64,000 nucleotides of DNA from Halogeometricum sp. S3BR5-2 (GTDB lineage Archaea; Halobacteriota; Halobacteria; Halobacteriales; Haloferacaceae): contig NZ_JAMQOQ010000003.1 of NCBI RefSeq assembly GCF_031624635.1, forward strand, positions 372,001 through 436,000, in the 5' to 3' direction. Under the pieces are notes generated by a model that ran no database searches, was not told the DNA's origin, and saw only the letters and a list, made by a program, of their open reading frames with translations. Below, in pieces: positions 1 to 64,000 of this stretch. The translations under genes were made by a program, and so were the position numbers. Positions within the stretch are counted from its first letter, which is position 1, and each line of letters opens with the position of its first letter.

Positions 1-383
1 ATTTCGCCCAGTCCGCACCCCGAGTAGCAGTGGCTCGTCGAGCGCGCGCCGCGCCGCCAGAGCGAGTCGCGGGCTATCTGCGTCCGCCCGGACCACCAGT
101 AGACGGCGAGACCGATGGGGCCCGAGTAGACGACGGTCAGCGTCCAGACGAACTTCATCATCGACGGGAGCGCCTCGTTTCGCTTCCGGATGTCCCACCA
201 GAGGACGGCCACCGCCGAGACGACCAACAACACCCAGATGCCGGCGACGACGGGGCTGGAGAGCACGGGCTCCAGCACCCGCCGTATCGGCGCGAACGCG
301 TGTTCGAGCTGTTTTCCGAACTGTGCGAGCCACTGCGGAATCAACGACCCCTGTAGCGGCGTCGCGAGTTGTTCTCGAAGCAT
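1..383 (-). CDS. DUF4396 family membrane protein (5' part, cut by window edge)
   Basis: Only the N-terminal 127 codons are present; the frame is open at base 1, so the C-terminus lies outside the window. The protein begins with a short amphipathic stretch, then two hydrophobic segments (about residues 46-63 and 77-95). A cluster with WWSGR, DSLWRRG, RSTSHCYSGCGLGE follows. The HC-x3-GC motif after a Trp/Tyr-rich helix is what I associate with DUF4396 membrane proteins, whose function is not established. The ATG at 381-383 is the first start in frame. The His/Cys motif could bind metal, but that is inference. Confidence 0.7.
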   Translation of the reverse strand, partial: MLREQLATPLQGSLIPQWLAQFGKQLEHAFAPIRRVLEPVLSSPVVAGIWVLLVVSAVAVLWWDIRKRNEALPSMMKFVWTLTVVYSGPIGLAVYWWSGRTQIARDSLWRRGARSTSHCYSGCGLGE

Positions 384-608
384 CGTTTGATCGAACGTGT
401 CGGAGCCGACGGGCCACGCTTCCTCGAAACGAGGCGAGCGCGCGGCCGCCGTTCACCGACGACTCCGGTAGGGATACGCGTCGGAGCTTTTCAGTGATTT
501 CGGCTAACGAACTAGAGATTCGCCCCGCTCACGACTTCGAATACGAAGCGCGCCGGCTCCTGGACGACGGCGCTCCGACGATGGACTCGCGACCGTTCGC
601 CCGCGGCG

Positions 609-797
609 TCAGAAGAGGATGCTGTCGTACGAGGCGGACGCCGCGGCGCCGAGAACTCGGTCGCAGTGCGGGCAGACGACCAGTCCGGACGACCCGTTCG
701 AACTCTCGCTCGTCTGCAGGAACCCGACGTCGTCGTCGCCGGTGATGCGCTCCCCGCACTCGGGACACCGCGCCGCGTCGACCGATTTCAGTGCCAT
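609..797 (-). CDS. Small zinc-ribbon protein (62 aa)
   Basis: A 62-residue protein with two Cys pairs, CPECG at about residues 11-15 and CPHC at about 42-45, spaced as in a four-Cys zinc ribbon. Small zinc-ribbon proteins of this size are numerous in haloarchaea and most have no known role. The frame extends upstream to 866, but the upstream codons are Arg/Gly-rich and lack the acidic bias. The ATG at 795-797 (MALKSV) places the first CxxC close to the N-terminus, so it was preferred. Partner and function cannot be read from the sequence. Confidence 0.65.
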   Translation of the reverse strand: MALKSVDAARCPECGERITGDDDVGFLQTSESSNGSSGLVVCPHCDRVLGAAASASYDSILF

Positions 798-916
798 GTC
801 GAACCGAGCGACCGAAGCGCACTTCGGTTTTCCTCTTCGACCCCCTCCGAAACCTACTTGTATCACGACTGAAACGTCCAGATAGACTCGCCGGCGCCGC
901 CGGCGGACGTCCTCCG

Positions 917-1756
917 ATGGTCTCGATAACCTCCGACACGCTGTTCGACGCCGCCGCGGCCGTCGTCGGGACGGCCGCCCTACTGCTGTTCGTCCTCGGC
1001 TTTCAGTACCCCTACTCGCCGGTGTCGAAGTACGCCCTCGCCGTCGCCTTCCTCGTGGGCGTCGTCGCCCTCTGTCAGTGGACGCCGGACCCGCAGGTGA
1101 GACTCCTCGGGTACGGCGTCGTCCTCGTCGTCCTCGTCGCCGTCTTCTTCGACGTCGCCGAGACGTTCGACGCGGGCACGCCCCTCGTCATCGCGGGCCT
1201 GCTTCTGCTGGCGGCGCTGCTGTACGCGGTCCCGCGGTTCGACGCCGCGGACCGCCTCCTCGCCCCGTCGCGCGCCCGGACGCTGTTCGCGGGCGTCGCC
1301 GTCCTCGCCGCCGCCGTCCTCGTCGCCGACGTCGCCACCGGCGGCCTCGCCTACGAACTCCGGCCCGAGAGCCGGGTCGAGTTCGTCGACGAGTACGACC
1401 GGAGCGACTCGGTCAGCGTCGCCTCCGTCGTCGTCTCGAACCCGACGCCGTTCCCCGAACGCGTCGACGCCCCGGACTACGGCGTCTGCGCGGTGGGGAA
1501 CTGGACGGCGTACCGACCGCCGGGCGAACCGGGGCGTCCCGACCGGGAGGTGTACCTCGACGCGCACGTCGACGACGGTTACGACGAGTACGTCCTCGGC
1601 GGGAGCGAGCGAACGTACCGAGTCGCGTTGCACACGAACGCGGCGAACCTCACCGGCGAGACGATTCCCGTCGAACGCGTCGACTCCTGTCCGAACGCGA
1701 ACGCGGACGCGGGTCCCCCCTCCATCGCCCTCTTCCCCGACCCGGTCGACCGGTGA
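917..1756 (+). CDS. Hypothetical membrane protein, about six TM segments plus exported tail
   Basis: 279 aa. Hydrophobic segments fill about residues 8-155: roughly six helices, short loops and a conserved-looking WTPDPQVR loop. The remaining 120 residues form an acidic, probably extracellular domain (VVVSNPTPFPERVDAP, GVCAVGNWTAYRPP) with N-x-S/T sequons and two Cys residues (CAVG, DSCP) that could pair. The ATG at 917 starts just before the first membrane helix. The open frame extends upstream to 791, but that stretch overlaps the divergent zinc-ribbon gene's 5' end and is not hydrophobic or acidic. I do not recognise the family. Confidence 0.7.
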   Translation: MVSITSDTLFDAAAAVVGTAALLLFVLGFQYPYSPVSKYALAVAFLVGVVALCQWTPDPQVRLLGYGVVLVVLVAVFFDVAETFDAGTPLVIAGLLLLAALLYAVPRFDAADRLLAPSRARTLFAGVAVLAAAVLVADVATGGLAYELRPESRVEFVDEYDRSDSVSVASVVVSNPTPFPERVDAPDYGVCAVGNWTAYRPPGEPGRPDREVYLDAHVDDGYDEYVLGGSERTYRVALHTNAANLTGETIPVERVDSCPNANADAGPPSIALFPDPVDR

Positions 1757-1782
1757 CGGACGGATAGCCGCTCCGAGAGGAC

Positions 1783-2355
1783 TCAGCGCGCGGCCGTCCG
1801 GGCCGTCTCCAGTTCGGGGAACTCGTAGCAGTCGTGTTCCTCGTGCAGGCGGCGCCGAATCGCCGCCGCGTCGCCGGGGGCGATGCCGTCGAAGAACCGC
1901 CGCGTCTGCGCCAGTTTCCGCCGGCACACCGGCGCGTCGACGTCGACGTCCGTCGCCACGGTGTGCGTCGCTTCGACGGGGACGCCCGGCCCGAAGCAGT
2001 GCTCGAAGGCGTACACCGTTCTGTCGGCGTGGAAGTCGTCGGTCGTTATCCGTATCGACCCCGCGTCGAGTCCCACGTCGTCCGCGAGGACGCGGGTGAA
2101 GTAGGCGTTCCCGATCGTGTCGTAGGCGAAGGGGTCAAGCACGATTCGGTCGGGGTCGACCCCCTCGCGGACCGCGTAGTCGCCCATCACGCCGCACTCC
2201 GTCCGGTCGACGCTCGGGTTCGCCCGTCCGCCCGAGAAGACGAGTTGGGAGGCGTCGAGGTCCTCGAACGCCCGTATTCCCGCGTCGACCCGCGCCCGCA
2301 GTTGGTCGTGTATCCGCGCCGATTCGAGGCGGTGGCCGGGGACGACGACTATCAT
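1783..2355 (-). CDS. YdcF/SanA-like DUF218 domain protein
   Basis: 190 aa. The protein shows the DUF218 order: an N-terminal beta strand ending in VVVPGHRL, LVFSGGRAN near residue 40, the DTIGNAYF segment that follows an acidic DPFAYD loop near residue 80, and ITTDDFHADR near 105. Bacterial relatives (YdcF, SanA) are linked to envelope functions and YdcF binds S-adenosylmethionine, but no reaction is firmly assigned. There is no signal peptide, so it is probably cytoplasmic. It converges on the upstream membrane-protein gene. A TATA-like run (ATATTATATTTC on the minus strand) lies about 25-30 bases before the ATG, consistent with a leaderless transcript. Confidence 0.8.
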   Translation of the reverse strand: MIVVVPGHRLESARIHDQLRARVDAGIRAFEDLDASQLVFSGGRANPSVDRTECGVMGDYAVREGVDPDRIVLDPFAYDTIGNAYFTRVLADDVGLDAGSIRITTDDFHADRTVYAFEHCFGPGVPVEATHTVATDVDVDAPVCRRKLAQTRRFFDGIAPGDAAAIRRRLHEEHDCYEFPELETARTAAR

Positions 2356-2447
2356 GTCCGGCTCTACCGACCGCAGAAATATAATATTTCTGTATAATCT
2401 GTTCCTATTGACTTTCTTTCAGAGTGATGATGGATGCGCCTCTCGTC

Positions 2448-3881
2448 TCAGTCCGGGTTGTCCGCCTGCGCGCCCCTCTCGTCCGCGCCGACGACGGTGT
2501 TCTCTTGGAGGTCCGATTCGATTTCCTCGAGCGAGCGACCCATCGTCTCGGGCACGCGGAAGTAGATGAACGCCACCGCGGCGAGCGAGAAGACGCCGAG
2601 CGTCCAGAAGCCGACGGCCTCGCCGAACCGCTGGATGAGCGAGAGGAACGTCAGGGAGACGAGCAGGTTCGCCGTCCAGTTGAAGAAACTGGAGACGCCC
2701 TCCCCGGACCCGCGCAGTCGGAGCGGGAATATCTCCGAGATGAGCAGCCAGAACACCGGGCCGAGACCGATGGCGAAGAAGGCGACGTACAGTATCATGC
2801 TCGCCAGCGTCACGTAGCCGATGATTCCGGAGAGCCCCGGCAGGTAGAAGCCGAGGCCGAGGACGCCCAGCATGAGGGTCATCCCGCCGGTGCCGACGAG
2901 CAGCAGGGGCCGCCGGCCGACCCGGTCGACGAGGTAGATTGCGACGCAGGTCATCACCACGTTGACGACGCCGATACCCACCGTGCCGAACAGCGAGGCG
3001 ATGTTTCCGAGGCCGATGTTGGTGAGGATGGTCGGCGCGTAGTAGAGGATGGTGTTGATACCGCTGACCTGCTGGAGGATGGCGAGGCCGATACCGACCG
3101 TCAGCGCCGGGCGAATCCACGGCTGAAGCAGGTCCGCGGCGCTGCCTTCGGACTCCTTCTCGCTGACCTGCTCTATCTGCTCTATCTCCTCGTCGACGTC
3201 GTCGCGCGCCCGCATCCGCGAGAGCACGTCGCGGGCCTCGTCGATGCGGCCGTTCTCGACCAACCAACGGGGGCTCTCGGGGAGGAAGTACATCCCGACG
3301 CCGAGCGCGACGGCCGGGAGGGCGCCGAACCCGAGCATCCAGCGCCACCCGATGATGCCGAGGAAGTTCGGGGCGAAGACGTAGTTGATTCCGTACGCCA
3401 GGAGGATGCCCAGCGTGACCATCAACTGCTGGAGGAAGCCGAGCGACCCGCGGACGTCCGGCGGGGCCATCTCGGAGATGTACAGCGGTCCGATGATGGA
3501 GGCGACGCCGACGCCGAGGCCCGTGATGCCCCGCAGGGCGATGAGCGACCAGAGACTCGGTGCGAGTCCCATCCCGAGCGACCCGACGAAGAACAGCACC
3601 GACGACGCGAGCGTCAGGCGCCGGCGGCCGAACCGGTCGGCCAGTCGCCCGCCGGTCATCGCGCCCACCATCGCGCCGACGAGCACGCTGCTCGCGACGA
3701 CCTGTTCCATGAACGTCGAGAGGCCGAACGACTGTTCGATGTAGATGAGGGCGCCGGAGACGACGCCGGTGTCGAACCCGAACAGCAGGCCGTTGAACGC
3801 CGCGATGACGGCGGCGACGTAGACGAAGGTGTCGTGGCTCCGCTCGGCGTTCGCCAGTCGGTCGATGCGGCTCAGACTCAT
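2448..3881 (-). CDS. MFS sugar porter (sugar:H+ symporter family)
   Basis: 477 aa with 12 predicted TM helices. Sugar-porter signatures are all present: GFDTGVVSGA in TM1, DRFGRRR between TM2 and TM3, PESPRWL after TM6, QQVSGINTILYYAP in TM7, VDRVGRRPLLL in the repeat of the loop motif, and PETMGRSLEEIE after TM12. This is the GLUT/XylE branch, so it should import a hexose or pentose across the cytoplasmic membrane; the substrate cannot be inferred. The central loop is acidic (residues about 215-240). It is a single-gene unit; a 300-base AT-rich gap separates it from the divergent ASCH gene. Confidence 0.92.
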   Translation of the reverse strand: MSLSRIDRLANAERSHDTFVYVAAVIAAFNGLLFGFDTGVVSGALIYIEQSFGLSTFMEQVVASSVLVGAMVGAMTGGRLADRFGRRRLTLASSVLFFVGSLGMGLAPSLWSLIALRGITGLGVGVASIIGPLYISEMAPPDVRGSLGFLQQLMVTLGILLAYGINYVFAPNFLGIIGWRWMLGFGALPAVALGVGMYFLPESPRWLVENGRIDEARDVLSRMRARDDVDEEIEQIEQVSEKESEGSAADLLQPWIRPALTVGIGLAILQQVSGINTILYYAPTILTNIGLGNIASLFGTVGIGVVNVVMTCVAIYLVDRVGRRPLLLVGTGGMTLMLGVLGLGFYLPGLSGIIGYVTLASMILYVAFFAIGLGPVFWLLISEIFPLRLRGSGEGVSSFFNWTANLLVSLTFLSLIQRFGEAVGFWTLGVFSLAAVAFIYFRVPETMGRSLEEIESDLQENTVVGADERGAQADNPD

Positions 3882-4185
3882 GGGCGTCTCTCGGCCCCCG
3901 CGGTCGCACCGCTGGTCGCCTGCGGGACTGCGCGGTCGACGGACCGGACCGCGTCGGTGCCACCACCTCCGAGTCGGAGGGCAGTCTGTTCGAGTGCGTC
4001 CTTCGGGGAAGCCGAGTTTCCTCGAACCATCTCCCGTAAAGTCTCACGGACGACTTTGATAACAAATTTGGCAGTAATAATTTATTTTAAAACATATTAA
4101 ATATAATATAAATTGTGCGAATACCGTCCCGACAGTGTCGGCCGTCGCGGTGAGACTTTTCCCCGATGCGGCCGAACGTGGTTCC
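3882..4185. promoter_or_regulatory. Divergent promoter gap between sugar porter and ASCH gene
   Basis: Gene-free 304 bases. Bases 4057-4112 are strikingly AT-rich against the GC-rich surroundings and contain several overlapping TATA-like runs (TTTATTTTAAAA, ATTAAATATAATATAAATT). They lie 75-130 bases before the ASCH start and about 180-230 bases before the transporter start. No ORF with haloarchaeal codon use was seen. Confidence 0.5.
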
Positions 4186-4509
4186 ATGTCCGAAATCGAC
4201 GTCGACGGCCTGCTCCCCAACGACCGCGTGAAACAGTCCGTGCTGGAGGGCGACGTCACCCAACTCACCCGCGGCGCGAGCAACCGCTACGCGGAGGCGG
4301 GAGATACCTTCGCCGTCGACGGCGAGACGTTCCGCGTCGCGTCCGTCGAGGAGCGAACGCTCGGCGAGTTCACCGACGAGGACGCTCGCCGCGAGGGTTC
4401 GGAGTCGCTCGACGCGTACAAAGAGCGGATGAACCGGGTTCACGGCGGCAACTTCGAGTGGGACGACGGGGACGAAGTCGTGACCTACCGGTTCGAGCGG
4501 GCGGACTGA
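4186..4509 (+). CDS. ASCH domain protein
   Basis: 107 aa. The sequence matches the short ASCH (ASC-1 homology) fold: LLPNDRVKQSVLEGDVTQL for the entry strand and helix, then a basic turn RGASNRYAEAGD, the FAVDGETFRVASVEERTLGEF strand pair, and a C-terminal YRFER strand. ASCH domains are beta-barrels related to PUA and are thought to bind RNA; some bacterial members hydrolyse N4-acetylcytidine. The role here is unknown. The start at 4186 was chosen over 4135 because the acidic N-terminus MSEIDVDG is typical and the upstream codons are not. Confidence 0.8.
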   Translation: MSEIDVDGLLPNDRVKQSVLEGDVTQLTRGASNRYAEAGDTFAVDGETFRVASVEERTLGEFTDEDARREGSESLDAYKERMNRVHGGNFEWDDGDEVVTYRFERAD

Positions 4510-4515
4510 CGCCGC

Positions 4516-4782
4516 TCAGAACAGGAGGAGCACCGGCAGCACGACCAGTATCGCCAGACCCGCCGCGAGGAACGCCCACCCCGCGTCCCGCCACCACCGC
4601 TCTCCCCGGAGGGCGAGGACGACGCCGACCAACGCGAGCAGAACGGCGACGGTGACGGCGTCGAACGCGAACAGGAAGCGTTCGAACAGTGCGGCGACGG
4701 CGCCCAGTACGGCCCCGAGTCGCAGCGACTCGGCGTCGGGCGTCGGATCTGTCGTGGAGAACGCGGAACGAATGTCGGTCAC
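4516..4782 (-). CDS. Small membrane protein, unknown
   Basis: 88 aa with an N-terminal soluble stretch of about 18 residues followed by three hydrophobic segments (about 22-40, 42-60, 68-87). It converges on the ASCH gene with only six bases between stop codons. No family recognised. Composition and codon use fit a real haloarchaeal gene. Confidence 0.6.
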   Translation of the reverse strand: MTDIRSAFSTTDPTPDAESLRLGAVLGAVAALFERFLFAFDAVTVAVLLALVGVVLALRGERWWRDAGWAFLAAGLAILVVLPVLLLF

Positions 4783-4845
4783 GTCACCGGCTTCGGGAGA
4801 GGAGACGAACCCTCTGTCGGTTCCCGGTCGTCGCTTCCGCCGCGC

Positions 4846-5859
4846 TCACTCCTCGGAGACGCGGACGACCTGTTTCCCGATGTTGTCACCCGAGAACAGT
4901 CCGAGGAAGGCGTCCGGAGCGTTCTCCAACCCCTCGACGACCGTCTCGCGGTGTTCGAGTTCCCCGGCGTCGATCCAGCCGCGGAGTCGCTCGTTCGCCT
5001 CCTCGAAGCGGGTCACGTAGTCGCCGACGAGCAACCCTCGAACCGTCGCGCGCGGCGCGATGAGCATCGGGAGTTTCCGCGGCCCGGTCGGCACGCCCTC
5101 GTCGTTGTAGTGGGCTATCTGCCCGCAGACGGCGACGCGGGCGTCGAGGTTCAGTTTTCTGAACACCGCGTCCGTGATGGGCCCGCCGACGTTGTCGAAG
5201 TAGACGTCGACGCCGCCGGGCGCGGCGTCGTCGAGGGCGGCCGCGTAGTCGTCGGTCGACTTGTAGTTTATCGCGGCGTCGAACCCCAACTCGTCGGTGA
5301 GCCACTCGGTCTTCTCGTCGGACCCGGCGAAGCCGACGACGCGACAGCCGTTGAGCCGCGCTATCTGGCCGACGACGGAGCCGACGGCGCCCGCCGCGCC
5401 GGAGACGACCACCGTGTCGTCGGGCTTCGGGTCGCCGGCGTCGAGCAGTCCGAAGTACGCCGTCCGTCCCGGCATCCCGAGGACGCCGAGGTGCGCCGGT
5501 AGCCCCGCGACCGAGGTGTCGACGGGCGCGGCCTCGTCGGCGTCGAGAACGGCGTAGTCGGCCCACGCGCCGTTGCCGGTGACGTGGTCGCCCGCCTCGT
5601 ACCGGTCGCTCTCGCTTTCGACGACTTCGCCGACGACGCCGCCCTTCAGCGTGTCGCCCACGTCCCACGGTTCGGCGTACGACTCGGCGTCGCGCATCCG
5701 GCCGCGCATGTACGGGTCGACGGAGAGGTATCGGACGCGGACGAGCAGTTCGCCGTGTCTCGGGTCGGGAACGTCGCCCTCGCGGAACTCGAAGCTGTCC
5801 AGCGTCGGTTCGCCGTCGGGCCGTTCGGCGAAGTACCACTCGCGGTTGGTCTCTCGCAT
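4846..5859 (-). CDS. Zinc-independent NADP-dependent MDR oxidoreductase (CurA/PTGR type)
   Basis: 337 aa. It belongs to the medium-chain reductases without catalytic zinc. Features are the N-terminal EWYFAERPDGEPT, YLSVDPYMRGRM (hallmark of the leukotriene B4 12-hydroxydehydrogenase/CurA group), the nucleotide-binding GAAGAVGSVVGQIAR motif at about residue 150, and VDVYFDNVGG near 220. Relatives reduce the double bond of alpha,beta-unsaturated aldehydes and ketones with NADPH. The ATG at 5857-5859 gives the usual family length; the frame runs open further upstream but that sequence is not family-like. Likely cytosolic detoxification enzyme; the substrate is not known. Confidence 0.9.
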   Translation of the reverse strand: MRETNREWYFAERPDGEPTLDSFEFREGDVPDPRHGELLVRVRYLSVDPYMRGRMRDAESYAEPWDVGDTLKGGVVGEVVESESDRYEAGDHVTGNGAWADYAVLDADEAAPVDTSVAGLPAHLGVLGMPGRTAYFGLLDAGDPKPDDTVVVSGAAGAVGSVVGQIARLNGCRVVGFAGSDEKTEWLTDELGFDAAINYKSTDDYAAALDDAAPGGVDVYFDNVGGPITDAVFRKLNLDARVAVCGQIAHYNDEGVPTGPRKLPMLIAPRATVRGLLVGDYVTRFEEANERLRGWIDAGELEHRETVVEGLENAPDAFLGLFSGDNIGKQVVRVSEE

Positions 5860-5988
5860 GCCTCCCGATTCGGTCCCGCCGCGGAGGTGGCTTCCGCCCT
5901 CGGCACCATCGTCCGGGACCGCCGCGGTCGACGTCCCCCACCCGGCTCGTCCGCCAGGCTGAAGTGTCGCGAACGACCATTGGGAACT

Positions 5989-6108
5989 ATGGACGTACCA
6001 TCCGTCCGTGCGGACGAATCGGTGTTCGACCGCATCCGAGACGCGATTCTCAACCGCGGGGACGGCGACGGGGAACGCGACCCGTCCGGTCCCGGCCAAC
6101 CCGCGTAG
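5989..6108 (+). CDS. Possible 39-aa acidic small protein
   Basis: A short ORF with a plausible haloarchaeal composition: an amphipathic N-terminal half (DESVFDRIRDAIL) and a Gly/Asp-rich tail. It lies between the MDR reductase start (divergent) and the hydrolase stop (convergent). Codon third positions are G/C as in neighbours. No clear TATA box or homologous family is visible, so it may be chance. Confidence 0.3.
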   Translation: MDVPSVRADESVFDRIRDAILNRGDGDGERDPSGPGQPA

Positions 6109-6124
6109 CGGTCGCCGCGCTCGG

Positions 6125-6817
6125 TTATCTTTTCCCGTCGACGAGTTCCGCGAGCAACGCGTCCACGTAGTCGAACTCGTCGTCGGTCACCTCGTGGCCG
6201 ACTCCCTCGTAGCGGCGTTCGGTCACGTCGGCGCCCAGCGACCGAAACGCGTTGGCGGTATCCCGGACGCGCCCGGCGTCGACCCGCGCGTCCTCGGCGC
6301 CGTAGCCGACGAAGACGGGGGTGCCGTCGAAGCTCTTCTCTCCGACGTACCGGTCGGCGCCGGCGTCGACGCTCGGTCCGAGGAGCGTCCCGCTGAGGAG
6401 GACGACGGGCGACGGACCGGGATTCCGCGCGACGTACTCCGCGGCGACGCAGGCGCCCTGCGAGAACCCGAGGAGCACGGTCCGCTCCCGCGGGACGCCG
6501 AAGTCGGAGGCGACCCGGTCGAGAACCGTCTCCACGACGCCGAGCGCCGAGGAGAGGTGGGGTTCGTTCCGTTCGAGGGGGTCGTCGGCCGCGCCCGGAT
6601 ACCACCGGCTCCGGTCGGCCCGCGGCGCGACGAACGCGACGCCGTGGCGGTACACCGGGTCGAGGAGGTTCACGATGCCCTGCGCCGTCGCTCCCCGGCC
6701 GTGGAGGGCGACCACCGCGGCCCGCGCCGCCCCCCGCGGCGCGCCCGCGGCGACGAACGAGTCGGGGTCGTGCGGTCCCGGGACGGAACCGTCGTCCCGC
6801 CCGCCGGGCGGCGTCAC
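6125..6817 (-). CDS. MhqD-like alpha/beta hydrolase (phospholipase/carboxylesterase family)
   Basis: 230 aa. The fold markers are VVALHGRGATAQGI (oxyanion strand), LLGFSQGACVAAEY with the nucleophile Ser in G-x-S-x-G, VGYGAEDARVD carrying the acid, and GVGHEVTDDE with the catalytic His. The start is a GTG at 6815-6817 that overlaps the TGA stop of the upstream dioxygenase (GTGA), so the two are translationally coupled. In Bacillus, MhqD (hydrolase) and MhqO (ring-cleaving dioxygenase) are co-regulated for quinone detoxification. The same pairing here supports that role, but the substrate is inferred. Confidence 0.88.
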   Translation of the reverse strand: MTPPGGRDDGSVPGPHDPDSFVAAGAPRGAARAAVVALHGRGATAQGIVNLLDPVYRHGVAFVAPRADRSRWYPGAADDPLERNEPHLSSALGVVETVLDRVASDFGVPRERTVLLGFSQGACVAAEYVARNPGPSPVVLLSGTLLGPSVDAGADRYVGEKSFDGTPVFVGYGAEDARVDAGRVRDTANAFRSLGADVTERRYEGVGHEVTDDEFDYVDALLAELVDGKR

Positions 6818-7749
6818 TCGTCCGCACCCGGCACGTCCACCGGCGGCAGTTGCCCCTCTATCATCTCGCGGTCCTCCTCGGCCCACGGCGGCAGGACGAG
6901 CGACGACCCGAACGACTCCTCCCCCTCGTCGACGTCGAAGCCGGGTTTCTCGGTCGAGAGTTCGAAGAGGACGCCGCCCGGTTCGCGCACGTATATCGCT
7001 CGGTAGTAGTGTCGGTCGCGGATGCGCGACACCTCGATATCCCGCTCCCGGAACAGGTCGTGCCACTCGCGCAACTCCTCCTCGTCGGGGACGCGGAGGG
7101 CGACGTGGTGGATGCTGCCGACGCCCTCGCGGGCGAACGGGGCCTCGCGGTCCAACAGGTCCACGACGGTGCCACGGTCGCCGGGAGCCTCGTAGCGGAC
7201 CCGGTCGCCCTCCTCGGCGACGTACTCGAACCCGAGGGTCTCCAGGACGCCGGCGGTCTGATAGGGGTTCACCGGGAGCGTCGTGACGCCGTGAATCCCT
7301 CGAATCGCGGCGTCGGCCGGGACGGACCCGCCCGTCCACGGGTCCACGGGCGAGTCGGCGGCGACGAGTTCGAGGCGGGTGTTCGAGGGGTCCTCGAACC
7401 GGAGCGCCGTCTCCCCGAACCGCTCGCGTCGCTCGGTGTCGACGCCCCGGTCATCCAGTCGACCCTCCCAGTAGTCGAGCGACCCCGGTGGGACGGCGAA
7501 GGCGGCGGCGGGTATCCCCGGCCGCCCCCGTCTCCCCGGCGGTTCGTTCGGGTACGGAAAGCAGGTGTAGACGGTGCCGACGTCGCCGGAACCGTTGCCG
7601 TAGTAGAAGTGGTATCGGAGCACGTCCTCGTGGTTGACCGTCCGCTTCACGAGGCGCAGACCCAGCGTGTCGACGTAGAAGTCGAGGTTCTCCTGCGGGT
7701 CGCCGACCATCGACGTGACGTGGTGGATTCCCGGCGTGTCGGTGAGCAT
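6814..7749 (-). CDS. MhqO-like ring-cleaving dioxygenase (VOC superfamily)
   Basis: 311 aa with two vicinal-oxygen-chelate modules. The first starts GIHHVTSMVGDPQENLDFY, the second is around GIHGVTTLPVN and SIHHVALRVPDE. The metal-binding His and Glu positions of the fold are visible (IHHVT, FELST). The FYVDTLGLRLVKRTVNHED segment is diagnostic of the MhqO/YkcA branch. It probably cleaves hydroquinone- or catechol-type rings using Fe(II). First gene of the mhqO-mhqD pair; an AT-rich direct repeat lies about 108-125 bases upstream of its ATG. Confidence 0.88.
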   Translation of the reverse strand: MLTDTPGIHHVTSMVGDPQENLDFYVDTLGLRLVKRTVNHEDVLRYHFYYGNGSGDVGTVYTCFPYPNEPPGRRGRPGIPAAAFAVPPGSLDYWEGRLDDRGVDTERRERFGETALRFEDPSNTRLELVAADSPVDPWTGGSVPADAAIRGIHGVTTLPVNPYQTAGVLETLGFEYVAEEGDRVRYEAPGDRGTVVDLLDREAPFAREGVGSIHHVALRVPDEEELREWHDLFRERDIEVSRIRDRHYYRAIYVREPGGVLFELSTEKPGFDVDEGEESFGSSLVLPPWAEEDREMIEGQLPPVDVPGADE

Positions 7750-8048
7750 CGCGTAGTCGAAATTCGCGGCGCCGGCAGGTCAATCCGGCGGTGCGGGGCG
7801 TCGAGCGTCGGTATCCGTACCCGCCGGACGGCGACGACACACTCCGAACGCCTCAGAAATTGTAAAAATTGTAAAAGTCCCGAAACCGTCGGGATTTCGG
7901 CTCCGCCGACTCGTCGGGCGAAGCGGTCCGCTCCGAACCGTCGCATGACGACTATCGTCGATACGTCGTGTAACGGGCGTCGATATCTTTCGAGGCGATA
8001 GAACACGAGTTAAAGGTCCGAAGCCCGACTGACGAGATAGGACCCATT
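7750..8048. promoter_or_regulatory. Divergent control region of mhqO-like gene and MQO-like gene
   Basis: 299 gene-free bases. At 7857-7874 the 9-base unit AAATTGTAA occurs twice in tandem, 108-125 bases before the dioxygenase ATG; on the minus strand this reads TTACAATTT twice. A TATA-like GAGTTAAAGG at about 8008-8017 precedes the plus-strand ATG at 8049 by about 35 bases. The tandem repeat looks like an operator or a promoter element for the quinone-detoxification pair. Confidence 0.45.
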
Positions 8049-9416
8049 ATGGCTGGAACGTACGACCTCGTCATCGTCGGCGGCGGCATCAGCGGCGCCT
8101 CGCTGCTCTACACGACGGCGAAGTTCACCGACATCGAATCGATAGCGCTCGTCGAGAAAGAAGAAGAGATTGCCGCCATCAACTCGAAGCACACGAACAA
8201 CTCCCAGACGCTGCATTTCGGCGATATCGAGACGAACTACAAGCTGGAGAAAGCCGAGTCCGTCAAACGGGGTGCGGAGACGCTCGCGGGCTACCTTGAG
8301 AACCACGACCCCGACCGCGAGATGCACGCCAAGCGGAGCAAGATGGTCCTCGCCGTGGGCGACGAGGAGGTCGAGAGCCTCGAAGAGCGCTACTACGAGG
8401 AGGGATTCGGCGACCTGTACCCGAAGCTCCGACCCATCGACCGCGAGGAGATAGCCGAGATAGAGCCGAAGGTCGTCGAGGGGCGCGACCCATCCGAGGA
8501 ACTGCTTGCCCTCCAGACGCCCGACGGCTACGTCGTCGACTACGGCGCCACCTCGCAGTCGTTCGTCGAGGAGGCTCGCGAAGAGGCGAACGTCGACGTC
8601 TACACCTCCACCGAAGTCGAGGAGATAACCGAGGGGTACGAAGGATTCACGCTCGATACGACCGCCGGGAAGTTCGACGCCGACGTGACCGTCGTCGCCG
8701 CGGGGTCGCACAGCCTCCAGATGGCGAAGTCGCTCGGCTACGGGCAGGACGCCGTGTTGCTCCCCATCGCGGGCAGTTTCTTCCTCTCGGAGGACTTCCT
8801 GAACGGGAAGGTGTACACCCTGCAGATGAAGAAACTCCCGTTCGCCGCCATCCACGGCGACGCCGACGTCCACGACCCATCCATCACCCGGTTCGGGCCG
8901 ACGGCCAAACTCGTCCCGACGCTCGAACGCGGCCGCGTCTCGACGGTCAAGGACTTCCTCGACGTGTTCGGTCTGAACGCCGCGGCGTTCCTCAGTTACG
9001 CCAACATCCTCGCGGACCGCATCCTCCTCCCCTACGTCCTGCGGAACCTCGTCTACGACCTCCCGAAGGTCGGTCCCGAGAAGTTCCTCCCGCACGTCCA
9101 GAAGGTCGTCCCCAGCGCCACCATCGACGACATCGAACGCGCGAAGGGCTACGGCGGCGTCCGCCCGCAGATAGTCAACCTCGAAGAGAAAGCACTCGAC
9201 ATGGGCGAGGCGAAGATCGTCGGCGACGAGATAATCTTCAACATCACGCCGTCGCCGGGCGCCTCGACCAGTCTGAAGAACGCGATGCGCGACACCCGGA
9301 CGCTGATGGACTTCTTCGACGGGGAGTACGAGTTCGACGAGGAGGCGTTCCGCGCCGACACCATCGACAACTTCCCCCGCCCCGAGGAGACCGAGATGCC
9401 GGCGGCGGACGACTGA
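8049..9416 (+). CDS. FAD-dependent oxidoreductase, malate:quinone oxidoreductase-like
   Basis: 455 aa. The N-terminus carries a classical dinucleotide fold, DLVIVGGGISGASLLY, with the acidic end of strand 2 at VEKE. The segments SKHTNNSQTLHFGDIETNY, TRFGPTAKLVPTLER and GVRPQIVN, and the late TPSPGASTSLKNA stretch, resemble malate:quinone oxidoreductases, which pass electrons from malate to the quinone pool at the membrane. No TM helix is present. An alternative is another 2-hydroxyacid oxidase of the same superfamily. Single gene with its own promoter. Confidence 0.8.
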   Translation: MAGTYDLVIVGGGISGASLLYTTAKFTDIESIALVEKEEEIAAINSKHTNNSQTLHFGDIETNYKLEKAESVKRGAETLAGYLENHDPDREMHAKRSKMVLAVGDEEVESLEERYYEEGFGDLYPKLRPIDREEIAEIEPKVVEGRDPSEELLALQTPDGYVVDYGATSQSFVEEAREEANVDVYTSTEVEEITEGYEGFTLDTTAGKFDADVTVVAAGSHSLQMAKSLGYGQDAVLLPIAGSFFLSEDFLNGKVYTLQMKKLPFAAIHGDADVHDPSITRFGPTAKLVPTLERGRVSTVKDFLDVFGLNAAAFLSYANILADRILLPYVLRNLVYDLPKVGPEKFLPHVQKVVPSATIDDIERAKGYGGVRPQIVNLEEKALDMGEAKIVGDEIIFNITPSPGASTSLKNAMRDTRTLMDFFDGEYEFDEEAFRADTIDNFPRPEETEMPAADD

Positions 9417-9806
9417 GGCGCGACCTTCTCTCCCGTTCGTCGGGACCGCTCACGCCACCGGAACATATCTACTTGTTCTCCTTTCCTTTCGACCGGTCTT
9501 GCGTTTCTTCGACGGTTCCCCGCTGGCGAGCCGTTTCGGGCCTGAAACGTTCCGACTCCGTATTCCTTCGCTCCCCGATTGAGCCTCTCAGCACCCTTCT
9601 TTCCACACTAGACCGGGTTCCGCGAATCTCTCTGTTTGCCAGGCGGACTCTGTGACCAGTTAGCGAAGTTTGACAATTCTAGAAATTGTACGAATTCTAA
9701 ACTGCTTGATGTCCAAACTGTTCTATTCGACTCGCGCTCACAGCTGAACGGTTACGAGGCTACGTACGACGCCTCGACCACGGGCGGTCGGGCGCCGACC
9801 GCCCGC
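9417..9806. other. Gene-free gap between convergent genes with AT-rich palindrome
   Basis: 390 bases between two convergent stop codons, long for such a gap here. It contains a perfect inverted repeat at 9673-9689 (ACAATT-ctaga-AATTGT) and further AATT-rich sequence to 9705. The 10-mer AGAAATTGTA at 9681-9690 also occurs at 7855-7864. No convincing coding sequence; a small RNA or terminator is possible. Confidence 0.35.
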
Positions 9807-11021
9807 TCACTCGGTGACCAGCAGTCCCGTCGCGGCGACGACGGCGACGACCAAGGAGGCGGCGAGGAGCGCGAACGCCGCCTCGAAGGAGGCCCGTTCG
9901 GAGACGACGCCGACGACGGCGGGGGCGACGGCGCCGGCCCCCATCAGCACCGTCCGCACCGCTCCGAGGCCGCCGCCGGCGAGCGAGTCGGGGACCAACT
10001 CGACGAGAAACGAGCCCCTGACCGGCCGGAAACCGTGCGACCCGAGCCCGAAGGCGACCACCGACGCGCCGAGGGCGAGCGTGGTCGACCCGACGAGGAG
10101 GCCGACGAGGCCGGCGAGCGCCAGCACCAACGTTCCGACGACGACGCGCAGCGACCCGACGCGGTCGCTCAGGTCGCCGGTGAGCAGTTGAACGAAGCTC
10201 ACGGCGAACAGAACGCTGTAGAGCCCGTTCGCCAGCGTCGAACTCGCCCCCGCCGCGGCGGTCAGATAGAGGGGGAGGAAGGCGACGACGCCGTTGTAGG
10301 TGAAGGAGAACGCGACGGTGACGAGCACGAACGCCGCGAACCGCCCGTCGGTGCAGAGCGCGAGGTAGTCGTCGAGGGATGCGCCGTCGTCGTCGGCCTC
10401 TGCCTCGTCTTCGTCTCTCCCCCCGGTCGACTCGGTTCCGCTTCCCCTCCCGCCGGCAGCTTCCGCGCTCGACGTCCGCGCGAGGAACGCGCCGCCCAAG
10501 AGGAGTCCGGCGACGCCGCTGCCGAAGAACAGCGTCCCCCAGCCGTACCTGCCGGCGACGGCGACGACGGCCGCGGGCGCGACGACGCCCCCGAGGGCGC
10601 CGAACGTGTCGAGGACGCCCAGCGCGCGACCCTTCCGCTCGGGGTAGACCGAGGAGAGAAAGCGGACGGCGACGGTCTTGTGGACGCCGGTGCCGAGTCC
10701 GACGAGCACCATCCCCCCGACGAGGAGCGGGAACGAGACGGGGCGCGAGAGCGCGAAGACGCCGAGGACGGTGGTGGCGACGCCGCCGGCGATGACGCGC
10801 GGCGACCCGACCCTGTCCGCGAGGACGCCCGACGGGAACTGCATGACGGCGTAGACCAGCATCATCGCCGTGTACGCGAGACCGATGGTGCCGTTGGAGA
10901 CGCCGTAGGTCGCCTGGAACTCCGGGAACAGCGGCGGGAACGCGTAGCGGACGAATTTCGCCAGAAACCAGATCGCCGCGGTCAAAAGCAGCGTGTCGAA
11001 CGCGCCGAGGCGGCGTCTCAT
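9807..11021 (-). CDS. MFS transporter (12 TM)
   Basis: 404 aa with 12 hydrophobic segments, and an acidic cytoplasmic loop of about 45 residues (SSAEAAGGRGSG through DEDEAEADDD) between TM6 and TM7. The loop 2-3 motif reads GVLADRVGSPRVI and its repeat in the second half GDLSDRVGSLRVV, which are classic MFS motif A copies. Substrate is unknown; the family includes drug exporters and nitrate or organic-acid carriers. A TATA-like ACTTTTACT on the minus strand at about 11048-11056 precedes the ATG by about 28 bases, suggesting a leaderless mRNA. Confidence 0.88.
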   Translation of the reverse strand: MRRRLGAFDTLLLTAAIWFLAKFVRYAFPPLFPEFQATYGVSNGTIGLAYTAMMLVYAVMQFPSGVLADRVGSPRVIAGGVATTVLGVFALSRPVSFPLLVGGMVLVGLGTGVHKTVAVRFLSSVYPERKGRALGVLDTFGALGGVVAPAAVVAVAGRYGWGTLFFGSGVAGLLLGGAFLARTSSAEAAGGRGSGTESTGGRDEDEAEADDDGASLDDYLALCTDGRFAAFVLVTVAFSFTYNGVVAFLPLYLTAAAGASSTLANGLYSVLFAVSFVQLLTGDLSDRVGSLRVVVGTLVLALAGLVGLLVGSTTLALGASVVAFGLGSHGFRPVRGSFLVELVPDSLAGGGLGAVRTVLMGAGAVAPAVVGVVSERASFEAAFALLAASLVVAVVAATGLLVTE

Positions 11022-11104
11022 CGTCCTCCGGTCCGAGCGGGGTTCAGTAAAAGTAATCGAAGGCGGTGAGGCGGGAGCGGTCGGCGCTCCCGGTTCGAGA
11101 CCGT

Positions 11105-11668
11105 TCAGTTAGAGGGCGTTTCGGTCGAACTCTCGACCGGGGTCGCGCCCGCGCCTGCCTCCGAGCCCGCGGTTCCGGTCCCGGCACCGCCCTGAGCCTG
11201 TGATTTCGCCCGCTGGAACGTCTCCTGCGGGAGCAGGGCGTTCACCATCTCGAACGACAGCGAGTCGATGAGGGTCGCCGGTCCGCCGGCGACGAGAACG
11301 ATACCGAACTGCTCGACCGCGCCGACGACTCGGAGGTTCTCGGTCGAGTCGGCGCGCTGGCGGAAGGAGTCGACGGCCCGGGTGAGCAGTTCCTGCTGTG
11401 CCGTCTGGTACTGCTGTTGGGCCTCCGACCGGGAGACGTTCCCGGAGGAGAGCTCCGATTGGATCTCCTGTCGTCGCTCCTGCAACCGCTGTTGGTCGGG
11501 TTGTACGGTGACGGCTACTCGTCGGGAGCCCTCGCCGCTCCCGTCCGTTCCGGTGGTCGTCGTCTGCTGGGCGGCGTCGTCTTGGAGCGCGCTACAACCG
11601 GCGAGCGAGAGGGCGGTACCGGTCCCGGCGAGTTCCAGGAACCGGCGGCGGTCTGTCTCGAAGTCCAT
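11105..11668 (-). CDS. Tat-exported lipoprotein, unknown function
   Basis: 187 aa. The N-terminus has a twin-arginine signal (DRRRFLELAGTG) followed by a lipobox ending LAGC, so it should be exported folded and lipid-anchored outside the cell, as is common in haloarchaea. The mature part has a Gln/Arg-rich helical region (about residues 55-100, probably coiled coil) and a hydrophobic patch (IVLVAGGPATLIDSL). A Gly/Ala/Thr-rich tail follows. The start at 11668 is fixed by the signal peptide; an upstream extension would bury the twin Arg. No family recognised. Confidence 0.78.
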   Translation of the reverse strand: MDFETDRRRFLELAGTGTALSLAGCSALQDDAAQQTTTTGTDGSGEGSRRVAVTVQPDQQRLQERRQEIQSELSSGNVSRSEAQQQYQTAQQELLTRAVDSFRQRADSTENLRVVGAVEQFGIVLVAGGPATLIDSLSFEMVNALLPQETFQRAKSQAQGGAGTGTAGSEAGAGATPVESSTETPSN

Positions 11669-11975
11669 CGGGTACACCTTCGGACAGCGCCGGAAAACGG
11701 CGTCGAAACGCGCCCGCGGCGGTCGCAGCGACCGGCGGATACGAGCACAAAACACGAACACGTAGATCCGTAATTGGGCATAGAGTTCCGTATGTCGAAC
11801 ATACGTTTCCACCACCGGCGCAGAGAGAATTCGAAGTGGACGAGTATCGGCCGTCGCGGGGACAACACGTCCGCCGCGAAGGCTCGTCGGTGTCGAGCGG
11901 GAACCCTATTCACCCTCTTTTCGCGTTCGTTCTCAGCGAATATGCGTGTTCGCTGCCCTACTCTTCTCGGTAGAG

Positions 11976-11995
11976 TTACAGCATTAGATATGTAA
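11976..11995. promoter_or_regulatory. Palindrome TTACA-N4-TA-N4-TGTAA, copy A (perfect)
   Basis: TTACA at 11976-11980, central TA at 11985-11986, TGTAA at 11991-11995. It lies 308 bases before the lipoprotein gene and about 420 before the thioesterase gene. It has the same architecture as copies at 31274, 33229 and 57338, with one-mismatch copies at 17000 and 28236. Size and symmetry fit a dimeric DNA-binding protein. Confidence 0.5.
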
Positions 11996-12404
11996 TGGTA
12001 ACTCCGGACAACCGATTCGACTCCCGCCGCTCGTCCACCGAACGACCCGATATCGCCTCGACGCCCTCCGCGGTTCAGTGCGAGACGCGCGACTCTCCCC
12101 GTTTCCGATTCACCGTCGATGCCCTCGAACTGTTCGATACAGTCGAATGAGGGGCTTCGAGAGATAATCTCCCGACCGAAGCGGGGTTTCGCGCCGTATC
12201 CGGCGCTTCGTTTCCGCTCTCGGAGCGAACGCGCGCCTCCGATTCGCCTTCGACGAGACGTCCGTTCGACATCGGCGAACAGCGAGGTCGGTCCGGCGGG
12301 ATGCATCGAGAGAAACACTCTTCTGCGTTCCGAGGAAACCCACCGCCCGTGATTCGAACGACAACCGCCGGGCCGCCGGCGAGAGCGACCCGCGCGACGC
12401 GACC

Positions 12405-12410
12405 GGAGGT
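12405..12410 (+). promoter_or_regulatory. Shine-Dalgarno GGAGGT deciding a GTG start
   Basis: A perfect GGAGGT ends six bases before the GTG at 12417. Strong Shine-Dalgarno sites are unusual at first genes in haloarchaea, where leaderless mRNAs dominate. This one supports the GTG over any later ATG of the thioesterase gene. Confidence 0.6.
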
Positions 12411-12416
12411 CCGAGC

Positions 12417-12851
12417 GTGACGTACGAACGCGTCTGGACCGTGCGGTTCTCCGACGCCGACTCCTTCGGCATCGCTCACTACCCGCGCATCGTCGACGCG
12501 GTCCACGAGACGTCCGACATGTTCATGCAGTCCATCGGCTTCCCGTACTGGGAGATAGTCGAGGAACACGGCTACGGACTGCCGCTCGTGGAGATGAACT
12601 TCGAGTTCGAACGCCCCGTGGAAGCCGGCGACGAGGTGACGGTCGAACTGACCCCGGACCTCGGAACCCGGAGCGTCCGGTTCGAGTACGTCGCCCGGTC
12701 GGACGGCGAAGTGGCGTTCACCGGCTACGAACAGCGCGTCTGCGCCCCCGCCGACGGGGAGGGGTCGATGGAACTCCCCGACGACCTCCGCGCGGCGCTG
12801 TCTGAGTACGCCGACGCGGACGGAGACGGGGACGGGTCCGAGGACGACTGA
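12417..12851 (+). CDS. Acyl-CoA thioesterase, 4-hydroxybenzoyl-CoA thioesterase/YbgC type
   Basis: 144 aa hotdog-fold protein. The N-terminal VRFSDADSFGIAHYPRIVDAVHE is the catalytic signature of the family, with Asp in SDADSFGIAHY where YbgC-type enzymes have DxDxxGxVxxxxY. EMNFEFERPVEAGDEVTVE and VRFEYVARSDGEVAFTGYEQRVC make up the later strands. It should hydrolyse a short or aromatic acyl-CoA in the cytosol; the substrate is unknown. Translation starts at GTG with a strong Shine-Dalgarno. The tail is Asp/Gly-rich. It converges on the FAH-family gene. Confidence 0.85.
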   Translation: MTYERVWTVRFSDADSFGIAHYPRIVDAVHETSDMFMQSIGFPYWEIVEEHGYGLPLVEMNFEFERPVEAGDEVTVELTPDLGTRSVRFEYVARSDGEVAFTGYEQRVCAPADGEGSMELPDDLRAALSEYADADGDGDGSEDD

Positions 12852-12874
12852 CCGCCCTCGGGTCCGAACCGAAC

Positions 12875-13753
12875 TTACTCCTGGCCGCCCTTCTGCACGT
12901 TCGCGTCCTCGTAGCTGACGTCCCGTTCCGTCACGTCGACGGTCATGCCGCCGACGTCCGCTATCTCGGCCTCGATGGTGTCGCCGTCGGAGAGTTCGCT
13001 GACCCCCTCGGGCGTCCCCGTCGTGATGATGTCGCCCGCTTCGAGCGTCGCGCCGAGCGAGGCGTACTGGACGACGTCCGCGCAGGTGTACACCATGTCG
13101 CCGGTGTTCTCGTACTGGCGTCGCTCGCCGTTGAGTTGGAGTTCCATCTGGAGGTCCTGCGGGTCATCTATCTCGTCGGCGGTGACGACGCACGGCCCGA
13201 CGACCGTGAACGTGTCGTAGGACTTGCGGTTCGAGCGGTCCTGGTCGCCGCGCAGCGAGATGTCGAGCAGGATGGTGTAGCCGAAGATGTGGTCCCACGC
13301 GTCCTCGGCGTCGACGTCCTTCGCCTCCTCGCCCATGACGAACGCGAGTTCTATCTCGTGGTCGGTCCGCCGGTCCGAGAACGGGAGTTCGATACCGTGG
13401 TCCGGGCCGACGACGCTGGAGGGGGCCTTCAGGAAGTACCCCTTGTCCTTGATGGAGAACCACTCGTCGGTGGTGATGTCGCGGTCCGACAGGGCCTCCT
13501 CGATGTGATTCTCGTAGTTCAGCGGCGCGGCGATGACCTTTCCCGGTCGGTCGACGGGCGACAGCAGGTCCACGTCCTCGACGTCGTGGTCGGGGTCCTC
13601 GTCGGCGTACTGTTCGGCGTCGTAGTCGCCCTCCACGTAGTCGAGGAGCGGTTCGCGGCCGTCGAGGTCGAGTCGGTCGCCGAGGTCGATGACGCCTGTG
13701 CCGTCGTCGGTGAGCAGACCCAACTGTCCGTCGTCGTATCTAACGAAGCGCAT
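12875..13753 (-). CDS. Fumarylacetoacetate hydrolase (FAH) family protein
   Basis: 292 aa. The C-terminal two-thirds match the FAH catalytic fold: IAAPLNYENHIEEA, FLKAPSSVVGPDHGIELP, DHEIELAFVMGEEAKDV with the metal-binding E-x-E pair, SLRGDQDRSNRKSYDTFTVVGP, and a late TGTPEGVSEL. Family members are Mg/Mn-dependent hydrolases or decarboxylases of diketo acids (acylpyruvase, 2-hydroxyhepta-diene-dioate isomerase). The ATG at 13751-13753 is preceded at 24-31 bases by TTTTATTA on the minus strand, a good TATA box giving a leaderless transcript. The frame open further upstream is not used. Confidence 0.88.
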   Translation of the reverse strand: MRFVRYDDGQLGLLTDDGTGVIDLGDRLDLDGREPLLDYVEGDYDAEQYADEDPDHDVEDVDLLSPVDRPGKVIAAPLNYENHIEEALSDRDITTDEWFSIKDKGYFLKAPSSVVGPDHGIELPFSDRRTDHEIELAFVMGEEAKDVDAEDAWDHIFGYTILLDISLRGDQDRSNRKSYDTFTVVGPCVVTADEIDDPQDLQMELQLNGERRQYENTGDMVYTCADVVQYASLGATLEAGDIITTGTPEGVSELSDGDTIEAEIADVGGMTVDVTERDVSYEDANVQKGGQE

Positions 13754-13776
13754 GGCCGAACGTGCGGTCGAGACGC

Positions 13777-13784
13777 TAATAAAA
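13777..13784 (-). promoter_or_regulatory. TATA box of the FAH-family gene
   Basis: Minus-strand TTTTATTA centred about 28 bases before the ATG at 13753, the classic spacing for a leaderless haloarchaeal transcript. It lies outside the neighbouring TnpB element, so the insertion left this promoter intact. Confidence 0.5.
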
Positions 13785-13887
13785 GATGGTGGTCTCCGCG
13801 GACGAGGCGGTCCGCGAGGTTTCGAGGGGCCGACACGAGTCGGGCGCGGCGTCGAAGGAGATTTTATACTGGTCAGCGAGGCGAATA

Positions 13888-13909
13888 CCCCGACCCACCG
13901 TGGTCGGGG
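13888..13909. repeat. Left-end hairpin of the TnpB element
   Basis: Stem CCCCGACC paired with GGTCGGGG, eight base pairs with a six-base loop. It lies 63 bases before the tnpB start, where IS605-type left ends place the structure recognised by TnpA. Confidence 0.5.
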
Positions 13910-13971
13910 ATGAAGCCGACACGGGGGGATACAAACCATTAAGTCGAAACATCTCTAATCAAGAGACAGCG

Positions 13972-15213
13972 ATGGAACACAGTCACCGCTACCACGCCTA
14001 CCCGACACAAACGGTAGCGGAAGGACTGGAACACCATCTGAACGTTCATCGCCAACTCTACAACCACGTCCGATGGGACTACACGAACAGTCCCAAGGAC
14101 GACAAGCCAAGTGAGTACGACCAGAACAACAAACTTTCCGAGTGGAAGCGAAAGTGGCCTGTGTTCAGCGAGTCACACTCGAAAGCCGCACAAGCCACTG
14201 TCGCTCGCTTCCACCGTAATCTCTCCAGCCTTCGCAAGAAGAAAGAGAAGGGGTACAACGTTGGGCGGCTCAAACGGCAAGCACCCACGGAATATCGGAG
14301 CGTGACGTACAACCAGTCTGGTTTCGACCTCGATGAAAAGAGGGGCCACGACAAGTACGCCTACGTCCGCTTCAGCAAAATCGGCTGGGTCAAAATCAGG
14401 TACTCGCGCCCGATTCCAGACCACGCCACCATCAAAGAAGTCACGTTCAAGAAGGAGACGACCGGCGAATGGTTCGTCTCGTTCGGCCTCGAAACCGAAA
14501 ACGCTGACTTGCCCGAGAAACCTGACGTGGATTCGCTCGATGCGAGCAATAGCGTCGGCATCGACCTCGGCATCCTCAACTACATCCACACCAGCGACGG
14601 AAAGACAGTGGATTGGCTCGGCCTCGAAGACGACTACGAGCGTCTTCGCCGCGAGCAACGCAAACTCTCACGGAAAGAGAAGGGGTCGAACAACTACGAG
14701 AAACAACGCCTGAAGGTCGCCACGGTCAAGCGCCACATCAAGCGGAAAGTCCTCGACTATCAGCACAAATTGACGACGTGGCTCGTCCGCGAGTACGACG
14801 CCGTGTTCGTGGAAGACCTGAACGTGAAGGGGATGCTCGAACAGTCGCACAACGCCCGCAACAAGCAGGATGCGGCATGGCGACAGTTCATCACACTCCT
14901 TGAATACAAGGCCGACCTGCACGGAACGCACGTCGTTCAGGTCGAAGCGCGAGGCACAACCAAAGAGTGCGCGTCGTGTGGCGTGGAGACCGCGAAACCC
15001 ATCTGGGTGCGGGAACACTCCTGCCCGAGTTGTGGATTCGAGACAGATAGAGACGCGAACGCAGCGATGAACGTCCTACAACGTGGCTTTTCTGAATTAG
15101 GGCTGGGATGGCCCGAATCAACGCCTGTGGAGACTGTGACCGCTACGGACGCCGCTGATTTTCAGCGTGTGTCTGCAAGTCACGTCCTCGAAACAGGAAG
15201 ACTGCCCTCGTGA
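13972..15213 (+). CDS. tnpB: RNA-guided endonuclease TnpB (IS1341-type)
   Basis: 413 aa, full length. The RuvC-like site is complete: Asp198 in VGIDLG, Glu281 in VFVEDLNVKG and Asp361 in DRDANAAMN. The zinc ribbon between the last two has Cys333/Cys336 and Cys351/Cys354. The N-terminal part is basic and helical (VARFHRNLSSLRKKK). TnpB proteins are ancestors of Cas12 and cut DNA guided by an RNA made from the element's right end. All catalytic residues are present, so it is probably active. Codon use is less GC-biased than neighbours, consistent with transfer. The ATG at 13972 aligns with the family start; the open frame upstream is in the element's left end. Confidence 0.93.
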   Translation: MEHSHRYHAYPTQTVAEGLEHHLNVHRQLYNHVRWDYTNSPKDDKPSEYDQNNKLSEWKRKWPVFSESHSKAAQATVARFHRNLSSLRKKKEKGYNVGRLKRQAPTEYRSVTYNQSGFDLDEKRGHDKYAYVRFSKIGWVKIRYSRPIPDHATIKEVTFKKETTGEWFVSFGLETENADLPEKPDVDSLDASNSVGIDLGILNYIHTSDGKTVDWLGLEDDYERLRREQRKLSRKEKGSNNYEKQRLKVATVKRHIKRKVLDYQHKLTTWLVREYDAVFVEDLNVKGMLEQSHNARNKQDAAWRQFITLLEYKADLHGTHVVQVEARGTTKECASCGVETAKPIWVREHSCPSCGFETDRDANAAMNVLQRGFSELGLGWPESTPVETVTATDAADFQRVSASHVLETGRLPS

Positions 15214-15245
15214 GAACAGGATTCCCCGCGCCACCGTGCGCGAGG
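15100..15245 (+). ncRNA. Candidate omega RNA (reRNA) at the tnpB 3' end
   Basis: By analogy with IS200/IS605 elements, the guide RNA scaffold spans the end of tnpB and the right end, with the guide taken from flanking DNA just after it (from about 15246). In Halobacterium, sense RNAs overlapping the 3' ends of tnpB genes are known. The terminal hairpin at 15224-15245 would be the last scaffold structure. The 5' boundary is a guess. Confidence 0.35.
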
Positions 15246-15279
15246 TAACATTCAATACGGTCGACCCACTCCATCGGGT

Positions 15280-15600
15280 ATGGTACTCGATACCGACTTG
15301 GAGTCGACCGTGGCGTCGGCCGACGACGTTCCCGAGGCGTCGGACGTGCACGATATCGGTTCGGACGTCCCCATCGACGAGGTGTTCGACGAGGCGTTCA
15401 TGGCCGAGTACACCGAGTTCGACAGTTTCGAGGAGATGGTCGCGGCCAGTCCGTCGGACGCCTCCTCGGCCGCGGAACTCGAACAGGTGCCGACCGGCGA
15501 GTGGGACGAGTTCATCGCCGAGACGACGGCGTTCGCGGACGACGAGGAGATGGTGCTCGCCGCCCGCGACCACTGGGTGGCGAAGAAACTCGACCTGTAA
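15280..15600 (+). CDS. Acidic small protein, unknown
   Basis: 106 aa, very acidic in the N-terminal two-thirds, with a helical C-terminus (EMVLAARDHWVAKKLDL). The pattern DEVFDEAFMAEYTEFDSFEEMVAASP suggests amphipathic helices. No known motif. The start is about 35 bases after the end of the TnpB element, and the sequence between (AACATTCAATACGG) is the only candidate TATA region, so its native promoter may have been displaced or rebuilt by the insertion. Confidence 0.6.
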   Translation: MVLDTDLESTVASADDVPEASDVHDIGSDVPIDEVFDEAFMAEYTEFDSFEEMVAASPSDASSAAELEQVPTGEWDEFIAETTAFADDEEMVLAARDHWVAKKLDL

Positions 15601-15672
15601 CTCACAGACGTAGCGCTCTTTTCGTCCGTTCGATAGTCGGAAGAACAGCGACGCGAGACCGCTCGCCTTCTC

Positions 15673-16902
15673 TCAGTAGTTGCCGGTCGAGACGATGGGC
15701 GGCGCGCCGTGCGGGCCGTACGGCGCGTCGTCGAGGTACTCGCCGGCGGGTTCGAAGTAGTCGGCTATCGCCGCGGCGGCCTCCTTGCGGAGGACCGTCT
15801 CGGGGTTGTCGCCCTGCAGGTATTCGAGCGCCTGCCCCGCCGCTTCCATGTTGTACTCCGCCGCCTTCTCGCGGCGGGCGGCGTACAGTTCGACCTCGTC
15901 GCGCGCGACGCCGTCGGTCCGCGAGCGCAGGGCGACGGCGACGGCCGAGGCGGCCTCGTCGGCGTCCGCGATGCCCGAGTTCATCCCGCGCGCGCCGAAC
16001 GGCGCGAGGAGGTGCGCGGCCTCGCCGGCCAAGAGAACGCGGCGGTGGTCGTCGACGAACGTGTCGGCCATCACCTGCAGGAACTTGTAGGTGGAGACCC
16101 ACGTGATGTTGTCGACGTAGCGGTCGCCCATCACCGTGCGGACGAACTCGCGCATCTGTCCGTCGCCGCTCAGTTCCTCGGCGTCGTCGTCGCCGAGACA
16201 CTGGATGTCGAGGCGCCACCCGCCCGTGAAGGGGACGAGGAGGACGTTCCGCCCGCCGACCGCGGGGTCGTCGTAGTGGAACAGTCGCTCTAAGGGGCGG
16301 GGGTCCTCCTCTATCTCGTCGACGTCGGCGACGATGAAAGAGTTCTCCGACTGGTCGCCCTCGAAGTTCGCGCCGATCTCCTTGCGGACGGTCGACCCGC
16401 CGCCGTCGGCGCCGACGAGGTACGGGGTCTCCCACTCGCGGCCGTCGGCCGTCTCGACGCGGACGCCGTCGGGGGACGACTCCACCGTCTCGACGCCGGC
16501 GTCCCAGTGGATGTCGACGCCGGCCTCGTCGAGGGCCTCGTGCATGTACTCCTCCGTGCGCACCTGCGGAACGCTGGTGAAGTGCGGCAACTCCCCGTGA
16601 CCGCCGGGCGTGTCGTACGTCCGCGAGAACACTTCTTTACCCCGCCAGCAGGTTCGCCGCGTCGGCCACACCAGTCCCTCCTCGACGAGATCGGTCCCGA
16701 GTCCGGGACTCACCCGTTCGAGGGTCCGGAGCGTCGACCCGTGCACGTAGATGGCGCGACTCCCCGAGCGGTCGCGGTCCTCCGACTCGGCCTCGAGGAT
16801 GGTGGCGTCGACTCCCCGCGCGTGCAGCGCCAGCGCCGTCGTCATCCCGACCGGCCCGGCACCGGCTATCAGTACGGAATCGTCCGTCGTTTCGCCGCTC
16901 AT
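15673..16902 (-). CDS. FAD-dependent aromatic-type monooxygenase (PHBH fold)
   Basis: 409 aa. Motifs of class A flavin hydroxylases are in order: VLIAGAGPVGMTTALALHARG (FAD ADP-binding), GADGGGSTVRKEIG at about residue 165 (DG motif region), and LLAGEAAHLLAPFGARGMNSGIADADEAA near 290 (GD-type FAD ribityl motif, here GEAAH). It resembles the MhpA/pentachlorophenol monooxygenase group that hydroxylates phenolic rings with NAD(P)H and O2. The usual Asp of the GD motif is Glu here. The start at 16902 was chosen because the dinucleotide fold begins within ten residues. Divergent from the YjiH gene. Confidence 0.85.
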   Translation of the reverse strand: MSGETTDDSVLIAGAGPVGMTTALALHARGVDATILEAESEDRDRSGSRAIYVHGSTLRTLERVSPGLGTDLVEEGLVWPTRRTCWRGKEVFSRTYDTPGGHGELPHFTSVPQVRTEEYMHEALDEAGVDIHWDAGVETVESSPDGVRVETADGREWETPYLVGADGGGSTVRKEIGANFEGDQSENSFIVADVDEIEEDPRPLERLFHYDDPAVGGRNVLLVPFTGGWRLDIQCLGDDDAEELSGDGQMREFVRTVMGDRYVDNITWVSTYKFLQVMADTFVDDHRRVLLAGEAAHLLAPFGARGMNSGIADADEAASAVAVALRSRTDGVARDEVELYAARREKAAEYNMEAAGQALEYLQGDNPETVLRKEAAAAIADYFEPAGEYLDDAPYGPHGAPPIVSTGNY

Positions 16903-17214
16903 GACTGAAACTGGGAGACAAACTAACATAATCGTTGTGGTCACGATACCGTTCCGCTCCGACCCGTCGCTCGAAATCCCGCTTGGAGACATCCCGATGT
17001 TACAGCCGTATGGCTGTGATGTTTAGAAATCCGCCCGCTCGCCGGATTCGGCTGCCAGTCTCGGGGGAATAGTGAGGAATATTACAAAAACTTCAGATTG
17101 CTATATATGTGGACCGCTGTTCCGTTTCCGGAGATTACTCTCGATAGTTGTAATCTACCCGAGCGGCTGCTCCGAGGCGACGGATTTATTGTTAACGGTC
17201 GTTACGGGTGGAAC
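16903..17214. promoter_or_regulatory. Divergent control region with a 16-bp perfect palindrome
   Basis: 312 gene-free bases between the monooxygenase and the YjiH-type gene. At 17002-17017 there is ACAGCC-GTAT-GGCTGT, embedded in TTACA...TGTGA at 17000-17019, 98 bases before the monooxygenase ATG. Further right are an ATTAC...GTAAT pair at 17134-17154 with one base more spacing than the recurrent palindrome, and AT-rich TATA candidates at 17080-17110 and 17185-17200. Confidence 0.45.
17000..17019. promoter_or_regulatory. Palindrome copy F (TTACA-N4-TA-N4-TGTGA)
   Basis: TTACA at 17000-17004, central TA at 17009-17010, TGTGA at 17015-17019: one mismatch to the recurrent palindrome. In this copy the spacer is itself palindromic (GCCG/TGGC region), giving the longest inverted repeat of the six. 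Confidence 0.45.
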
Positions 17215-18675
17215 ATGTTCGGCAGCACTGCGTGGGAGAATGACGAGCACACGCCGGGCGAGGACGCGGAACCCGCCCAGAAGTCCATCGACGACGTGGG
17301 ACTGATAACGGAGAAGCGGGGACCGCTGTTGAAGTTCCTCCTCGCGTTCGTCACCGGTTCGTTCTTCTTCCTGTTTCCGGTCCAGTGGAACGGGCAGACG
17401 ACGATTCCCCTCGACGTTCTCGTCGGACTCATACAGGGGGCGTTCCCGACGCTCCTGGAGTACTTCACCTTCGCGCTCATCGCCGCGGGCGCGCTGTTGA
17501 CGACGGTGTCGATGGCGACTCACCACGGCTATCTGGACCGAGACGGCGGACTCGTCGCCCGCACCGACCTCGACTACTGGCGCACCTCGAACCTGTTTTG
17601 GTTCTTCCGCGTCGCGGGCGTCTGCTTCGCGGTTCCCATCCTCCTCGGCGTCGGGCCGGAGTGGCTGTTCAACGCGGACACCTCCGGTATCGTCTGGGGC
17701 GGCCTCCTCCTGACCGTCGCGCTCGTCATCCCCATCGGCGCCGTCTTCGTCAACCTCCTCGCCGAACTCGGCGGCCTCCAGTTCGTCGGGACGCTGGCGC
17801 AACCGGTGATGAAGCCGGCGTTCGACCTCCCGGGCCGGTCGGCCCTCGACGGCGCCGCCTCGTGGCTCGGGTCGTTCAGCATCGGCTACTACCTCACGCG
17901 GAACGTGTTCGACCGCGGCGGCTACGACAAGCGCGAGGTGTTCGTCATCTGCACCTGCTTCGCGACGGGCAACCTCGGCACCGTCGGCGCCATCGCCGCC
18001 GTCCTCGAAATCCTCCACGTCTTCCCCGTCGTCGTCTTCCTCTATCTCGTCGCCGTCGTCGCCGTCGCCGTCGTCCTCGTCCGGGTGCCGCCGCTGTCGT
18101 CGGTGCCGGCCGAGTACGTCGCCGAACCCGACCCGGAACCGGAGTTCAGCGGGACGGTCACCGACTACGTCCGCTTCGCGTTCAACGAAGCGGTGAGAAC
18201 CGCCGAAGAGGGCGCCTCGATTCCGCGCGCTTCCTGGGAGGGGCTGGTCGACGGGCTGAAACTGAACGGGATGATTCTCGGAACGGTCCTCGCTATCGCG
18301 ATGGTGGCGATGGTGCTCAACATCTACACGCCGGTGTTCGAGATTCTGGGGACGCCCCTCGTGCCCGTCCTCTCGGCGCTCGGCATCCCCGACGCGCAGA
18401 TGGCGGCCACCTCGGTCATCCTCGGCGGCGCGGAGATGTTCATCGGCGCGACGTTCGCCGTCGGCGCCGACTTCATCACGCGCGTGTTCGTCGTCATCGT
18501 GGTGAGTTCGCAGGCCATCTTCTTCGCCGCCTCGGCGCCGATGATGGTCGACATGTTCGACGACATTCCTATCCGATTCCGCGACCTGTTCGCGCTGTTC
18601 GTGATGCGGACGCTGCTTCTCATCCCCATCACGGCGGCACTCATCCACGGCGCGGTGTTCCTCGGCCTGCTGTAG
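17215..18675 (+). CDS. YjiH family membrane protein (nucleoside-recognition/GATE domain)
   Basis: 486 aa with about 10-12 hydrophobic helices. A Gate-domain core is visible in the middle (ASWLGSFSIGYYLTRNVFDRGGYDKREVFVICTCF is spread over two helices) and in the second half (LGTPLVPVLSALGIPDAQMAATSVILGGAEMF). Similar domains occur in nucleoside permeases and in spore maturation and FeoB proteins. Members of the YjiH family have no proven substrate. The ATG at 17215 follows TATA-like GGATTTATTG by about 30 bases and gives a soluble acidic N-terminus before the first helix. Confidence 0.8.
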   Translation: MFGSTAWENDEHTPGEDAEPAQKSIDDVGLITEKRGPLLKFLLAFVTGSFFFLFPVQWNGQTTIPLDVLVGLIQGAFPTLLEYFTFALIAAGALLTTVSMATHHGYLDRDGGLVARTDLDYWRTSNLFWFFRVAGVCFAVPILLGVGPEWLFNADTSGIVWGGLLLTVALVIPIGAVFVNLLAELGGLQFVGTLAQPVMKPAFDLPGRSALDGAASWLGSFSIGYYLTRNVFDRGGYDKREVFVICTCFATGNLGTVGAIAAVLEILHVFPVVVFLYLVAVVAVAVVLVRVPPLSSVPAEYVAEPDPEPEFSGTVTDYVRFAFNEAVRTAEEGASIPRASWEGLVDGLKLNGMILGTVLAIAMVAMVLNIYTPVFEILGTPLVPVLSALGIPDAQMAATSVILGGAEMFIGATFAVGADFITRVFVVIVVSSQAIFFAASAPMMVDMFDDIPIRFRDLFALFVMRTLLLIPITAALIHGAVFLGLL

Positions 18676-18708
18676 GTCCGTTTCTTCGTTTCTCCGTTCC
18701 AACCCCCC

Positions 18709-19107
18709 TCAGTCGGACGCGGCCGAACAGAACAGCACCGGGCAGTCCGACCGGAGCGCCACCCGCTGTGCGACGCTCCCGAACAGCGCCTTTCCCGTCG
18801 GGGACGTCCGCCGCCCGGCGACGCTGAGCAGGTCCGCGTCGAACGATTCGGCGGCGTCGAGAATCTCCCGGGCGGCGTCGCCGCTCGACTGTTCGACCGC
18901 CACCTCGAACCCCGCCGCCTCCAGCGCCTCGGTCGCCCGGCCGACCGATTTGAGCTTCCTCGCGTCGGCTTCGGTCCCGTCCGCGCGGAAGACGTGATAG
19001 AGGACGACGCGGACCCGGTCGGGGTCGAGCGGCAGCGTCGTCAGCGATTCCACCTGATCCGTGACTCGTTCGACGTCGGTGTCGGCGCAGAGCAGTATCG
19101 TCTTCAT
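18709..19107 (-). CDS. Universal stress protein (UspA family)
   Basis: 132 aa single Usp domain: MKTILLCADTD for strand 1, a middle YHVFRADGTEADARKL region, and the nucleotide loop AGRRTSPTGKALFGSVAQRV followed by CPVLF. The loop fits the ATP-binding G-x2-G-x9-G-S/T pattern loosely, so it may bind ATP. The start at 19107 was chosen since the first beta strand begins there. Located tail-to-tail with the YjiH gene. Confidence 0.85.
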   Translation of the reverse strand: MKTILLCADTDVERVTDQVESLTTLPLDPDRVRVVLYHVFRADGTEADARKLKSVGRATEALEAAGFEVAVEQSSGDAAREILDAAESFDADLLSVAGRRTSPTGKALFGSVAQRVALRSDCPVLFCSAASD

Positions 19108-19322
19108 CGTCCGTCGTCGGCGACGGCTTCGACCGGCATAGTCGTTCGCCCCGACTCCCGCCCGCCGGCACCGCGTGAGGCAATACTTATCCCCGGCGCA
19201 CCGGAACCGGGACACGATATGGTCGTGGTTCGCACGCGCGGCGGTGGAGTCGAGCCCGGAACGGCGGCGGTCGGCGGTCGAGCCCGAAACGGCGGTGCCG
19301 GCCGGGAGGTGTACCGCCGCCG

Positions 19323-22300
19323 ATGACGACGAATCCGAACGCGGCGCCCGACGCGGGAGCCGACACCGTCGACGGCCGGGAGGACCCGCGGGCGACGTAC
19401 GAGTTCACCTCCGAGGAGGTGGTCCGACCGGACCTCGTCGACGACATCGAGGAACGCGTCGACGGCGACGTGCGCTTCGATACGTACACCCGGCAGATGT
19501 ACGCGACGGACGCCAGCGCCTACGAGGTGACCCCCGTCGGCGTCGTCTTCCCCGCTTCGACCGACGACGTGGCCGCCGTGACGGCCTACTGCGCCGAGCG
19601 GGAGATTCCGCTCCTGCCGCGCGGCGGCGGGACGAGCCTCGCCGGACAGGCGGTCAACGAGGCCGTCGTCCTCGACTTCACGCGCTACATGGACGGCGTC
19701 GTGTCGATAGACGCCGACGAACGCCGCGCCCGCGTCGAGGCCGGGGCGGTGCTCGGCGACCTGAACGCCGAACTGGCACCGCACGGGCTGAAGTTCGCGC
19801 CCGACCCGGCCGCGGGCGACCGGAGCGCCGTCGGCGGCGCCATCGGCAACAACTCCACCGGCGCGCACTCGCTGAAGTACGGCAAGACCGACGCGTACGT
19901 CGAAGAGTGCGACGTCGTGTTGGCCGACGGCTCCGTCGAGACGTTCGGCGAGGTGTCGGTCGAAGAACTCCGCGCGTCGGCCGACCCCGAGGGGTCGCTC
20001 CTCGAACGCATCTATCACGAGGTCGTCCGGATTCTGGACGAGGAGGCCGAGGAGGTGTCGGCGAAGTTCCCCGACCTGAAGCGGAACGTCTCGGGCTACA
20101 ACCTCGACGTGCTGGTCGAGGAGGCCGAGAGCGGGAGCGTCAACCTCGCCCGCCTGCTCGCCGGCAGCGAGGGGACGCTGGCGACGGTCACCGAGGCCGA
20201 AGTGTCGCTCGAACCCGTCCCGGAGACGAAGGCCGTCTCACTGCTGTTCTACGACAGCGTGCTCGACGCCGTCACCGACGTCCAGCACGTCTTAGAGCAC
20301 GACCCCGCGGCGGTCGAACTCGTCGACGACGTGCTCCTCGGACTCGCCCGCGACCGGGCGGAGTTCGCGGAGGCGGCGTCGCTCGTCCCCGACGGCGCGG
20401 AGGCCGGTCTGCTCGTGGAGTTCTACGCCGACGACACCGAGGAGGGAAGAGAGCTGACCGCCGGCCTCCTCGCGGACCGAGCGCCGGGCGCCGAGACGGA
20501 GGCTCCGGCGCCCGCGGCGGCCGAGCGATCGGACACCGACGAGACGCTCGCGTTCGCCGGTCTGGAGGCTCACGACGAGGGCAAGCGGAAGATGTTCTGG
20601 ACGCTGCGGAAGGCCGGGCTCCCGATTCTGCTCTCGCGCACCTCCGACGAAAAGCACATCAGCTTCATCGAGGACTGCGCCATCCCGCCCGAACACCTCC
20701 CCGAATTCGTCGAGCGCTTTCAGTCGCTGCTCTCCGAACTGGGTCGGGACGTCGACGCCGCGTTCTACGCGCACGCCGGGCCGGGCGTCCTCCACGTCCG
20801 CCCCCTCGTGAACACGAAAGGTGCGAAGGACCGCGAGGACATGGAGGCCATCGCCGACGCGGTGACCGACATGGTCGTCGAGTTCGGCGGGTCGGTGTCG
20901 GGCGAACACGGCGACGGTCGCGCGCGCACGCAGTGGAACCGGAAGCTGTACGGCGAGGACCTCTGGAACACCTTCCGAGACCTCAAGACCGCGTTCGACC
21001 CCGACTGGCTCCTCAATCCGGGCAACGTCTGCGGCGACCACGAGATGCTGGAGCACCTCCGCTACGACGACGAGTACGACTACGACCTCGGGTTCGAGCC
21101 CTCCCTGAACTGGGACAACGAGAACGGCATGCAGGGGATGGTCGAACTCTGTCACGGCTGCGGCGGCTGCCGCGGCTCCCAGGAGACGACGGGCGGCGTG
21201 ATGTGCCCCACCTACCGCGCCGCCGACGAGGAGATAACGTCGACGCGCGGCCGGGCGAACCTGCTGCGGCAGGCCGTCAGCGGCGACCTTCCGGACGACC
21301 CGACCGACGACGAGTTCGCAGAAGAGGTGCTCGACCTCTGTATCGGCTGTAAGGGCTGCAAGAACGACTGCCCCAGCGGCGTCGACGTGGCGAAACTGAA
21401 GACGGAGGTGATGCACGAACGGCATCAGAAGCACGGCGCGAGCCTCCGAGACAGACTGTTCGCCGAGTTCGACACGCTGGCGGCGGTCGGAAGCGCGCTG
21501 GCGCCCGTCTCGAACCTCGCGCAGTCGCTGCCCGGCGCGGACCGCCTCGGGGAGGAACTGGTCGGCATCGCCCGCGAGCGAGACCTGCCCGCGTTCCGTC
21601 GGGAGACGCTCGCCGACTGGTTCGAGGCGCGCGGCGGGGCGTTCGACTCCCGGGAGCGCGCGGCCGACGCGCGGACGGCGCGCGGCGCGGGCGGCGTCGG
21701 TTCGGGCGACGAGCGGAAGGCCGTCCTCTTCGCGGATACGTACACGAACTACGCGCACCCCGAGGTGGGGAAGGCGGCGGTTCGCGTCCTCGAAGCCGCG
21801 GGCGTCGCCGTCGACATCGCCGATCGGACGGACAGCGGCCGGCCGGCGCTGTCGAAGGGGTTCGTCGACCGCGCCCGCGACCGGGTCGAGGCGAACGCGG
21901 CGGCGCTGGCACCGTACGTCCGCGAGGGCTGGGACGTGGTGCTCGCCGAACCCTCCGACGCGGTGATGTTCCAGTCGGACGCCTTGGACCTCTCCTCGGC
22001 GGACGCGGTCGAGACGGTGGCGGCGAACGCTTACGGCCTCTGTGAGTACCTCGACGCGTTCCGCCTCGTCGACGACGTCGAGTGGGCGGCGCCCGAGGAG
22101 TCCGTCGCCTACCACGGCCACTGCCACCAGAAGGCCGAGAAGAAGGACCACCACGCCGTCGGCGCTCTCCGACGCGCGGGGTACGAAGTGGACCCCCTCG
22201 ACTCGGGGTGCTGCGGGATGGCCGGCACGTTCGGCTACGAGGCCGAACACTACTCGCTGAGTCGCTCCATCGCGGACATCCTCGTCGAACAGATAGCGGA

Positions 22301-22475
22301 GAGCGACGCCCGCGTCGTCACCGCGCCGGGGACCTCCTGCCGGACGCAGTTGGGCGACAGCAGAATCGACCCCGTCCCCGCCGACAGTTCGCTCGCCGGC
22401 ACCGCCGTGGACCGCGAGGGACCGCCGACGCCGGCCGAACTGCTGGCGCAGGCGCTTCCGGAGCGGTTCGACTGA
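19323..22475 (+). CDS. FAD-binding/Fe-S dehydrogenase fusion (GlcD-GlcF type, D-2-hydroxyacid)
   Basis: 1050 aa fusion of a flavin subunit and an iron-sulfur subunit. Residues about 50-270 carry the FAD-binding PCMH domain (PRGGGTSLAGQAV near 98, VGGAIGNNSTGAHSLKYG near 178). Residues about 270-560 carry the FAD-oxidase C-terminal domain. Two Fe-S clusters follow: CHGCGGC near 608 and CIGCKGCKNDCPSG near 672. The end has a CCG heterodisulfide-reductase-like domain (HGHCHQKAEKKD, GCCGMAG near 961). It should oxidise D-lactate, glycolate or D-2-hydroxyglutarate and feed electrons to the respiratory chain; which one is unknown. A TATA-like CAATACTTATC sits about 130 bases upstream. Confidence 0.9.
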   Translation: MTTNPNAAPDAGADTVDGREDPRATYEFTSEEVVRPDLVDDIEERVDGDVRFDTYTRQMYATDASAYEVTPVGVVFPASTDDVAAVTAYCAEREIPLLPRGGGTSLAGQAVNEAVVLDFTRYMDGVVSIDADERRARVEAGAVLGDLNAELAPHGLKFAPDPAAGDRSAVGGAIGNNSTGAHSLKYGKTDAYVEECDVVLADGSVETFGEVSVEELRASADPEGSLLERIYHEVVRILDEEAEEVSAKFPDLKRNVSGYNLDVLVEEAESGSVNLARLLAGSEGTLATVTEAEVSLEPVPETKAVSLLFYDSVLDAVTDVQHVLEHDPAAVELVDDVLLGLARDRAEFAEAASLVPDGAEAGLLVEFYADDTEEGRELTAGLLADRAPGAETEAPAPAAAERSDTDETLAFAGLEAHDEGKRKMFWTLRKAGLPILLSRTSDEKHISFIEDCAIPPEHLPEFVERFQSLLSELGRDVDAAFYAHAGPGVLHVRPLVNTKGAKDREDMEAIADAVTDMVVEFGGSVSGEHGDGRARTQWNRKLYGEDLWNTFRDLKTAFDPDWLLNPGNVCGDHEMLEHLRYDDEYDYDLGFEPSLNWDNENGMQGMVELCHGCGGCRGSQETTGGVMCPTYRAADEEITSTRGRANLLRQAVSGDLPDDPTDDEFAEEVLDLCIGCKGCKNDCPSGVDVAKLKTEVMHERHQKHGASLRDRLFAEFDTLAAVGSALAPVSNLAQSLPGADRLGEELVGIARERDLPAFRRETLADWFEARGGAFDSRERAADARTARGAGGVGSGDERKAVLFADTYTNYAHPEVGKAAVRVLEAAGVAVDIADRTDSGRPALSKGFVDRARDRVEANAAALAPYVREGWDVVLAEPSDAVMFQSDALDLSSADAVETVAANAYGLCEYLDAFRLVDDVEWAAPEESVAYHGHCHQKAEKKDHHAVGALRRAGYEVDPLDSGCCGMAGTFGYEAEHYSLSRSIADILVEQIAESDARVVTAPGTSCRTQLGDSRIDPVPADSSLAGTAVDREGPPTPAELLAQALPERFD

Positions 22476-22543
22476 CGGCGCCGCCGTCGTCGCTGCTACC
22501 CCGCTGCCGAGGCTTTTTGTGACGACTCGATGAAGGGGGGAGC

Positions 22544-23086
22544 ATGACCGACGACTCCTTCGACGTCTCCCCGCGCGACATCGCGATTCTGAAGGCGCGG
22601 GTGGACTACCCGACGGCGTCGACGCGCGAACTCAGCCGGATACTCGAACTCGAGTACGGCATCTCGCTGTCTCACAACCGCGTCAACGAGATTCTCCGCG
22701 CGATGGCCGACGAGGAGGTGTTCCGCGAGATCGTCCTCCCGAACCGCGAACTGTTCCGCCACTACCTGTTCCGCATCGCGTTCAACTTCCCCAACTTCGA
22801 GGAGCACTGGCGCGACTGCTACGAGGCGTTGGTCGCGGACCCGCACGTCCTCATGTTCTTCACCGCCGACAGCACCTACCACTGGCACGTCGTCATCCAG
22901 TTCCGGAGCGACGACCGGATGGAGCGGTGGGTCCACGAGTTCTTCAAGGCTCACGGCGACCTGATCGGCGAGTTCCACAACACGATGCTCCACAGCGTCC
23001 ACAAGTTCCGGACCGAGGCGGCCATCTTCGACGACATCCTCGCCGAGACCGAGGAGGGGCGGCGGTACCTCGAACACGGGGAGTAG
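22544..23086 (+). CDS. Lrp/AsnC-like winged-helix transcription regulator
   Basis: 180 aa. The N-terminal 60 residues form a winged helix-turn-helix (DIAILKARVDYPTASTRELSRILELEYGISLSHNRVNEILRAM is the core, read in segments). The rest has an alpha/beta sensor-like region (YLFRIAFNFPNFEEHWRDCYEAL, YHWHVVIQFRSDD). It lies between the FAD/Fe-S dehydrogenase and the acyl-CoA synthetase subunit, all on one strand, so it could control either. Effector unknown. Confidence 0.75.
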   Translation: MTDDSFDVSPRDIAILKARVDYPTASTRELSRILELEYGISLSHNRVNEILRAMADEEVFREIVLPNRELFRHYLFRIAFNFPNFEEHWRDCYEALVADPHVLMFFTADSTYHWHVVIQFRSDDRMERWVHEFFKAHGDLIGEFHNTMLHSVHKFRTEAAIFDDILAETEEGRRYLEHGE

Positions 23087-23130
23087 CGGGAGCGGTCGAA
23101 GAACGACGGGCGCGTCGGGAGACAAGAGCG

Positions 23131-23136
23131 TTTATT
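23131..23136 (+). promoter_or_regulatory. TATA box (TTTATT) of the ACD alpha gene
   Basis: TTTATT ends about 25 bases before the ATG at 23161. This shows a separate promoter after the Lrp-like gene and fixes the start at 23161 rather than an upstream in-frame codon. Confidence 0.5.
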
Positions 23137-23160
23137 GCGAACGACCGGGAACGTCACCGC

Positions 23161-24498
23161 ATGAGTCTGTCCGACTTCTTCGAACCGGAGGGTATCGCCG
23201 TCGTCGGCGCGTCGGCGACGCCCGGCAAACTCGGGAACGACGCGATGTCGAACGTCGAGGCGGCCGACACCGACGTCTACCCGGTGAACCCGTCGGGGTC
23301 CGGCACCGTCTACGGCTACGAGTTCGTCGACTCCGTCGCCGAGGCGGACGCCGACGTGGCCCTCCTCTGCGTCCCGCGACATCTCCAACCGGACGTGCTC
23401 GAAGAGTGCGGCGAGGCCGGTATCGGCGCCGCCGTCATCTTCGCCGGCGGGTTCGCCGAGATGGGCGGGGAGGGGGCGGAACTGCAGGACGCCGTCGCCG
23501 ACGTCGCCGCCGACCACGACATCACGGTGCTCGGGCCGAACACGGCGGGATACGCGCTCCCCCACCAGAACCTGTACGGGTCGTTCGTCCCGCGCATCCG
23601 CGACGTGGGCGCCGGAAACGTCGCCATCGCCGCGCAGAGCGCCGGCGTCGCCATCACGATGTCGTTTCACCTCACCCGCGAGGAGTACGGCATCTCGGCG
23701 ATGTTCGGTCTCGGCAACCGGGTGAACACCGAGTTCTCCGACCTCATCCCGGAACTCGACGCCGACCCGAAGACCGACTCGATACTCCTGCACGTCGAGG
23801 GTACCGAGGAGTCGGAGGCGCTGTTCGAGGCCTGCCGGGAGGCCGACACCCCCATCGCCGCGCTCAAAGTCGGCGAGAACGAGGTGTCGGAGTTCGTGCG
23901 CGCGCACACGGCGGCGCCCGCACAGGACAACGACGCCTACGAGGAGGCGTTCGACCGCGCCGGCGTGGTGTCCGTCGACTCGACGACGGAACTCGTCGAC
24001 GCCGGGCGGGTACTCGCGGACTCGCCGACGCCGGACGGCCCCAACGTCGGACTCGTGACGGCGCAGGCGGGGCCGGGCATCATCGTCGCCGACCACCTCG
24101 ACGGCGTCGGCGCGAACTTCCCCGAGTTGACGCCGGAGACGCGCGAGAAACTGGACGACGTGCTCCTCGGCATCACCTACGAGGAGAACCCGGTGGACAC
24201 CGGCCGCCCGATGCCCGAGTTCGGCGAGGTGGTCGACATCGTCGCGCGCGACGACAACGTCGACATCGTCTCCGTCTACGAGATATACGAGGACTCGCTG
24301 GGGTACCCCGTCGAGGAACTGGAGACGCTCGCGGCGGAGGTGGACAAGCCGGTTCTGTTCACCGTCGCCGGCCCCGCCCACGCCTTCGCGGACGAACGGC
24401 GGCAGATGGAGGCGGCGGGCATCCCGACGTTCGACACGCCGGAACGCGGCGCGCAGGCCGTCGCCGCGCTCATCGAATCGATTCCGGACGAGAGGTAG
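23161..24498 (+). CDS. Acyl-CoA synthetase (ADP-forming) alpha subunit, orphan
   Basis: 445 aa. It matches the alpha part of ADP-forming acetyl-CoA synthetase (ACD): a CoA-binding Rossmann domain at residues 1-125 (IAVVGASATPGKLGNDAM, YPVNPSG, ALLCVPRHLQPDVLEECGEAGI), then two succinyl-CoA-synthetase-like domains. LGPNTAGYALP, AIAAQSAGVAITM and the His-bearing VRAHTAAPAQDNDAYEEAF segment (SHTGALAG in relatives; the phosphorylated His is kept) are present. ACD makes ATP from acyl-CoA. Haloarchaeal ACDs are usually one long chain with alpha and beta fused. Here no ATP-grasp beta domain follows in the gene or next to it, so the partner lies elsewhere or the function has changed. Confidence 0.82.
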   Translation: MSLSDFFEPEGIAVVGASATPGKLGNDAMSNVEAADTDVYPVNPSGSGTVYGYEFVDSVAEADADVALLCVPRHLQPDVLEECGEAGIGAAVIFAGGFAEMGGEGAELQDAVADVAADHDITVLGPNTAGYALPHQNLYGSFVPRIRDVGAGNVAIAAQSAGVAITMSFHLTREEYGISAMFGLGNRVNTEFSDLIPELDADPKTDSILLHVEGTEESEALFEACREADTPIAALKVGENEVSEFVRAHTAAPAQDNDAYEEAFDRAGVVSVDSTTELVDAGRVLADSPTPDGPNVGLVTAQAGPGIIVADHLDGVGANFPELTPETREKLDDVLLGITYEENPVDTGRPMPEFGEVVDIVARDDNVDIVSVYEIYEDSLGYPVEELETLAAEVDKPVLFTVAGPAHAFADERRQMEAAGIPTFDTPERGAQAVAALIESIPDER

Positions 24499-24528
24499 GC
24501 TTTAGTCGCCGGCGGGAGAGGCGTCACC

Positions 24529-25044
24529 ATGCGACACGAGTTCGCGGGCGCCGCGCCCGCAATCGAAGACGGCGCGTTCGTCTCGGAGATGGCGTACCTC
24601 GTCGGCGACGTGGCTATCGAAACGGAGGCGAGCGTCTGGCCGTTCGTCTGCATGCGGGGCGACGAGGGCCCCGTCGACGTCGGCCGGGAGACGAACGTCC
24701 AGGAGTTCACGATGCTCCACGGCGCGACGCTCGGCGACGAGGTGACCGTCGGCCACGGCGCCGTCGTCGACTTCGCGGAGGTGGCGGACCACTCGCTCGT
24801 CGGGATGGGGAGTTCGGTGATGGGCGGCGCCGTCGTGGAGTCGAACAGCATCGTCGCCGCCAACGCCGTCGTCCGACAGGGCCAGCGGATTCCGGAGGGG
24901 CACATGGCCTACGGCGTCCCCGCCGAGACGCGCCCGCTGACCGACGAACAGATCGACCAGATCGGCGAGACGCACCGCCACTACGTCGAACTCGGCCAAC
25001 GGTTTCGGGAGTGTAGTGAGGACGAATCAGCTACACCGAGATAG
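24529..25044 (+). CDS. Gamma carbonic anhydrase family protein (left-handed beta helix)
   Basis: 171 aa with hexapeptide repeats from about residue 12 to 115 and a C-terminal helix. Two of the three zinc ligands of the family are present: His64 in NVQEFTMLH and His76 in VGHGAVV. The third, normally five residues after the second (GHxAxLHGC), is Asp81 in GHGAVVDFAEV. The metal site is therefore altered and CO2 hydration is doubtful; related proteins act as acyltransferase-like or structural subunits. A TATA-like CTTTAG about 25 bases before the ATG indicates a leaderless start. Confidence 0.82.
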   Translation: MRHEFAGAAPAIEDGAFVSEMAYLVGDVAIETEASVWPFVCMRGDEGPVDVGRETNVQEFTMLHGATLGDEVTVGHGAVVDFAEVADHSLVGMGSSVMGGAVVESNSIVAANAVVRQGQRIPEGHMAYGVPAETRPLTDEQIDQIGETHRHYVELGQRFRECSEDESATPR

Positions 25045-25245
25045 GTTTAGGCGATATACGTATTCAAATATCCGAATTAGATGTCCAATTTGACAAATAT
25101 AAAAACAACAGGCGTACTTACACGTCTCAGAGGGGATTTAGAATATCTATTTTTGCAGTATGTGTCTATACACTCGACAGAAACCACTGAATCGGCGACG
25201 ACTGGCTCTCGATGAGAGTCGCTGTCGCTCGCGGGTCGAAGCTCG

Positions 25246-25284
25246 CGAAAAAGTGAAAGAAGATCGAGAGCCGGCGTGAGCCGG
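25246..25284 (-). terminator. Probable terminator of the S-layer gene
   Basis: On the minus strand, 17 bases after the stop codon, there is a stem-loop CCGGC-TCAC-GCCGG (25271-25284) followed by the T-rich run CTTCTTTCACTTTTTC. Hairpin plus T-run fits termination of a very highly expressed gene. Confidence 0.5.
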
Positions 25285-25300
25285 TAGTTAGCGTAGGTCG

Positions 25301-27832
25301 TTAGTCGCGGCGGACTGCCAGCAGAGCCGCGGCCAGCAGCGCCGTCACGGCGACGACCACACCGAAGCCGGGCGTGCCACCGTCAGTGGAACCCGTCGTG
25401 GTTTCGCCGCCCTCAGTGGGCGTTTCGCCGCCCTCAGTGGGCGTCTCTTCGTCGGTGGGCGTCTCGGTTTCGGTGTCGGTCATCCCGTCGTCCGTCCCGG
25501 GCGCTTCCGACGCCGTGCCGTCCATCGTGCCCGTGCCCGCGCCCGTGCCCGTCATGTTCGTGCCTTCGACGATAATGCCGTCCTCGCTGGCGATCTCGTC
25601 GCCGTCACTGCGGACGACCATGTCGAATTCCGTTCCGACTTCGATGTCGGAAGTATCGAACGTCGTCATGACGGTGCCGTTCGCGTCAGTGTCGACCGTG
25701 TTCGAGAGCAGGAACGCGGAGTCCGAGGCCGAACTGCGGAGGCGGACGACGACTTCGGAGCCGCCCGCGAGGTTCGTGTCGAACTGGACCTGTGCGTTCT
25801 GCGACTGCGGGACCTCGAACTGGTCGTCGTCGTTCAGGTCGAGGTCCGCGTCCGCATCTTCGGCCGTGAACGTCGTGGAGACGCTCTCCTCTTCCTCGTC
25901 GTCGATGTAGTCGATCGGACTCACGTCCGCGTCCTCGTCGCCGACGGTGAAGGTCGCTTCGTACTGCTCTTCGTCCTCGAAGCCGTCGACGTTACGCGTG
26001 TCGACGACCACGAAGATCTGATCCTCCGCGACCGACTGGTCTTGGTAGATCTCGGCGTTGCTGCCGTCCAGCGTCAGGCCGCCGTTGTCGTCGGCGTTCG
26101 CGCCGGAGCCCTCCTCTTCGATGTCGAGGTTGAGGCCGTTGTCGGCCTGACCGTTGATCGTGGTGATGTCGTCCTCGTCGACGATGCCGGAGATGCCGCT
26201 CGCGTTGATCTGGACGACCAGACGGTCGTCGATGGCGAGCGTGTTGCTCTGGTTGACCTCTCCGAGGAGTTCCTCGACGTCGTCGTACTCGCCGGCGTTA
26301 CCGCTCGGCGCGGTCCACGTGACGATGCCGTTCGTGCTGCGTGCGCCGAGGTCGAGCGTCGCGACGTCCTGTTCGTCCACGACTTCGTCGTCGCCGACGT
26401 CGTACTGCAGCGACGTGCTCGTGCGGAGGTCGTAGTCGCCCGTCTCGAGACGGCTACTGAGGGTGCCGTCGACCGCTGGCGGGAGACCGTTCTCCTCCGT
26501 CTCGACGTCGCCCGTGACGAGTTCGAGTTCGTCGTCAGAGCCGTCCTCGAGCTCGAACGGGTTCGTGCCGCTCTCGTTCGCGGTGTAGGTGTTGAACGTG
26601 AAGTTCACCACACCGTCGTCGTCGTCGTCCGTAAGCTGGACGACTTCGAGGTAGTTCACGTCGTCACCGCCGACGTAGACGTACGCTTCCTCGCGCTCTT
26701 CCATGTTGACGGACATATCGACGATGTCACCGACCTGTTGGGTGTAGACCGAGTCGGCGAAGTTGACGTCAGCGTCCGACTCTTCGACCGTGATGGACGC
26801 CGAGTCGGAGGCCGTCGTGTCGGTCACTTCGACGTCGAACTGGTAGTCACCCGCGTCGATGTCGTCGGTAAAGTCGGCGGGAATCTCGTCCTGCACGCCC
26901 GCGTCGAGGTAGACGCTGTCGTCCTCGTCGTTCGTGCCGACGAAGGCGTCAGCGTCGCCGAAGAGCGTTTCGAGGTCGTCAGCGTCGAGACCGTCGGCGC
27001 TGACTTCCGCGATGTAGTCGTCGCGGCCCGATTCGAGTTCGAGGTCCTCGCTGTTACCCTGGGTGACGGAGTCCTCGCTCCAGTTGGCCGTGAGGCTCTG
27101 CACCGCGACCTCGAATTCGATCGCGTTCGGAGCGTTGATACCGCCCTCGCCGGAGATGACGTAGTCACCTTCGAGGTCGTCGGTGTCGATTTCGACGTAG
27201 TCGCCCGTCGGGGTGAGCTGCTCGATGAAGCTGCTCTCGCTGATTTCGCCGCCGTCACGTTCGTCGACTTCGCGGAGCGTGAGGCTGCCGTTCTGACCGG
27301 AGACGTTGACGTGGACGGTCTCGCCTTGGAACGTGACGTCGTTGTCGCCAGCAGCGTTGGCTTCGAGGTCAACCGGAACCGCGGTCTCGTTCGTGCTGTC
27401 TGAAGAGAGCGTGAAGTTGACGCTCTGGCCGATGAGTTCGAGACCGAGGTCGGACGTGTCGTGGACGAGCGTCAGCGTGACGTTGCCCGTCTCGGTCGCG
27501 TTACCCTCGTTGGTGATGTCGACCGTGACTTCGCCACCGTCGACGTTGGTGTCCGTGACGGCGAAACTGCCGTTCTCGTTCTCGAAGGAACCACCGACAC
27601 CGAGGACGTCAACGTCGTCCGGAATGTCGCTGATCGTAATCGTTTCTGTCTCGTCAGCATCCAGCGTGGTGCTGAACGTTACGTCTTGGGTAGCCGCGTC
27701 CTGACCGACGGCGACCGGATCGGCGCTGGCGGAGCCGGTATCGAAGGCGCTGACCGTTCCAACGCCCGCGAAGACCGACACGACCACCAGTGCCGCCATC
27801 AGCAGGGCACGGAGATTGTTTGTTTCGCTCAT
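25301..27832 (-). CDS. csg: S-layer (cell surface) glycoprotein with PGF-CTERM anchor
   Basis: 843 aa, close to the 827 aa of the Haloferax volcanii S-layer protein. Residues 1-29 are a Sec signal peptide (RALLMAALVVVSVFAG core, cleavage likely after VSA). The body is a long acidic beta-rich chain with many N-x-S/T sequons (for example NVS, NLT, NGS, NET) for N-glycosylation. Near the C-terminus is a Thr/Glu/Gly-rich spacer (ETPTEGGE repeated), then the PGF-CTERM tripartite signal: TPGFG, a hydrophobic helix, and RRD. This signal is processed by archaeosortase and replaced by a lipid anchor. It builds the cell wall lattice. Monocistronic, with its own promoter and terminator. Confidence 0.9.
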   Translation of the reverse strand: MSETNNLRALLMAALVVVSVFAGVGTVSAFDTGSASADPVAVGQDAATQDVTFSTTLDADETETITISDIPDDVDVLGVGGSFENENGSFAVTDTNVDGGEVTVDITNEGNATETGNVTLTLVHDTSDLGLELIGQSVNFTLSSDSTNETAVPVDLEANAAGDNDVTFQGETVHVNVSGQNGSLTLREVDERDGGEISESSFIEQLTPTGDYVEIDTDDLEGDYVISGEGGINAPNAIEFEVAVQSLTANWSEDSVTQGNSEDLELESGRDDYIAEVSADGLDADDLETLFGDADAFVGTNDEDDSVYLDAGVQDEIPADFTDDIDAGDYQFDVEVTDTTASDSASITVEESDADVNFADSVYTQQVGDIVDMSVNMEEREEAYVYVGGDDVNYLEVVQLTDDDDDGVVNFTFNTYTANESGTNPFELEDGSDDELELVTGDVETEENGLPPAVDGTLSSRLETGDYDLRTSTSLQYDVGDDEVVDEQDVATLDLGARSTNGIVTWTAPSGNAGEYDDVEELLGEVNQSNTLAIDDRLVVQINASGISGIVDEDDITTINGQADNGLNLDIEEEGSGANADDNGGLTLDGSNAEIYQDQSVAEDQIFVVVDTRNVDGFEDEEQYEATFTVGDEDADVSPIDYIDDEEEESVSTTFTAEDADADLDLNDDDQFEVPQSQNAQVQFDTNLAGGSEVVVRLRSSASDSAFLLSNTVDTDANGTVMTTFDTSDIEVGTEFDMVVRSDGDEIASEDGIIVEGTNMTGTGAGTGTMDGTASEAPGTDDGMTDTETETPTDEETPTEGGETPTEGGETTTGSTDGGTPGFGVVVAVTALLAAALLAVRRD

Positions 27833-27940
27833 AGTGTTTTGGATTCGACAACACGGCTTTGGCTCTGAGACGCTCAGAGCGCCCGAAAGCTACTCACCAG
27901 TATCGTCCTGGGTAGGGGTAATCTCCGGTAGCCGACCTGC

Positions 27941-27950
27941 ACATAAATAC
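27941..27950 (-). promoter_or_regulatory. Likely TATA box of the S-layer gene
   Basis: Minus-strand GTATTTATGT. Initiation about 25 bases downstream would give a leader of roughly 85 bases before the ATG at 27832. A long leader fits known haloarchaeal S-layer genes, unlike most haloarchaeal mRNAs. Confidence 0.45.
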
Positions 27951-28235
27951 TTTCTGAAGCGGAGGCGGTCTTATTGGAATCTCACCGTTTAACGCGAGAG
28001 AGACCGCATTATTGTGCGAAAATAGAGAATATACTTGGAATATATGAAAAGATATCGAACTCTTATTTGCTCCCCCTTCGTCGCTTAGGATCGCGTTCGT
28101 CGAGGCTTCCACGACTGAGACGAAAACCGCTCACGCGACGAATACTCTTCTCGCGGGGACGATAGCCCGCCGAGAGTAGGACGCCCTTTCCCAGGCGAAA
28201 TGTTGTGCTACTTCAAAATGTATACGAAAACACAA

Positions 28236-28255
28236 TTACGAGTATAGTCTTGTAA
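28236..28255. promoter_or_regulatory. Palindrome copy E (TTACG-N4-TA-N4-TGTAA)
   Basis: TTACG at 28236-28240, central TA at 28245-28246, TGTAA at 28251-28255; one mismatch to the recurrent palindrome. The flanks extend the symmetry (ATTAC...GTAAT). It lies 404 bases before the S-layer start. Confidence 0.45.
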
Positions 28256-29449
28256 TGATAAGTGCGAGTAGTCAAACGAAGGTGTGCCGAAATCGCCAGT
28301 CGATACAGTAGATATCGACGACCATTTTGCTCCTACCTATCTCGAAACCCCCTTACTCACTTCAGACTCGCTACTATCGGTGAGGGTACGACGGGTCACT
28401 GCGCGGCGGAGGAAGTTTGCAGCAACGACCAAGTTTCCAATGGCCCGTGAGCAACGCGGTCGCCGGATCGGCGTTCCGTTCTTCGGCCGGCGGCGCAGAG
28501 GGGGGCGACGGGCGCCTCGAGAGGCGTTCTGGAACCCGAACGGTAAGAGATGCGCGGACGAGACACCTACACCGAAATACAACACTGCTTCGGGAGGGTA
28601 TAGTCACGCAAAGCCCTCTAAAATGTCCAAACGTCCTCTGATGCTCCCCCGTGAGGAATATATAGTACCGAAGCACTCAATTTCTGTGCATATTACGCAG
28701 AAGTAGATTCTGAGAGCTCTACTTGGAATTCATACGCGTCTCGAGCGTCGTCGGATGGGTAGTAGTGCCGGTCAGGTGAGCCCTGACGGGGAACTATTCG
28801 TCCGATTTCTCTCCGTCGAGCGGTATCGGGGGACAAACTGCTCTCTTCGGCGTGGGATGCTCGGACGGACGGACGGAAAGTTGCCCATCCGTCCCGAAAG
28901 GACCCTCGCATCGTTCGATTCGAATGCGGCGGACGACAGATACGCGTGCGGACGCCCACGGTTAACCACCTTCGAGGATCATGCAACGACCCTATGCGGT
29001 GACGTCGAGTTCGTTAATGCGTCTGCCGAGGTCGGCCCCGGAGGCCGCGCCGAGGCAGAGACAGTTCACGGTGGACAGTCGCACAGGCCCGAAGGTGGAA
29101 TCCCTCTTCATGAGCATCGGAGGGACTCGCTCCGGGATTTTTCTTTCCGCTCTCCGTAAACCGCACTCCGAGAGTTCCGCTACGGCAGGGGCGGTCGCTC
29201 GCGTGACCGCGGTCGGTCAAGTGGCTTCGCCCGTGAGGGCTCTCGAACGGGATTCGCCGTCGTCCTCGATCTCCGGGGGTTCGTCCCGAGTCCGTTTCGG
29301 CTCTCCGATTGGATATTCCGAATAAACGTTATATATGTAAACGCCGGTTGATTACACGCCAAACAAAGGTAGAACATCACGATAGTGAGCTTTTCCACCC
29401 GAAATAACTTTGTCCCCGATGGGAGAAGTATCACCGAGAGGTAGTTAGT

Positions 29450-30112
29450 GTGACATCAGACACGTCGGCGTGGACGACCAGTGTAGTGATATCTTTCCGT
29501 CTCCCTTATCGCTCGTTCGTGCTCGGGGAGGTGATTTCCCCCGCTGACCCGGTAAGCGTAGAGTGTGAGACGTCCGTTCCCGTTTCGAGACATCCGTTGC
29601 GGAACGTCTGGCTCGAAGCGGACGACGTAGCGGGGAGAGTCGACGAACTCCAGTCCCACGAGAGCGTGAAGAGCGTCGAGCAGTTGAACGGCCCGGACTC
29701 CCCCGTGCTCCTCCATCTGGAGTGGAATCACCTGCGTGACCCGCTCGTCAAAGGACTCCGAGGTGTCGGCGCGACGGTCCTCAAACTGGAGAGCGACGGC
29801 GGCGAGTGGCGGTGCACGATTCGCTGTTCGTCGCAGGACGAGGCGTCGAAGTTTCACCAGCACTGTCTGGATCACGGGTTGGACTGCACCATCACGAACG
29901 TGACGAAGGCGACGCTGGCCGAACAGCAGTTGCAGTTGACGAGAAACCAGCAGGAGGCGCTCCAGGCGGCGCTCTCCTCCGGCTACTTCGCCATTCCCCG
30001 GGAAACGACGCTAGAAGAGCTCGCACACTCGCTCGGTATCTCCGATACGGCCACCTCTCAGCGCATCCGTCGCGGCATGCGGCGACTCCTCCAAAATCAA
30101 CTCGGCGCGTAG
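29450..30112 (+). CDS. Bat-type (HTH_10) transcription regulator
   Basis: 220 aa. The C-terminal 55 residues (LTRNQQEALQAALSSGYFAIPRE, TLEELAHSLGISDTATSQRIRRG) are the HTH_10 domain first seen in bacterio-opsin activator Bat. The N-terminal 150 residues match the short sensor region common in such haloarchaeal regulators (VLLHLEWNHLRDPLVKGLRG). Translation appears to start at GTG 29450; no better ATG is in frame. An AT-rich run TTATATATGTAAA at 29329-29341 about 110 bases upstream is the likely promoter. It carries no nearby target gene on the same strand. Confidence 0.8.
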   Translation: MTSDTSAWTTSVVISFRLPYRSFVLGEVISPADPVSVECETSVPVSRHPLRNVWLEADDVAGRVDELQSHESVKSVEQLNGPDSPVLLHLEWNHLRDPLVKGLRGVGATVLKLESDGGEWRCTIRCSSQDEASKFHQHCLDHGLDCTITNVTKATLAEQQLQLTRNQQEALQAALSSGYFAIPRETTLEELAHSLGISDTATSQRIRRGMRRLLQNQLGA

Positions 30113-30525
30113 CGTACGGTCCCCGGCCGGTCACCGACTGTGTTCGTCCACCGCAACGTTCCGCGCGGGGTGTGATTTCTCGCGGGGATATAATCTGCAT
30201 CGACAGGTAGCTACAACCCCTAACTGCCTGCCGCCACATTCCTGATACGAGGTCCGCGGGTACGAGCGGTCCCGTAGGTTCGCTACTCCGTCGGGTCGTC
30301 GCCCCACACTGACTACCGGCCCGTCGCACGGCGTCGAGGCCCTGCGGACCTCACCATGCGGCGAGAGCGCTGCGAGCGGTCCCCCCGATTCGCGCTCGCG
30401 CTCTCGTTCTGTGGACCGTTCGGTGACTCACTCGACCGGAGGGGCTCCCCGTCGAAATTCGATGCGTCTCGTGAAACTGACGGAAAGCGATTGCTAATCA
30501 GTCACAGTCTCTCGTTATCGGACGC
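30113..30525. other. Gene-free stretch
   Basis: 413 bases after the Bat-type regulator. No coding sequence with convincing composition, no repeat and no hairpin of note was seen. Confidence 0.35.
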
Positions 30526-30636
30526 TTACGGTTCGACGTCGTCGGGGATGAGGTCCTCCGGGCAGCGTTTCCACGGCGGCGTGTCGAGCCACGTTCTGAT
30601 TCGCCGCAGTTCCTCGTCGGATATCTCACGTCCCAT
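30526..30636 (-). CDS. Micro-protein of 36 aa
   Basis: A very short but convincing gene: MGREISDEELRRIRTWLDT forms an acidic amphipathic helix, followed by PPWKRCPEDLIPDD. The pattern helix-TPPW-x4-PEDL-P looks like a conserved small haloarchaeal protein, although I cannot name it. A single Cys argues against a zinc ribbon. The promoter could be the AATATAAC-like sequence (plus-strand coordinates 30690-30700) about 60 bases before the ATG. Function unknown. Confidence 0.5.
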   Translation of the reverse strand: MGREISDEELRRIRTWLDTPPWKRCPEDLIPDDVEP

Positions 30637-30738
30637 GACTGTGTTCTCGCGTAGAGCGGACAAAGCGGTGACCCATCACGACCAAAGTGAAATATAACGA
30701 CACAATACCGCGTCCTTCTCAGTTCGGCGCAGCCGTGA

Positions 30739-30746
30739 GTTTATAT
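30739..30746 (+). promoter_or_regulatory. TATA box (TTTATATC) of the 139-aa gene
   Basis: TTTATATC centred near 30743. Transcription should begin near 30768, after the ATG at 30760 and before the ATG at 30784, so it decides in favour of the later start. Confidence 0.45.
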
Positions 30747-30783
30747 CCCGTGACTCCTGATGCCCGATATCGGACGATGTCCC

Positions 30784-31203
30784 ATGGCAGTTCACTCGTA
30801 TCACCGCACCGTCGTGTTCGTCCACCCCGCCGACGGCACCGCCGACCGACTCGTGAACCGACTCCGATCCCTCCGGAAGCGGAACGCAATCGACGACTTG
30901 CAGGTGTTCCGCTGGGAGGACGCGAATCGACCCCCGCCGCATCCCGGCCCCGTCGTTCCGGTCGACGCCCTCCTCGAAGACGTGGCCGAGTGGGCCGACG
31001 TGCACGGTGTTTCCCTGCCGTTCGCGACGGCGCCCCGACCGCTCGGTCGTCCCGACTCCGAGTCGCCGCCCGCCGTCCTGGCGGAGTACTGGAACGGGAC
31101 GCTCTGCTACGTCGCTCCCCACGTGGACGACGCGGGCCTCCGCGACGTCGAGGGGTACGTCGCGGCGATGGAGCGCAGAACGGGACACCACACTCGCGCG
31201 TAG
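30784..31203 (+). CDS. Haloarchaeal small alpha/beta protein related to the 63.7 kb HTH-domain protein
   Basis: 139 aa. The N-terminus (HRTVVFVHPADGTADRLVNRLRSLRKRNAIDDLQVFRWEDA) follows the same strand-helix-strand plan as the protein starting at 63744: a start strand, a helix with repeated R/L, then VDDLxVxxW. Such proteins are common in haloarchaea, often labelled HTH domain proteins, and none has a proven role. The second half holds an LPFATAPRPLGRPD segment and YVAPHVDDAGLRDVEGYVAAME. The start was chosen from TATA spacing. Confidence 0.6.
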   Translation: MAVHSYHRTVVFVHPADGTADRLVNRLRSLRKRNAIDDLQVFRWEDANRPPPHPGPVVPVDALLEDVAEWADVHGVSLPFATAPRPLGRPDSESPPAVLAEYWNGTLCYVAPHVDDAGLRDVEGYVAAMERRTGHHTRA

Positions 31204-31541
31204 CGTCTTCTCCCGTCCGTGTGGTGCGGAAACTGCCTTCTAATAGACAATTACCGTCCGGATTAGCCGTAGATTACACATCTAAACTTGTAAAGGAACT
31301 TCGTGTACAAAGGGGACATCGGGGTACTCAGCTGACTCCGACTATAAATCATTAATCACATATTTCGACAACCGTAACGGCGATACCTTGTTCCGACACA
31401 GGGTTCGCGGCGTCGCTCTCGGACTCCGGTGCTGAGAGGACGAGACGAACGGGTACACCCCGCTCGACTCTCGCGGTGTCGGTGGGTTCTCGTGGCTCGA
31501 AGTCCGCGAGAAGGAGGCGCGTGACTGATAGCCGCTTTCGG
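31204..31541. other. Gap between convergent genes with a perfect palindrome copy
   Basis: 338 bases, AT-rich from 31235 to 31390. It carries a perfect copy of the palindrome at 31274-31293 although no gene starts next to it, which argues against a simple promoter operator. No coding sequence seen. Confidence 0.35.
31274..31293. promoter_or_regulatory. Palindrome TTACA-N4-TA-N4-TGTAA, copy B (perfect)
   Basis: TTACA at 31274-31278, central TA at 31283-31284, TGTAA at 31289-31293, located between the 3' ends of two convergent genes. Confidence 0.5.
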
Positions 31542-31940
31542 TCACTCCTCGGATTTCTCGGATTTCTGCTCCTCCGTCTCCCTCGGGTCGTCCGCGTCGT
31601 CGGTCTCGCCGGCGTCGTCGGTTCCGTCGTCGTCGAGCGGAAACACGAACGCCTGAACGATCTGTCCGTGCCGGATGCCGAGCGACTCTCGTTCGGCGTC
31701 GGGGATGCTGATCCGACCCCCCCGTTGCACTCGTGCTTTGAACACCGCCGTCTCGGAACCCAGTGCCTTCACGTCTAGAACCTCCCGCGAGAGGCGTCGC
31801 TTCGGACTCGCCCACGAGCCGAAGTCGACCGTCCGTTCGGAGAACCGGAGACTCCTCCGGCCCGCGCCGTCGGAGTACCCGTCTTCGGTCGAATCATCGT
31901 CGCGGCCGTCGTCCGGGTCCCGAGACTGATCGTCCGTCAT
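31542..31940 (-). CDS. AbrB/SpoVT-fold DNA-binding regulator
   Basis: 132 aa. The middle (about residues 62-100) is a swapped-hairpin AbrB domain: VFKARVQRGGRISIPDAERESLGIRHGQIVQAFVF has the typical RGGRISIP turn and the GIRHGQ segment. Both flanks are highly acidic and low-complexity (DDGRDDDSTEDG at the N-terminus, a DDAGETDDADD tail). In Haloferax mediterranei an AbrB-type protein (PhaR) controls PHA granule genes from within the pha cluster. The gene here lies 29 kb from phaC, so the link is only possible. Probably dimeric. Confidence 0.78.
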   Translation of the reverse strand: MTDDQSRDPDDGRDDDSTEDGYSDGAGRRSLRFSERTVDFGSWASPKRRLSREVLDVKALGSETAVFKARVQRGGRISIPDAERESLGIRHGQIVQAFVFPLDDDGTDDAGETDDADDPRETEEQKSEKSEE

Positions 31941-32292
31941 CAGACGTACATGCTATGCCACGCACTAATAGCTTGGTTCGCGACCGTCCGTTGGCAGACG
32001 ACGGGGCTGAGAGGTAGGCCACGAGCGCGGAACACTCGCCTCGGTGATGCGCGACGACGGCGCGGTTCCTCCCGTCCGCTGCCCGCAGACGCCCCGAGCA
32101 CACATAGAGGCGCGCCGTAGGTTCTGGATTAGATATCAAATTTGACAACATGGTTAAGATTTATCTGAATGCGATGACATCTGAGGGTAGAGGTCGTATG
32201 AGAGACGTCACATTCAGCGTCGAAGCCAGGGGTCCGTCGGAAAGCCACGTCGCGGTCGGAACGCCCTTCCGAGGAGGGCGCACCGCCGAACG
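31941..32292. promoter_or_regulatory. Divergent gap between AbrB-like and DUF7344-like genes
   Basis: 352 gene-free bases. Bases 32128-32148 hold an AT-rich sequence with the palindrome TCAAATTTGA at its core; a 19-of-21 match occurs at 25076-25096. A TATA-like AGATTTATC (32157-32166) precedes the plus-strand gene by about 130 bases. Confidence 0.4.
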
Positions 32293-32859
32293 ATGAAGGG
32301 TTCCGCGCTTCTCGAACGAAAGACCGCCGAATCGAGCGCCGACAGCCGGGACCGACTCGACGAGTGCCGACTCAGCAGGGACGAACTGTTCAACCTGCTT
32401 CGGAACCCGCGCCGTCGGGCCGCCCTCCAGTACCTTCTGGAGCGCGACCGCAAAGCCACTCGGTCGGAACTCGCAGAGCACATCGCCGCCGCCGAGAACG
32501 AGGTGACGACGGCGGAACTCAACTCGGCGCAGCGAAAGCGCGTCTACGTCTCGCTCTATCAGAACCACCTTCCGAAGATGGACGAGTACGGAGTCATCAC
32601 GTACGACGCGCGGGAGGGCACCGCGGAACTCACCTCGGAGGCGAGGGTGCTGGCGCACTACCTCGACGCCGATGTCGGCGAGTCGGAGTCGAATCGCTGG
32701 GAGCGCTACTATCCGCTGTTCGGTCTGTTGGGGGGAGTCTCGCTGGTGATCACGTCTCTCGACCGACTGTTCGCGCTACCGCTGGATTTCGTCACGGCCG
32801 TGTCCGTGTTGCTGTTGCTGATCGTACCGGTCGTCGCGATCGACCGAGAGTTCCTGTAG
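32293..32859 (+). CDS. DUF7344-like winged-helix protein with two C-terminal TM helices
   Basis: 188 aa. Residues about 28-120 form a winged helix (LSRDELFNLLRNPRRRAALQYL, TRSELAEHIAAAEN, KRVYVSLYQNHLPKMDEYGVITYD), the arrangement seen in the abundant haloarchaeal DUF7344 HTH proteins. Two hydrophobic helices close the chain (LFGLLGGVSLVIT and VTAVSVLLLLIVPVVAI), so the DNA-binding domain is tethered to the membrane. Targets are unknown; the closest downstream genes are the polysaccharide cluster. Confidence 0.75.
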   Translation: MKGSALLERKTAESSADSRDRLDECRLSRDELFNLLRNPRRRAALQYLLERDRKATRSELAEHIAAAENEVTTAELNSAQRKRVYVSLYQNHLPKMDEYGVITYDAREGTAELTSEARVLAHYLDADVGESESNRWERYYPLFGLLGGVSLVITSLDRLFALPLDFVTAVSVLLLLIVPVVAIDREFL

Positions 32860-33163
32860 CGAGGTCCGATCCACCGGGAGGCGGAGTGCGAACCGCGGCC
32901 GAAGGACGCCGCCCCGTCCCGCCGGGGGAGAGACGTCCTACGGGTCCCCCCACACGGACGCCTTCTCCCGCCATCCCGCCGCAGGCGACTTGTTCTCCCC
33001 CGATTCGATACGCGTCTCTCTTCCCGTCAGGCCCGCCTCTCTTCCGCGTTCCACCGCCTCCGCGAAACCCGCGAAACCCGCGGCGCGCCGACGCTCTCCC
33101 GCCGACCGTCGCGCCTCGAAGAGATAATCCGCAGTTTACTCCGGTCGCCCTCCTCACAGGTTG

Positions 33164-33202
33164 ACGATACTACCGGTTCGGTAGCGGCGACGGTCGTATC
33201 GT
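33164..33202. repeat. Nested inverted repeats before the polysaccharide cluster
   Basis: Inner stem CTACCG/CGGTAG with a three-base loop, outer arms ACGATAC/GTATCGT. It could be a terminator of an upstream transcript, an RNA leader structure or an operator. The seven-base outer arms and six-base inner stem are exact. Confidence 0.4.
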
Positions 33203-33228
33203 GGATCCGACGCGTCGTTACCGTAGTG

Positions 33229-33248
33229 TTACACTCCTACCTTTGTAA
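33229..33248. promoter_or_regulatory. Palindrome TTACA-N4-TA-N4-TGTAA, copy C (perfect)
   Basis: TTACA at 33229-33233, central TA at 33238-33239, TGTAA at 33244-33248, 261 bases before the first gene of the polysaccharide cluster. Confidence 0.5.
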
Positions 33249-33508
33249 AAGACATCGACAGCGAAGGCTGAGAACGTCGCCGTCCGTCTCCTCGAGTGCC
33301 GGTGACAGGCGGCGCCGTCGGGGAGGGCGGTGCCCCGATTCGGCGGGTAAGTCCGACCCATCGCGGCGGCGTTCGGCCCCCGTCGAACGCGCGGACGAAA
33401 CCGATCGGATTCACGTACAGTATTGCCGACATGTGGGGCGGAGTTACCGAGAGAAACGCGGCTAATTACTATTCAGATATCTCGGGACTGTCCTTTCAGT
33501 GGTAACCG

Positions 33509-34240
33509 ATGAAACATACTCACTCGACCGGGGTGCGATTCGTCTACGACTGGTACCGCGAGTTTCTCGAAAGGCTCATCGACGCGGACCGTCGGTTTCG
33601 CGGCTTCGACGACACCGTCGAGGACGGTGACGTGTTGCTCCGGCACGACGTCGACCTCTCGATACGAAAGGCCAGGGAGATGGCTCGAATCGAATCCGAG
33701 GCGGGGGTCCGTTCGACCTACTTCCTCCTGGTCTCCTCGCCGCTGTACAACCCGGTCGAACAGGAGACGCGTCGAGCGATCCGAGAGATAGACTCGCTCG
33801 GCCACGACATCGGCCTCCACTTCAGCACGCATGCGTACTGGCCGCCGGGGGAGGAGCCGAGCGAGTCCCGACTCCGAACGCACGTGCGGAACGAACGGGA
33901 CGTCCTCGAGGATATCGTCCCGGATCTCGCGGACACCATCTCGTTCCACATCCCGCCGGAGTGGGTGCTCGACCGGCGGTTCGACGGCATCGACAGCACG
34001 TACGAACCCGCCTACTTCTCGCGGGTCGACTACTGTTCGGACTCCCGGCAGCGGTGGCGCGACGACCCGCCGCTCACGGACGGCATCCCGGACAAACTCC
34101 AGGTGCTGACGCATCCGAGTCTCTGGGGCGACCGCGAACAGACGTTCACCGAGTGCGTCCAGAGCGCCGTCGCGGAGGCGACGCGCCGCGCGACGGAGTG
34201 TGCGACGCGCGAGTTCCTCGAGGAGCGGTACAGTGCGTAA
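33509..34240 (+). CDS. Polysaccharide deacetylase-like protein
   Basis: 243 aa. It has the divergent NodB-like signature of capsule clusters: LLRHDVDLS at residues 43-51 and GHDIGLHFSTH at 98-108, supplying the Asp and His residues that bind metal in carbohydrate esterase family 4. There is no signal peptide, so it is cytoplasmic and would act on a nucleotide-sugar or lipid-linked intermediate. It is the first gene of a plus-strand run (deacetylase, GT2, ATP-grasp, HAD, membrane protein), with short gaps that suggest one operon. Confidence 0.8.
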   Translation: MKHTHSTGVRFVYDWYREFLERLIDADRRFRGFDDTVEDGDVLLRHDVDLSIRKAREMARIESEAGVRSTYFLLVSSPLYNPVEQETRRAIREIDSLGHDIGLHFSTHAYWPPGEEPSESRLRTHVRNERDVLEDIVPDLADTISFHIPPEWVLDRRFDGIDSTYEPAYFSRVDYCSDSRQRWRDDPPLTDGIPDKLQVLTHPSLWGDREQTFTECVQSAVAEATRRATECATREFLEERYSA

Positions 34241-34268
34241 AACGACGCAGCGAATCCAGTTCCGCTAG

Positions 34269-35300
34269 ATGTACAAGAACGCTACAGTCGGCTTGGTCGT
34301 CCCCGCCTACAACGAGGAGGGGAAAGTGGGTACAGTGATCGATACGGTTCCGGCGTACGTCGACCGAATCTACGTCGTCGACGACGGCTCCACCGACGGG
34401 ACGTGGGCGGAGATAACGGCGCACGCCGACGAGGGGAATCGGAAGACGACGCCAGAGGCCGACCGATTCGACGAGCGGTTCGTCCCGATACGCCACGAGG
34501 AGAACCGCGGCGTCGGCGGCGCCATCAAGACGGGCTACCTCCGCGCTCGCGAGGAGCGAATCGACGTGACGGCCGTGGTCGGCGGTGACGGGCAGATGCA
34601 CCCCGACGAACTCGGCCGCTACCTCGACCCCATCGTCGACGGCACCGCGGAGTACGCGAAGGGCAGTCGATTCAGCAGCCCGGAGGACATGGTCGGCATC
34701 CCGCCGTTCCGCCTCGTCGGCAACCTCACCCTCTCCTATCTCACGAAGTACGCCAGCGGCTACTGGTTCCTCATGGACTCACAGAACGGGTACGCCGCCA
34801 TCTCGCTGCACGCCCTCGAAGAGATAGACCTGGAGGGGATGTACGAGTACTACGGCTACTGCAACGACCTGCTCGTGAAACTCAACCTCGAAGACCTTCG
34901 CGTCGCGGACGTCCCGCGGTCCGCGGAGTTCGCGTACAGCGAGGGTTGGGACAGCCACATCGACTACGCGGAGTACGTCCCGCGGGTGTCGTGGATGCTG
35001 CTGCGGAACTTCGTGGGGCGACTCTACCGGAAACACCTGCTTCGGGAGCGGGACCCGTTCGTCCTCTGCTACGGCGCCGGCGTCGGCCTCGTCCTGAAGT
35101 CGATTCGGGACCGGGTCGGGTCCGGTGACGAACGGTCGACGCCGTGGCTCTCGACCGTGGGGGGCGTGCTCCTGTTCCTCCTCGGGACGCTCCTCGACGC
35201 CCGGGCGAACCGCGACCTGTGCGTTCGGGTCGACCGCGATTCGGCGCGCGGAGACGACGCGGTGCAGCGACGACCGACCGACAGACAACGGAACGACTGA
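34269..35300 (+). CDS. Family 2 glycosyltransferase (dolichol-phosphate sugar synthase type)
   Basis: 343 aa. The GT-A catalytic domain is at the N-terminus: GLVVPAYNEEGKVG, IYVVDDGSTDGTW, a glycine-rich GVGGAIKTGYL turn, and VVGGDGQMHPDEL in the metal-binding position. Family members move a sugar from a nucleotide donor to polyprenyl phosphate. A single hydrophobic segment near residue 295 (TVGGVLLFLLGTLLDA) anchors it in the membrane. It lies 28 bases after the deacetylase gene and one base before the ATP-grasp gene. Confidence 0.88.
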   Translation: MYKNATVGLVVPAYNEEGKVGTVIDTVPAYVDRIYVVDDGSTDGTWAEITAHADEGNRKTTPEADRFDERFVPIRHEENRGVGGAIKTGYLRAREERIDVTAVVGGDGQMHPDELGRYLDPIVDGTAEYAKGSRFSSPEDMVGIPPFRLVGNLTLSYLTKYASGYWFLMDSQNGYAAISLHALEEIDLEGMYEYYGYCNDLLVKLNLEDLRVADVPRSAEFAYSEGWDSHIDYAEYVPRVSWMLLRNFVGRLYRKHLLRERDPFVLCYGAGVGLVLKSIRDRVGSGDERSTPWLSTVGGVLLFLLGTLLDARANRDLCVRVDRDSARGDDAVQRRPTDRQRND

Positions 35301-35301
35301 T

Positions 35302-36450
35302 ATGACGACGACAACAGACGACGCGCGAACGACGATGGACGATATCGTAGTGCTGATCACCGGCGCGGGCGCCCCCGGCGCTTCGGGAATCATCAAGAGC
35401 CTGCGCTCGGTCGACGAACGCGACGTGACCATCGTGGGGGTGGACATGAACTCGCACGCGTACGGGTTCGCGCTGGTCGACGAGGCGTATGTCGTCCCCG
35501 CCGGCGGCGACGACGACTACGTCCCCCGACTGCTGGACGTCGCGACCGACGAGAACGTCGACATCGTGCTTCCGCTGACGACGGCCGAGTTGGAACCGCT
35601 CGCGGCGGCCAAAGAGCGGTTCCGGGCGGAAGGCATCGAGGTGGCCGTCTCCGACCCCGACGCCCTCGCGGCGGCGAACGACAAGGGCGACCTCTACGAG
35701 GCCGTCGGCGACTTCGGACTGTCCGCGGCGCCGACGTACCGTCGGGTCGCCTCGGAGGCGGAGTTCCTCGACGCCGTCCGGGAACTCGGCTACCCCGAGA
35801 ACCCGGTCTGCTTCAAGCGGCCGGTCGCCAGCGGGATGCGCGGCTTCCGCGTCCTCGACCCCGACCGCGACCGGTTGGACAGCCTCCTCAACGAGAAGCC
35901 CACGGCGGCGACGACGACGCTCGACGAGATCGTCCCGGTGCTCTCCTCGGGCGAGGAGTTCCCGGAACTCGTCGTCATGGAGTTCCTCCCCGGTGCCGAG
36001 TACAGCGTCGACGTGTTGGCGATGGGCGACGAGGTCGGCCCTGTCGTTCCGCGGTCGCGCGAGCGGACCCGAGCGGGCATCTCCTTCGAGGGGGTCGTCG
36101 AGCGCAACGAGGACCTCATCGACGCGGCGACGGAGATCTGCCGACGCCTCGGTCTGGAGTACAGCGTCAACCTCCAGTTCAAGTACGACGCGGACGGGAC
36201 GCCGAAGCTCTTGGAGATAAATCCGCGCGTCTCGGGGACGATCATCATGTGCGTCGGCGCGGGGGCGAACTTCCCCTACTTCGCCGTGAAGCACGCGCTG
36301 GGGGAGGACATTCCGCCGGTCGACGTCGACTGGGGGACGCGGATGATCCGGTACTGGCAGGAGGTGTTTCACTCACCCGACGGAACCCTGTTCCACGTCA
36401 CCGGCGAGAACGACCGGGCACCCGTCGTGCGGGGACGCGGACAGCGATGA
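35302..36450 (+). CDS. ATP-grasp ligase (CarB-like, polysaccharide-cluster type)
   Basis: 382 aa. An N-terminal Rossmann-like domain (VVLITGAGAPGASGIIKSLR) is followed by ATP-grasp signatures: an ATP-binding lysine in CFKRPVASGMRGFRV near residue 175, VVMEFLPGAEYSVDV near 230, and the Mg-binding KLLEINPRVSGTI near 305. It resembles the short carbamoyl-phosphate-synthase-like proteins found in capsule and O-antigen clusters, which probably join an acid to an amine. Its stop overlaps the next gene's start (ATGA), coupling it to the HAD phosphatase. Substrates unknown. Confidence 0.85.
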   Translation: MTTTTDDARTTMDDIVVLITGAGAPGASGIIKSLRSVDERDVTIVGVDMNSHAYGFALVDEAYVVPAGGDDDYVPRLLDVATDENVDIVLPLTTAELEPLAAAKERFRAEGIEVAVSDPDALAAANDKGDLYEAVGDFGLSAAPTYRRVASEAEFLDAVRELGYPENPVCFKRPVASGMRGFRVLDPDRDRLDSLLNEKPTAATTTLDEIVPVLSSGEEFPELVVMEFLPGAEYSVDVLAMGDEVGPVVPRSRERTRAGISFEGVVERNEDLIDAATEICRRLGLEYSVNLQFKYDADGTPKLLEINPRVSGTIIMCVGAGANFPYFAVKHALGEDIPPVDVDWGTRMIRYWQEVFHSPDGTLFHVTGENDRAPVVRGRGQR

Positions 36451-37109
36451 GAGCCGTCTGCTTCGACCTCGACGACACGCTGTTCGACTACCATCAGTAC
36501 GTCCGCGGCGGACTGCTGGCGGCGGCGGCGGCGCTCGAAGCCCGAACCGGACGGGACCACGGCGAGGAACTCCTCTCGCTGTACTTCGAGGAGGGCGTGA
36601 CCGACGCAACGTTCGACCGACTGCTGTCGCGACACGACCTGTCGCCGTCGCTCGTCCCCGAACTGGTCGAGGCGTACCACGGCTCTCCCACCGAGATGCG
36701 GCTCTCCCCGTACCCGGACGCGCGTCCGACGCTCGACCGCCTCGCGGACGACTACGCGCTCGGCGTCGTCACCGACGGTCGGAACGGTCACGCGAAACTC
36801 GACGTCCTCGGACTGGAGACGTACTTCGAGACGGTCGTCGTCACGCCGGAGCACGGCATCTCGAAGCGCGAGGAGCGCGCGTTCAGACTCGCCCTCGACG
36901 ACCTGGGCGTCGACCCGGCCCGGACCGCCTACGTCGGCGACAACCCGGTGACCGACTTCCGCGAGCCGAACCGTCTCGGCATGCGGACGGTCCGCCTCCG
37001 TCGGGGACGCTACCGGGACCGGACGCCGGAAGACGGCGCGCGGCCGGACCACGTGATCGACTCGCTCGACCGACTCCCCTCGCTCCTCGAACCGAACCCG
37101 CACCCATGA
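36447..37109 (+). CDS. HAD-superfamily phosphatase
   Basis: 220 aa. All HAD motifs are seen: FDLDDTLFD (nucleophile Asp7), VTDGRN (motif II), KLDVLGLETYFETVVVTPEHGISKRE containing the motif III Lys, and YVGDNPVTDF (motif IV). Overlaps the ATP-grasp gene by four bases. An ATP-grasp/HAD pair is common in polysaccharide clusters; it may remove a phosphate from a sugar-derived intermediate. Confidence 0.87.
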   Translation: MRAVCFDLDDTLFDYHQYVRGGLLAAAAALEARTGRDHGEELLSLYFEEGVTDATFDRLLSRHDLSPSLVPELVEAYHGSPTEMRLSPYPDARPTLDRLADDYALGVVTDGRNGHAKLDVLGLETYFETVVVTPEHGISKREERAFRLALDDLGVDPARTAYVGDNPVTDFREPNRLGMRTVRLRRGRYRDRTPEDGARPDHVIDSLDRLPSLLEPNPHP

Positions 37110-37155
37110 CCGCTCGAACGCGCCTCCGGAGAGACGGACGGGCAGGTGGACCGCC

Positions 37156-39138
37156 GTGAGCACCCACCCGATCAGCCGCGTCCGGCAGGTCGTCGTCTCG
37201 CCGTGGTTCGTCGCCTCGGCCGTCCTCCTCGCGGGCACGGCGGGCCTCGTCATCGAACTGTTCGTCTCCAACCCGTACACGCAGGTACTCCCCGCGGCCA
37301 TCGTCGGCGGCGGTCTGTTCGGGTGGGCCGTTCGGTGGCGACGGGCCGCGGTGCGTCGGGAACTCGCCTCGTTCCGGTACCGACCCGGGACGACGGCCCG
37401 CGCCCTGCTGCTCGTGCTCCTGTACGCGCTCTTCGTCGCGAGCATCGTCCTGTACGTCCGCGCGGGCTACCAGCGCCCGTTTCCCGTCCACGCGATACAG
37501 GTCGCGATATACGCGACGGTCGCGGTTCTCGCGCTTGCCCTCAAGTCGACCCGAGCCAAACTGCTGATTCTGCTCGCCGCGGCGGTGCTCCACCGGGCGC
37601 AGGTGTACTACGGCAGCGCCGTCCAACTCGGCAACGACGCGCTGTGGCACAATCAGGTCGCCGCCGCCATCGCGCAGACGGGGTCGCTCGCCCCCCTCGC
37701 GACCTCGAAGTACTGGTACGCACCGGTGTACCACCTCGCCGTGGCGTTCGTGTCGGCGGCGACGTCGCTGCCCGTGCGGCACGCCGCGTTTCTCGTCGTC
37801 ACCGTGGTCGGGACGGTCGTTCCCGCGCTCGTCGTGTTCGCGTTCCTCCGTCGCTGGTGGAGCGACCTCGTCGGCGTGCTGGGGGCGCTCCTCTACGTCG
37901 TCGGCGACTTCGTCGTCGTGACCACCGTTCACACGATGCCGACGACCATCGGACTCGCCTTCTTCGCCGTGCTGTTCTGGTACGCCGACCGGTTCCTCGA
38001 CGCACCCACTCGTCTCTCCTTCGCCGGGTTCCTCTTCGGACTCCTCGGCATCATCTACACCCACCAGTTGACGCTGTTCATCACGCTGGTCGTGATGCTG
38101 CCCTACATCGCGGGGGCGGCGTTCTGGCGGGGGAGGCTTCTCCCCCGCGATATCGGCCTCTCGACGCTCCTCGTCGTGGGGTTCGTCTACCAATCTGTGA
38201 CCACGAGGTACAGCGGACCCGCCGGCGAGACTGGTTCGTTCCTTCAGACTGTCGCTCCCAGTATTATCAGCAGCCTGCGACAGATCGCCGCCGGGTCGAG
38301 CCGGACGGCCTCGTACCCCCCGCGAATCGACGAACTCGCGATATCCGGCGCCGACGCCTTGAGCGTCGAACAGGTCCTCGGAATGGGTATTCTGTTCGGG
38401 CTCGCGGTACTGGGTGCCATCGCGTGGAGCTCTCGGACGACCGGCGACGCCCGCCGACCAATCGTCCCGCTCGGGGCGGCGACGACGGTCACGAGCCTGT
38501 TCGTCTTCGTCCCGCCCGCGTTCGGGGTGAACGTGTTCATCCCCGGCCGCTGGTTCGCGTTCCTCTACTTCCCCTTGGCTCTGTTCGCCGCGCCCGGCCT
38601 CGTGGTTCTCGCCTCGGCGGGGACGCGGCTCGTCGCCGACGCCGTCGGCGGAATCGGATGGGGGATTCGGCCGGCCGTCGCCGCCCTCCTCATCCTCGCT
38701 CTCGTCAGCCCGTACGCGGTGTTCATGACGATGAACGCGGCGGGGGCCCCGGACAACCCCGTCTTCGACGAGGCGCCGGGCGCCACCCGGATGTCGACGA
38801 CGCAGCAGGAGGCGTCGTCCTACCGGTTCGTCGACGACCACGCGACGGACGTGACCGTCGTCGCCGGCCACTCGGCGTGGCGGACGATACAGCGGCACTA
38901 CCGGCACCCCGCCGTCATCTACACGACGCGCTACGGGGAGTCGGGAACGCCGTACAGCGGGGACCTCCTGTACGTCTACCCGGAGTACGCCCAGACCGAC
39001 CACGGGTCGTACATACTCCTCTACGGCGACAGGAAGTTCCGGGTCCGCGGGCCGCTCCCGGGGCCGGAACCGTCCGCGAGTCGCGTCTTCTCCAACGGGG
39101 AGGTCGACCTCTACTACGAGGACGACGGCGAGGCCTGA
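37156..39138 (+). CDS. Large polytopic membrane protein, GT-C glycosyltransferase-like
   Basis: 660 aa with about 13-14 hydrophobic helices up to residue 545, then a soluble domain of about 110 residues that is probably outside the cell. The first periplasmic-type loop (LGNDALWHNQVAAAIAQTG, then YWYAPVYHLAVA) has the acidic and His residues that GT-C enzymes (PMT/ArnT type) carry after TM1-3. It could transfer a sugar from a polyprenyl phosphate donor, perhaps the product of the adjacent GT2 enzyme, or polymerise repeats. The start is GTG at 37156 with AGGTGG ten bases upstream. Family assignment is inference. Confidence 0.75.
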   Translation: MSTHPISRVRQVVVSPWFVASAVLLAGTAGLVIELFVSNPYTQVLPAAIVGGGLFGWAVRWRRAAVRRELASFRYRPGTTARALLLVLLYALFVASIVLYVRAGYQRPFPVHAIQVAIYATVAVLALALKSTRAKLLILLAAAVLHRAQVYYGSAVQLGNDALWHNQVAAAIAQTGSLAPLATSKYWYAPVYHLAVAFVSAATSLPVRHAAFLVVTVVGTVVPALVVFAFLRRWWSDLVGVLGALLYVVGDFVVVTTVHTMPTTIGLAFFAVLFWYADRFLDAPTRLSFAGFLFGLLGIIYTHQLTLFITLVVMLPYIAGAAFWRGRLLPRDIGLSTLLVVGFVYQSVTTRYSGPAGETGSFLQTVAPSIISSLRQIAAGSSRTASYPPRIDELAISGADALSVEQVLGMGILFGLAVLGAIAWSSRTTGDARRPIVPLGAATTVTSLFVFVPPAFGVNVFIPGRWFAFLYFPLALFAAPGLVVLASAGTRLVADAVGGIGWGIRPAVAALLILALVSPYAVFMTMNAAGAPDNPVFDEAPGATRMSTTQQEASSYRFVDDHATDVTVVAGHSAWRTIQRHYRHPAVIYTTRYGESGTPYSGDLLYVYPEYAQTDHGSYILLYGDRKFRVRGPLPGPEPSASRVFSNGEVDLYYEDDGEA

Positions 39139-39219
39139 CAGCGAGAAAGGGAGGAGAGGGGGAGCGACCGAACGGGCCGAACGGCGACGCCGACCGCGGG
39201 GCTCTCAGCCCGACCGGAG

Positions 39220-40632
39220 TCAGCCGAGACCGGACCCGCCCCCATCGATGCTAACGTTCCGCTTTCTGACGGTCGACCGCGTCGTCACCAGCGGTCGGCC
39301 GCTGACGTCGATGCTGGTGTCCGCGACGAGGCAGTTCCGCGAGTCGACGAGTTCGATTCCGCTGCGGTTCGACCCGCGCTGTCGGATGCTGCAGTTCCGG
39401 AACTCCGTCCCGTTCCGGCCTTCGAGTCGCGCCGTCGCGCCGCCGCTCGCACTCCCGCGGATATCGACGTTCCGAAACGTCGGGCCGCCGCCGGGACCGC
39501 TGCTGGGCTCGATGGCGTAGATAGCCGGCACGCCGTCCCGGTCGACGCGAACCGTCGTGTTCCGAACCGTCGCCTGCCCGCTGTCGCGGTGGAAGACGAT
39601 GGCGCCGAACCCAGTTCCCGCCTCCGGTCCGATCGTAATCCGGCAGTTCTCGACCACCTGTCCCTGCTGCCCGCGGAGCCGCAGTCCCCGCGCGTTCACC
39701 GAGTCGTTCCTGTGCGGGGGCACCCTGTCGACGACGATTTCGACGTCTCTCGCGGTCGACCCGGTCGACCCGAGGCGCACGCCGGCGACGTTGTTGTTCC
39801 GGTAGGACCCCCCTCGTACGTGCACCGGACCGTCCATCGCGTCGGGGATGGCGCCGCCGGCGCCCCCCGGCGCCGACGCGTACAGGCCGTTGTCGGAGAA
39901 CCCGGCGACCTCGCAGTCGCGGAACGTCAGTTCGCCGCTGTGCTGGTGGCCGACGTACATGCCGGTGACCGATTCGTTGGTCTGCGGGACGCTGGTCGCG
40001 ACGAGGTTCTCGACGAGTCCGGTGCCCGCCTCGTTCCGCACGTCGAAGCGGAAGGCGATGGCGTCCGCCGGATACCGGCCGACCGTGGTTAGATTCCGAG
40101 CGACGAAATCTCCGGAACCGATGACCTGGACGCGGCCGCCGTACCCCTCCTGGCGGAAGTCGAACGTGAGGCCGTCGAGGACGAACTCCCGTACGTCGAG
40201 AAACGAGAGGAAGTACGGCCCCGCCTCGTCCGCCGGTCTCGCCGGAGTGAGTACGGGCCGCGCTCCGGGTTCCGCGACCAGCGCCGCGTTCCGAAGCCCC
40301 CGGAACGTCTGGTTCGAGAGCCGGTATACCCCGTCGGGAAAGGACAGGAGCGTGTCGTCGTTCAGGTGCTCTTGGAGTTCCGAACCGATGGGCTCCGAAC
40401 CGGTCGGGTCGGCCCCGGCGTCCACCACGTTCGTGACGGTTCCGTACTGCTCCGCACGCGGCCGCTCCGTTCGCGGCCCCGGTCCTTCCGTTCGCTCGGG
40501 GAGACTCGGCGTTTCGGACACCTCTCCCCCCGGGGCGCCGCACCCGGCGAGTGCGGCCGTTCCCAGCGCCGCCGCCCCCAGTTTCAGGGCGTTCCGACGG
40601 GAAAGATTCGACTCGGACGGTGGAGCGGTCAT
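39220..40632 (-). CDS. Tat-exported lipoprotein with right-handed beta-helix domain
   Basis: 470 aa. Signal: SRRNALKLGAAALGTAALAGC, a twin-arginine motif plus lipobox, so it is exported folded and lipid-anchored. From about residue 70 to the end the chain is a right-handed beta helix of the pectate-lyase type (LDGLTFDFRQEG, ARNLTTVGRY, ENLVATSVPQ, FRDCEVAGFSDNGLYA, VENCRITIGPEAG, FRNVDIRGS). These folds bind or cut polysaccharide. The start is set by the signal peptide and by a TATA box 29 bases upstream; the open frame upstream is rejected. No active-site set can be named. Confidence 0.85.
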   Translation of the reverse strand: MTAPPSESNLSRRNALKLGAAALGTAALAGCGAPGGEVSETPSLPERTEGPGPRTERPRAEQYGTVTNVVDAGADPTGSEPIGSELQEHLNDDTLLSFPDGVYRLSNQTFRGLRNAALVAEPGARPVLTPARPADEAGPYFLSFLDVREFVLDGLTFDFRQEGYGGRVQVIGSGDFVARNLTTVGRYPADAIAFRFDVRNEAGTGLVENLVATSVPQTNESVTGMYVGHQHSGELTFRDCEVAGFSDNGLYASAPGGAGGAIPDAMDGPVHVRGGSYRNNNVAGVRLGSTGSTARDVEIVVDRVPPHRNDSVNARGLRLRGQQGQVVENCRITIGPEAGTGFGAIVFHRDSGQATVRNTTVRVDRDGVPAIYAIEPSSGPGGGPTFRNVDIRGSASGGATARLEGRNGTEFRNCSIRQRGSNRSGIELVDSRNCLVADTSIDVSGRPLVTTRSTVRKRNVSIDGGGSGLG

Positions 40633-40660
40633 TCTGGTCCTAGTCGACGGTCTGCGGCGA

Positions 40661-40668
40661 TATTTAGG
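40661..40668 (-). promoter_or_regulatory. TATA box of the Tat beta-helix lipoprotein gene
   Basis: Minus-strand CCTAAATA ends about 28 bases before the ATG at 40632, giving a leaderless transcript and supporting that start over codons further upstream. Confidence 0.5.
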
Positions 40669-40759
40669 TTTTGCCCGCGGCATGGTCCCCATCGCGGCCG
40701 GCCCACCCGTGGGAGAGTTTCGGTCGCCGTCCTCGTTCTCCGGACAGTTCGACTCACAG

Positions 40760-40786
40760 ACGTTGTTGCTAGCCATCTCGTAACCA
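40760..40786 (+). promoter_or_regulatory. 27-base element conserved before both beta-helix paralogs, copy 1
   Basis: The stretch, with core ACGTTGTTGCTAGCCA, matches 57581-57607 at 24 of 27 positions. It begins 113 bases before the ATG at 40873; the other copy begins 114 bases before its ATG. Sequence between the element and each start codon is much less conserved, so the element itself is under constraint or was recently copied. Confidence 0.55.
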
Positions 40787-40872
40787 GACGTGGGCAGTCG
40801 GTTCCGTTTCGGGACACAAACACGGATATTCTCGTAATAATCACTATCCGGATTCCGGGTTAGTTCCGCCCG

Positions 40873-42897
40873 ATGCCTCGCAAGACATCTCAGGCAGAGC
40901 ACACCGACGAGCGAGACAGCGGAGGGGAGAGCCATCTGAGTCGACGGTCGTGGCTCAAACTCTCCGGCGTCGCCGCCACGGGCGCGCTGTTGAGCAGCGG
41001 CGTGGTCTCCGCACAGTCGGCCGAGTTCCCGAACACGATTCTCGTCGACGCCCGCGACGCCGACGGGGCGAGCGAGTACTCCTTCGCGGTTTCCGAAGCC
41101 GTACAGCCGGTCGAATCGACCGACGCGAGCGCCGACTTCGTCACCGACGACGCGAACGTGGCGGCGACGGCGGAGAACGCGCTTCACGCCTACCACTACA
41201 GCGGTAACTTGGTCTCCTTCTCCATCGACGGCTCCGCCTTCGCCGCCTTCGGCGAGGACGTCGGCTCAGACCTCGGCGGTTCCGCCGAAGCCGACGACGG
41301 CGCCGACTCGGGGTCCGACGACTCCGACGACGGGAGCGGGTCCGAACACCAACTCCGAATCACCTCCGGGTCCAACGTGGAGTACGCGTTCACGACGACC
41401 GGCGAGATTCGGAAGAACCTCGACGCGGGCGACAACTCCGCGGAGGAGAACAACGATTCGGTCACCCAGAACGACGACGGCACGTGGACCGCCGAGGGCC
41501 TCACGGGCAACGGCTACGGCGACAGCTACACGTTCACAGGCGAAATCGTGTCGTTCGAGCCGACGACGGGGTCGTACTCCCTCGTCTACGACGGGTCGCA
41601 GACCACCGCCGCGGAACTCGTCGGCGACTCGAACGAACTGCGAATCGTCTCGGAGTCGGACGTCGACTACGCGTTCACGGCGACCGGCACCGTGGAGAAG
41701 GACCTCGACGCGGGCGATTACGCCGCCGAAGGCGACAACGACGCCGTCACGGAGAACGACGACGACACGTTCACCGCCGAGGGGATGACCGGAAACGGCT
41801 ACGGCGACACGTATCAGGTCGCGGGCGACGTGGTGGCCTTCGAGCCGATGACCGGTTCCTACACGTTGACGTACGACGGGACCGAACTCACCGCAGCCGA
41901 GTTGACCGGAAACGAAGCACCCACGGACGACACGGGCGACGCCAGCGACGACTCCGAGTCGAGCGACGGCGACACCGGCGGGGCGAACCTCGGCGGCGGC
42001 GAGGGCTACCCCAACACGGTCTCGGAATCCGAAGCCGACTACACGGCGGGGTCGCTCTCCGAACTGGAGAGCGCCCTCGGCGACGCCGCGGAGGGACAGA
42101 CCGTCTACGTCACCGGCGAAATCGGCGTCGATTCGACGATAACGGTCCCGCAGGGCGTCACGCTCGCCTCCGACCGCGGCATCGACGGCGCCGAGGGCGG
42201 CGTCCTCGTCGCGGACGGCGAGATAGAGATGCTCGAAGTCGACGGCGACAGCCGCATTACCGGTCTCCGCCTCGACGGGCCGATGTCCACGTACGAGTCG
42301 TGGGACGGCTACCCGGCGGGCGCGGGCATCGTCTCGAACGGCAGCGGCGTCGAGGTGGACAACTGCGAGATATACGGCTTCGCCTACGCGGGTGTCAACG
42401 GCAGCAACGACGAGTACGTCCACCACTGCGACATCCACAACAACCCCCAAGACGGTCTGGGTTACGGCGTCGACTGCACGGGCGGCGACCAGACCATCGA
42501 GTACTGCACGTTCAACTACAACCGCCACAGCGTCGCCAGCAGCGGTAGCGGCAGTTACACCGTCCGGAACAACCACTTCGGCCCCGAGACGGTCGACCAC
42601 GTCATCGACGTCCACCCGCCCGGCGGCGAGACCATCATCATCGAGAACAACACGGTCGAGGCGACAGAACACGTTCAGGACGGCGGCGAGACCGAAGCCG
42701 TCTACATCCGCGGCGACGTCGCCCAGGAGGGCGTCATCCGGAACAACTGGTTCTACGGGAGCGAACCGAGCGACGGCGGCGACCCCGGCGAAGCGGTCCG
42801 GACGGCGCTGTCCTCGTGGGACGAGGCCAACGTCACCCTCGAGAACAACGCCTACGGGTCGAGCGAACCGAGCGGGGACATCGGCGCACCGCGCTGA
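40873..42897 (+). CDS. Tat-exported beta-helix protein with two internal tandem repeats
   Basis: 674 aa. The Tat signal is LSRRSWLKLSGVAATGALL (about residues 23-41) with an AxA-type cleavage region at VVSAQ. Residues about 155-245 and 248-340 are two copies of a 90-residue module, each ending in a variant of FEPTTGSYSLVYDG. An acidic Ser/Asp linker follows, and residues about 375-674 form a right-handed beta helix (DNCEIYGFAYAGVNG, VHHCDIHNNPQDGLGYG, IEYCTFNYNRHSVASS, VRNNHFGPETVDHVID). The last part is nearly identical to the protein at 57695-58864. Probably a secreted pectate-lyase-like or carbohydrate-binding protein acting on the cell's own glycan. Confidence 0.85.
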   Translation: MPRKTSQAEHTDERDSGGESHLSRRSWLKLSGVAATGALLSSGVVSAQSAEFPNTILVDARDADGASEYSFAVSEAVQPVESTDASADFVTDDANVAATAENALHAYHYSGNLVSFSIDGSAFAAFGEDVGSDLGGSAEADDGADSGSDDSDDGSGSEHQLRITSGSNVEYAFTTTGEIRKNLDAGDNSAEENNDSVTQNDDGTWTAEGLTGNGYGDSYTFTGEIVSFEPTTGSYSLVYDGSQTTAAELVGDSNELRIVSESDVDYAFTATGTVEKDLDAGDYAAEGDNDAVTENDDDTFTAEGMTGNGYGDTYQVAGDVVAFEPMTGSYTLTYDGTELTAAELTGNEAPTDDTGDASDDSESSDGDTGGANLGGGEGYPNTVSESEADYTAGSLSELESALGDAAEGQTVYVTGEIGVDSTITVPQGVTLASDRGIDGAEGGVLVADGEIEMLEVDGDSRITGLRLDGPMSTYESWDGYPAGAGIVSNGSGVEVDNCEIYGFAYAGVNGSNDEYVHHCDIHNNPQDGLGYGVDCTGGDQTIEYCTFNYNRHSVASSGSGSYTVRNNHFGPETVDHVIDVHPPGGETIIIENNTVEATEHVQDGGETEAVYIRGDVAQEGVIRNNWFYGSEPSDGGDPGEAVRTALSSWDEANVTLENNAYGSSEPSGDIGAPR

Positions 42898-42960
42898 ACG
42901 CGGCCCTCGGTCCGGCCCACACCACCCGAACCTCGGATTCACCGGCGGTCTCTTTTTCGG

Positions 42961-44442
42961 CTACGACAGCACCGACTCGACGAGTCGCGTGTCCAACAGC
43001 CCGCTGTAGACGGCGAGCGCCGCCCACACAGCCCCGCCGAGCGCTATCACGGCGAGGAGCGACGGGAGTCCGGAGACGAACGTCCGAGCGTAGTAGACGA
43101 TGGCGCCCATGCCGGCGGAGATGCCGACGACGACGCCGCTCTCGAACAGCAGTCGACGCACGCGGAACGGGAACTCGCGGTAGATGTAGGAGACGTTGAT
43201 GACCGTGTATCCGGCGTGCGTCACCACCGTCGCGACGGCCGCTCCGAGTGCGCCGAACGCCGGGATGAGGAGGAGGTTCAAGACGAAGTTCGCGACGGAG
43301 GTCCCCCCGTTCGCGATGGCGCGCTCGCGCCCCCGCCCGAGGTAGTCGAGGCTGTTCGTGGTTATCTGATTCACCGCGTCGATGACGATGAGGACGCCGA
43401 ACAGTTGCACGAGGGGAACGGCGTCGAGGTAGTTCGCGCCGAACACGTAGCGGATGGTCGGTTCGGCGACCAGCGCGAGTCCGACGCCCGCGGGAACGTA
43501 CAGCAGGAGGACGTGCCTGAGCGCCGACTCGTATATCCGAGACGCGCTCTGCCCCTGATCGCTGGCTTTCCGCTCGCCCAGTCGGGGGGCCAGCGTCGTG
43601 TCTATCGACCGCGCGGGGACGATGGCGAAGTCGGCTATCTGCTTCGCCAGCGTGTAGTAGCCGACCGCGACGGGGTTGACCAGCACGCCCACGAGCACCA
43701 TGTCGACCCGCTTGTCGAGGACGTCCGCGCCGCTCGTGACCGTCAGCGGGACGCCGTAGCGTGCGATCCGCCGCCGCAGTCCGGACTCGGGGTCGCCGCC
43801 GGTCGGCAGCGAGCGGTAGAACCGCCGGTAGAACACGACGAGTCCGAGGACGGCCGAGACGAGAAAGCCCGCCAGATAGCCGTACAGCGCGCCGACGGCG
43901 CCGAACCCGGCGAGGACGAACCCGGCCGCGAAGACGAACCGCACGACGCCGTCGACGGTCCGGAACACGCCGCTCCACTCGACGCGGTTGAACGCGTTGA
44001 ACAGCAGTCGGACCGCGATGGCGAACGGGTACAGCGCGAGGTAGCCGACGCCGACGGCGAGGAACGGTTCGACGGCGGGGCGGCCGAGGAGGCCGGCGAG
44101 GCGTCCGCCGACCGCCCAGAAGACGACGCTGACGACGACGGTGGCGACGCCGACGTACAGCAGGGTCGTCCGGACGATGTGTCTGACCTGCGTCTCGTCG
44201 GACTCGATGTACTCGGTGACGAAGCGGGCGCCGGACTTCGCCAGCCCCAGCCCCAAGAACAACTGCGTCACGCCGAGAATCGACAGCGCGAAGCTCAGCA
44301 GTCCGTACCCTTCCGGCGTGAGGAGGTAGCGGGTGAGGACGACGATGAGCCCCGCGTTGGCGACGACGTAGAGCACCTGCGAGACGAAGCTCACCTTGAG
44401 CCCGCTGGCCATCCGCTCTCGTACCGACTCCTCCGAGGTCAT
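42961..44442 (-). CDS. Polysaccharide flippase (Wzx/MOP superfamily)
   Basis: 493 aa with about 14 hydrophobic helices. The start (GLKVSFVSQVLYVVANAGLIVVLTRYLLTPEGYGLLSF) is typical of Wzx/AglR-type flippases: the L-x2-E-x-YG segment is the family marker. It should move lipid-linked oligosaccharides across the membrane, the step between cytoplasmic assembly and outside use. Last gene of a minus-strand run (deacetylase, DUF354, GT4, flippase). Confidence 0.9.
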   Translation of the reverse strand: MTSEESVRERMASGLKVSFVSQVLYVVANAGLIVVLTRYLLTPEGYGLLSFALSILGVTQLFLGLGLAKSGARFVTEYIESDETQVRHIVRTTLLYVGVATVVVSVVFWAVGGRLAGLLGRPAVEPFLAVGVGYLALYPFAIAVRLLFNAFNRVEWSGVFRTVDGVVRFVFAAGFVLAGFGAVGALYGYLAGFLVSAVLGLVVFYRRFYRSLPTGGDPESGLRRRIARYGVPLTVTSGADVLDKRVDMVLVGVLVNPVAVGYYTLAKQIADFAIVPARSIDTTLAPRLGERKASDQGQSASRIYESALRHVLLLYVPAGVGLALVAEPTIRYVFGANYLDAVPLVQLFGVLIVIDAVNQITTNSLDYLGRGRERAIANGGTSVANFVLNLLLIPAFGALGAAVATVVTHAGYTVINVSYIYREFPFRVRRLLFESGVVVGISAGMGAIVYYARTFVSGLPSLLAVIALGGAVWAALAVYSGLLDTRLVESVLS

Positions 44443-44485
44443 GCGTTCGAGCGAACCGTCGGGGCCGTCGGCGGCGGTCCCTCCG

Positions 44486-45463
44486 TCACAGTCTCCTCTC
44501 AGCCACGTTCGGTTCTGATTCCCGCTCCTCGGTCGGACGCTCCAGCGCGGAGCGATAGACGGCGAGGATTCGGTCGCCCATGCGGTCCAGACTCCACTCG
44601 TCGGCCATCTTCCGCCCGTCCGACCCCGTCCCGGACCGGAGGGCGCGTTCGAGTCCGGAGACGAGTTCGTCGTCGGTTGCGCCGACGGTGCTGTTCCGCA
44701 CCGTCCCGAGGGCCTCTCTCGCGAACCCCACGTCGGTCGAGACGACGGGGACGTTGCACGCCGCGGCCTCCTTGATCACCATCGGTCCGGCCTCGCGGTC
44801 GGAGGTCACGATGACCGCGTCGCTCGCGTTCATGTAGTACGGCATCTCCTCGTAGGGGACGCCGGTTATCCACCGCAACTCCGCGTCGACGTCGGCCCGT
44901 TCGACGACGGCCCTGGCGCGGGGGTAGTTCTTGACCGCCCGCGTCTTCCGATACGGGAACAGGACGACGTTCGCGTCCGTCTCCCACCCGATGCGCGCCC
45001 GGGCCTCGTCCCGCGGAATCGGACGGAACCGTTCGACGTCGACGCCGAACGGAATGACGTGGTGCGGACGCGACAGGTACGTCGACATCGCGGACGACGG
45101 GACGATGACCTCGTCGCAGTGGTGCGCCATCGTCCGAGAGACGCGCGAGACCCAGTCGCCGGCCATCAGGTCCGACCCCCAGAACGTGACGACGACCGGG
45201 CGGTTCAGTTCGACGAGCGCGAGGGGACTCAGGAGGCCGTAGTGGATGTGTATCAGGTCGTACTCGTGTTGGGACTGTTTGAGGAGGCTCACGACCGTCC
45301 GAACGTAGTCGCGGACGGACCGCGACGACTCCGAACTCGACGTCTCCGACGCCTCCTGACTGACCGCGACCGTATCGCTCGCCACTCCCTTCTCGGCCAG
45401 CGTCTCGACCTGTTTCTCGAAGAAGGAGGCGCCGTCGTAGGTGACGACGTTGAGGACGCGCAC
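44486..45463 (-). CDS. Family 4 glycosyltransferase (GT-B)
   Basis: 325 aa. Two Rossmann-like halves; the second carries the GT4 signature: VVLFPYRKTRAVKNYPRA (donor-binding start), then EAGPMVIKEAAACNVPVVSTDVG with the E-x7-E pair, and a C-terminal helix. It transfers a hexose or related sugar from a nucleotide donor. It lies 43 bases before the flippase gene on the same strand, pointing to a shared role in building the lipid-linked glycan. Confidence 0.88.
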   Translation of the reverse strand: MRVLNVVTYDGASFFEKQVETLAEKGVASDTVAVSQEASETSSSESSRSVRDYVRTVVSLLKQSQHEYDLIHIHYGLLSPLALVELNRPVVVTFWGSDLMAGDWVSRVSRTMAHHCDEVIVPSSAMSTYLSRPHHVIPFGVDVERFRPIPRDEARARIGWETDANVVLFPYRKTRAVKNYPRARAVVERADVDAELRWITGVPYEEMPYYMNASDAVIVTSDREAGPMVIKEAAACNVPVVSTDVGFAREALGTVRNSTVGATDDELVSGLERALRSGTGSDGRKMADEWSLDRMGDRILAVYRSALERPTEERESEPNVAERRL

Positions 45464-45644
45464 TACCTGCTTCCCCCATCCGGCCGCGCGGGCCCGTGAC
45501 GCTGTTCGTTCGGCGGGGGAGCGACCCGTCCTCCCCTCGTGACCATGCGGCGACCGCGGACGCTCGAACGGGTGGACATTTCGTCTCGGAGGTAACCCGA
45601 TTCGGACGTTGTAATTGTGGGGCTTTCGACGGGCATCCGAGGGG

Positions 45645-46547
45645 TTAATCTTCCAGTGAGGGGACGAAATCGACCGACTGCGCGTCGGTTCCTCTCAACG
45701 AATCGAGAAGTTCGCGGGGCGGGCCGACCCACGCTCCCATCTCGAGCGCCCGTTCCACCAGCTTCCGATACACCCGTTTGTAGTTCGGATACTCCCGCTC
45801 GTTGAAGTAGCAGGGATGCCAGAGAACCGTCATGATCGCCCCGCGGTCCCGCGCCCGTTCGAGGAGGCGCTCGCACGCCTCCCACGCGGTGTCGGCGTCC
45901 GTCGGGACGTCCGGCAGCGTGAGTTCCATGAGCGTGAGCGGGAAGACGACGAACTCGTCGTTCAGCGGCCTGAGGACGTTGTAGCCGTAGTGGAACCCGT
46001 ACTCGCGCGTCCGGCCGAGCGTCGCGTCGTAGTCGAAGCCCAGTTCGGACTGGAGTTCCCACGTCCGGGGCCGTTCGAGGTTCAGGTAGTGCTGGCGTAT
46101 CCCCGACACCTCGTGCCCCAACACCCCTTCGAGCGTCTCCTTCTCCTCGCGGAGTCGGTCGATATCGCGGTACGACTCGTAGGAGCCGTGGAGGCCCACC
46201 TCCCATCCGCCCTCGTCCAGTCGGCGGATGACGTCCGCGATGGCCGGGTCGGTCACCGAGTACCGCCCGGTGTACAGCACCCAGTTTCTCAGTTCGGTCC
46301 ACTCGCGCGGCGATTTGTCCCGGAGCAGGTTCTGTTCCTCCAGGAAGTAGAACGCCGACCGGACCCCGAGGTCGGCTTCGAGTTCCATTATCTCCTCGAA
46401 CTGCCAGTACGGGTTGTTGCCGGGTAACGCCGTCTTGAGGTGGTACAGCGAGCGCTCCGTGACCGCCCGGTACGGCGCCTGGAACGTCTTGTACGGCCTG
46501 TCGACGTCGTGCGTGAGACACAGCGCGAAACTGTGCTCCTCACGCAT
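45645..46547 (-). CDS. Polysaccharide deacetylase family protein
   Basis: 300 aa. FALCLTHDVDRPYK at residues 7-20 gives the catalytic-base and metal Asp pair, and GGWEVGLHGSYES near 115 the metal His in family order. Later, a VLWHPCYFN segment carries another conserved His. No signal peptide, so it acts in the cytosol on a precursor. Its start overlaps the 3' end of the DUF354 gene by eight bases, so both are likely translated together. Confidence 0.86.
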   Translation of the reverse strand: MREEHSFALCLTHDVDRPYKTFQAPYRAVTERSLYHLKTALPGNNPYWQFEEIMELEADLGVRSAFYFLEEQNLLRDKSPREWTELRNWVLYTGRYSVTDPAIADVIRRLDEGGWEVGLHGSYESYRDIDRLREEKETLEGVLGHEVSGIRQHYLNLERPRTWELQSELGFDYDATLGRTREYGFHYGYNVLRPLNDEFVVFPLTLMELTLPDVPTDADTAWEACERLLERARDRGAIMTVLWHPCYFNEREYPNYKRVYRKLVERALEMGAWVGPPRELLDSLRGTDAQSVDFVPSLED

Positions 46548-47616
46548 TCCGCGACACCCCCTCGGACTCGGCGGGCATCTCCCCGCCGGCGCCGCCGACC
46601 GCGGTCAACACCTCGGTCGCAAAGCGCGTTACGTCGATCTTGTCCGCGAGCAGGCGCTCCCGGTTCCGCCGCCAACTGTCCGTCGTCACCGGGTCCGAGA
46701 GGAGGCCTCGGATCTCCTCGAGCGCCTCCCGTTCGTCCGGCGTCGAGAAGACGAGACCGTACCGGCCGCCGAGTTCCGCGAAGTTGCTCATGTCCGTCTC
46801 CCCCGCGAAGGAGTTCACGCGTATCGCCGGCGTCCCGAGGATACCCGCCTCCGTCGCCATCGTCGAGGAGTCGGAGACGACGAGCGTCGCGTGCGCGAGG
46901 AGGTGGTGGAACTGGTGGGGCGGCACCGGCACCGCGTATTCGGAGTAGTGGTCGGCGTCACCCTCGTTGGCGACGAACACGCGGCCGTGCGACCGGAGGA
47001 ACGTCAGCAACCGCCGCTTTCCGCTGGCGCTGAACCCGTCGTGGAACACGTCGTGGTGCGCCTGCATGTCGCTGAACCGGACGACGAAGAACTGCTCGTC
47101 GGGGTCGACGCCCGCCTCTCGGAGCACGTCGGGGTCCGGCGTGAAGTAGTTCGGGTGGAGGTACGCGAGTTCGTGGAACCCGTCGTAGCGGTGTTGCTTC
47201 GCGCCGAAGTTCATCTCGAAGCGCTTCGGGGTGCAGATGACGTCCGCGAACGGGACCATCAGCCAGTTCGAGGAGAGTTCGCTGTCGGTGAAGACGACGC
47301 TCTTGGCGTCGGCGACCGTCGCCGCGTGCGCGGCCGCGAGGCCGCCGATGCCGGTGATCACGTCCGGTCGGAGCCGTCGCGCCTGCCGGGCGAGGGCGTA
47401 CTCGAATCGAAGCTGTCGGAGCGCCAACGACCCGAACGACGCGGACGCGCCCGCGAGGACGGTGTGGTCGATGCCGTAGTTTCGGAGCAGTTCGACCGCG
47501 ACGTCCTTCGCGCGGACGTAGACGCGGACGTCGTGGCCGTGCCGACGAAGCTCCCGGATGACGTTCTTGAAGAAGTGAACGTGCGCCGGATGCTGCACCG
47601 TCACGAACGCCTTCAT
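46540..47616 (-). CDS. DUF354 protein (UDP-GlcNAc 2-epimerase/GT-B-like fold)
   Basis: 358 aa. The N-terminus FVTVQHPAHVHFFKNVIREL and the C-terminal SDSSTMATEAGILGTPAIRVNSF (donor-binding strand-loop-helix) are hallmarks of DUF354, a family with the GT-B fold of glycosyltransferases and nucleotide-sugar epimerases. It is common in archaeal surface-glycan loci. First gene of the minus-strand run that continues with the deacetylase. The start is at 47616; the open frame upstream begins with an Arg-rich stretch unlike the family. Confidence 0.82.
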   Translation of the reverse strand: MKAFVTVQHPAHVHFFKNVIRELRRHGHDVRVYVRAKDVAVELLRNYGIDHTVLAGASASFGSLALRQLRFEYALARQARRLRPDVITGIGGLAAAHAATVADAKSVVFTDSELSSNWLMVPFADVICTPKRFEMNFGAKQHRYDGFHELAYLHPNYFTPDPDVLREAGVDPDEQFFVVRFSDMQAHHDVFHDGFSASGKRRLLTFLRSHGRVFVANEGDADHYSEYAVPVPPHQFHHLLAHATLVVSDSSTMATEAGILGTPAIRVNSFAGETDMSNFAELGGRYGLVFSTPDEREALEEIRGLLSDPVTTDSWRRNRERLLADKIDVTRFATEVLTAVGGAGGEMPAESEGVSRNA

Positions 47617-47937
47617 CGCGCGCGCTCCCCGCTCCGCCCGCCCCCGGCCCGTCGCGGCGGACACACTGTCGGATCTCTGTCGCTCATACCCGCCGCATGG
47701 GACCCTCTCGTGTTTGTAATGAGAGGACTGTCGTTCGGTTAATCATTACTGAGCGATGGGTCCGCGCTCCGAGCGGGTCGAAAGTCCCCATTTACAAAGC
47801 GCTCGGTAGCCGAACCGGCGTCCAATGATACAGAGAGGCGGTGCTGTCGACTCGCGACCGTGCGGCGTACGTCGGCGGACGGACGGAACGAGGGACCCGC
47901 TTCGAGAGTACGTCTCGGAACGACCGGTCGTGGGACG
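47617..47937. promoter_or_regulatory. Divergent promoter region inside the polysaccharide locus
   Basis: 321 gene-free bases. CTCTC and GAGAG flank a TTTGTAAT core at 47705-47725, a small inverted repeat about 90-110 bases before the DUF354 start. An AT-rich run GGTTAATCATTACTGA lies at 47736-47751. These are likely promoter elements for the two divergent transcripts. Confidence 0.4.
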
Positions 47938-49149
47938 ATGACGAGCGGTACCGTCCTCGTTCTCGACAGTCAGGCGCAGAACGCGCTCGGGTTGATACGG
48001 ACGCTGAGCGCCAAGGGGCTCTCCGTGACCGCCGGGGGGTACACGCGGTATCTGCCGGGTATGCTCTCGCGGCACTCGGCGGAGTCGTACGTCTATCCGG
48101 ACCCGCTGACCGAGACGACCACGTTCGTCGACCACCTGGTCGACCACCTCGCGGCACACGAGTACGACGCGGTGTTCGCGGTGACGGACCTGACGACGCT
48201 GCTCCTCTCGAAGTACAGAGAGCGGCTCGAAGAGACGGGCACGGCCGTCGGCGCGGAGTCGTGGGACAGACACCTCGCGGCGAACGACAAGGGGCGACTG
48301 TTCGAGGCGATGGCGGACGTCGACGTGCCGACGCCGCGGACCCATACGCCGGCGTCGCTCGACGACGTCCGCGAACTCGACGAGCGGATAGACTACCCCG
48401 TGGTCGTCAAACCCCGTCGGACGACCTACGTGGACGACGACGGGCAGTGTTACACCCGGCGGCTCTCCGGCGACAACTACGTCGCGCCGGAGGAGAGTCT
48501 GACCGAGCGGTACGCGTCGCTCGTCGACGGCGACGCGGCGTTCGACGCGGACCCGCCGCTGGTTCAGGAGTACGTCGACGGCCTCGAAACGATGTGCACC
48601 GTCGGAATCGCCGACGAGGGGGAACTGCTGACCCACTTCCAACACAAGAAGTTCCGCGTCTACCCGCCCTCGGGCGGCGTCGGCGCGGTGCGGCAGGGCG
48701 TCCGCGAACCGCGGATGCGGACATACGCCGAACGCGTCGTCGAGGAGTTGGGGTGGACGGGTCCGCTCCACGTCGAGTTCATGAAGACGGCGGACGGCGA
48801 CTTCTACCTGCTCGAGGTCAACGGGCGCTACTGGGGGTCGCTCGCGCTCACCATCAACAGCGGCGTCGACATCCCGTGGTACCACTACCAGCAGTTGACC
48901 GGCGAGACGCCCGACGTGGACCCGAACCTCCGGTACCGGACGGACGTCAAGCAGCGGAAGCTGTTCTACCAGGACATCCTCTGGCTCAACGAGAACCTCT
49001 CGCGGGGGAACGTCTCGGCGCTCGTCCCGTTCCTCACGTCGTTCTTCACGACGCGGGAGGAGTTCCTCGACCTGTTCGACCCGCTTCCCCTCCTCGGCGT
49101 TCTCCCGCGGACGGCGAAGATACTCGTCAACAGACAGGACCCGCGGTGA
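47938..49149 (+). CDS. ATP-grasp ligase, second copy type in the polysaccharide locus
   Basis: 403 aa. N-terminal VLVLDSQAQNALGLIRTLSAKGLSVTAGG resembles the pre-ATP-grasp domain. VVVKPRRTTYVDDDGQ near residue 160 carries the ATP-binding Lys. PLVQEYVDGLETMCTVG near 205 and LLEVNGRYWGSLALTINSGVD near 300 carry the metal-binding E-x-N. This subgroup occurs in capsule loci and is thought to ligate an amine or amino acid to a carboxylate. The next gene starts at GTG 49146, overlapping this stop (GTGA). Confidence 0.83.
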   Translation: MTSGTVLVLDSQAQNALGLIRTLSAKGLSVTAGGYTRYLPGMLSRHSAESYVYPDPLTETTTFVDHLVDHLAAHEYDAVFAVTDLTTLLLSKYRERLEETGTAVGAESWDRHLAANDKGRLFEAMADVDVPTPRTHTPASLDDVRELDERIDYPVVVKPRRTTYVDDDGQCYTRRLSGDNYVAPEESLTERYASLVDGDAAFDADPPLVQEYVDGLETMCTVGIADEGELLTHFQHKKFRVYPPSGGVGAVRQGVREPRMRTYAERVVEELGWTGPLHVEFMKTADGDFYLLEVNGRYWGSLALTINSGVDIPWYHYQQLTGETPDVDPNLRYRTDVKQRKLFYQDILWLNENLSRGNVSALVPFLTSFFTTREEFLDLFDPLPLLGVLPRTAKILVNRQDPR

Positions 49150-50012
49150 CCCGCTCGCCGCTCGACTTCGGACGTGCCGGCGAGGACACGCTGACGGGGC
49201 GAGCGAAGCGGTTCGCCCGGGAGAGCTACTGGCGCGCGCGACTCGCCCCGTCCGGGTGGCGACACCGGGCCGAACTCGACGGCCTGTCGGCGGAGTTCCG
49301 GATGGCGACCCGCTGTGAGTTCCAGCGGGCGACGACGCTCGTCGGCGAGGGAGCGGTCATCAGCGCGTTGCTGTCGGAGTTGGACGGCGACGAGGTGGTG
49401 TGGGACGTGGGCGCGAACGTCGGGATGTACGCCTGTTTCGTCCTTCGAAAGCTAACTGGGGGAGCGGTCGTCTGTTTCGAGCCCGAACCGTCGAACGAGG
49501 CGCGACTCCGGACGAACCTCGCGGCCAACGGGCCAGAACGCCGGTGGCGGACGTCGACCCTCGCGCTGTCGGACCGGAGCGGTCCCGGTCGCCTCGCCTC
49601 CGAACGGCGGGAGGTCGGCGCTGGTCACCACTATCTCACGGACGGAGAGGGGGAGAGCGAGACGGAGGGGCAGGTCCTCCGCGTCGACTGCCGGCGCGGA
49701 GACGAACTCGCCGGCGGGGCGTTCCCGTCGCCGGACGTCGTCAAGATAGACGTGCAGGGCGCGGAACTGAACGTGCTGCGGGGAATGGGCGATGCGCTCG
49801 ACGGCGTCGAGACGGCGTTCGTGGAGGTGCACGCGGAGAAGTGCCGCCGATACGGGACGACCGCCGAGGAGATAGAGGGCTACCTCCGGGACAGGGGGTT
49901 CTCGCTCGACTCGCTGGGCGAACCGACCTGGGACCGGCGCGGCGTCTACCACGTCCGCGCGCGCCGCGGAACGAACGCGGACGAGAACGGAAACGCGGAG
50001 ACCGAGAGCTGA
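49146..50012 (+). CDS. FkbM family methyltransferase
   Basis: 288 aa with a GTG start overlapping the ATP-grasp stop codon. SAM-binding motif I is VVWDVGANVGMYACFV near residue 83; VVCFEPEPSNEARLRTNL holds the acidic ribose-binding end of strand 2; DVVKIDVQGAELNVLRGM is the FkbM-specific motif. It would O-methylate a sugar or other polyol, as seen in glycan and natural-product loci. The Arg/Ala-rich N-terminus (residues 10-55) is helical. Confidence 0.87.
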   Translation: MTRSPLDFGRAGEDTLTGRAKRFARESYWRARLAPSGWRHRAELDGLSAEFRMATRCEFQRATTLVGEGAVISALLSELDGDEVVWDVGANVGMYACFVLRKLTGGAVVCFEPEPSNEARLRTNLAANGPERRWRTSTLALSDRSGPGRLASERREVGAGHHYLTDGEGESETEGQVLRVDCRRGDELAGGAFPSPDVVKIDVQGAELNVLRGMGDALDGVETAFVEVHAEKCRRYGTTAEEIEGYLRDRGFSLDSLGEPTWDRRGVYHVRARRGTNADENGNAETES

Positions 50013-50037
50013 ACGTGACTGAGACCGACCGCGCCGT

Positions 50038-51042
50038 TCAGCGGCTCACGACGCGGTAGGCGGCCTTCGCGAGGTCCATGCCGGCGCCGCCCGACTCGAT
50101 GCGGTAGTACGGGACGAGTTCGCCGCCGAACTTCGATTTGTACCGGCAGAGGCGCTCGGTGTTCGCACCGAGCAGGTCGTACCGATGCACGGAGTCGAGT
50201 TCCGGGTCCTCGATGATGTCTTCGAGGATTCGCCACTGGAGCAGGCTGTTGACGCTGACGCCCTCGTAGTCGACGCGGGCGCCGCCCAACCAGTATATCG
50301 CCGCGTCGTTCGAGTAGAGGACGACGACGCCGTTGAGGAACTTCCCGTTCGGGCCGCGGGCGACGTACACGCGGCTTCGGTCGCCGACCCTCTCCAGCAG
50401 GTCGCGGACGTAGGGCCACGAGAACGCGAACGACTCGCCCTGTTCGTCGTACCGGTCCTCGACGTTCCGGTGGATGGTCTGCGCCGCGTCCATCCCCTCG
50501 ACGCCGATGGTGAGGTCGAGTTCGTCGCGCTTTCGTATCTCCCGCCGGAGGCTCTTGCTGAACGACGACAGCAGTTCGTCGGCGGTGGTGTCCGAGAGCT
50601 CCAGTTCGTAGGTGAACTCGGGCGTGATCTGCATATCGCTCCACTGGTACGGTCGGGGGTCGAGGAAGTCCGTCGAGCAGACGAACCGGAGGAGCGTCCG
50701 CGAGGAGTCCACCGAGAGCCGTTCCAGCACCTCCTCGGTGAACTCGCGGTTCACCTTCTCCTGTTTCCGCTGCTTCGGGCTGTTCGGCGTCGCGATGGGA
50801 CCGAGGTACGGGACGCCGAGCGCCGGTGGCGGCGAGAAGACGGCGCGCCCGACGGCGTTTCGTCTGACGAACACCGGAAGTAGCGCGACCGCTTGGCTCC
50901 CCTTGAACCCGCCGTACAGCCGCAGTTCGGCCGACGTGTGCTCGTCGAGGACGGTCAGCGCCTCCTCGGTGTGGAAGACGTCGAATCCCGAAGAGGGAAG
51001 CTTCTCCCCCCATTCGGACAGCGACAGCGTCTCTATCTCCAT
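50038..51042 (-). CDS. FemAB/GNAT-like acyltransferase
   Basis: 334 aa. The chain has the two-lobed GNAT layout of FemAB-related proteins: an N-terminal domain with FDVFHTEEALTVLDEH and GGFKGSQAVALLPVFVRRN, and a second lobe with FLNGVVVLYSNDAAIYWLGGA. The helical arm (SSFSKSLRREIRKRDEL) and the LLQWRILEDIIED segment are typical. Bacterial FemABX enzymes add amino acids to lipid II from aminoacyl-tRNA, and exopolysaccharide-linked relatives occur in many clusters. It lies 63 bases after the WbpA-like gene on the same strand. Confidence 0.8.
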   Translation of the reverse strand: MEIETLSLSEWGEKLPSSGFDVFHTEEALTVLDEHTSAELRLYGGFKGSQAVALLPVFVRRNAVGRAVFSPPPALGVPYLGPIATPNSPKQRKQEKVNREFTEEVLERLSVDSSRTLLRFVCSTDFLDPRPYQWSDMQITPEFTYELELSDTTADELLSSFSKSLRREIRKRDELDLTIGVEGMDAAQTIHRNVEDRYDEQGESFAFSWPYVRDLLERVGDRSRVYVARGPNGKFLNGVVVLYSNDAAIYWLGGARVDYEGVSVNSLLQWRILEDIIEDPELDSVHRYDLLGANTERLCRYKSKFGGELVPYYRIESGGAGMDLAKAAYRVVSR

Positions 51043-51105
51043 CGTCGGTCCTCCTTCGACCCGCGGCCGTCGGCTCCGGTCGTCCCGCGAAGTTTCTTCC
51101 GCATC

Positions 51106-52472
51106 TCAGTACCTCCCGAGCGTGTAGACGCGGTGAGTCGTCCCGTCGAGGTCGTACGCGTCCCGTCCGTCGACGACGACGAGGTCGTCGAACGCCGACC
51201 ACTCGATGCGGTCGAACTCCTCGTGCGGCGTGACGACGACGACCGCGTCCAGGTCGAGCGAGGTCAGTTCGTCGATGGACGCGGGCGTCGCGCGGAGCCC
51301 CGGCATCTCGTCGAGCATCGGGTCCGCCGCGAACACCGTCGCCCCCGCGTCGTCGAGTTCGGCGGCGATGGGGTACGCCGGCGACTCGCGGGTCTCCTCG
51401 ACGCCCGGTCGGTAGGTGACGCCGAGGACGAGGACCCGCGCGTCCGCGACCTCTCCGCCGGCCTCGCGCAGTTGCTCGCGCAGTTTCTCCACGGTGAACG
51501 CCGGCATCGACTCGTTCACCTCCCGAGCGGTCCGCACGAGTCGCGCATCCGGCGCGCGCGAGAGGAGGAACCGCGGATAGTACGGGATACAGTGACCGCC
51601 GACGCCCGGTCCCGGTCGGTGGATGTCGCAGACCGAGAGCGTGTTCGCGGCGTCGATGGCCTCCAGCGTATCGATGCCCAGTTCGCCGCTCGCCCTGGCT
51701 ATCTCGTTCGCCAGGGCGATGTTCACGTCGCGGTAGACGCCCTCGAACACCTTCACGCACTCCGCCGTCGTCGCGTCCGAGACGGGAACAACCGCGTTCT
51801 CCGTGAGTTCCCCGTAGACGAGCGAGGCGACGCGGGTGCTCTCCGCGTCCGCACCGCCGACGACTTTCGGGTACGTCCCGCGGATGTCGGACAGCGCGGT
51901 TCCGCTCGCGGTCCGCTCCGGGCAGAACGCGAGGCCGAACTCCCCGAGGGAGAGGCCGCTCTCGGCCTCCAGCGTCGGGCGGACCACCTCCGAGCAGGTT
52001 CCGGGCGGGACCGTCGACTCGATGAGGACGACGTCGCCCGGGTCGAGACCGGTCCCGATGGCCGGTACGACCTGTTCGAGAGCCGTGAGGTCGGGGGAGC
52101 CGTCCTCGCGGATGACGGTGGGGACGATGACGACGTGGACGGACGCCTCCGACGCTGCGTCCGCCGCGTCAGTCGAAGCGGAGAGGGAGCCGTCGGCGAC
52201 GGTCCGCTCCACCGCGTCGGCGAGTCCCGGCTCTCCGCGGACCGGGGATACCCCGTCGTTGATTCGCTCGACGACGTCCGGGTCGATGTCCACCCCGGTC
52301 ACGTTCCCGGTCAGAGCCGCGAACGAGGCGGCTATCGGGAGTCCCATCTTCCCGAGACCGTAAACGGCGACGGGGACTTCTCCGGTGGTCAGCGCCTCGC
52401 TCTGCCGCACCGGCGAGACGGAGGCGTGATACAGCGATTCGATCGTCCGCGTCGTGTCTTCCGAGTTCGGAT

Positions 52473-52476
<4 letters not shown>
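51106..52476 (-). CDS. Nucleotide-sugar 6-dehydrogenase, WbpA-like (UDP-GlcNAc dehydrogenase)
   Basis: 456 aa. VAVYGLGKMGLPIAASFA at about 36-53 is the NAD-binding fold. VLIESTVPPGTCSEV near 150 and FCPERTASGTAL near 184 belong to the first domain. The catalytic Cys is Cys296 in GVGGHCIPYYP; the conserved AECVKVFEGVYRDVNIALANE holds the family Lys and Asn. Two NAD-dependent oxidations turn a UDP-hexosamine into the uronic acid. Its place in a coupled set with WbpB-, WbpE- and WbpD-like genes suggests UDP-GlcNAc as substrate, but UDP-ManNAc (WecC type) cannot be excluded. Confidence 0.85.
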
Positions 52477-53461
<985 letters not shown>

Positions 53462-53465
<4 letters not shown>

Positions 53466-54565
53466 TGGTAATCTCGTAGCGCGTTCGCGACGCGTTCGGT
53501 CTCGCTGTCGGTCAATCCCGGATGAACCGGAAGCGAGAGTACCTCCTCTGCCGCGCGCTCCGCGACGGGGTACGTCTCGTCGGCGCGGTCGAAGGACGGT
53601 TCGCGGTGGATGGGCGTCGGGTAGTAGACGCCGGTGCCGATACCGCGCGACTCCAAGTGGGTGCGGAGCGCCGAGCGGTTCGGACAGCGGACGGTGTACT
53701 GGTGGTAGACGTGTCTGCGTCCGTAGGGTTCGACGGGCGAGACGGGTTCGGAGTCGGCGACGGCGGCGTCGAGTGTCGCCGCGTGGCGCCGCCTCGCCTC
53801 CGTGTAACCGTCGAGTTTGTCCAGTTGGACGCGTCCGATGGCCGCCGCGAGGTTCGTCAGGCGGAAGTTGTGCCCGAGTTCGGCGTGGGCCCCCTCCTCG
53901 TCGCGGCCGTGGTTCACGAATCGAGCGGCCCGTTCGGCGACGTTCTCGTCGTCGGTGACGACCATGCCGCCCTCGCCGGTGGTCATGTTCTTCGTCGGGT
54001 AGAACGAGAAGCACGCCGCGTCGCCGAACCTCCCGACGCGTTCGCCGTCGTACTCGGCGCCGTGCGCCTGGGCGGCGTCCTCGACGAGCGGTATCTCGTA
54101 CTCGTCGGCGAGTTCGCGGAGTCGGCCGACGTCCGACGGCAGGCCGTACAGGTGGACCGCGAGGATGGCGTCGATTCCGTCCGCGTCCTCCCGAAGCGCC
54201 GTCTCGACCGACCGCGGGTCGAGGTTGTACGTCTCCGGATGTATATCCGCGAACACCGGCGTCGCGCCGCAGAAGCGGACGGCGTTCGCCGTCGCGACGA
54301 ACGAGAACGGCGTCGTGAGGACGCGGTCGCCCGGTCCGATTCCGAGCGCTCGCAGGGCCGCGTGCAGCGCCGTCGTCCCGTTCGACGTGGCGACGCCTCG
54401 GTCGACGCCGCAGTACGACGCGAACTCGCTCTCGAACCGGCGAACCTCCGCTCCCGAGGCGAGCATGCCGGAGTCGAGGACGGAGGCGACCCGCTCTTTC
54501 TCCCGGTCGCCGATGTCGGGACTGGCGAACGGAACGCTCCCCTCGACGTCGACGTGGTCGCTCAT
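53462..54565 (-). CDS. DegT/DnrJ/EryC1/StrS sugar aminotransferase, WbpE-like
   Basis: 367 aa. PLP enzyme with the Schiff-base Lys192 in FSFYPTKNMTTGEGG, VEDAAQAHGAEYDG just before it, and ATSNGTTALHAALRAL at about 59-74. Late segments HQYTVRCPNRSALRTHLESRG and GVYYPTPIHREPSF give the substrate-loop pattern of 3-amino-3-deoxy-sugar aminotransferases. In the Wbp pathway it converts 3-keto-UDP-GlcNAcA to the 3-amino sugar using glutamate. Coupled (ATGA) to both neighbours. Confidence 0.87.
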
Positions 54566-55146
54566 GCGACCTCGTTCCCCCGCGCGAGTTTCGGCGGCAG
54601 GTCCCGGTGTACCGCGGGGGACCCCACCGCGAGGGTGTCCGGGGGGACGTCGTCGGTGACGACCGCTCCGGCCGCGACGAACGCTCGCTCTCCGACCGAG
54701 ACGCCGGGAAGCAGCGTCGCGTTCGCGCCGATGGAGGCGTCGTCGGCGACGTTCGCTCCGTCCGGAACGTACTCGGCGCGGAGCGGATACGGGTCGTTCG
54801 TGACGACGGCGCCCGGGCCGACGAACACGTCGTCGCCGAGCGTCGTCCCGGCGGGGAGGTACGCGCGCGACTGGATGCTCACGCGCGACCCGACGTCGAC
54901 GTCGCCGTCGAGAATAGCGTTCGTTCCCACGAGCACGTCGTCACCGAGCCGAGACCCCTCCCGGACGAGGGCGTTGTGACCGGTGGAGAACCTATCTCCG
55001 ACGACCACGTCGGTGTAGACGACCGATCCGGATCTGACGACTGCGTCGTCGCCGAGCACCGTTTCGCCGAGCGATTCGTCGAGGAAGTGCCCCACGGTCG
55101 CCGATTCGGCGATGTGGCAGTTCGTCCCCATCGTGACGCCGCTCAT
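54562..55146 (-). CDS. Left-handed beta-helix acetyltransferase, WbpD-like
   Basis: 194 aa of hexapeptide repeats (GDDAVVRSGSVVYTDVVVG, GDDVLVGTNAILDGDVDVG, GDDVFVGPGAVVTND, VSVGERAFVAAGAVVTDDVPPDTLAVGSPA). The NDPYPLRAEY insertion after VVTND is what WbpD-type enzymes carry next to the catalytic site. It would acetylate the 3-amino group made by the aminotransferase. First gene of the wbpD-E-B-A-like run. The start at 55146 (MSGVTMG) was preferred to upstream codons that lack the repeat pattern. Confidence 0.84.
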   Translation of the reverse strand: MSGVTMGTNCHIAESATVGHFLDESLGETVLGDDAVVRSGSVVYTDVVVGDRFSTGHNALVREGSRLGDDVLVGTNAILDGDVDVGSRVSIQSRAYLPAGTTLGDDVFVGPGAVVTNDPYPLRAEYVPDGANVADDASIGANATLLPGVSVGERAFVAAGAVVTDDVPPDTLAVGSPAVHRDLPPKLARGNEVA

Positions 55147-55834
55147 CGCTCCCCGCGGGCCGAATGACTGCGGGTCTCGGTGCACCTAGTTACTGCGCTG
55201 GCTGACATTACGTCGTAGCAATACCCTCCGGGAATAATCGTAAATCGGAGACTTGATACGTTCTGTTCAGGCGGTCTGTTCAGATTCGCTGAGGCTACCG
55301 CCGAGACGACGGGAGCGCTCCGAACGCGTAGACGGGAATCCGAACTCGCTGACGGGCCCATTAATGCGTCTGACTCGTCGAACCGCGCTCGCGGAGCGAG
55401 GCGCGTTTCTCTCGACGCCCCTCCGGAAACGCCTCTAGAGCGCGCCCGACAACCGATTGTGTGACAACAATTCTCTATATCAGCCTAGCGAATAATTATC
55501 CGAGCGTGGATTCGATAGCGGGCGGAGGACATCCGAGAGAAGCTAAAAAGCCTAGTAATCTAATTTGGAAATATCGAAATAACATAAACAAAATGTCACT
55601 ACCTCCTTGCATCGGAAAATTAATCTATGGCGGCGTTTATTACCGACCACAGATGAACGATGCGCCTATACCGAGTAGGGCCACCCTTCGTGTGCTTCCG
55701 GGACCTCGGAGACTCACCGCAGATCCACCACGGGTGGAGGCCCTCGATAGGCGTCGGGACCGACCGGAAACTGCGGGGCGGACTACGGTGGGGCCGCGAA
55801 CCCGGTCGCTGCTCTCGGCGCGAAACGTCAATCA
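55147..55834. other. 688-base gap, AT-rich in the middle
   Basis: No convincing coding frame. Bases 55460-55640 are AT-rich (GAATAATTATCC, TAATCTAATTTGGAAATA) and stand out from both sides. They could be the remains of a foreign insertion or a long control region for the winged-helix gene that follows. Confidence 0.35.
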
Positions 55835-56152
55835 ATGAACTCTACATCCGAAACGTCGAAGAACAGCGTCGAGTGGGACTCTGTCAGTTACATCATCAGT
55901 TCGCGGTACCGAATCGCGGTCCTCGAACGTCTCGCCTCCGGGCCCGCGACGCCGTCGCTCATCGCGGACCACGCGGACGACCATATGGCGCACATCTCGC
56001 GTGCGATAGGCGAACTGCGGGAGGAATCGCTGGTCGAACTCCTCGTCTCCGAGGACCGACGCAAGGGGCGAGTCTACGGGATGACAGAGCAGGCACAGGC
56101 GAGTTGGCAGGTCATCGAGGAACAGGACCTTCTGGACCGGCGCTATCAGTAG
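55835..56152 (+). CDS. Small winged-helix transcription regulator
   Basis: 105 aa with one winged helix-turn-helix across nearly its whole length: YRIAVLERLASGPATPSLIADHADDHMAHISRAIGELREESLVELL is the DNA-binding core seen in segments, and RRKGRVYGMTEQAQ is the wing. It matches the ArsR/MarR-like short regulators common in haloarchaea. It has no visible ligand domain. Located just beyond the polysaccharide region, so it may regulate it, but that is a guess. Confidence 0.75.
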   Translation: MNSTSETSKNSVEWDSVSYIISSRYRIAVLERLASGPATPSLIADHADDHMAHISRAIGELREESLVELLVSEDRRKGRVYGMTEQAQASWQVIEEQDLLDRRYQ

Positions 56153-56503
56153 TTCGGAACCGGAAGCGGAGAGTTACGGCTTCACGCCGGCTCGCATCGG
56201 AGGAGACGCCTTTCCAGTATGCCACGTGCGGACCGATTCCAGTGACCTCGACAGCTATCGAATCCGTATCGAGCCGCGAAAGCGGCCGTCCCATACTCGA
56301 CGGAGGGATTTTGTCACCAGTTGAAATACGTCTGACAGTATATGCTCGGTCCCGCTCGGGAACCGAAAACGAGACGCCGTCGTCGTTTTCGCAACCGTAC
56401 TCGAATGAGGGATTTCGCCGGCGAGCGGTGGATGGCCGAACGCTCGATAGTACGGTTTATGGATACCTCACTCGAACCCGTGTATCGACGGAGATGACGC
56501 TGC
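56153..56503. other. Gene-free stretch
   Basis: 351 bases between the winged-helix and HalOD1 genes. The AT-rich tract ATACGTCTGACAGTATATGC (56325-56344) is a plausible promoter for the next gene. Nothing else seen. Confidence 0.3.
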
Positions 56504-56941
56504 ATGACGGACACTAACGATACGATAGAGAGTCTGGTTCGACAAGCCTTCGCGGTGGACCTCGAAGCGGAGGTGGCGTTTCGTGAGGTTCTGTCCGCGG
56601 TCATCAGGGAAGCGAACGCGAACGACGTCGACGTTCGGGGTAGCTGGCCGATTCCCGACGACGATACCGCCGGTTGGGACGTCGAGGTGACGGACGTCTC
56701 CCCGACTTCGACGACGTTGCCGTACGATTCGGAGTTCCCCGCCATGGCGGTTTTGGAGGTTGTCGCCGACCGCGAGGGCGTCGACGTGACCGACCTCCCC
56801 GCCCTCCAAGACCAGTTCGACCTCCGAATCCTCGAAGCGCTGCACCGCTCCCCGGACGAGTCGAAACAGCGAGTCCAGTTCGAGTACTGCGGATACCGGG
56901 TCACCGTCTATCCGGACGATTCGGTAGTGATCGACGAGTAA
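56504..56941 (+). CDS. HalOD1 output-domain protein
   Basis: 145 aa. The C-terminal 70 residues (MAVLEVVADREGVDVTDLPALQDQFDLRILEALHR, then VQFEYCGYRVTVYPDD) match HalOD1, a domain found at the ends of haloarchaeal signalling proteins or alone. The N-terminal 70 residues are unassigned. HalOD1 proteins are supposed to act as output modules; no biochemical role is proven. Confidence 0.8.
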   Translation: MTDTNDTIESLVRQAFAVDLEAEVAFREVLSAVIREANANDVDVRGSWPIPDDDTAGWDVEVTDVSPTSTTLPYDSEFPAMAVLEVVADREGVDVTDLPALQDQFDLRILEALHRSPDESKQRVQFEYCGYRVTVYPDDSVVIDE

Positions 56942-57337
56942 ACCTTCCTCGCTCCGGTGGCGCGACATCGGCGTCCCGGGCCGACTTGACGACTCTTCCA
57001 GCGGGTCGCCTCTTCGCATCTCGTCTCTTCTCGCCCCTGACCCCGCAGAAGCCAGCTCGAAAAGACACGATGTGATGCTATCGGCATCCCCTGGAAGCGC
57101 TGATAGAGACGTAACACGGCTGTGGGCGCCTTCTGAGTCTCGGTCGTCGGAAACCAATCCCGTATCGCGTTCTCTCGTCGATATAATCGCGTCGAGGTGG
57201 GAGATAACGGTAGCAATCTCTCCTACGTACTTGTATAGAGTTCGATATAGGCGCGAAGAACCCCGACGTCGGTCGGTCGTCCCCGAATTTCGCCGGTCCT
57301 CGACCGGACGAAGCAGGTCGCTCTGACGAATTATCTG

Positions 57338-57357
57338 TTACAGGTATAATTTTGTAA
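57338..57357. promoter_or_regulatory. Palindrome TTACA-N4-TA-N4-TGTAA, copy D (perfect)
   Basis: TTACA at 57338-57342, central TA at 57347-57348, TGTAA at 57353-57357. The flanks extend the symmetry by one base each side (GTTACA...TGTAAC). About 340 bases before the second beta-helix gene. Confidence 0.5.
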
Positions 57358-57580
57358 CGGACCTACGCGCTCGTCTGAGAGTCCCGTGGGTGACACATAC
57401 TGCCCTCGACGACGACAAATCACGATATTACTCAGGGAGTATTTCTTCCCGTCTGCTATCTTAATCCGCGATTGGTTCGGAGACTTATATCGTCTATCGA
57501 CTGCGATGGTCGGCGATTATCAGGTTGAGGAGAAGTCCGTCCGTCAGCGTACTCAGTTAATCGGACGTGTGTGTCGTCTT

Positions 57581-57607
57581 ACGTTGTTGCTAGCCAGTTC
57601 GTAATCA
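57581..57607 (+). promoter_or_regulatory. 27-base element conserved before both beta-helix paralogs, copy 2
   Basis: The core ACGTTGTTGCTAGCCA is identical to copy 1 at 40760, and the rest differs at three positions. It begins 114 bases before the ATG at 57695. Confidence 0.55.
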
Positions 57608-57694
57608 TCGGAACCCATCTGGTCCTCGAACGGTACTCTATCGAATAAGTTCCCGTAATAAATAATAATCGTATCACGTGCTTTTCGCCGAGTG

Positions 57695-58864
57695 ATGCCA
57701 CGGAAGACATCCAACGAGCAGTGTACCGACGAGCGAGACAGCGGTGGCCGGACCGACGCGCTGAGCCGTCGGTCGTGGCTGAAGCTCTCCGGTATCGCGG
57801 TCACCGGCACCCTCTTCGGAAGCGGCGTGGCGGCGGCCCACGACACCGAGACGCCGTCGTCCGCGGAGGGGACGAGCGTCGACGCCGAAGACGAGGCGGG
57901 TGCGGACGGTTCCGCCACGACCGAGAGCGGGTCGGCTAACGCCGATGGGGCGAACCTCGGCGGCGGCGAGGGCTACCCGAACACGGTCCCCCAGTCGGCG
58001 GCCGACTACACGGCGGGGTCGTTCTCCGAACTGGAGAGCGCCCTCGGCGACGCCGCGGAGGGACAGACCGTCTACGTCACCGGCGAGATAAGCGTCGACT
58101 CGACTCTCACTGTCCCGTCCGGGGTTTCGCTCGCGTCGAACCGCGGCATCGACGGCGCCCAGAGCGGTGCGATCACTACGGACGAGGAGATAACGATGCT
58201 CGAAGTCGAGGGTGACAGTCGCATCACCGGCATTCGCATCGGCGGCCCCAACTCCGAGTACCAGGAGTGGGACGGCTACCCGGCGGGTGCGGGCATCGTC
58301 TCGAACGGCAGCGGCGTCGAAGTGGACAACTGCGAAATCCACGGCTTCGCCTACGCGGGTGTCAACGGTAGCAACGACGAACACGTTCACCACTGCGACA
58401 TCCACAACAACCCCCAGGACGGTCTGGGTTACGGCGTCGACTGCACGGGCGGCGACCAGACCATCGAGTACTGCACGTTCAACTACAATCGTCACAGCGT
58501 CGCCAGCAGCGGCAGCGGTAGCTACACCGTCCGAAACAACCACTTCGGCCCCGAGACGGTCGACCACGTCATCGACGTCCACCCGCCCGGCGGCGAGACC
58601 ATCATCATCGAGAACAACACGGTCGAGGCGACAGAACACGTCCAGGACGGCGGCGAAACCGAAGCCGTCTACATCCGCGGCGACGTCGGCGAAGAGGGCG
58701 TCATCCGGAACAACTGGTTCTACGGGAGCGACCCGAGCGACGGCGGCGACCCCGGCGAAGCGGTCCGGACGGCGCTGTCCTCGTGGGACGAGGCCAACGT
58801 CACCCTCGAAAACAACGCCTACGGGTCCGGCGAACCGAACGGGGACGCCGGCGCGCCCCGTTGA
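57695..58864 (+). CDS. Tat-exported right-handed beta-helix protein (paralog of 40873-42897)
   Basis: 389 aa. The N-terminus MPRKTSNEQCTDERDSGG and the Tat signal LSRRSWLKLSGIAVTGTLFGSG align with the paralog. The two 90-residue repeats are missing; a short acidic linker leads straight into the beta helix (GANLGGGEGYPNTV, then DNCEIHGFAYAGVNG, VHHCDIHNNPQDGLGYG, VRNNHFGPETVDHVID). The last 270 residues are almost identical to the paralog, also at DNA level, indicating recent duplication or gene conversion. ATG 57695 is used rather than GTG 57692 because it aligns with the paralog's start. Confidence 0.86.
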   Translation: MPRKTSNEQCTDERDSGGRTDALSRRSWLKLSGIAVTGTLFGSGVAAAHDTETPSSAEGTSVDAEDEAGADGSATTESGSANADGANLGGGEGYPNTVPQSAADYTAGSFSELESALGDAAEGQTVYVTGEISVDSTLTVPSGVSLASNRGIDGAQSGAITTDEEITMLEVEGDSRITGIRIGGPNSEYQEWDGYPAGAGIVSNGSGVEVDNCEIHGFAYAGVNGSNDEHVHHCDIHNNPQDGLGYGVDCTGGDQTIEYCTFNYNRHSVASSGSGSYTVRNNHFGPETVDHVIDVHPPGGETIIIENNTVEATEHVQDGGETEAVYIRGDVGEEGVIRNNWFYGSDPSDGGDPGEAVRTALSSWDEANVTLENNAYGSGEPNGDAGAPR

Positions 58865-59981
58865 GTTCGAATCCGCTCTCGCGAGCCGAAACAACGTCTA
58901 CGCGACCGAGATGAGGGCACCGTCCGGTCCGGCGAGGCGTCGGACCCCCTCGCCGGGAACCGGGTCACCCCGCTCTCATCGCCGTCCCCCGTGTGCCAGC
59001 GGATAGCTTGAACCCCCATTTTTGGAGCCGGGAACCACGGATACGCCGTGGGAACCGTCTCTCACCTGAACCGACGAGCCGTACCGCTCTCGTGACGAAT
59101 CGCAGCCACGGTTCGACGCTGCCGCACGAACGGTTCGGTACGACCGTTCGCAGTCGAAACTCCGCCGTCGATGAACGAGTTCTGAGTCGTGGGGTGTTCT
59201 CGGGTCGACCGGCGAGGCACGTAGAGCGGCGGAACCGCAGCGCCCGGGTAGGTGAGAACTGCGGTCCGCCCCCCCCATGCTCTCCTCTCACCGTCGGTCC
59301 ACCGGCGGCCGAGGGGTCGACGTTGGAGTGGGGCCTGACACCGCTCGCCGGTGGACGCGATGAGATACGTCGGTGCGGAGTGTGAGTGTATCCCTTGGTT
59401 CGTGATGTAGGCTAAGTAGTCGCCGGCTGTCGGTCCGGGGCGCTCTCGTCGTCGACTCCGTCGCGACGGGGCGTTCGGAGAGCACGCGCTGGCGGATTAC
59501 AGCGGCCTCTCGACCCGAGAAGGCGGTCGTCGCCGGGGGAGCGGCGACGCCTCCGACCGCGTGTTCATGAGTGTACGTCTCTGCGCCTCCGCGGAGTTCG
59601 AGGCTGAGGCGGCCGCGGCCGTCCCGTCCGTAGAACGGCCGCGGCCCGTCTCGCCGCGCTCACCGTCGGCGCCCACCGACGGACGAAATGCCGAAGATGT
59701 GAGCTCCGGAGGAGTGCTCCGGAGACCGTCGGTAGGCGTTCGAACAGTAGACCGGGCGGTGGATTGGGTGAACTGCTTCGATGGCGAAACAGTCTAAGTG
59801 GCTCCGAGCCTCCTCGCTCCCGACGGAACCGCGCGACCGGGCCGTCCGACGACGACCAACTCGGGTACCGTAATCGTCTCCCGCCCGCGGACAACAGCCG
59901 ACCTCCGCTCGCCTCTCACACTCACTCGTACCGAACGACACCGGGATTTACTACCGAACGTGCCCTTCGGTACGAACGACG
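58865..59981. other. 1.1 kb gene-free region
   Basis: Several open frames cross this stretch on both strands but all are Arg/Pro/Ser-rich and lack acidic bias, so I regard them as chance. No repeat or palindrome copy was found. ATTTACTA at 59946-59953 is a good TATA box for the Usp gene (ATG about 30 bases on). Confidence 0.4.
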
Positions 59982-60404
59982 ATGCCAGAGTCCATTCTCA
60001 TCCCGATAGACGGTAGCAAAGGCGCGCGACGCGGCGCGACGCACGCGCTCGAACTCGCGTCGGCGAACGCCGCCGACGTTCACCTTCTGTTCGTCGTCGA
60101 GGACAGGATTCACGGGGGAACGCCCGCACTCAGCACCGAGGAACTCTACCTCGAAACCGTCGAGCGGAACGCCGAGCGGCGTCTCGCCGCCGTCTCCGCG
60201 CAGGCGCGGGAACGGGGCGTCGAGGCGACGGTCGTCTGCCGGAGGGGGAATCCGTGCGACATCATCCCCTCGTACGCCCGAGAGCACGGCATCGACACCA
60301 TCGTCATGGGGCGTCACGGCGCGGTCTCCGGCCGACGGAACCACCACCGAGCGTGCATCGATGTCGTGTCGAACACGTCGGACGTCCCGGTCGTCACCGT
60401 TTGA
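59982..60404 (+). CDS. Universal stress protein (UspA family) with altered nucleotide loop
   Basis: 140 aa single Usp domain: SILIPIDGSKGARRGATHALELA (strand 1 and helix), VHLLFVVED, then HGIDTIVMGRHGAVSGRRNHHRACIDVVSNTSDVPVVTV. In ATP-binding relatives the end of this stretch reads G-x2-G-x9-G-S/T; here the second Gly and the Gly-Ser pair are replaced (RRNHHRACID), so ATP binding is doubtful. Tail-to-tail with phaC; a leaderless start is supported by the TATA box just upstream. Confidence 0.85.
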   Translation: MPESILIPIDGSKGARRGATHALELASANAADVHLLFVVEDRIHGGTPALSTEELYLETVERNAERRLAAVSAQARERGVEATVVCRRGNPCDIIPSYAREHGIDTIVMGRHGAVSGRRNHHRACIDVVSNTSDVPVVTV

Positions 60405-60443
60405 ACCCCGTCTCTCTCCGACTCTCCCTTCGACGGGGTCAGG

Positions 60444-61601
60444 TCATTCCTCGTCGTCTTCGTCCGCTCCGTTCTCGGTGCCTCCCGCCTCGTCTCCGAG
60501 GCCGCCCTCTGCACCGTCGACGTCGGAGCGCGCCGCGAACCACTCGCACACTCGGGGCCACAGCTCCGAGTGCGATCTCTTGGAGACGGAGAGTCCGATG
60601 TGGCCGGTCGGGAACTCGAACACCGAGACGTCGTCGCTGGCGACGACGTCGTTGAACGGCACGCTCGACTCCGACGGGATGAGGTTGTCGTACTCGCCGA
60701 CGATCTGGAGCACCGGCATGTCGATTCGGCCGATATCGACCGCTTTCTCGCCCAGACGCAGTTCGTTTCGCGCCAGTTTGTTCTCCTGATAGATGTCCTC
60801 GATGAACTGGTCGTACGTCCGCCCGGCGACGTCGATACCCTCGCTCAGCCATCGCTCCATCCGGGCGAAGTTCTCGACGAACTCCTCGTCTTCGAGGTTC
60901 TCGTAGAGGCGGAGGTACTTCGTGACGAAGTTGTCGACGGGGTCCATCGTGGCGAATCCGACGTCGAGGAACGTCGCGGGGACGTTGCCGAACGTGTCGG
61001 TCACCGCCGACGGGTCGTAGTGTTCCTCGCTCCCCCATCGTTCCAGCACGCCGCCGGTCTCGTCGAAGTAGAGCCCGGCGGCCATCAACGCCAGATTTCG
61101 GACTTTCTCGGGGTGAATCCCGGCGTACATCGCGCTCATCGTGCCCCCCATGCAGTAGCCGAGGAGGTTGACCGCGTCCTGCCCCGAGCGCTCGCGCACC
61201 GCGTCGACGCAGTTGTCCATGTAGCGGTCGACGTAATCCGCGAGCGAGAGGTGGGCGTCCAGCGTCGAGGGCTCCCCCCAGTCGATGAGGTAGACGTCGA
61301 ACCCCTCCTCGAGGAGCGTTCGCACCACGCTCCGGTCCGGTTGCAGGTCGAGCACGAACGGTTTGTTGATGAGCGCGTAGACGACGAGAATCGGCACGTC
61401 GTACTGTCGCTCGGTTCGGGGTTCGTAATGCCGCAGTCGGAGCTTGTTCTCCTCGTAGACCACCTCGTTCGGCGTCTCTCCGACGTCGACCGTCGCCATC
61501 TCTCCGGGACGCTCGAAGAGCGCTTCGGACTTCCGGGAGAGGTCCGTCGCGCGCTCGAATCCCCGACGCTGCAGGTCCAGCGCTCGGACGATCGGATTCA
61601 T
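60444..61601 (-). CDS. phaC: Class III polyhydroxyalkanoate synthase subunit PhaC
   Basis: 385 aa, the size of class III catalytic subunits. The lipase-like box is [11 protein letters not shown] with nucleophile Cys150. The acid is Asp305 in VGEYDNLIP and the base His334 in PTGHIGL. It polymerises (R)-3-hydroxyacyl-CoA into polyester on intracellular granules and needs PhaE. Haloferax mediterranei PhaC has a longer C-terminal tail; here the tail is a short Glu/Asp-rich run. Its ATG overlaps the PhaE stop (ATGA), so the pair is coupled. Confidence 0.93.
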
Positions 61602-62155
61602 GCGTCTCGGTCGTCGATGAGCCTGTCTAACTTCGATTCGATGGCGTGCTGTCGGCGCTCCAGTTCGACGAGTCGTTCGCCCACCTCGCGGACGTCGTCC
61701 CGCGTCGCGAACCCGAACGTCTGCAACGTCATCGCCACGCTGTCGGCGAACTCGCGTTGCAACCGCATCGTCTCCTCGACGTTCCGACCCGTCATCCCGG
61801 CGAAGGCGGACGTGCTCGTCACCTGCTTGAACGACTCGTTCGCCGCGTTGAGCCAGATGTCACGGAAGTCCTCGGGGTCGACGTCCTCTCCTTCGAGCGA
61901 GTCGCTGACCCGTTCTAACGCGTCCTCCATCGCCGTCGCCCAGGTCACGTACATCCGCGTGTACGCCTCGATGCTCTCCTCGACCGCCTCGGCGGAACTC
62001 CCCGTCGACCCCTCGACGGCGTCGAACCACGAACGCGCGAAGGCGGTTTGCGCCTCGGCGGTCCGCCGGAACGAGGCGGTGAACGCCTCGTTGGACTCTT
62101 CGAGGAACTCCGACCACGGTCCTGCAAACGTGCTCCACTGGTTCGATTCGGACAT
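61598..62155 (-). CDS. phaE: PHA synthase subunit PhaE
   Basis: 185 aa, mainly helical and rich in Ala, Phe, Trp at the N-terminus ([22 protein letters not shown]). [63 protein letters not shown] is the conserved helical C-terminal part read in segments, ending in a coiled coil. PhaE has no catalytic site but is required with PhaC for activity in class III synthases. Located between phaP and phaC on one strand. Confidence 0.9.
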
Positions 62156-62245
62156 GCTATTTGGTTGTGTCAGCGTCGTATTGAACGTTGTCCGCGCGGC
62201 TTCGCAGACGACACCCGCGTCCGCGCGACCGTCCGGGGGCGACGC

Positions 62246-62692
62246 TCATCCCCGTCGTTCGAATCCGTCGAGCGTTCGGGCGTACGTGTCGAACGAGTCG
62301 TCGACCAACGAGACGTACTCCGCGAGCAGTTGCTCGTACAACTCCGCGTTGCCCTCCACGCCCGCCCGAACCGCCTCCCACGTTCGGTCGGTGAGTTCGT
62401 GCGCCGCCTCGGTCTGCCGGTCGACGAGGGTGTGTAGCCCCTCGAACGCAGCCGAATCCGTCGGGACGCTCGCCTCCACCGCGTCGAGGTACGCTTCGAC
62501 CGCCGTCCGTCCGACGTCGACCTCTTTGTTCTGAAGGGACTGCTGTGCGTCCAGACGCGCGGGTGCCGTCCGCAGCGAGTGTCGCTGGAACTCGGCGTTC
62601 AGGTGTACGAGACTCCGCATCTGCTCTGCGACCCGACGCTGCGCGTCGAGATACCCGGTGAACGGGTTTCCGGCGTCGTCGACGCCGCTCAT
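62246..62692 (-). CDS. phaP: Phasin-like granule protein PhaP
   Basis: 148 aa, all-helical and acidic (NPFTGYLDAQRRVAEQMRSLVHLNAEFQRHSL, then EKVDVGRT-like NKEVDVGRTAVEAYLDAVEAS). Length and location match PhaP of the haloarchaeal phaR-phaP-phaE-phaC cluster; phasins coat granules and set their size. The start at 62692 was chosen from composition: the upstream open frame is Arg-rich and non-phasin. The gap to phaE is 90 bases. No phaR gene stands before it in this window. Confidence 0.78.
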   Translation of the reverse strand: MSGVDDAGNPFTGYLDAQRRVAEQMRSLVHLNAEFQRHSLRTAPARLDAQQSLQNKEVDVGRTAVEAYLDAVEASVPTDSAAFEGLHTLVDRQTEAAHELTDRTWEAVRAGVEGNAELYEQLLAEYVSLVDDSFDTYARTLDGFERRG

Positions 62693-62928
62693 TCGGACCA
62701 CCGTCCGTCGAGCCCCGCACGGGGACCTCTCGCGGTCGATATCGATCGCTGTCGTATCGGTTCGTTCGTCTCGCTCATCTCGTCCGCGTGTCTCCCTGAA
62801 CGTACATAAAACTGGCCCGGCGAGCGAACGCCGGGGAGGGGCGCGGCCGGCCGCTCTTCCGCTCTCGGTCCGCTTCGGTCGACGGGAGCACCGCAAGAGG
62901 CATACGGTGTGCGACGCGTTACTCCGAC

Positions 62929-63612
62929 ATGGGAGACGGAGAACTGACTCCGGAGAGACGGTGGCTCCACGAGACGGTCGAGGCGTGGGCCGCGGCGATG
63001 GGACACGCGACGAACGCCCTGGCGGAGACGAACCGCGCCGTTCTCTCCGCTTACGGTCTCACCGACGAGCGGAGCGGTACCGATGTCACTACCGACGCTG
63101 TCGCCGCGACCGCGTCCGAGCGGAACGCGTCGGGGTCGCGGCCGGACGCGGCGGCCGCGGAGTTCGCCGGGACCGACCTGTCCGACTGGCGAGTCGAGCG
63201 CGATATCGACGACCCCGCGACGCTCGGCGTCGGCAACAGCGTCCGGTTCTCGAAGCGACTCGACGAGGCCGACGTGACCGCGTTCGCGCGGGCCAGCGGG
63301 GACACGAACCCGCTCCACCTCGACGACGAGTTCGCCGGACGGACGCGGTTCGGTCGGCGAATCGTCCACGGTACGCTCGTCTCCGGACTCGTCAGCGCCG
63401 CGCTCGCTCGGCTTCCCGGGCTGGTTATCTACGTCTCACAGGACGTGACGTTCCTCGAACCGGTCGACGTGGGGCAGCGATTGACGGCCGTCGTCACCGT
63501 CGTCGAGGAGGTGTCGCGGGACCGCTACCGCCTGTCGACCGACGTCGTCGACGCCGAGGGGGACTCGGTTCTCGAGGGCGAAGCGGTGGTCGTCGTCGAC
63601 CCGCTCCCGTGA
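62929..63612 (+). CDS. phaJ: MaoC-like (R)-specific enoyl-CoA hydratase with helical N-terminal extension
   Basis: 227 aa. The C-terminal 130 residues are a MaoC/PhaJ hotdog domain with the hydratase motif ASGDTNPLHLDDEFA (Asp125, His130) and GRRIVHGTLVSGLVSAAL. It makes (R)-3-hydroxyacyl-CoA for PhaC from fatty-acid oxidation intermediates. The first 45 residues (RWLHETVEAWAAAMGHATNAL) are an extra amphipathic helix resembling the phasin/PhaE type helices next door. Divergent from phaP, with about 236 bases between their starts. Confidence 0.86.
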   Translation: MGDGELTPERRWLHETVEAWAAAMGHATNALAETNRAVLSAYGLTDERSGTDVTTDAVAATASERNASGSRPDAAAAEFAGTDLSDWRVERDIDDPATLGVGNSVRFSKRLDEADVTAFARASGDTNPLHLDDEFAGRTRFGRRIVHGTLVSGLVSAALARLPGLVIYVSQDVTFLEPVDVGQRLTAVVTVVEEVSRDRYRLSTDVVDAEGDSVLEGEAVVVVDPLP

Positions 63613-63743
63613 CCGAGCGGTTCGCCGAGACGCGCCGCTCGGACGAGCGACGGGAGCGGAGAGGGCGCGACCCGGAGCCTACAGTTAAGTACGATGCGAT
63701 TGTACCTCCGTGCGAGCGGTTCACAGGCCGAGCGACATCAACC

Positions 63744-64000
63744 ATGAACTCCGAATCGTTACCGAACCGGTCGGTGAAGCTGTTCCTGCGTGCGGACCAC
63801 GATTTCGGTCGTGAGAGCCCACAGCAGCGAATCGTCGAGCAACTGTCGGCGCTCGAAGCGAACGGCGAACTCGACGACTACGAGGTCGTCGTCTGGGGTC
63901 GAGAACTCCGCTTGGACGGGCCGCTGACGGAGACTGACTACTACCGGCGCGTCGTGGACCACGTCGAGGAGTTCGAGGCGTGGGCGGCCGGGACCGACGT
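63744..64000 (+). CDS. Haloarchaeal HTH-domain-type small protein (3' end cut by window)
   Basis: The first 85 codons are present; the stop lies outside the window. SVKLFLRADHDFGRESPQQRIVEQLSALEANGELDDYEVVVWGREL gives a strand, a helix pair and a second strand ending in the VWG motif. This form is common in haloarchaeal small proteins labelled HTH domain protein. The protein at 30784 has a related layout. Function unknown. Confidence 0.65.
   Translation, partial: MNSESLPNRSVKLFLRADHDFGRESPQQRIVEQLSALEANGELDDYEVVVWGRELRLDGPLTETDYYRRVVDHVEEFEAWAAGTD

Follow-up and report, generated by a model that had tools for sequence, protein, structure and literature searches.

A haloarchaeal glycan locus as a candidate for a Wbp/Vim-like pathway in archaea

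A glycan locus of Halogeometricum sp. S3BR5-2, lying within a stretch of 64,000 nucleotides (the window), is probably an archaeal version of the Wbp/Vim pathway known from bacteria, with a predicted FemAB protein that would aminoacylate a sugar amine freed by a deacetylase, likely from aminoacyl-tRNA. Such an amino-acid-on-sugar pathway is proposed because gene content, linkage, co-occurrence and protein fold agree with the Wbp/Vim system. The widespread core (FemAB, deacetylase and Wbp enzymes) is set apart here from two ATP-grasp accessories, whose roles can each be tested separately.

Gene content of the locus

The genes of the locus are listed in Table 1. An earlier note on this DNA had described a FemAB/GNAT protein beside uronic-acid genes, together with two distinct ATP-grasp proteins, of which one is paired with a HAD phosphatase and the other with an FkbM methyltransferase. 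All of this was recovered: both ATP-grasp reading frames are intact with Pfam scores over the cut-offs, the HAD gene overlaps that of ATP-grasp A, FkbM directly follows ATP-grasp B, and FemAB adjoins WbpA/B/E/D-like genes that would yield a 2,3-diamino-uronic acid. The WbpA-like gene lies 63 bp from FemAB and is followed by the WbpB-, WbpE- and WbpD-like genes; this set (51106-55185) is assigned by family and gene order, not at equivalog level. Two NodB/CE4-like deacetylases are encoded in the window.

Table 1. Genes of the glycan locus, with positions in the window and family matches.
Feature	Position	Strand	Match
NodB/CE4-like deacetylase PSdeac1	33509..34240	+	PF01522 16.4 bits, weak, under cut-off; HDVD motif visible
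GT2 glycosyltransferase, polyprenyl-phosphate sugar synthase-like	34269..35300	+	PF00535 71.5 bits; AglJ/PpgS models 46 bits, under cut-off
ATP-grasp A	35302..36450	+	ATPgrasp_Ter PF15632 126.6 bits; PylC-like_N PF21360 52.3 bits
HAD-family phosphatase	36447..37109	+	PF00702 66.3 bits
Polytopic membrane protein, possible GT-C or polymerase	37156..39138	+	no Pfam family
Wzx-type flippase	42961..44442	-	PF01943 90.2 bits
GT4 glycosyltransferase	44486..45463	-	PF00534 51.4 bits
VimE-like deacetylase, NodB/CE4-like	45645..46547	-	NCBIfam VimE (NF053580) 66.6 bits, E 1.5e-18
DUF354 / GT-B glycosyltransferase-like protein	46540..47616	-	PF04007 44.4 bits
ATP-grasp B	47938..49149	+	ATPgrasp_Ter 43.1 bits; CPSase_L_D2 28.7 bits
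FkbM methyltransferase, open frame without fixed start codon	~49152..50012	+	TIGR01444 100 bits; PF05050 66.6 bits
FemAB/GNAT protein, predicted aminoacyltransferase (VimA-like role)	50038..51042	-	PF13480 65.9 bits; PF02388 26.9 bits
WbpA-like UDP-sugar 6-dehydrogenase	51106..52476	-	TIGR03026 368.7 bits, above cut-off
WbpB-like Gfo/Idh/MocA oxidoreductase	52473..53468	-	PF01408 95.9 bits; NF040723 UDP-GlcNAc 3-dehydrogenase 232 bits (cut-off 450, below)
WbpE-like DegT aminotransferase	53462..54565	-	PF01041 408.4 bits
WbpD-like hexapeptide N-acetyltransferase	54562..55185	-	PF00132 93.5 bits

FemAB and the VimE-like deacetylase pair across haloarchaea

Presence and absence of the two genes were compared in 243 genomes of the order. 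FemAB orthologs and VimE-like genes occurred together in 112 genomes, FemAB alone in three, VimE alone in 17 and neither in 111 (Fisher p 4e-46, a value that takes no account of phylogeny). The deacetylase accompanied FemAB in 112 of 115 genomes and WbpB did so in 113, while a FemAB paralog (~37%) was present in 16 of the 17 VimE-only genomes. Of the sampled haloarchaea, nearly half carry the gene cluster.

Neighbourhoods were counted in the best 80 named FemAB loci. In 70 of them a VimE-like gene was located within 10 kb of FemAB, always co-directional and upstream, and in 35 the distance was within 300 bp. The DUF354/GT-B-like protein was encoded in 56 of these loci, and a GT4 glycosyltransferase gene stood beside FemAB in many. 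On plasmid pHME505 of Haloferax mediterranei, one run comprises WbpD-E-B-A, wecB, the VimE-like gene (E6P09_RS16715), an uncharacterised gene and two FemAB genes (E6P09_RS16700 and RS16705); FemAB is often present as two copies in haloarchaeal loci. The gene set of the window is more than a chance assembly, since FemAB and the deacetylase are found paired in many other haloarchaea. The co-occurrence analysis that the earlier note had called for thus linked FemAB to the VimE-like deacetylase, but not to the ATP-grasps.

It is quite unlikely that the locus is an ordinary haloarchaeal polysaccharide island lacking amino acids, in which the pieces lie together since glycan genes cluster. Many families do collect in glycan islands, and the two checked Haloferax EPS structures, from the locus-carrying species H. 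denitrificans and H. gibbonsii, contain no amino acid (PMC3191746). However, the presence-absence coupling of FemAB and deacetylase is near-exclusive and their order fixed, whereas GT, Wzx and ATP-grasp neighbours in the 80 loci are far more variable than this pair. The H. gibbonsii EPS is neutral; that of H. denitrificans contains GlcA2,3NAc (PMC3191746), and its lack of an amino acid speaks against the Wbp/Vim reading. The latter species carries a FemAB locus plus a second WbpB, and because of this second WbpB its EPS may stem from elsewhere.

Archaeosortase A was considered as a further partner, corresponding to protein anchoring as in Porphyromonas gingivalis. It is present in 57 of 59 genomes and, being near universal, is uninformative; a partnership was ruled out on this ground.

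Relationship of the two core proteins to VimE and VimA

The VimE-like protein is homologous to VimE but not an equivalog (66.6 bits versus a cut-off of 440). In hhalign comparisons it matched Parabacteroides VimE at 99.3% (E 2.3e-20), and 21 of 21 relatives matched the NCBIfam VimE model. No signal peptide was seen. PSdeac1 was ruled out as a second VimE as it gave no NCBIfam match. For FemAB, hhalign against a recA-linked Parabacteroides VimA, whose VimE partner scores 731.7 bits to the VimE model, gave 96.4% (E 1.2e-9) at about 21% identity; an unrelated protein used as control gave 0.07%. The low VimE score and the low VimA identity speak against the Wbp/Vim reading.

The predicted FemAB model (pLDDT 92.2) has a tandem GNAT fold, and its PF02388 score is narrowly over the gathering cut-off of 24. 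A sequence search against solved structures returned nothing meaningful, and the fold search alone was informative: best matches in the PDB were FemA, Sba18, Sbb17 and FemX (TM 0.65-0.72), followed by MprF/A-PGS. TM values were 0.69-0.72 against FemX and 0.70 against FemA. Residues R166, R297, Y301, K302 and K304 of FemAB are invariant. Fold and gene linkage together suggest that the donor is probably aminoacyl-tRNA, fold alone being no proof of a donor. No aminoacyl-tRNA synthetase gene was found among the identified locus genes, and tRNA genes were likewise absent from the window.

FemAB might instead be an acyl-CoA-using GNAT acyltransferase which exchanges the acetyl group for a non-amino acyl group on a deacetylated sugar. 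Its top Pfam match is Acetyltransf_6, and Caulobacter HfsK, a FemX-like protein whose donor is not established, is functionally linked to the deacetylase HfsH (PMC5362036). We consider this unlikely: CoA-dependent tandem GNATs are clearly poorer structural matches (TM 0.51 or less) than aminoacyl-tRNA-dependent enzymes, no conserved column of the FemAB alignment holds the CoA motif [RQ]xxGx[GA], and a VimA swap experiment turned Ser into Gly (PMC7468200).

The ATP-grasp proteins lie outside the conserved core

Both window proteins have the fold of the ATP-grasp superfamily, the conserved ATP-binding Lys and the Mg-binding E-x-N ligands (LLEINPR, LLEVNGR). The nearest solved structure to ATP-grasp A is 2pn1 (E 1.9e-16). 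The order PSdeac1-GT2-ATP-grasp A-HAD is kept in five other genomes, and relatives of the membrane protein lie downstream of ATP-grasp A in loci L164 and L165. ATP-grasp A occurred in none of the best 80 named FemAB loci, and its five closest relatives are from genomes lacking both FemAB and VimE; its membership of the FemAB module was therefore ruled out. A gene like ATP-grasp B was present in 17 of these 80 loci, and FkbM adjoins ATP-grasp B also in L167, L168 and L074. The earlier note had counted both ATP-grasps among the parts of the system, but neither belongs to the conserved core: ATP-grasp A is part of a separate conserved module occurring without FemAB, and ATP-grasp B is an accessory. 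ATP-grasp B/FkbM and ATP-grasp A/HAD/GT2/deacetylase are taken as accessory decorations that may plausibly form an amide or peptide bond.

A reading in line with the earlier note would have the ATP-grasps join amino acids to amines or to the carboxylates of uronic acids, with FemAB in a secondary role. A conserved gene run in which ATP-grasp A is joined by GT2, HAD, a deacetylase, WbpD and WbpE occurs in genomes without FemAB and VimE, relatives of ATP-grasp B sit between FemAB and VimE in three loci (L050, L111, L124), and a uronic acid of Methanococcus carries Thr through an amide at C-6, for which no enzyme had been identified by 2010 (PMC2952790). The fold matches of the ATP-grasp B model (pLDDT 89.7) include L-amino acid ligases, with 2pn1 first and RizA at rank 2; however, 2pn1 and biotin carboxylases are interspersed with RizA throughout the list, and the matches do not tell amino acid ligases apart from biotin carboxylases or from carbamoyl phosphate synthases. 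Since, in addition, most of the best 80 named FemAB loci lack ATP-grasps and about half of the ATP-grasp B orthologs are outside FemAB loci, this reading appears distinctly improbable.

More speculatively, two unrelated haloarchaeal machines, both equipped with a deacetylase of their own, could aminoacylate one type of diamino-uronic sugar: FemAB/VimE using aminoacyl-tRNA and ATP-grasp A using ATP. The window would then represent one of the rare genomes that have the two side by side, and the aminoacyl amine would act on the cell surface as a cross-link or as a site for attaching proteins; we regard this as unlikely.

Proposed pathway

In the Wbp/Vim-like pathway favoured here, the WbpA/B/E/D-like enzymes would, judged by their families, produce UDP-2,3-diacetamido-uronic acid. 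The cytoplasmic VimE-like enzyme would take off one N-acetyl group, by analogy at C-2, and FemAB would put an amino acid onto the freed amine, likely drawing on aminoacyl-tRNA as FemX and enzymes of the streptothricin type do. The DUF354 and GT4 glycosyltransferases and the Wzx flippase may then assemble and export the glycan. Amide-linked amino acids on a surface glycan, as the earlier note had suggested, agree with the joint conservation of deacetylase, aminoacyltransferase-like and amino-uronic genes, but the main actors would be FemAB and the VimE-like enzyme rather than the ATP-grasps, and the likely acceptor is the freed amine, per the Wbp/Vim analogy, instead of the uronic carboxylate.

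No description of a haloarchaeal FemAB/VimE-like module or an archaeal Wbp/Vim pathway was found in the literature covered, which lay largely outside subscription journals and included work on AglU/threonine. Amino-acid-bearing sugars of haloarchaea have so far been known from wall chemistry alone, without enzymes. The locus provides a concrete gene set for them in the genetically tractable H. mediterranei and, if the assignment is true, extends tRNA-dependent sugar aminoacylation to archaea.

Comparison with known systems

In the product of the Wbp/Vim pathway of P. gingivalis and Tannerella forsythia, a nitrogen of the sugar bears Ser or Gly (2-N-seryl or 2-N-glycyl), and clusters of Wbp, VimA and VimE have also been reported from Pseudomonas, Aeromonas and Vibrio (PMC7468200). 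The haloarchaeal loci share the WbpA/B/E/D-type genes, a CE4-like deacetylase and FemAB/GNAT, and in some haloarchaea the WecB epimerase. They differ in that the set is highly diverged and often includes two FemABs, and the window contains ATP-grasps. No WbpS-like amidotransferase (asparagine-synthase family) was found among the window locus genes scanned; the uronamide synthase WbpS is non-essential in the pathway, and T. forsythia lacks it. A further difference concerns Type IX secretion, a system of bacteria.

With the aminoacyl-tRNA-dependent FemABX transferases (FemX, FemA and Sba18/Sbb17/Orf11 of the streptothricin group), of which Orf11 uses Gly-tRNA to aminoacylate an amino sugar (PMC12945691), haloarchaeal FemAB shares the two-GNAT fold and a similar length, and they are its best structural matches. 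Identity to them is 11-13%. The FemAB of XrtA/PEP-CTERM systems (TIGR03019) resembles it in its EPS-locus setting with a deacetylase. This model was matched by 25 of 30 haloarchaeal members and also by published VimA (PMC7468200); Parabacteroides VimA itself gave no match at 0.001. The NCBIfam FemX model was matched, weakly, by five of the 30 members. Against TIGR03019 the window FemAB scores 26.5 bits, far under the equivalog cut-off of 260.35, and no exosortase is among the identified window genes.

N-glycyl-glucosamine of Halococcus walls (cited in PMC4187196) was dropped as a direct parallel: the sole FemAB of Halococcus dombrowskii H4 is a plasmid orphan with no glycan locus alongside, and no Halococcus is among the best 80 named FemAB loci. 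Like Methanococcus N-glycans, where Thr is linked to ManNAcA in a different manner (C-6 amide; PMC2952790), these walls nevertheless show an archaeal surface glycan that bears an amino acid in amide linkage. Because both are known, the chemistry proposed here would not be new in kind, contrary to the new modification system envisaged in the earlier note; what would be new is the assignment of genes.

Gene content of the window

The genes from which the earlier note had read amide-linked amino acids on a surface glycan were all located in the window (G000:C3:372001-436000 of a 4.66-Mb haloarchaeal genome), and all were intact. The more important of two CE4/NodB-like deacetylases had VimE, the UDP-2,3-diacetamido-2,3-dideoxy-glucuronate deacetylase, as its sole NCBIfam match (66.6 bits, E 1.5e-18), far short of the equivalog cut-off of 440 bits; the same model was matched by 21 of 21 scanned relatives. 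A second WbpB-like gene in the genome suggests that another diamino-uronic acid cluster may exist. The DUF7827 protein could be an S-layer-glycoprotein-like glycan acceptor.

Features of the window and a related gene of the same genome
Feature	Position	Strand	Remark
DUF7827 protein	25301-27832	-	acidic, 843 aa, PGF-CTERM motif; ~6 kb from glycan locus
CE4/NodB-like deacetylase PSdeac1	33509-34240		weak match
ATP-grasp A	35302-36450		intact
HAD	36447-37109		overlaps ATP-grasp A
Right-handed beta-helix protein	39220-40650	-	Tat-type RR signal; lyase- or epimerase-like surface enzyme
Right-handed beta-helix protein	40873-42897	+	as preceding
CE4/NodB-like deacetylase, VimE-like	45645-46547	-	
ATP-grasp B	47938-49149		FkbM methyltransferase gene next
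FemAB/GNAT protein (FemAB)	50038-51042	-	intact
WbpA/WbpB/WbpE/WbpD-kind genes (four)	51106-55185		
Right-handed beta-helix protein	57692-58864	+	lyase- or epimerase-like surface enzyme
PhaC/PhaE synthase pair, MaoC-type dehydratase	60444-62155; 62929-63612	-; +	polyhydroxyalkanoate synthesis
Second WbpB-like gene	G000:C3:321339-322256		55%; 50 kb upstream of window

FemAB and VimE-like genes across haloarchaea

Of 243 genomes from the order, 115 have a FemAB ortholog (at least ~43% identity) and 129 a VimE-like gene. Both were present in 112 genomes, FemAB alone in 3, VimE alone in 17 and neither in 111; the p-value of this co-occurrence takes no account of shared ancestry. A FemAB paralog of ~37% was present in 16 of the 17 VimE-only genomes, and joint gain or loss was also seen inside the window's own family. 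WbpB accompanied FemAB in 113 of 115 genomes.

In 70 of 80 named FemAB loci, taken from the species collection, the VimE-like gene lay within 10 kb of FemAB (within 300 bp in 35), invariably upstream and on the same strand. A second set from the same order, with partly shared genomes, showed this linkage in 33 of 40 loci. WbpA/B/D/E occurred in 36-49 and DUF354 in 56 of the 80. Loci L042, L048, L062, L065, L066 and Haloferax L084-L096 carry an additional FemAB paralog, at about 31-38% identity and often adjacent, suggesting two successive or two-site transfers. In Haloferax, VimE and the FemABs are separated by a conserved 433-aa protein without Pfam or NCBIfam matches (L176:11109-12410). The plasmid of Methanosarcina sp. 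Kolksee (L175) carries a VimE-like deacetylase (32%) within a methanogen glycan island, with no annotated FemAB found beside it.

ATP-grasp genes

ATP-grasp A, HAD and FkbM were found in none of the 80 loci, and ATP-grasp B-like genes in 17. Close relatives of ATP-grasp A (60-71%) occurred in five genomes, all without FemAB and VimE, in a fixed run of HAD, ATP-grasp A, GT2 and PSdeac1, then WbpE and WbpD; a YdjM-like membrane gene separates PSdeac1 from WbpE in locus L159, and L161 has a similar gene. This run forms a second module, equipped with a deacetylase of its own; the window holds both modules.

ATP-grasp B orthologs (at least 44%) were detected in 21 genomes, of which 19 also have FemAB. 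About half sit in the FemAB locus, in L050, L111 and L124 between VimE and FemAB, and the nearest relatives by sequence (L074, L167, L168) keep the FkbM gene alongside. The predicted structure of ATP-grasp B is that of an ordinary ATP-grasp; L-amino acid ligases and biotin carboxylases are mixed among its closest folds, so that the fold does not settle its substrate. The amino acid reading is supported in part, its weight shifting from the ATP-grasps as main actors to FemAB and the VimE-like deacetylase.

Fold of FemAB and relation to VimA

The FemAB model (41 sequences; pLDDT 92.2, pTM 0.90) matched best FemA, FemX and the aminoacyl-tRNA-dependent peptide synthases Sba18 and Sbb17 in the PDB (TM 0.65-0.72), followed by MprF/A-PGS, likewise tRNA users. 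CoA-dependent tandem GNATs ranked lower (TM at most 0.51), and the standard CoA motif falls in no conserved alignment column.

VimA was compared directly using the Parabacteroides distasonis locus bcp-recA-GNAT-deacetylase. Judged by its match to the VimE model (731.7 bits), the deacetylase is beyond doubt VimE, and the GNAT, whose gene directly precedes it, was treated as VimA. With it the FemAB profile from haloarchaea aligned over 261 columns (96.4% probability, E 1.2e-9; 0.07% for an unrelated protein of the locus), and the deacetylase profiles aligned at 99.3% (E 2.3e-20). These alignments show homology; orthology is not implied.

Proposed pathway and known systems

Direct inspection revealed no signal peptide in FemAB or the VimE-like deacetylase; both are therefore expected to work in the cytoplasm, alongside the nucleotide sugars and aminoacyl-tRNAs. 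The route inferred from gene families, linkage and protein fold is one in which Wbp enzymes would form a diacetamido uronic acid, the VimE-like deacetylase would take off one acetyl, FemAB would join an amino acid to the freed amine, and glycosyltransferases and Wzx would assemble and export the glycan.

Two published structures count against this pathway: the EPS of Haloferax denitrificans, which has a FemAB locus (L091), contains three GlcA2,3NAc but lacks amino acids, and that of Haloferax gibbonsii is neutral (PMC3191746). H. denitrificans has a second WbpB, so its EPS need not derive from the FemAB locus. For none of the locus carriers was a published glycan bearing amino acids found.

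The proposal of a new modification holds for the gene system, of which no description was found in the open-access literature, but not for the chemistry, since amide-linked amino acids on archaeal surface glycans are already known: Methanococcus carries Thr on C-6 of ManNAcA (enzyme still unidentified in 2010; PMC2952790), and Halococcus morrhuae walls contain N-glycyl-glucosamine bridges (PMC4187196). The bacterial parallel comes from P. gingivalis and T. forsythia: WbpA/B/E/D lead to a di-N-acetylated uronic acid, which VimE and the FemAB/GNAT-like VimA then turn into a 2-N-seryl or 2-N-glycyl sugar, and a swap of VimA replaced Ser by Gly (PMC7468200). VimA/VimE/Wbp clusters occur in several bacteria (PMC7468200; archaea are unmentioned in its main text). 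The run on Haloferax mediterranei pHME505 (WbpD, WbpE, WbpB, WbpA, WecB, VimE-like, unknown, FemAB, FemAB) resembles the T. forsythia set, epimerase included.
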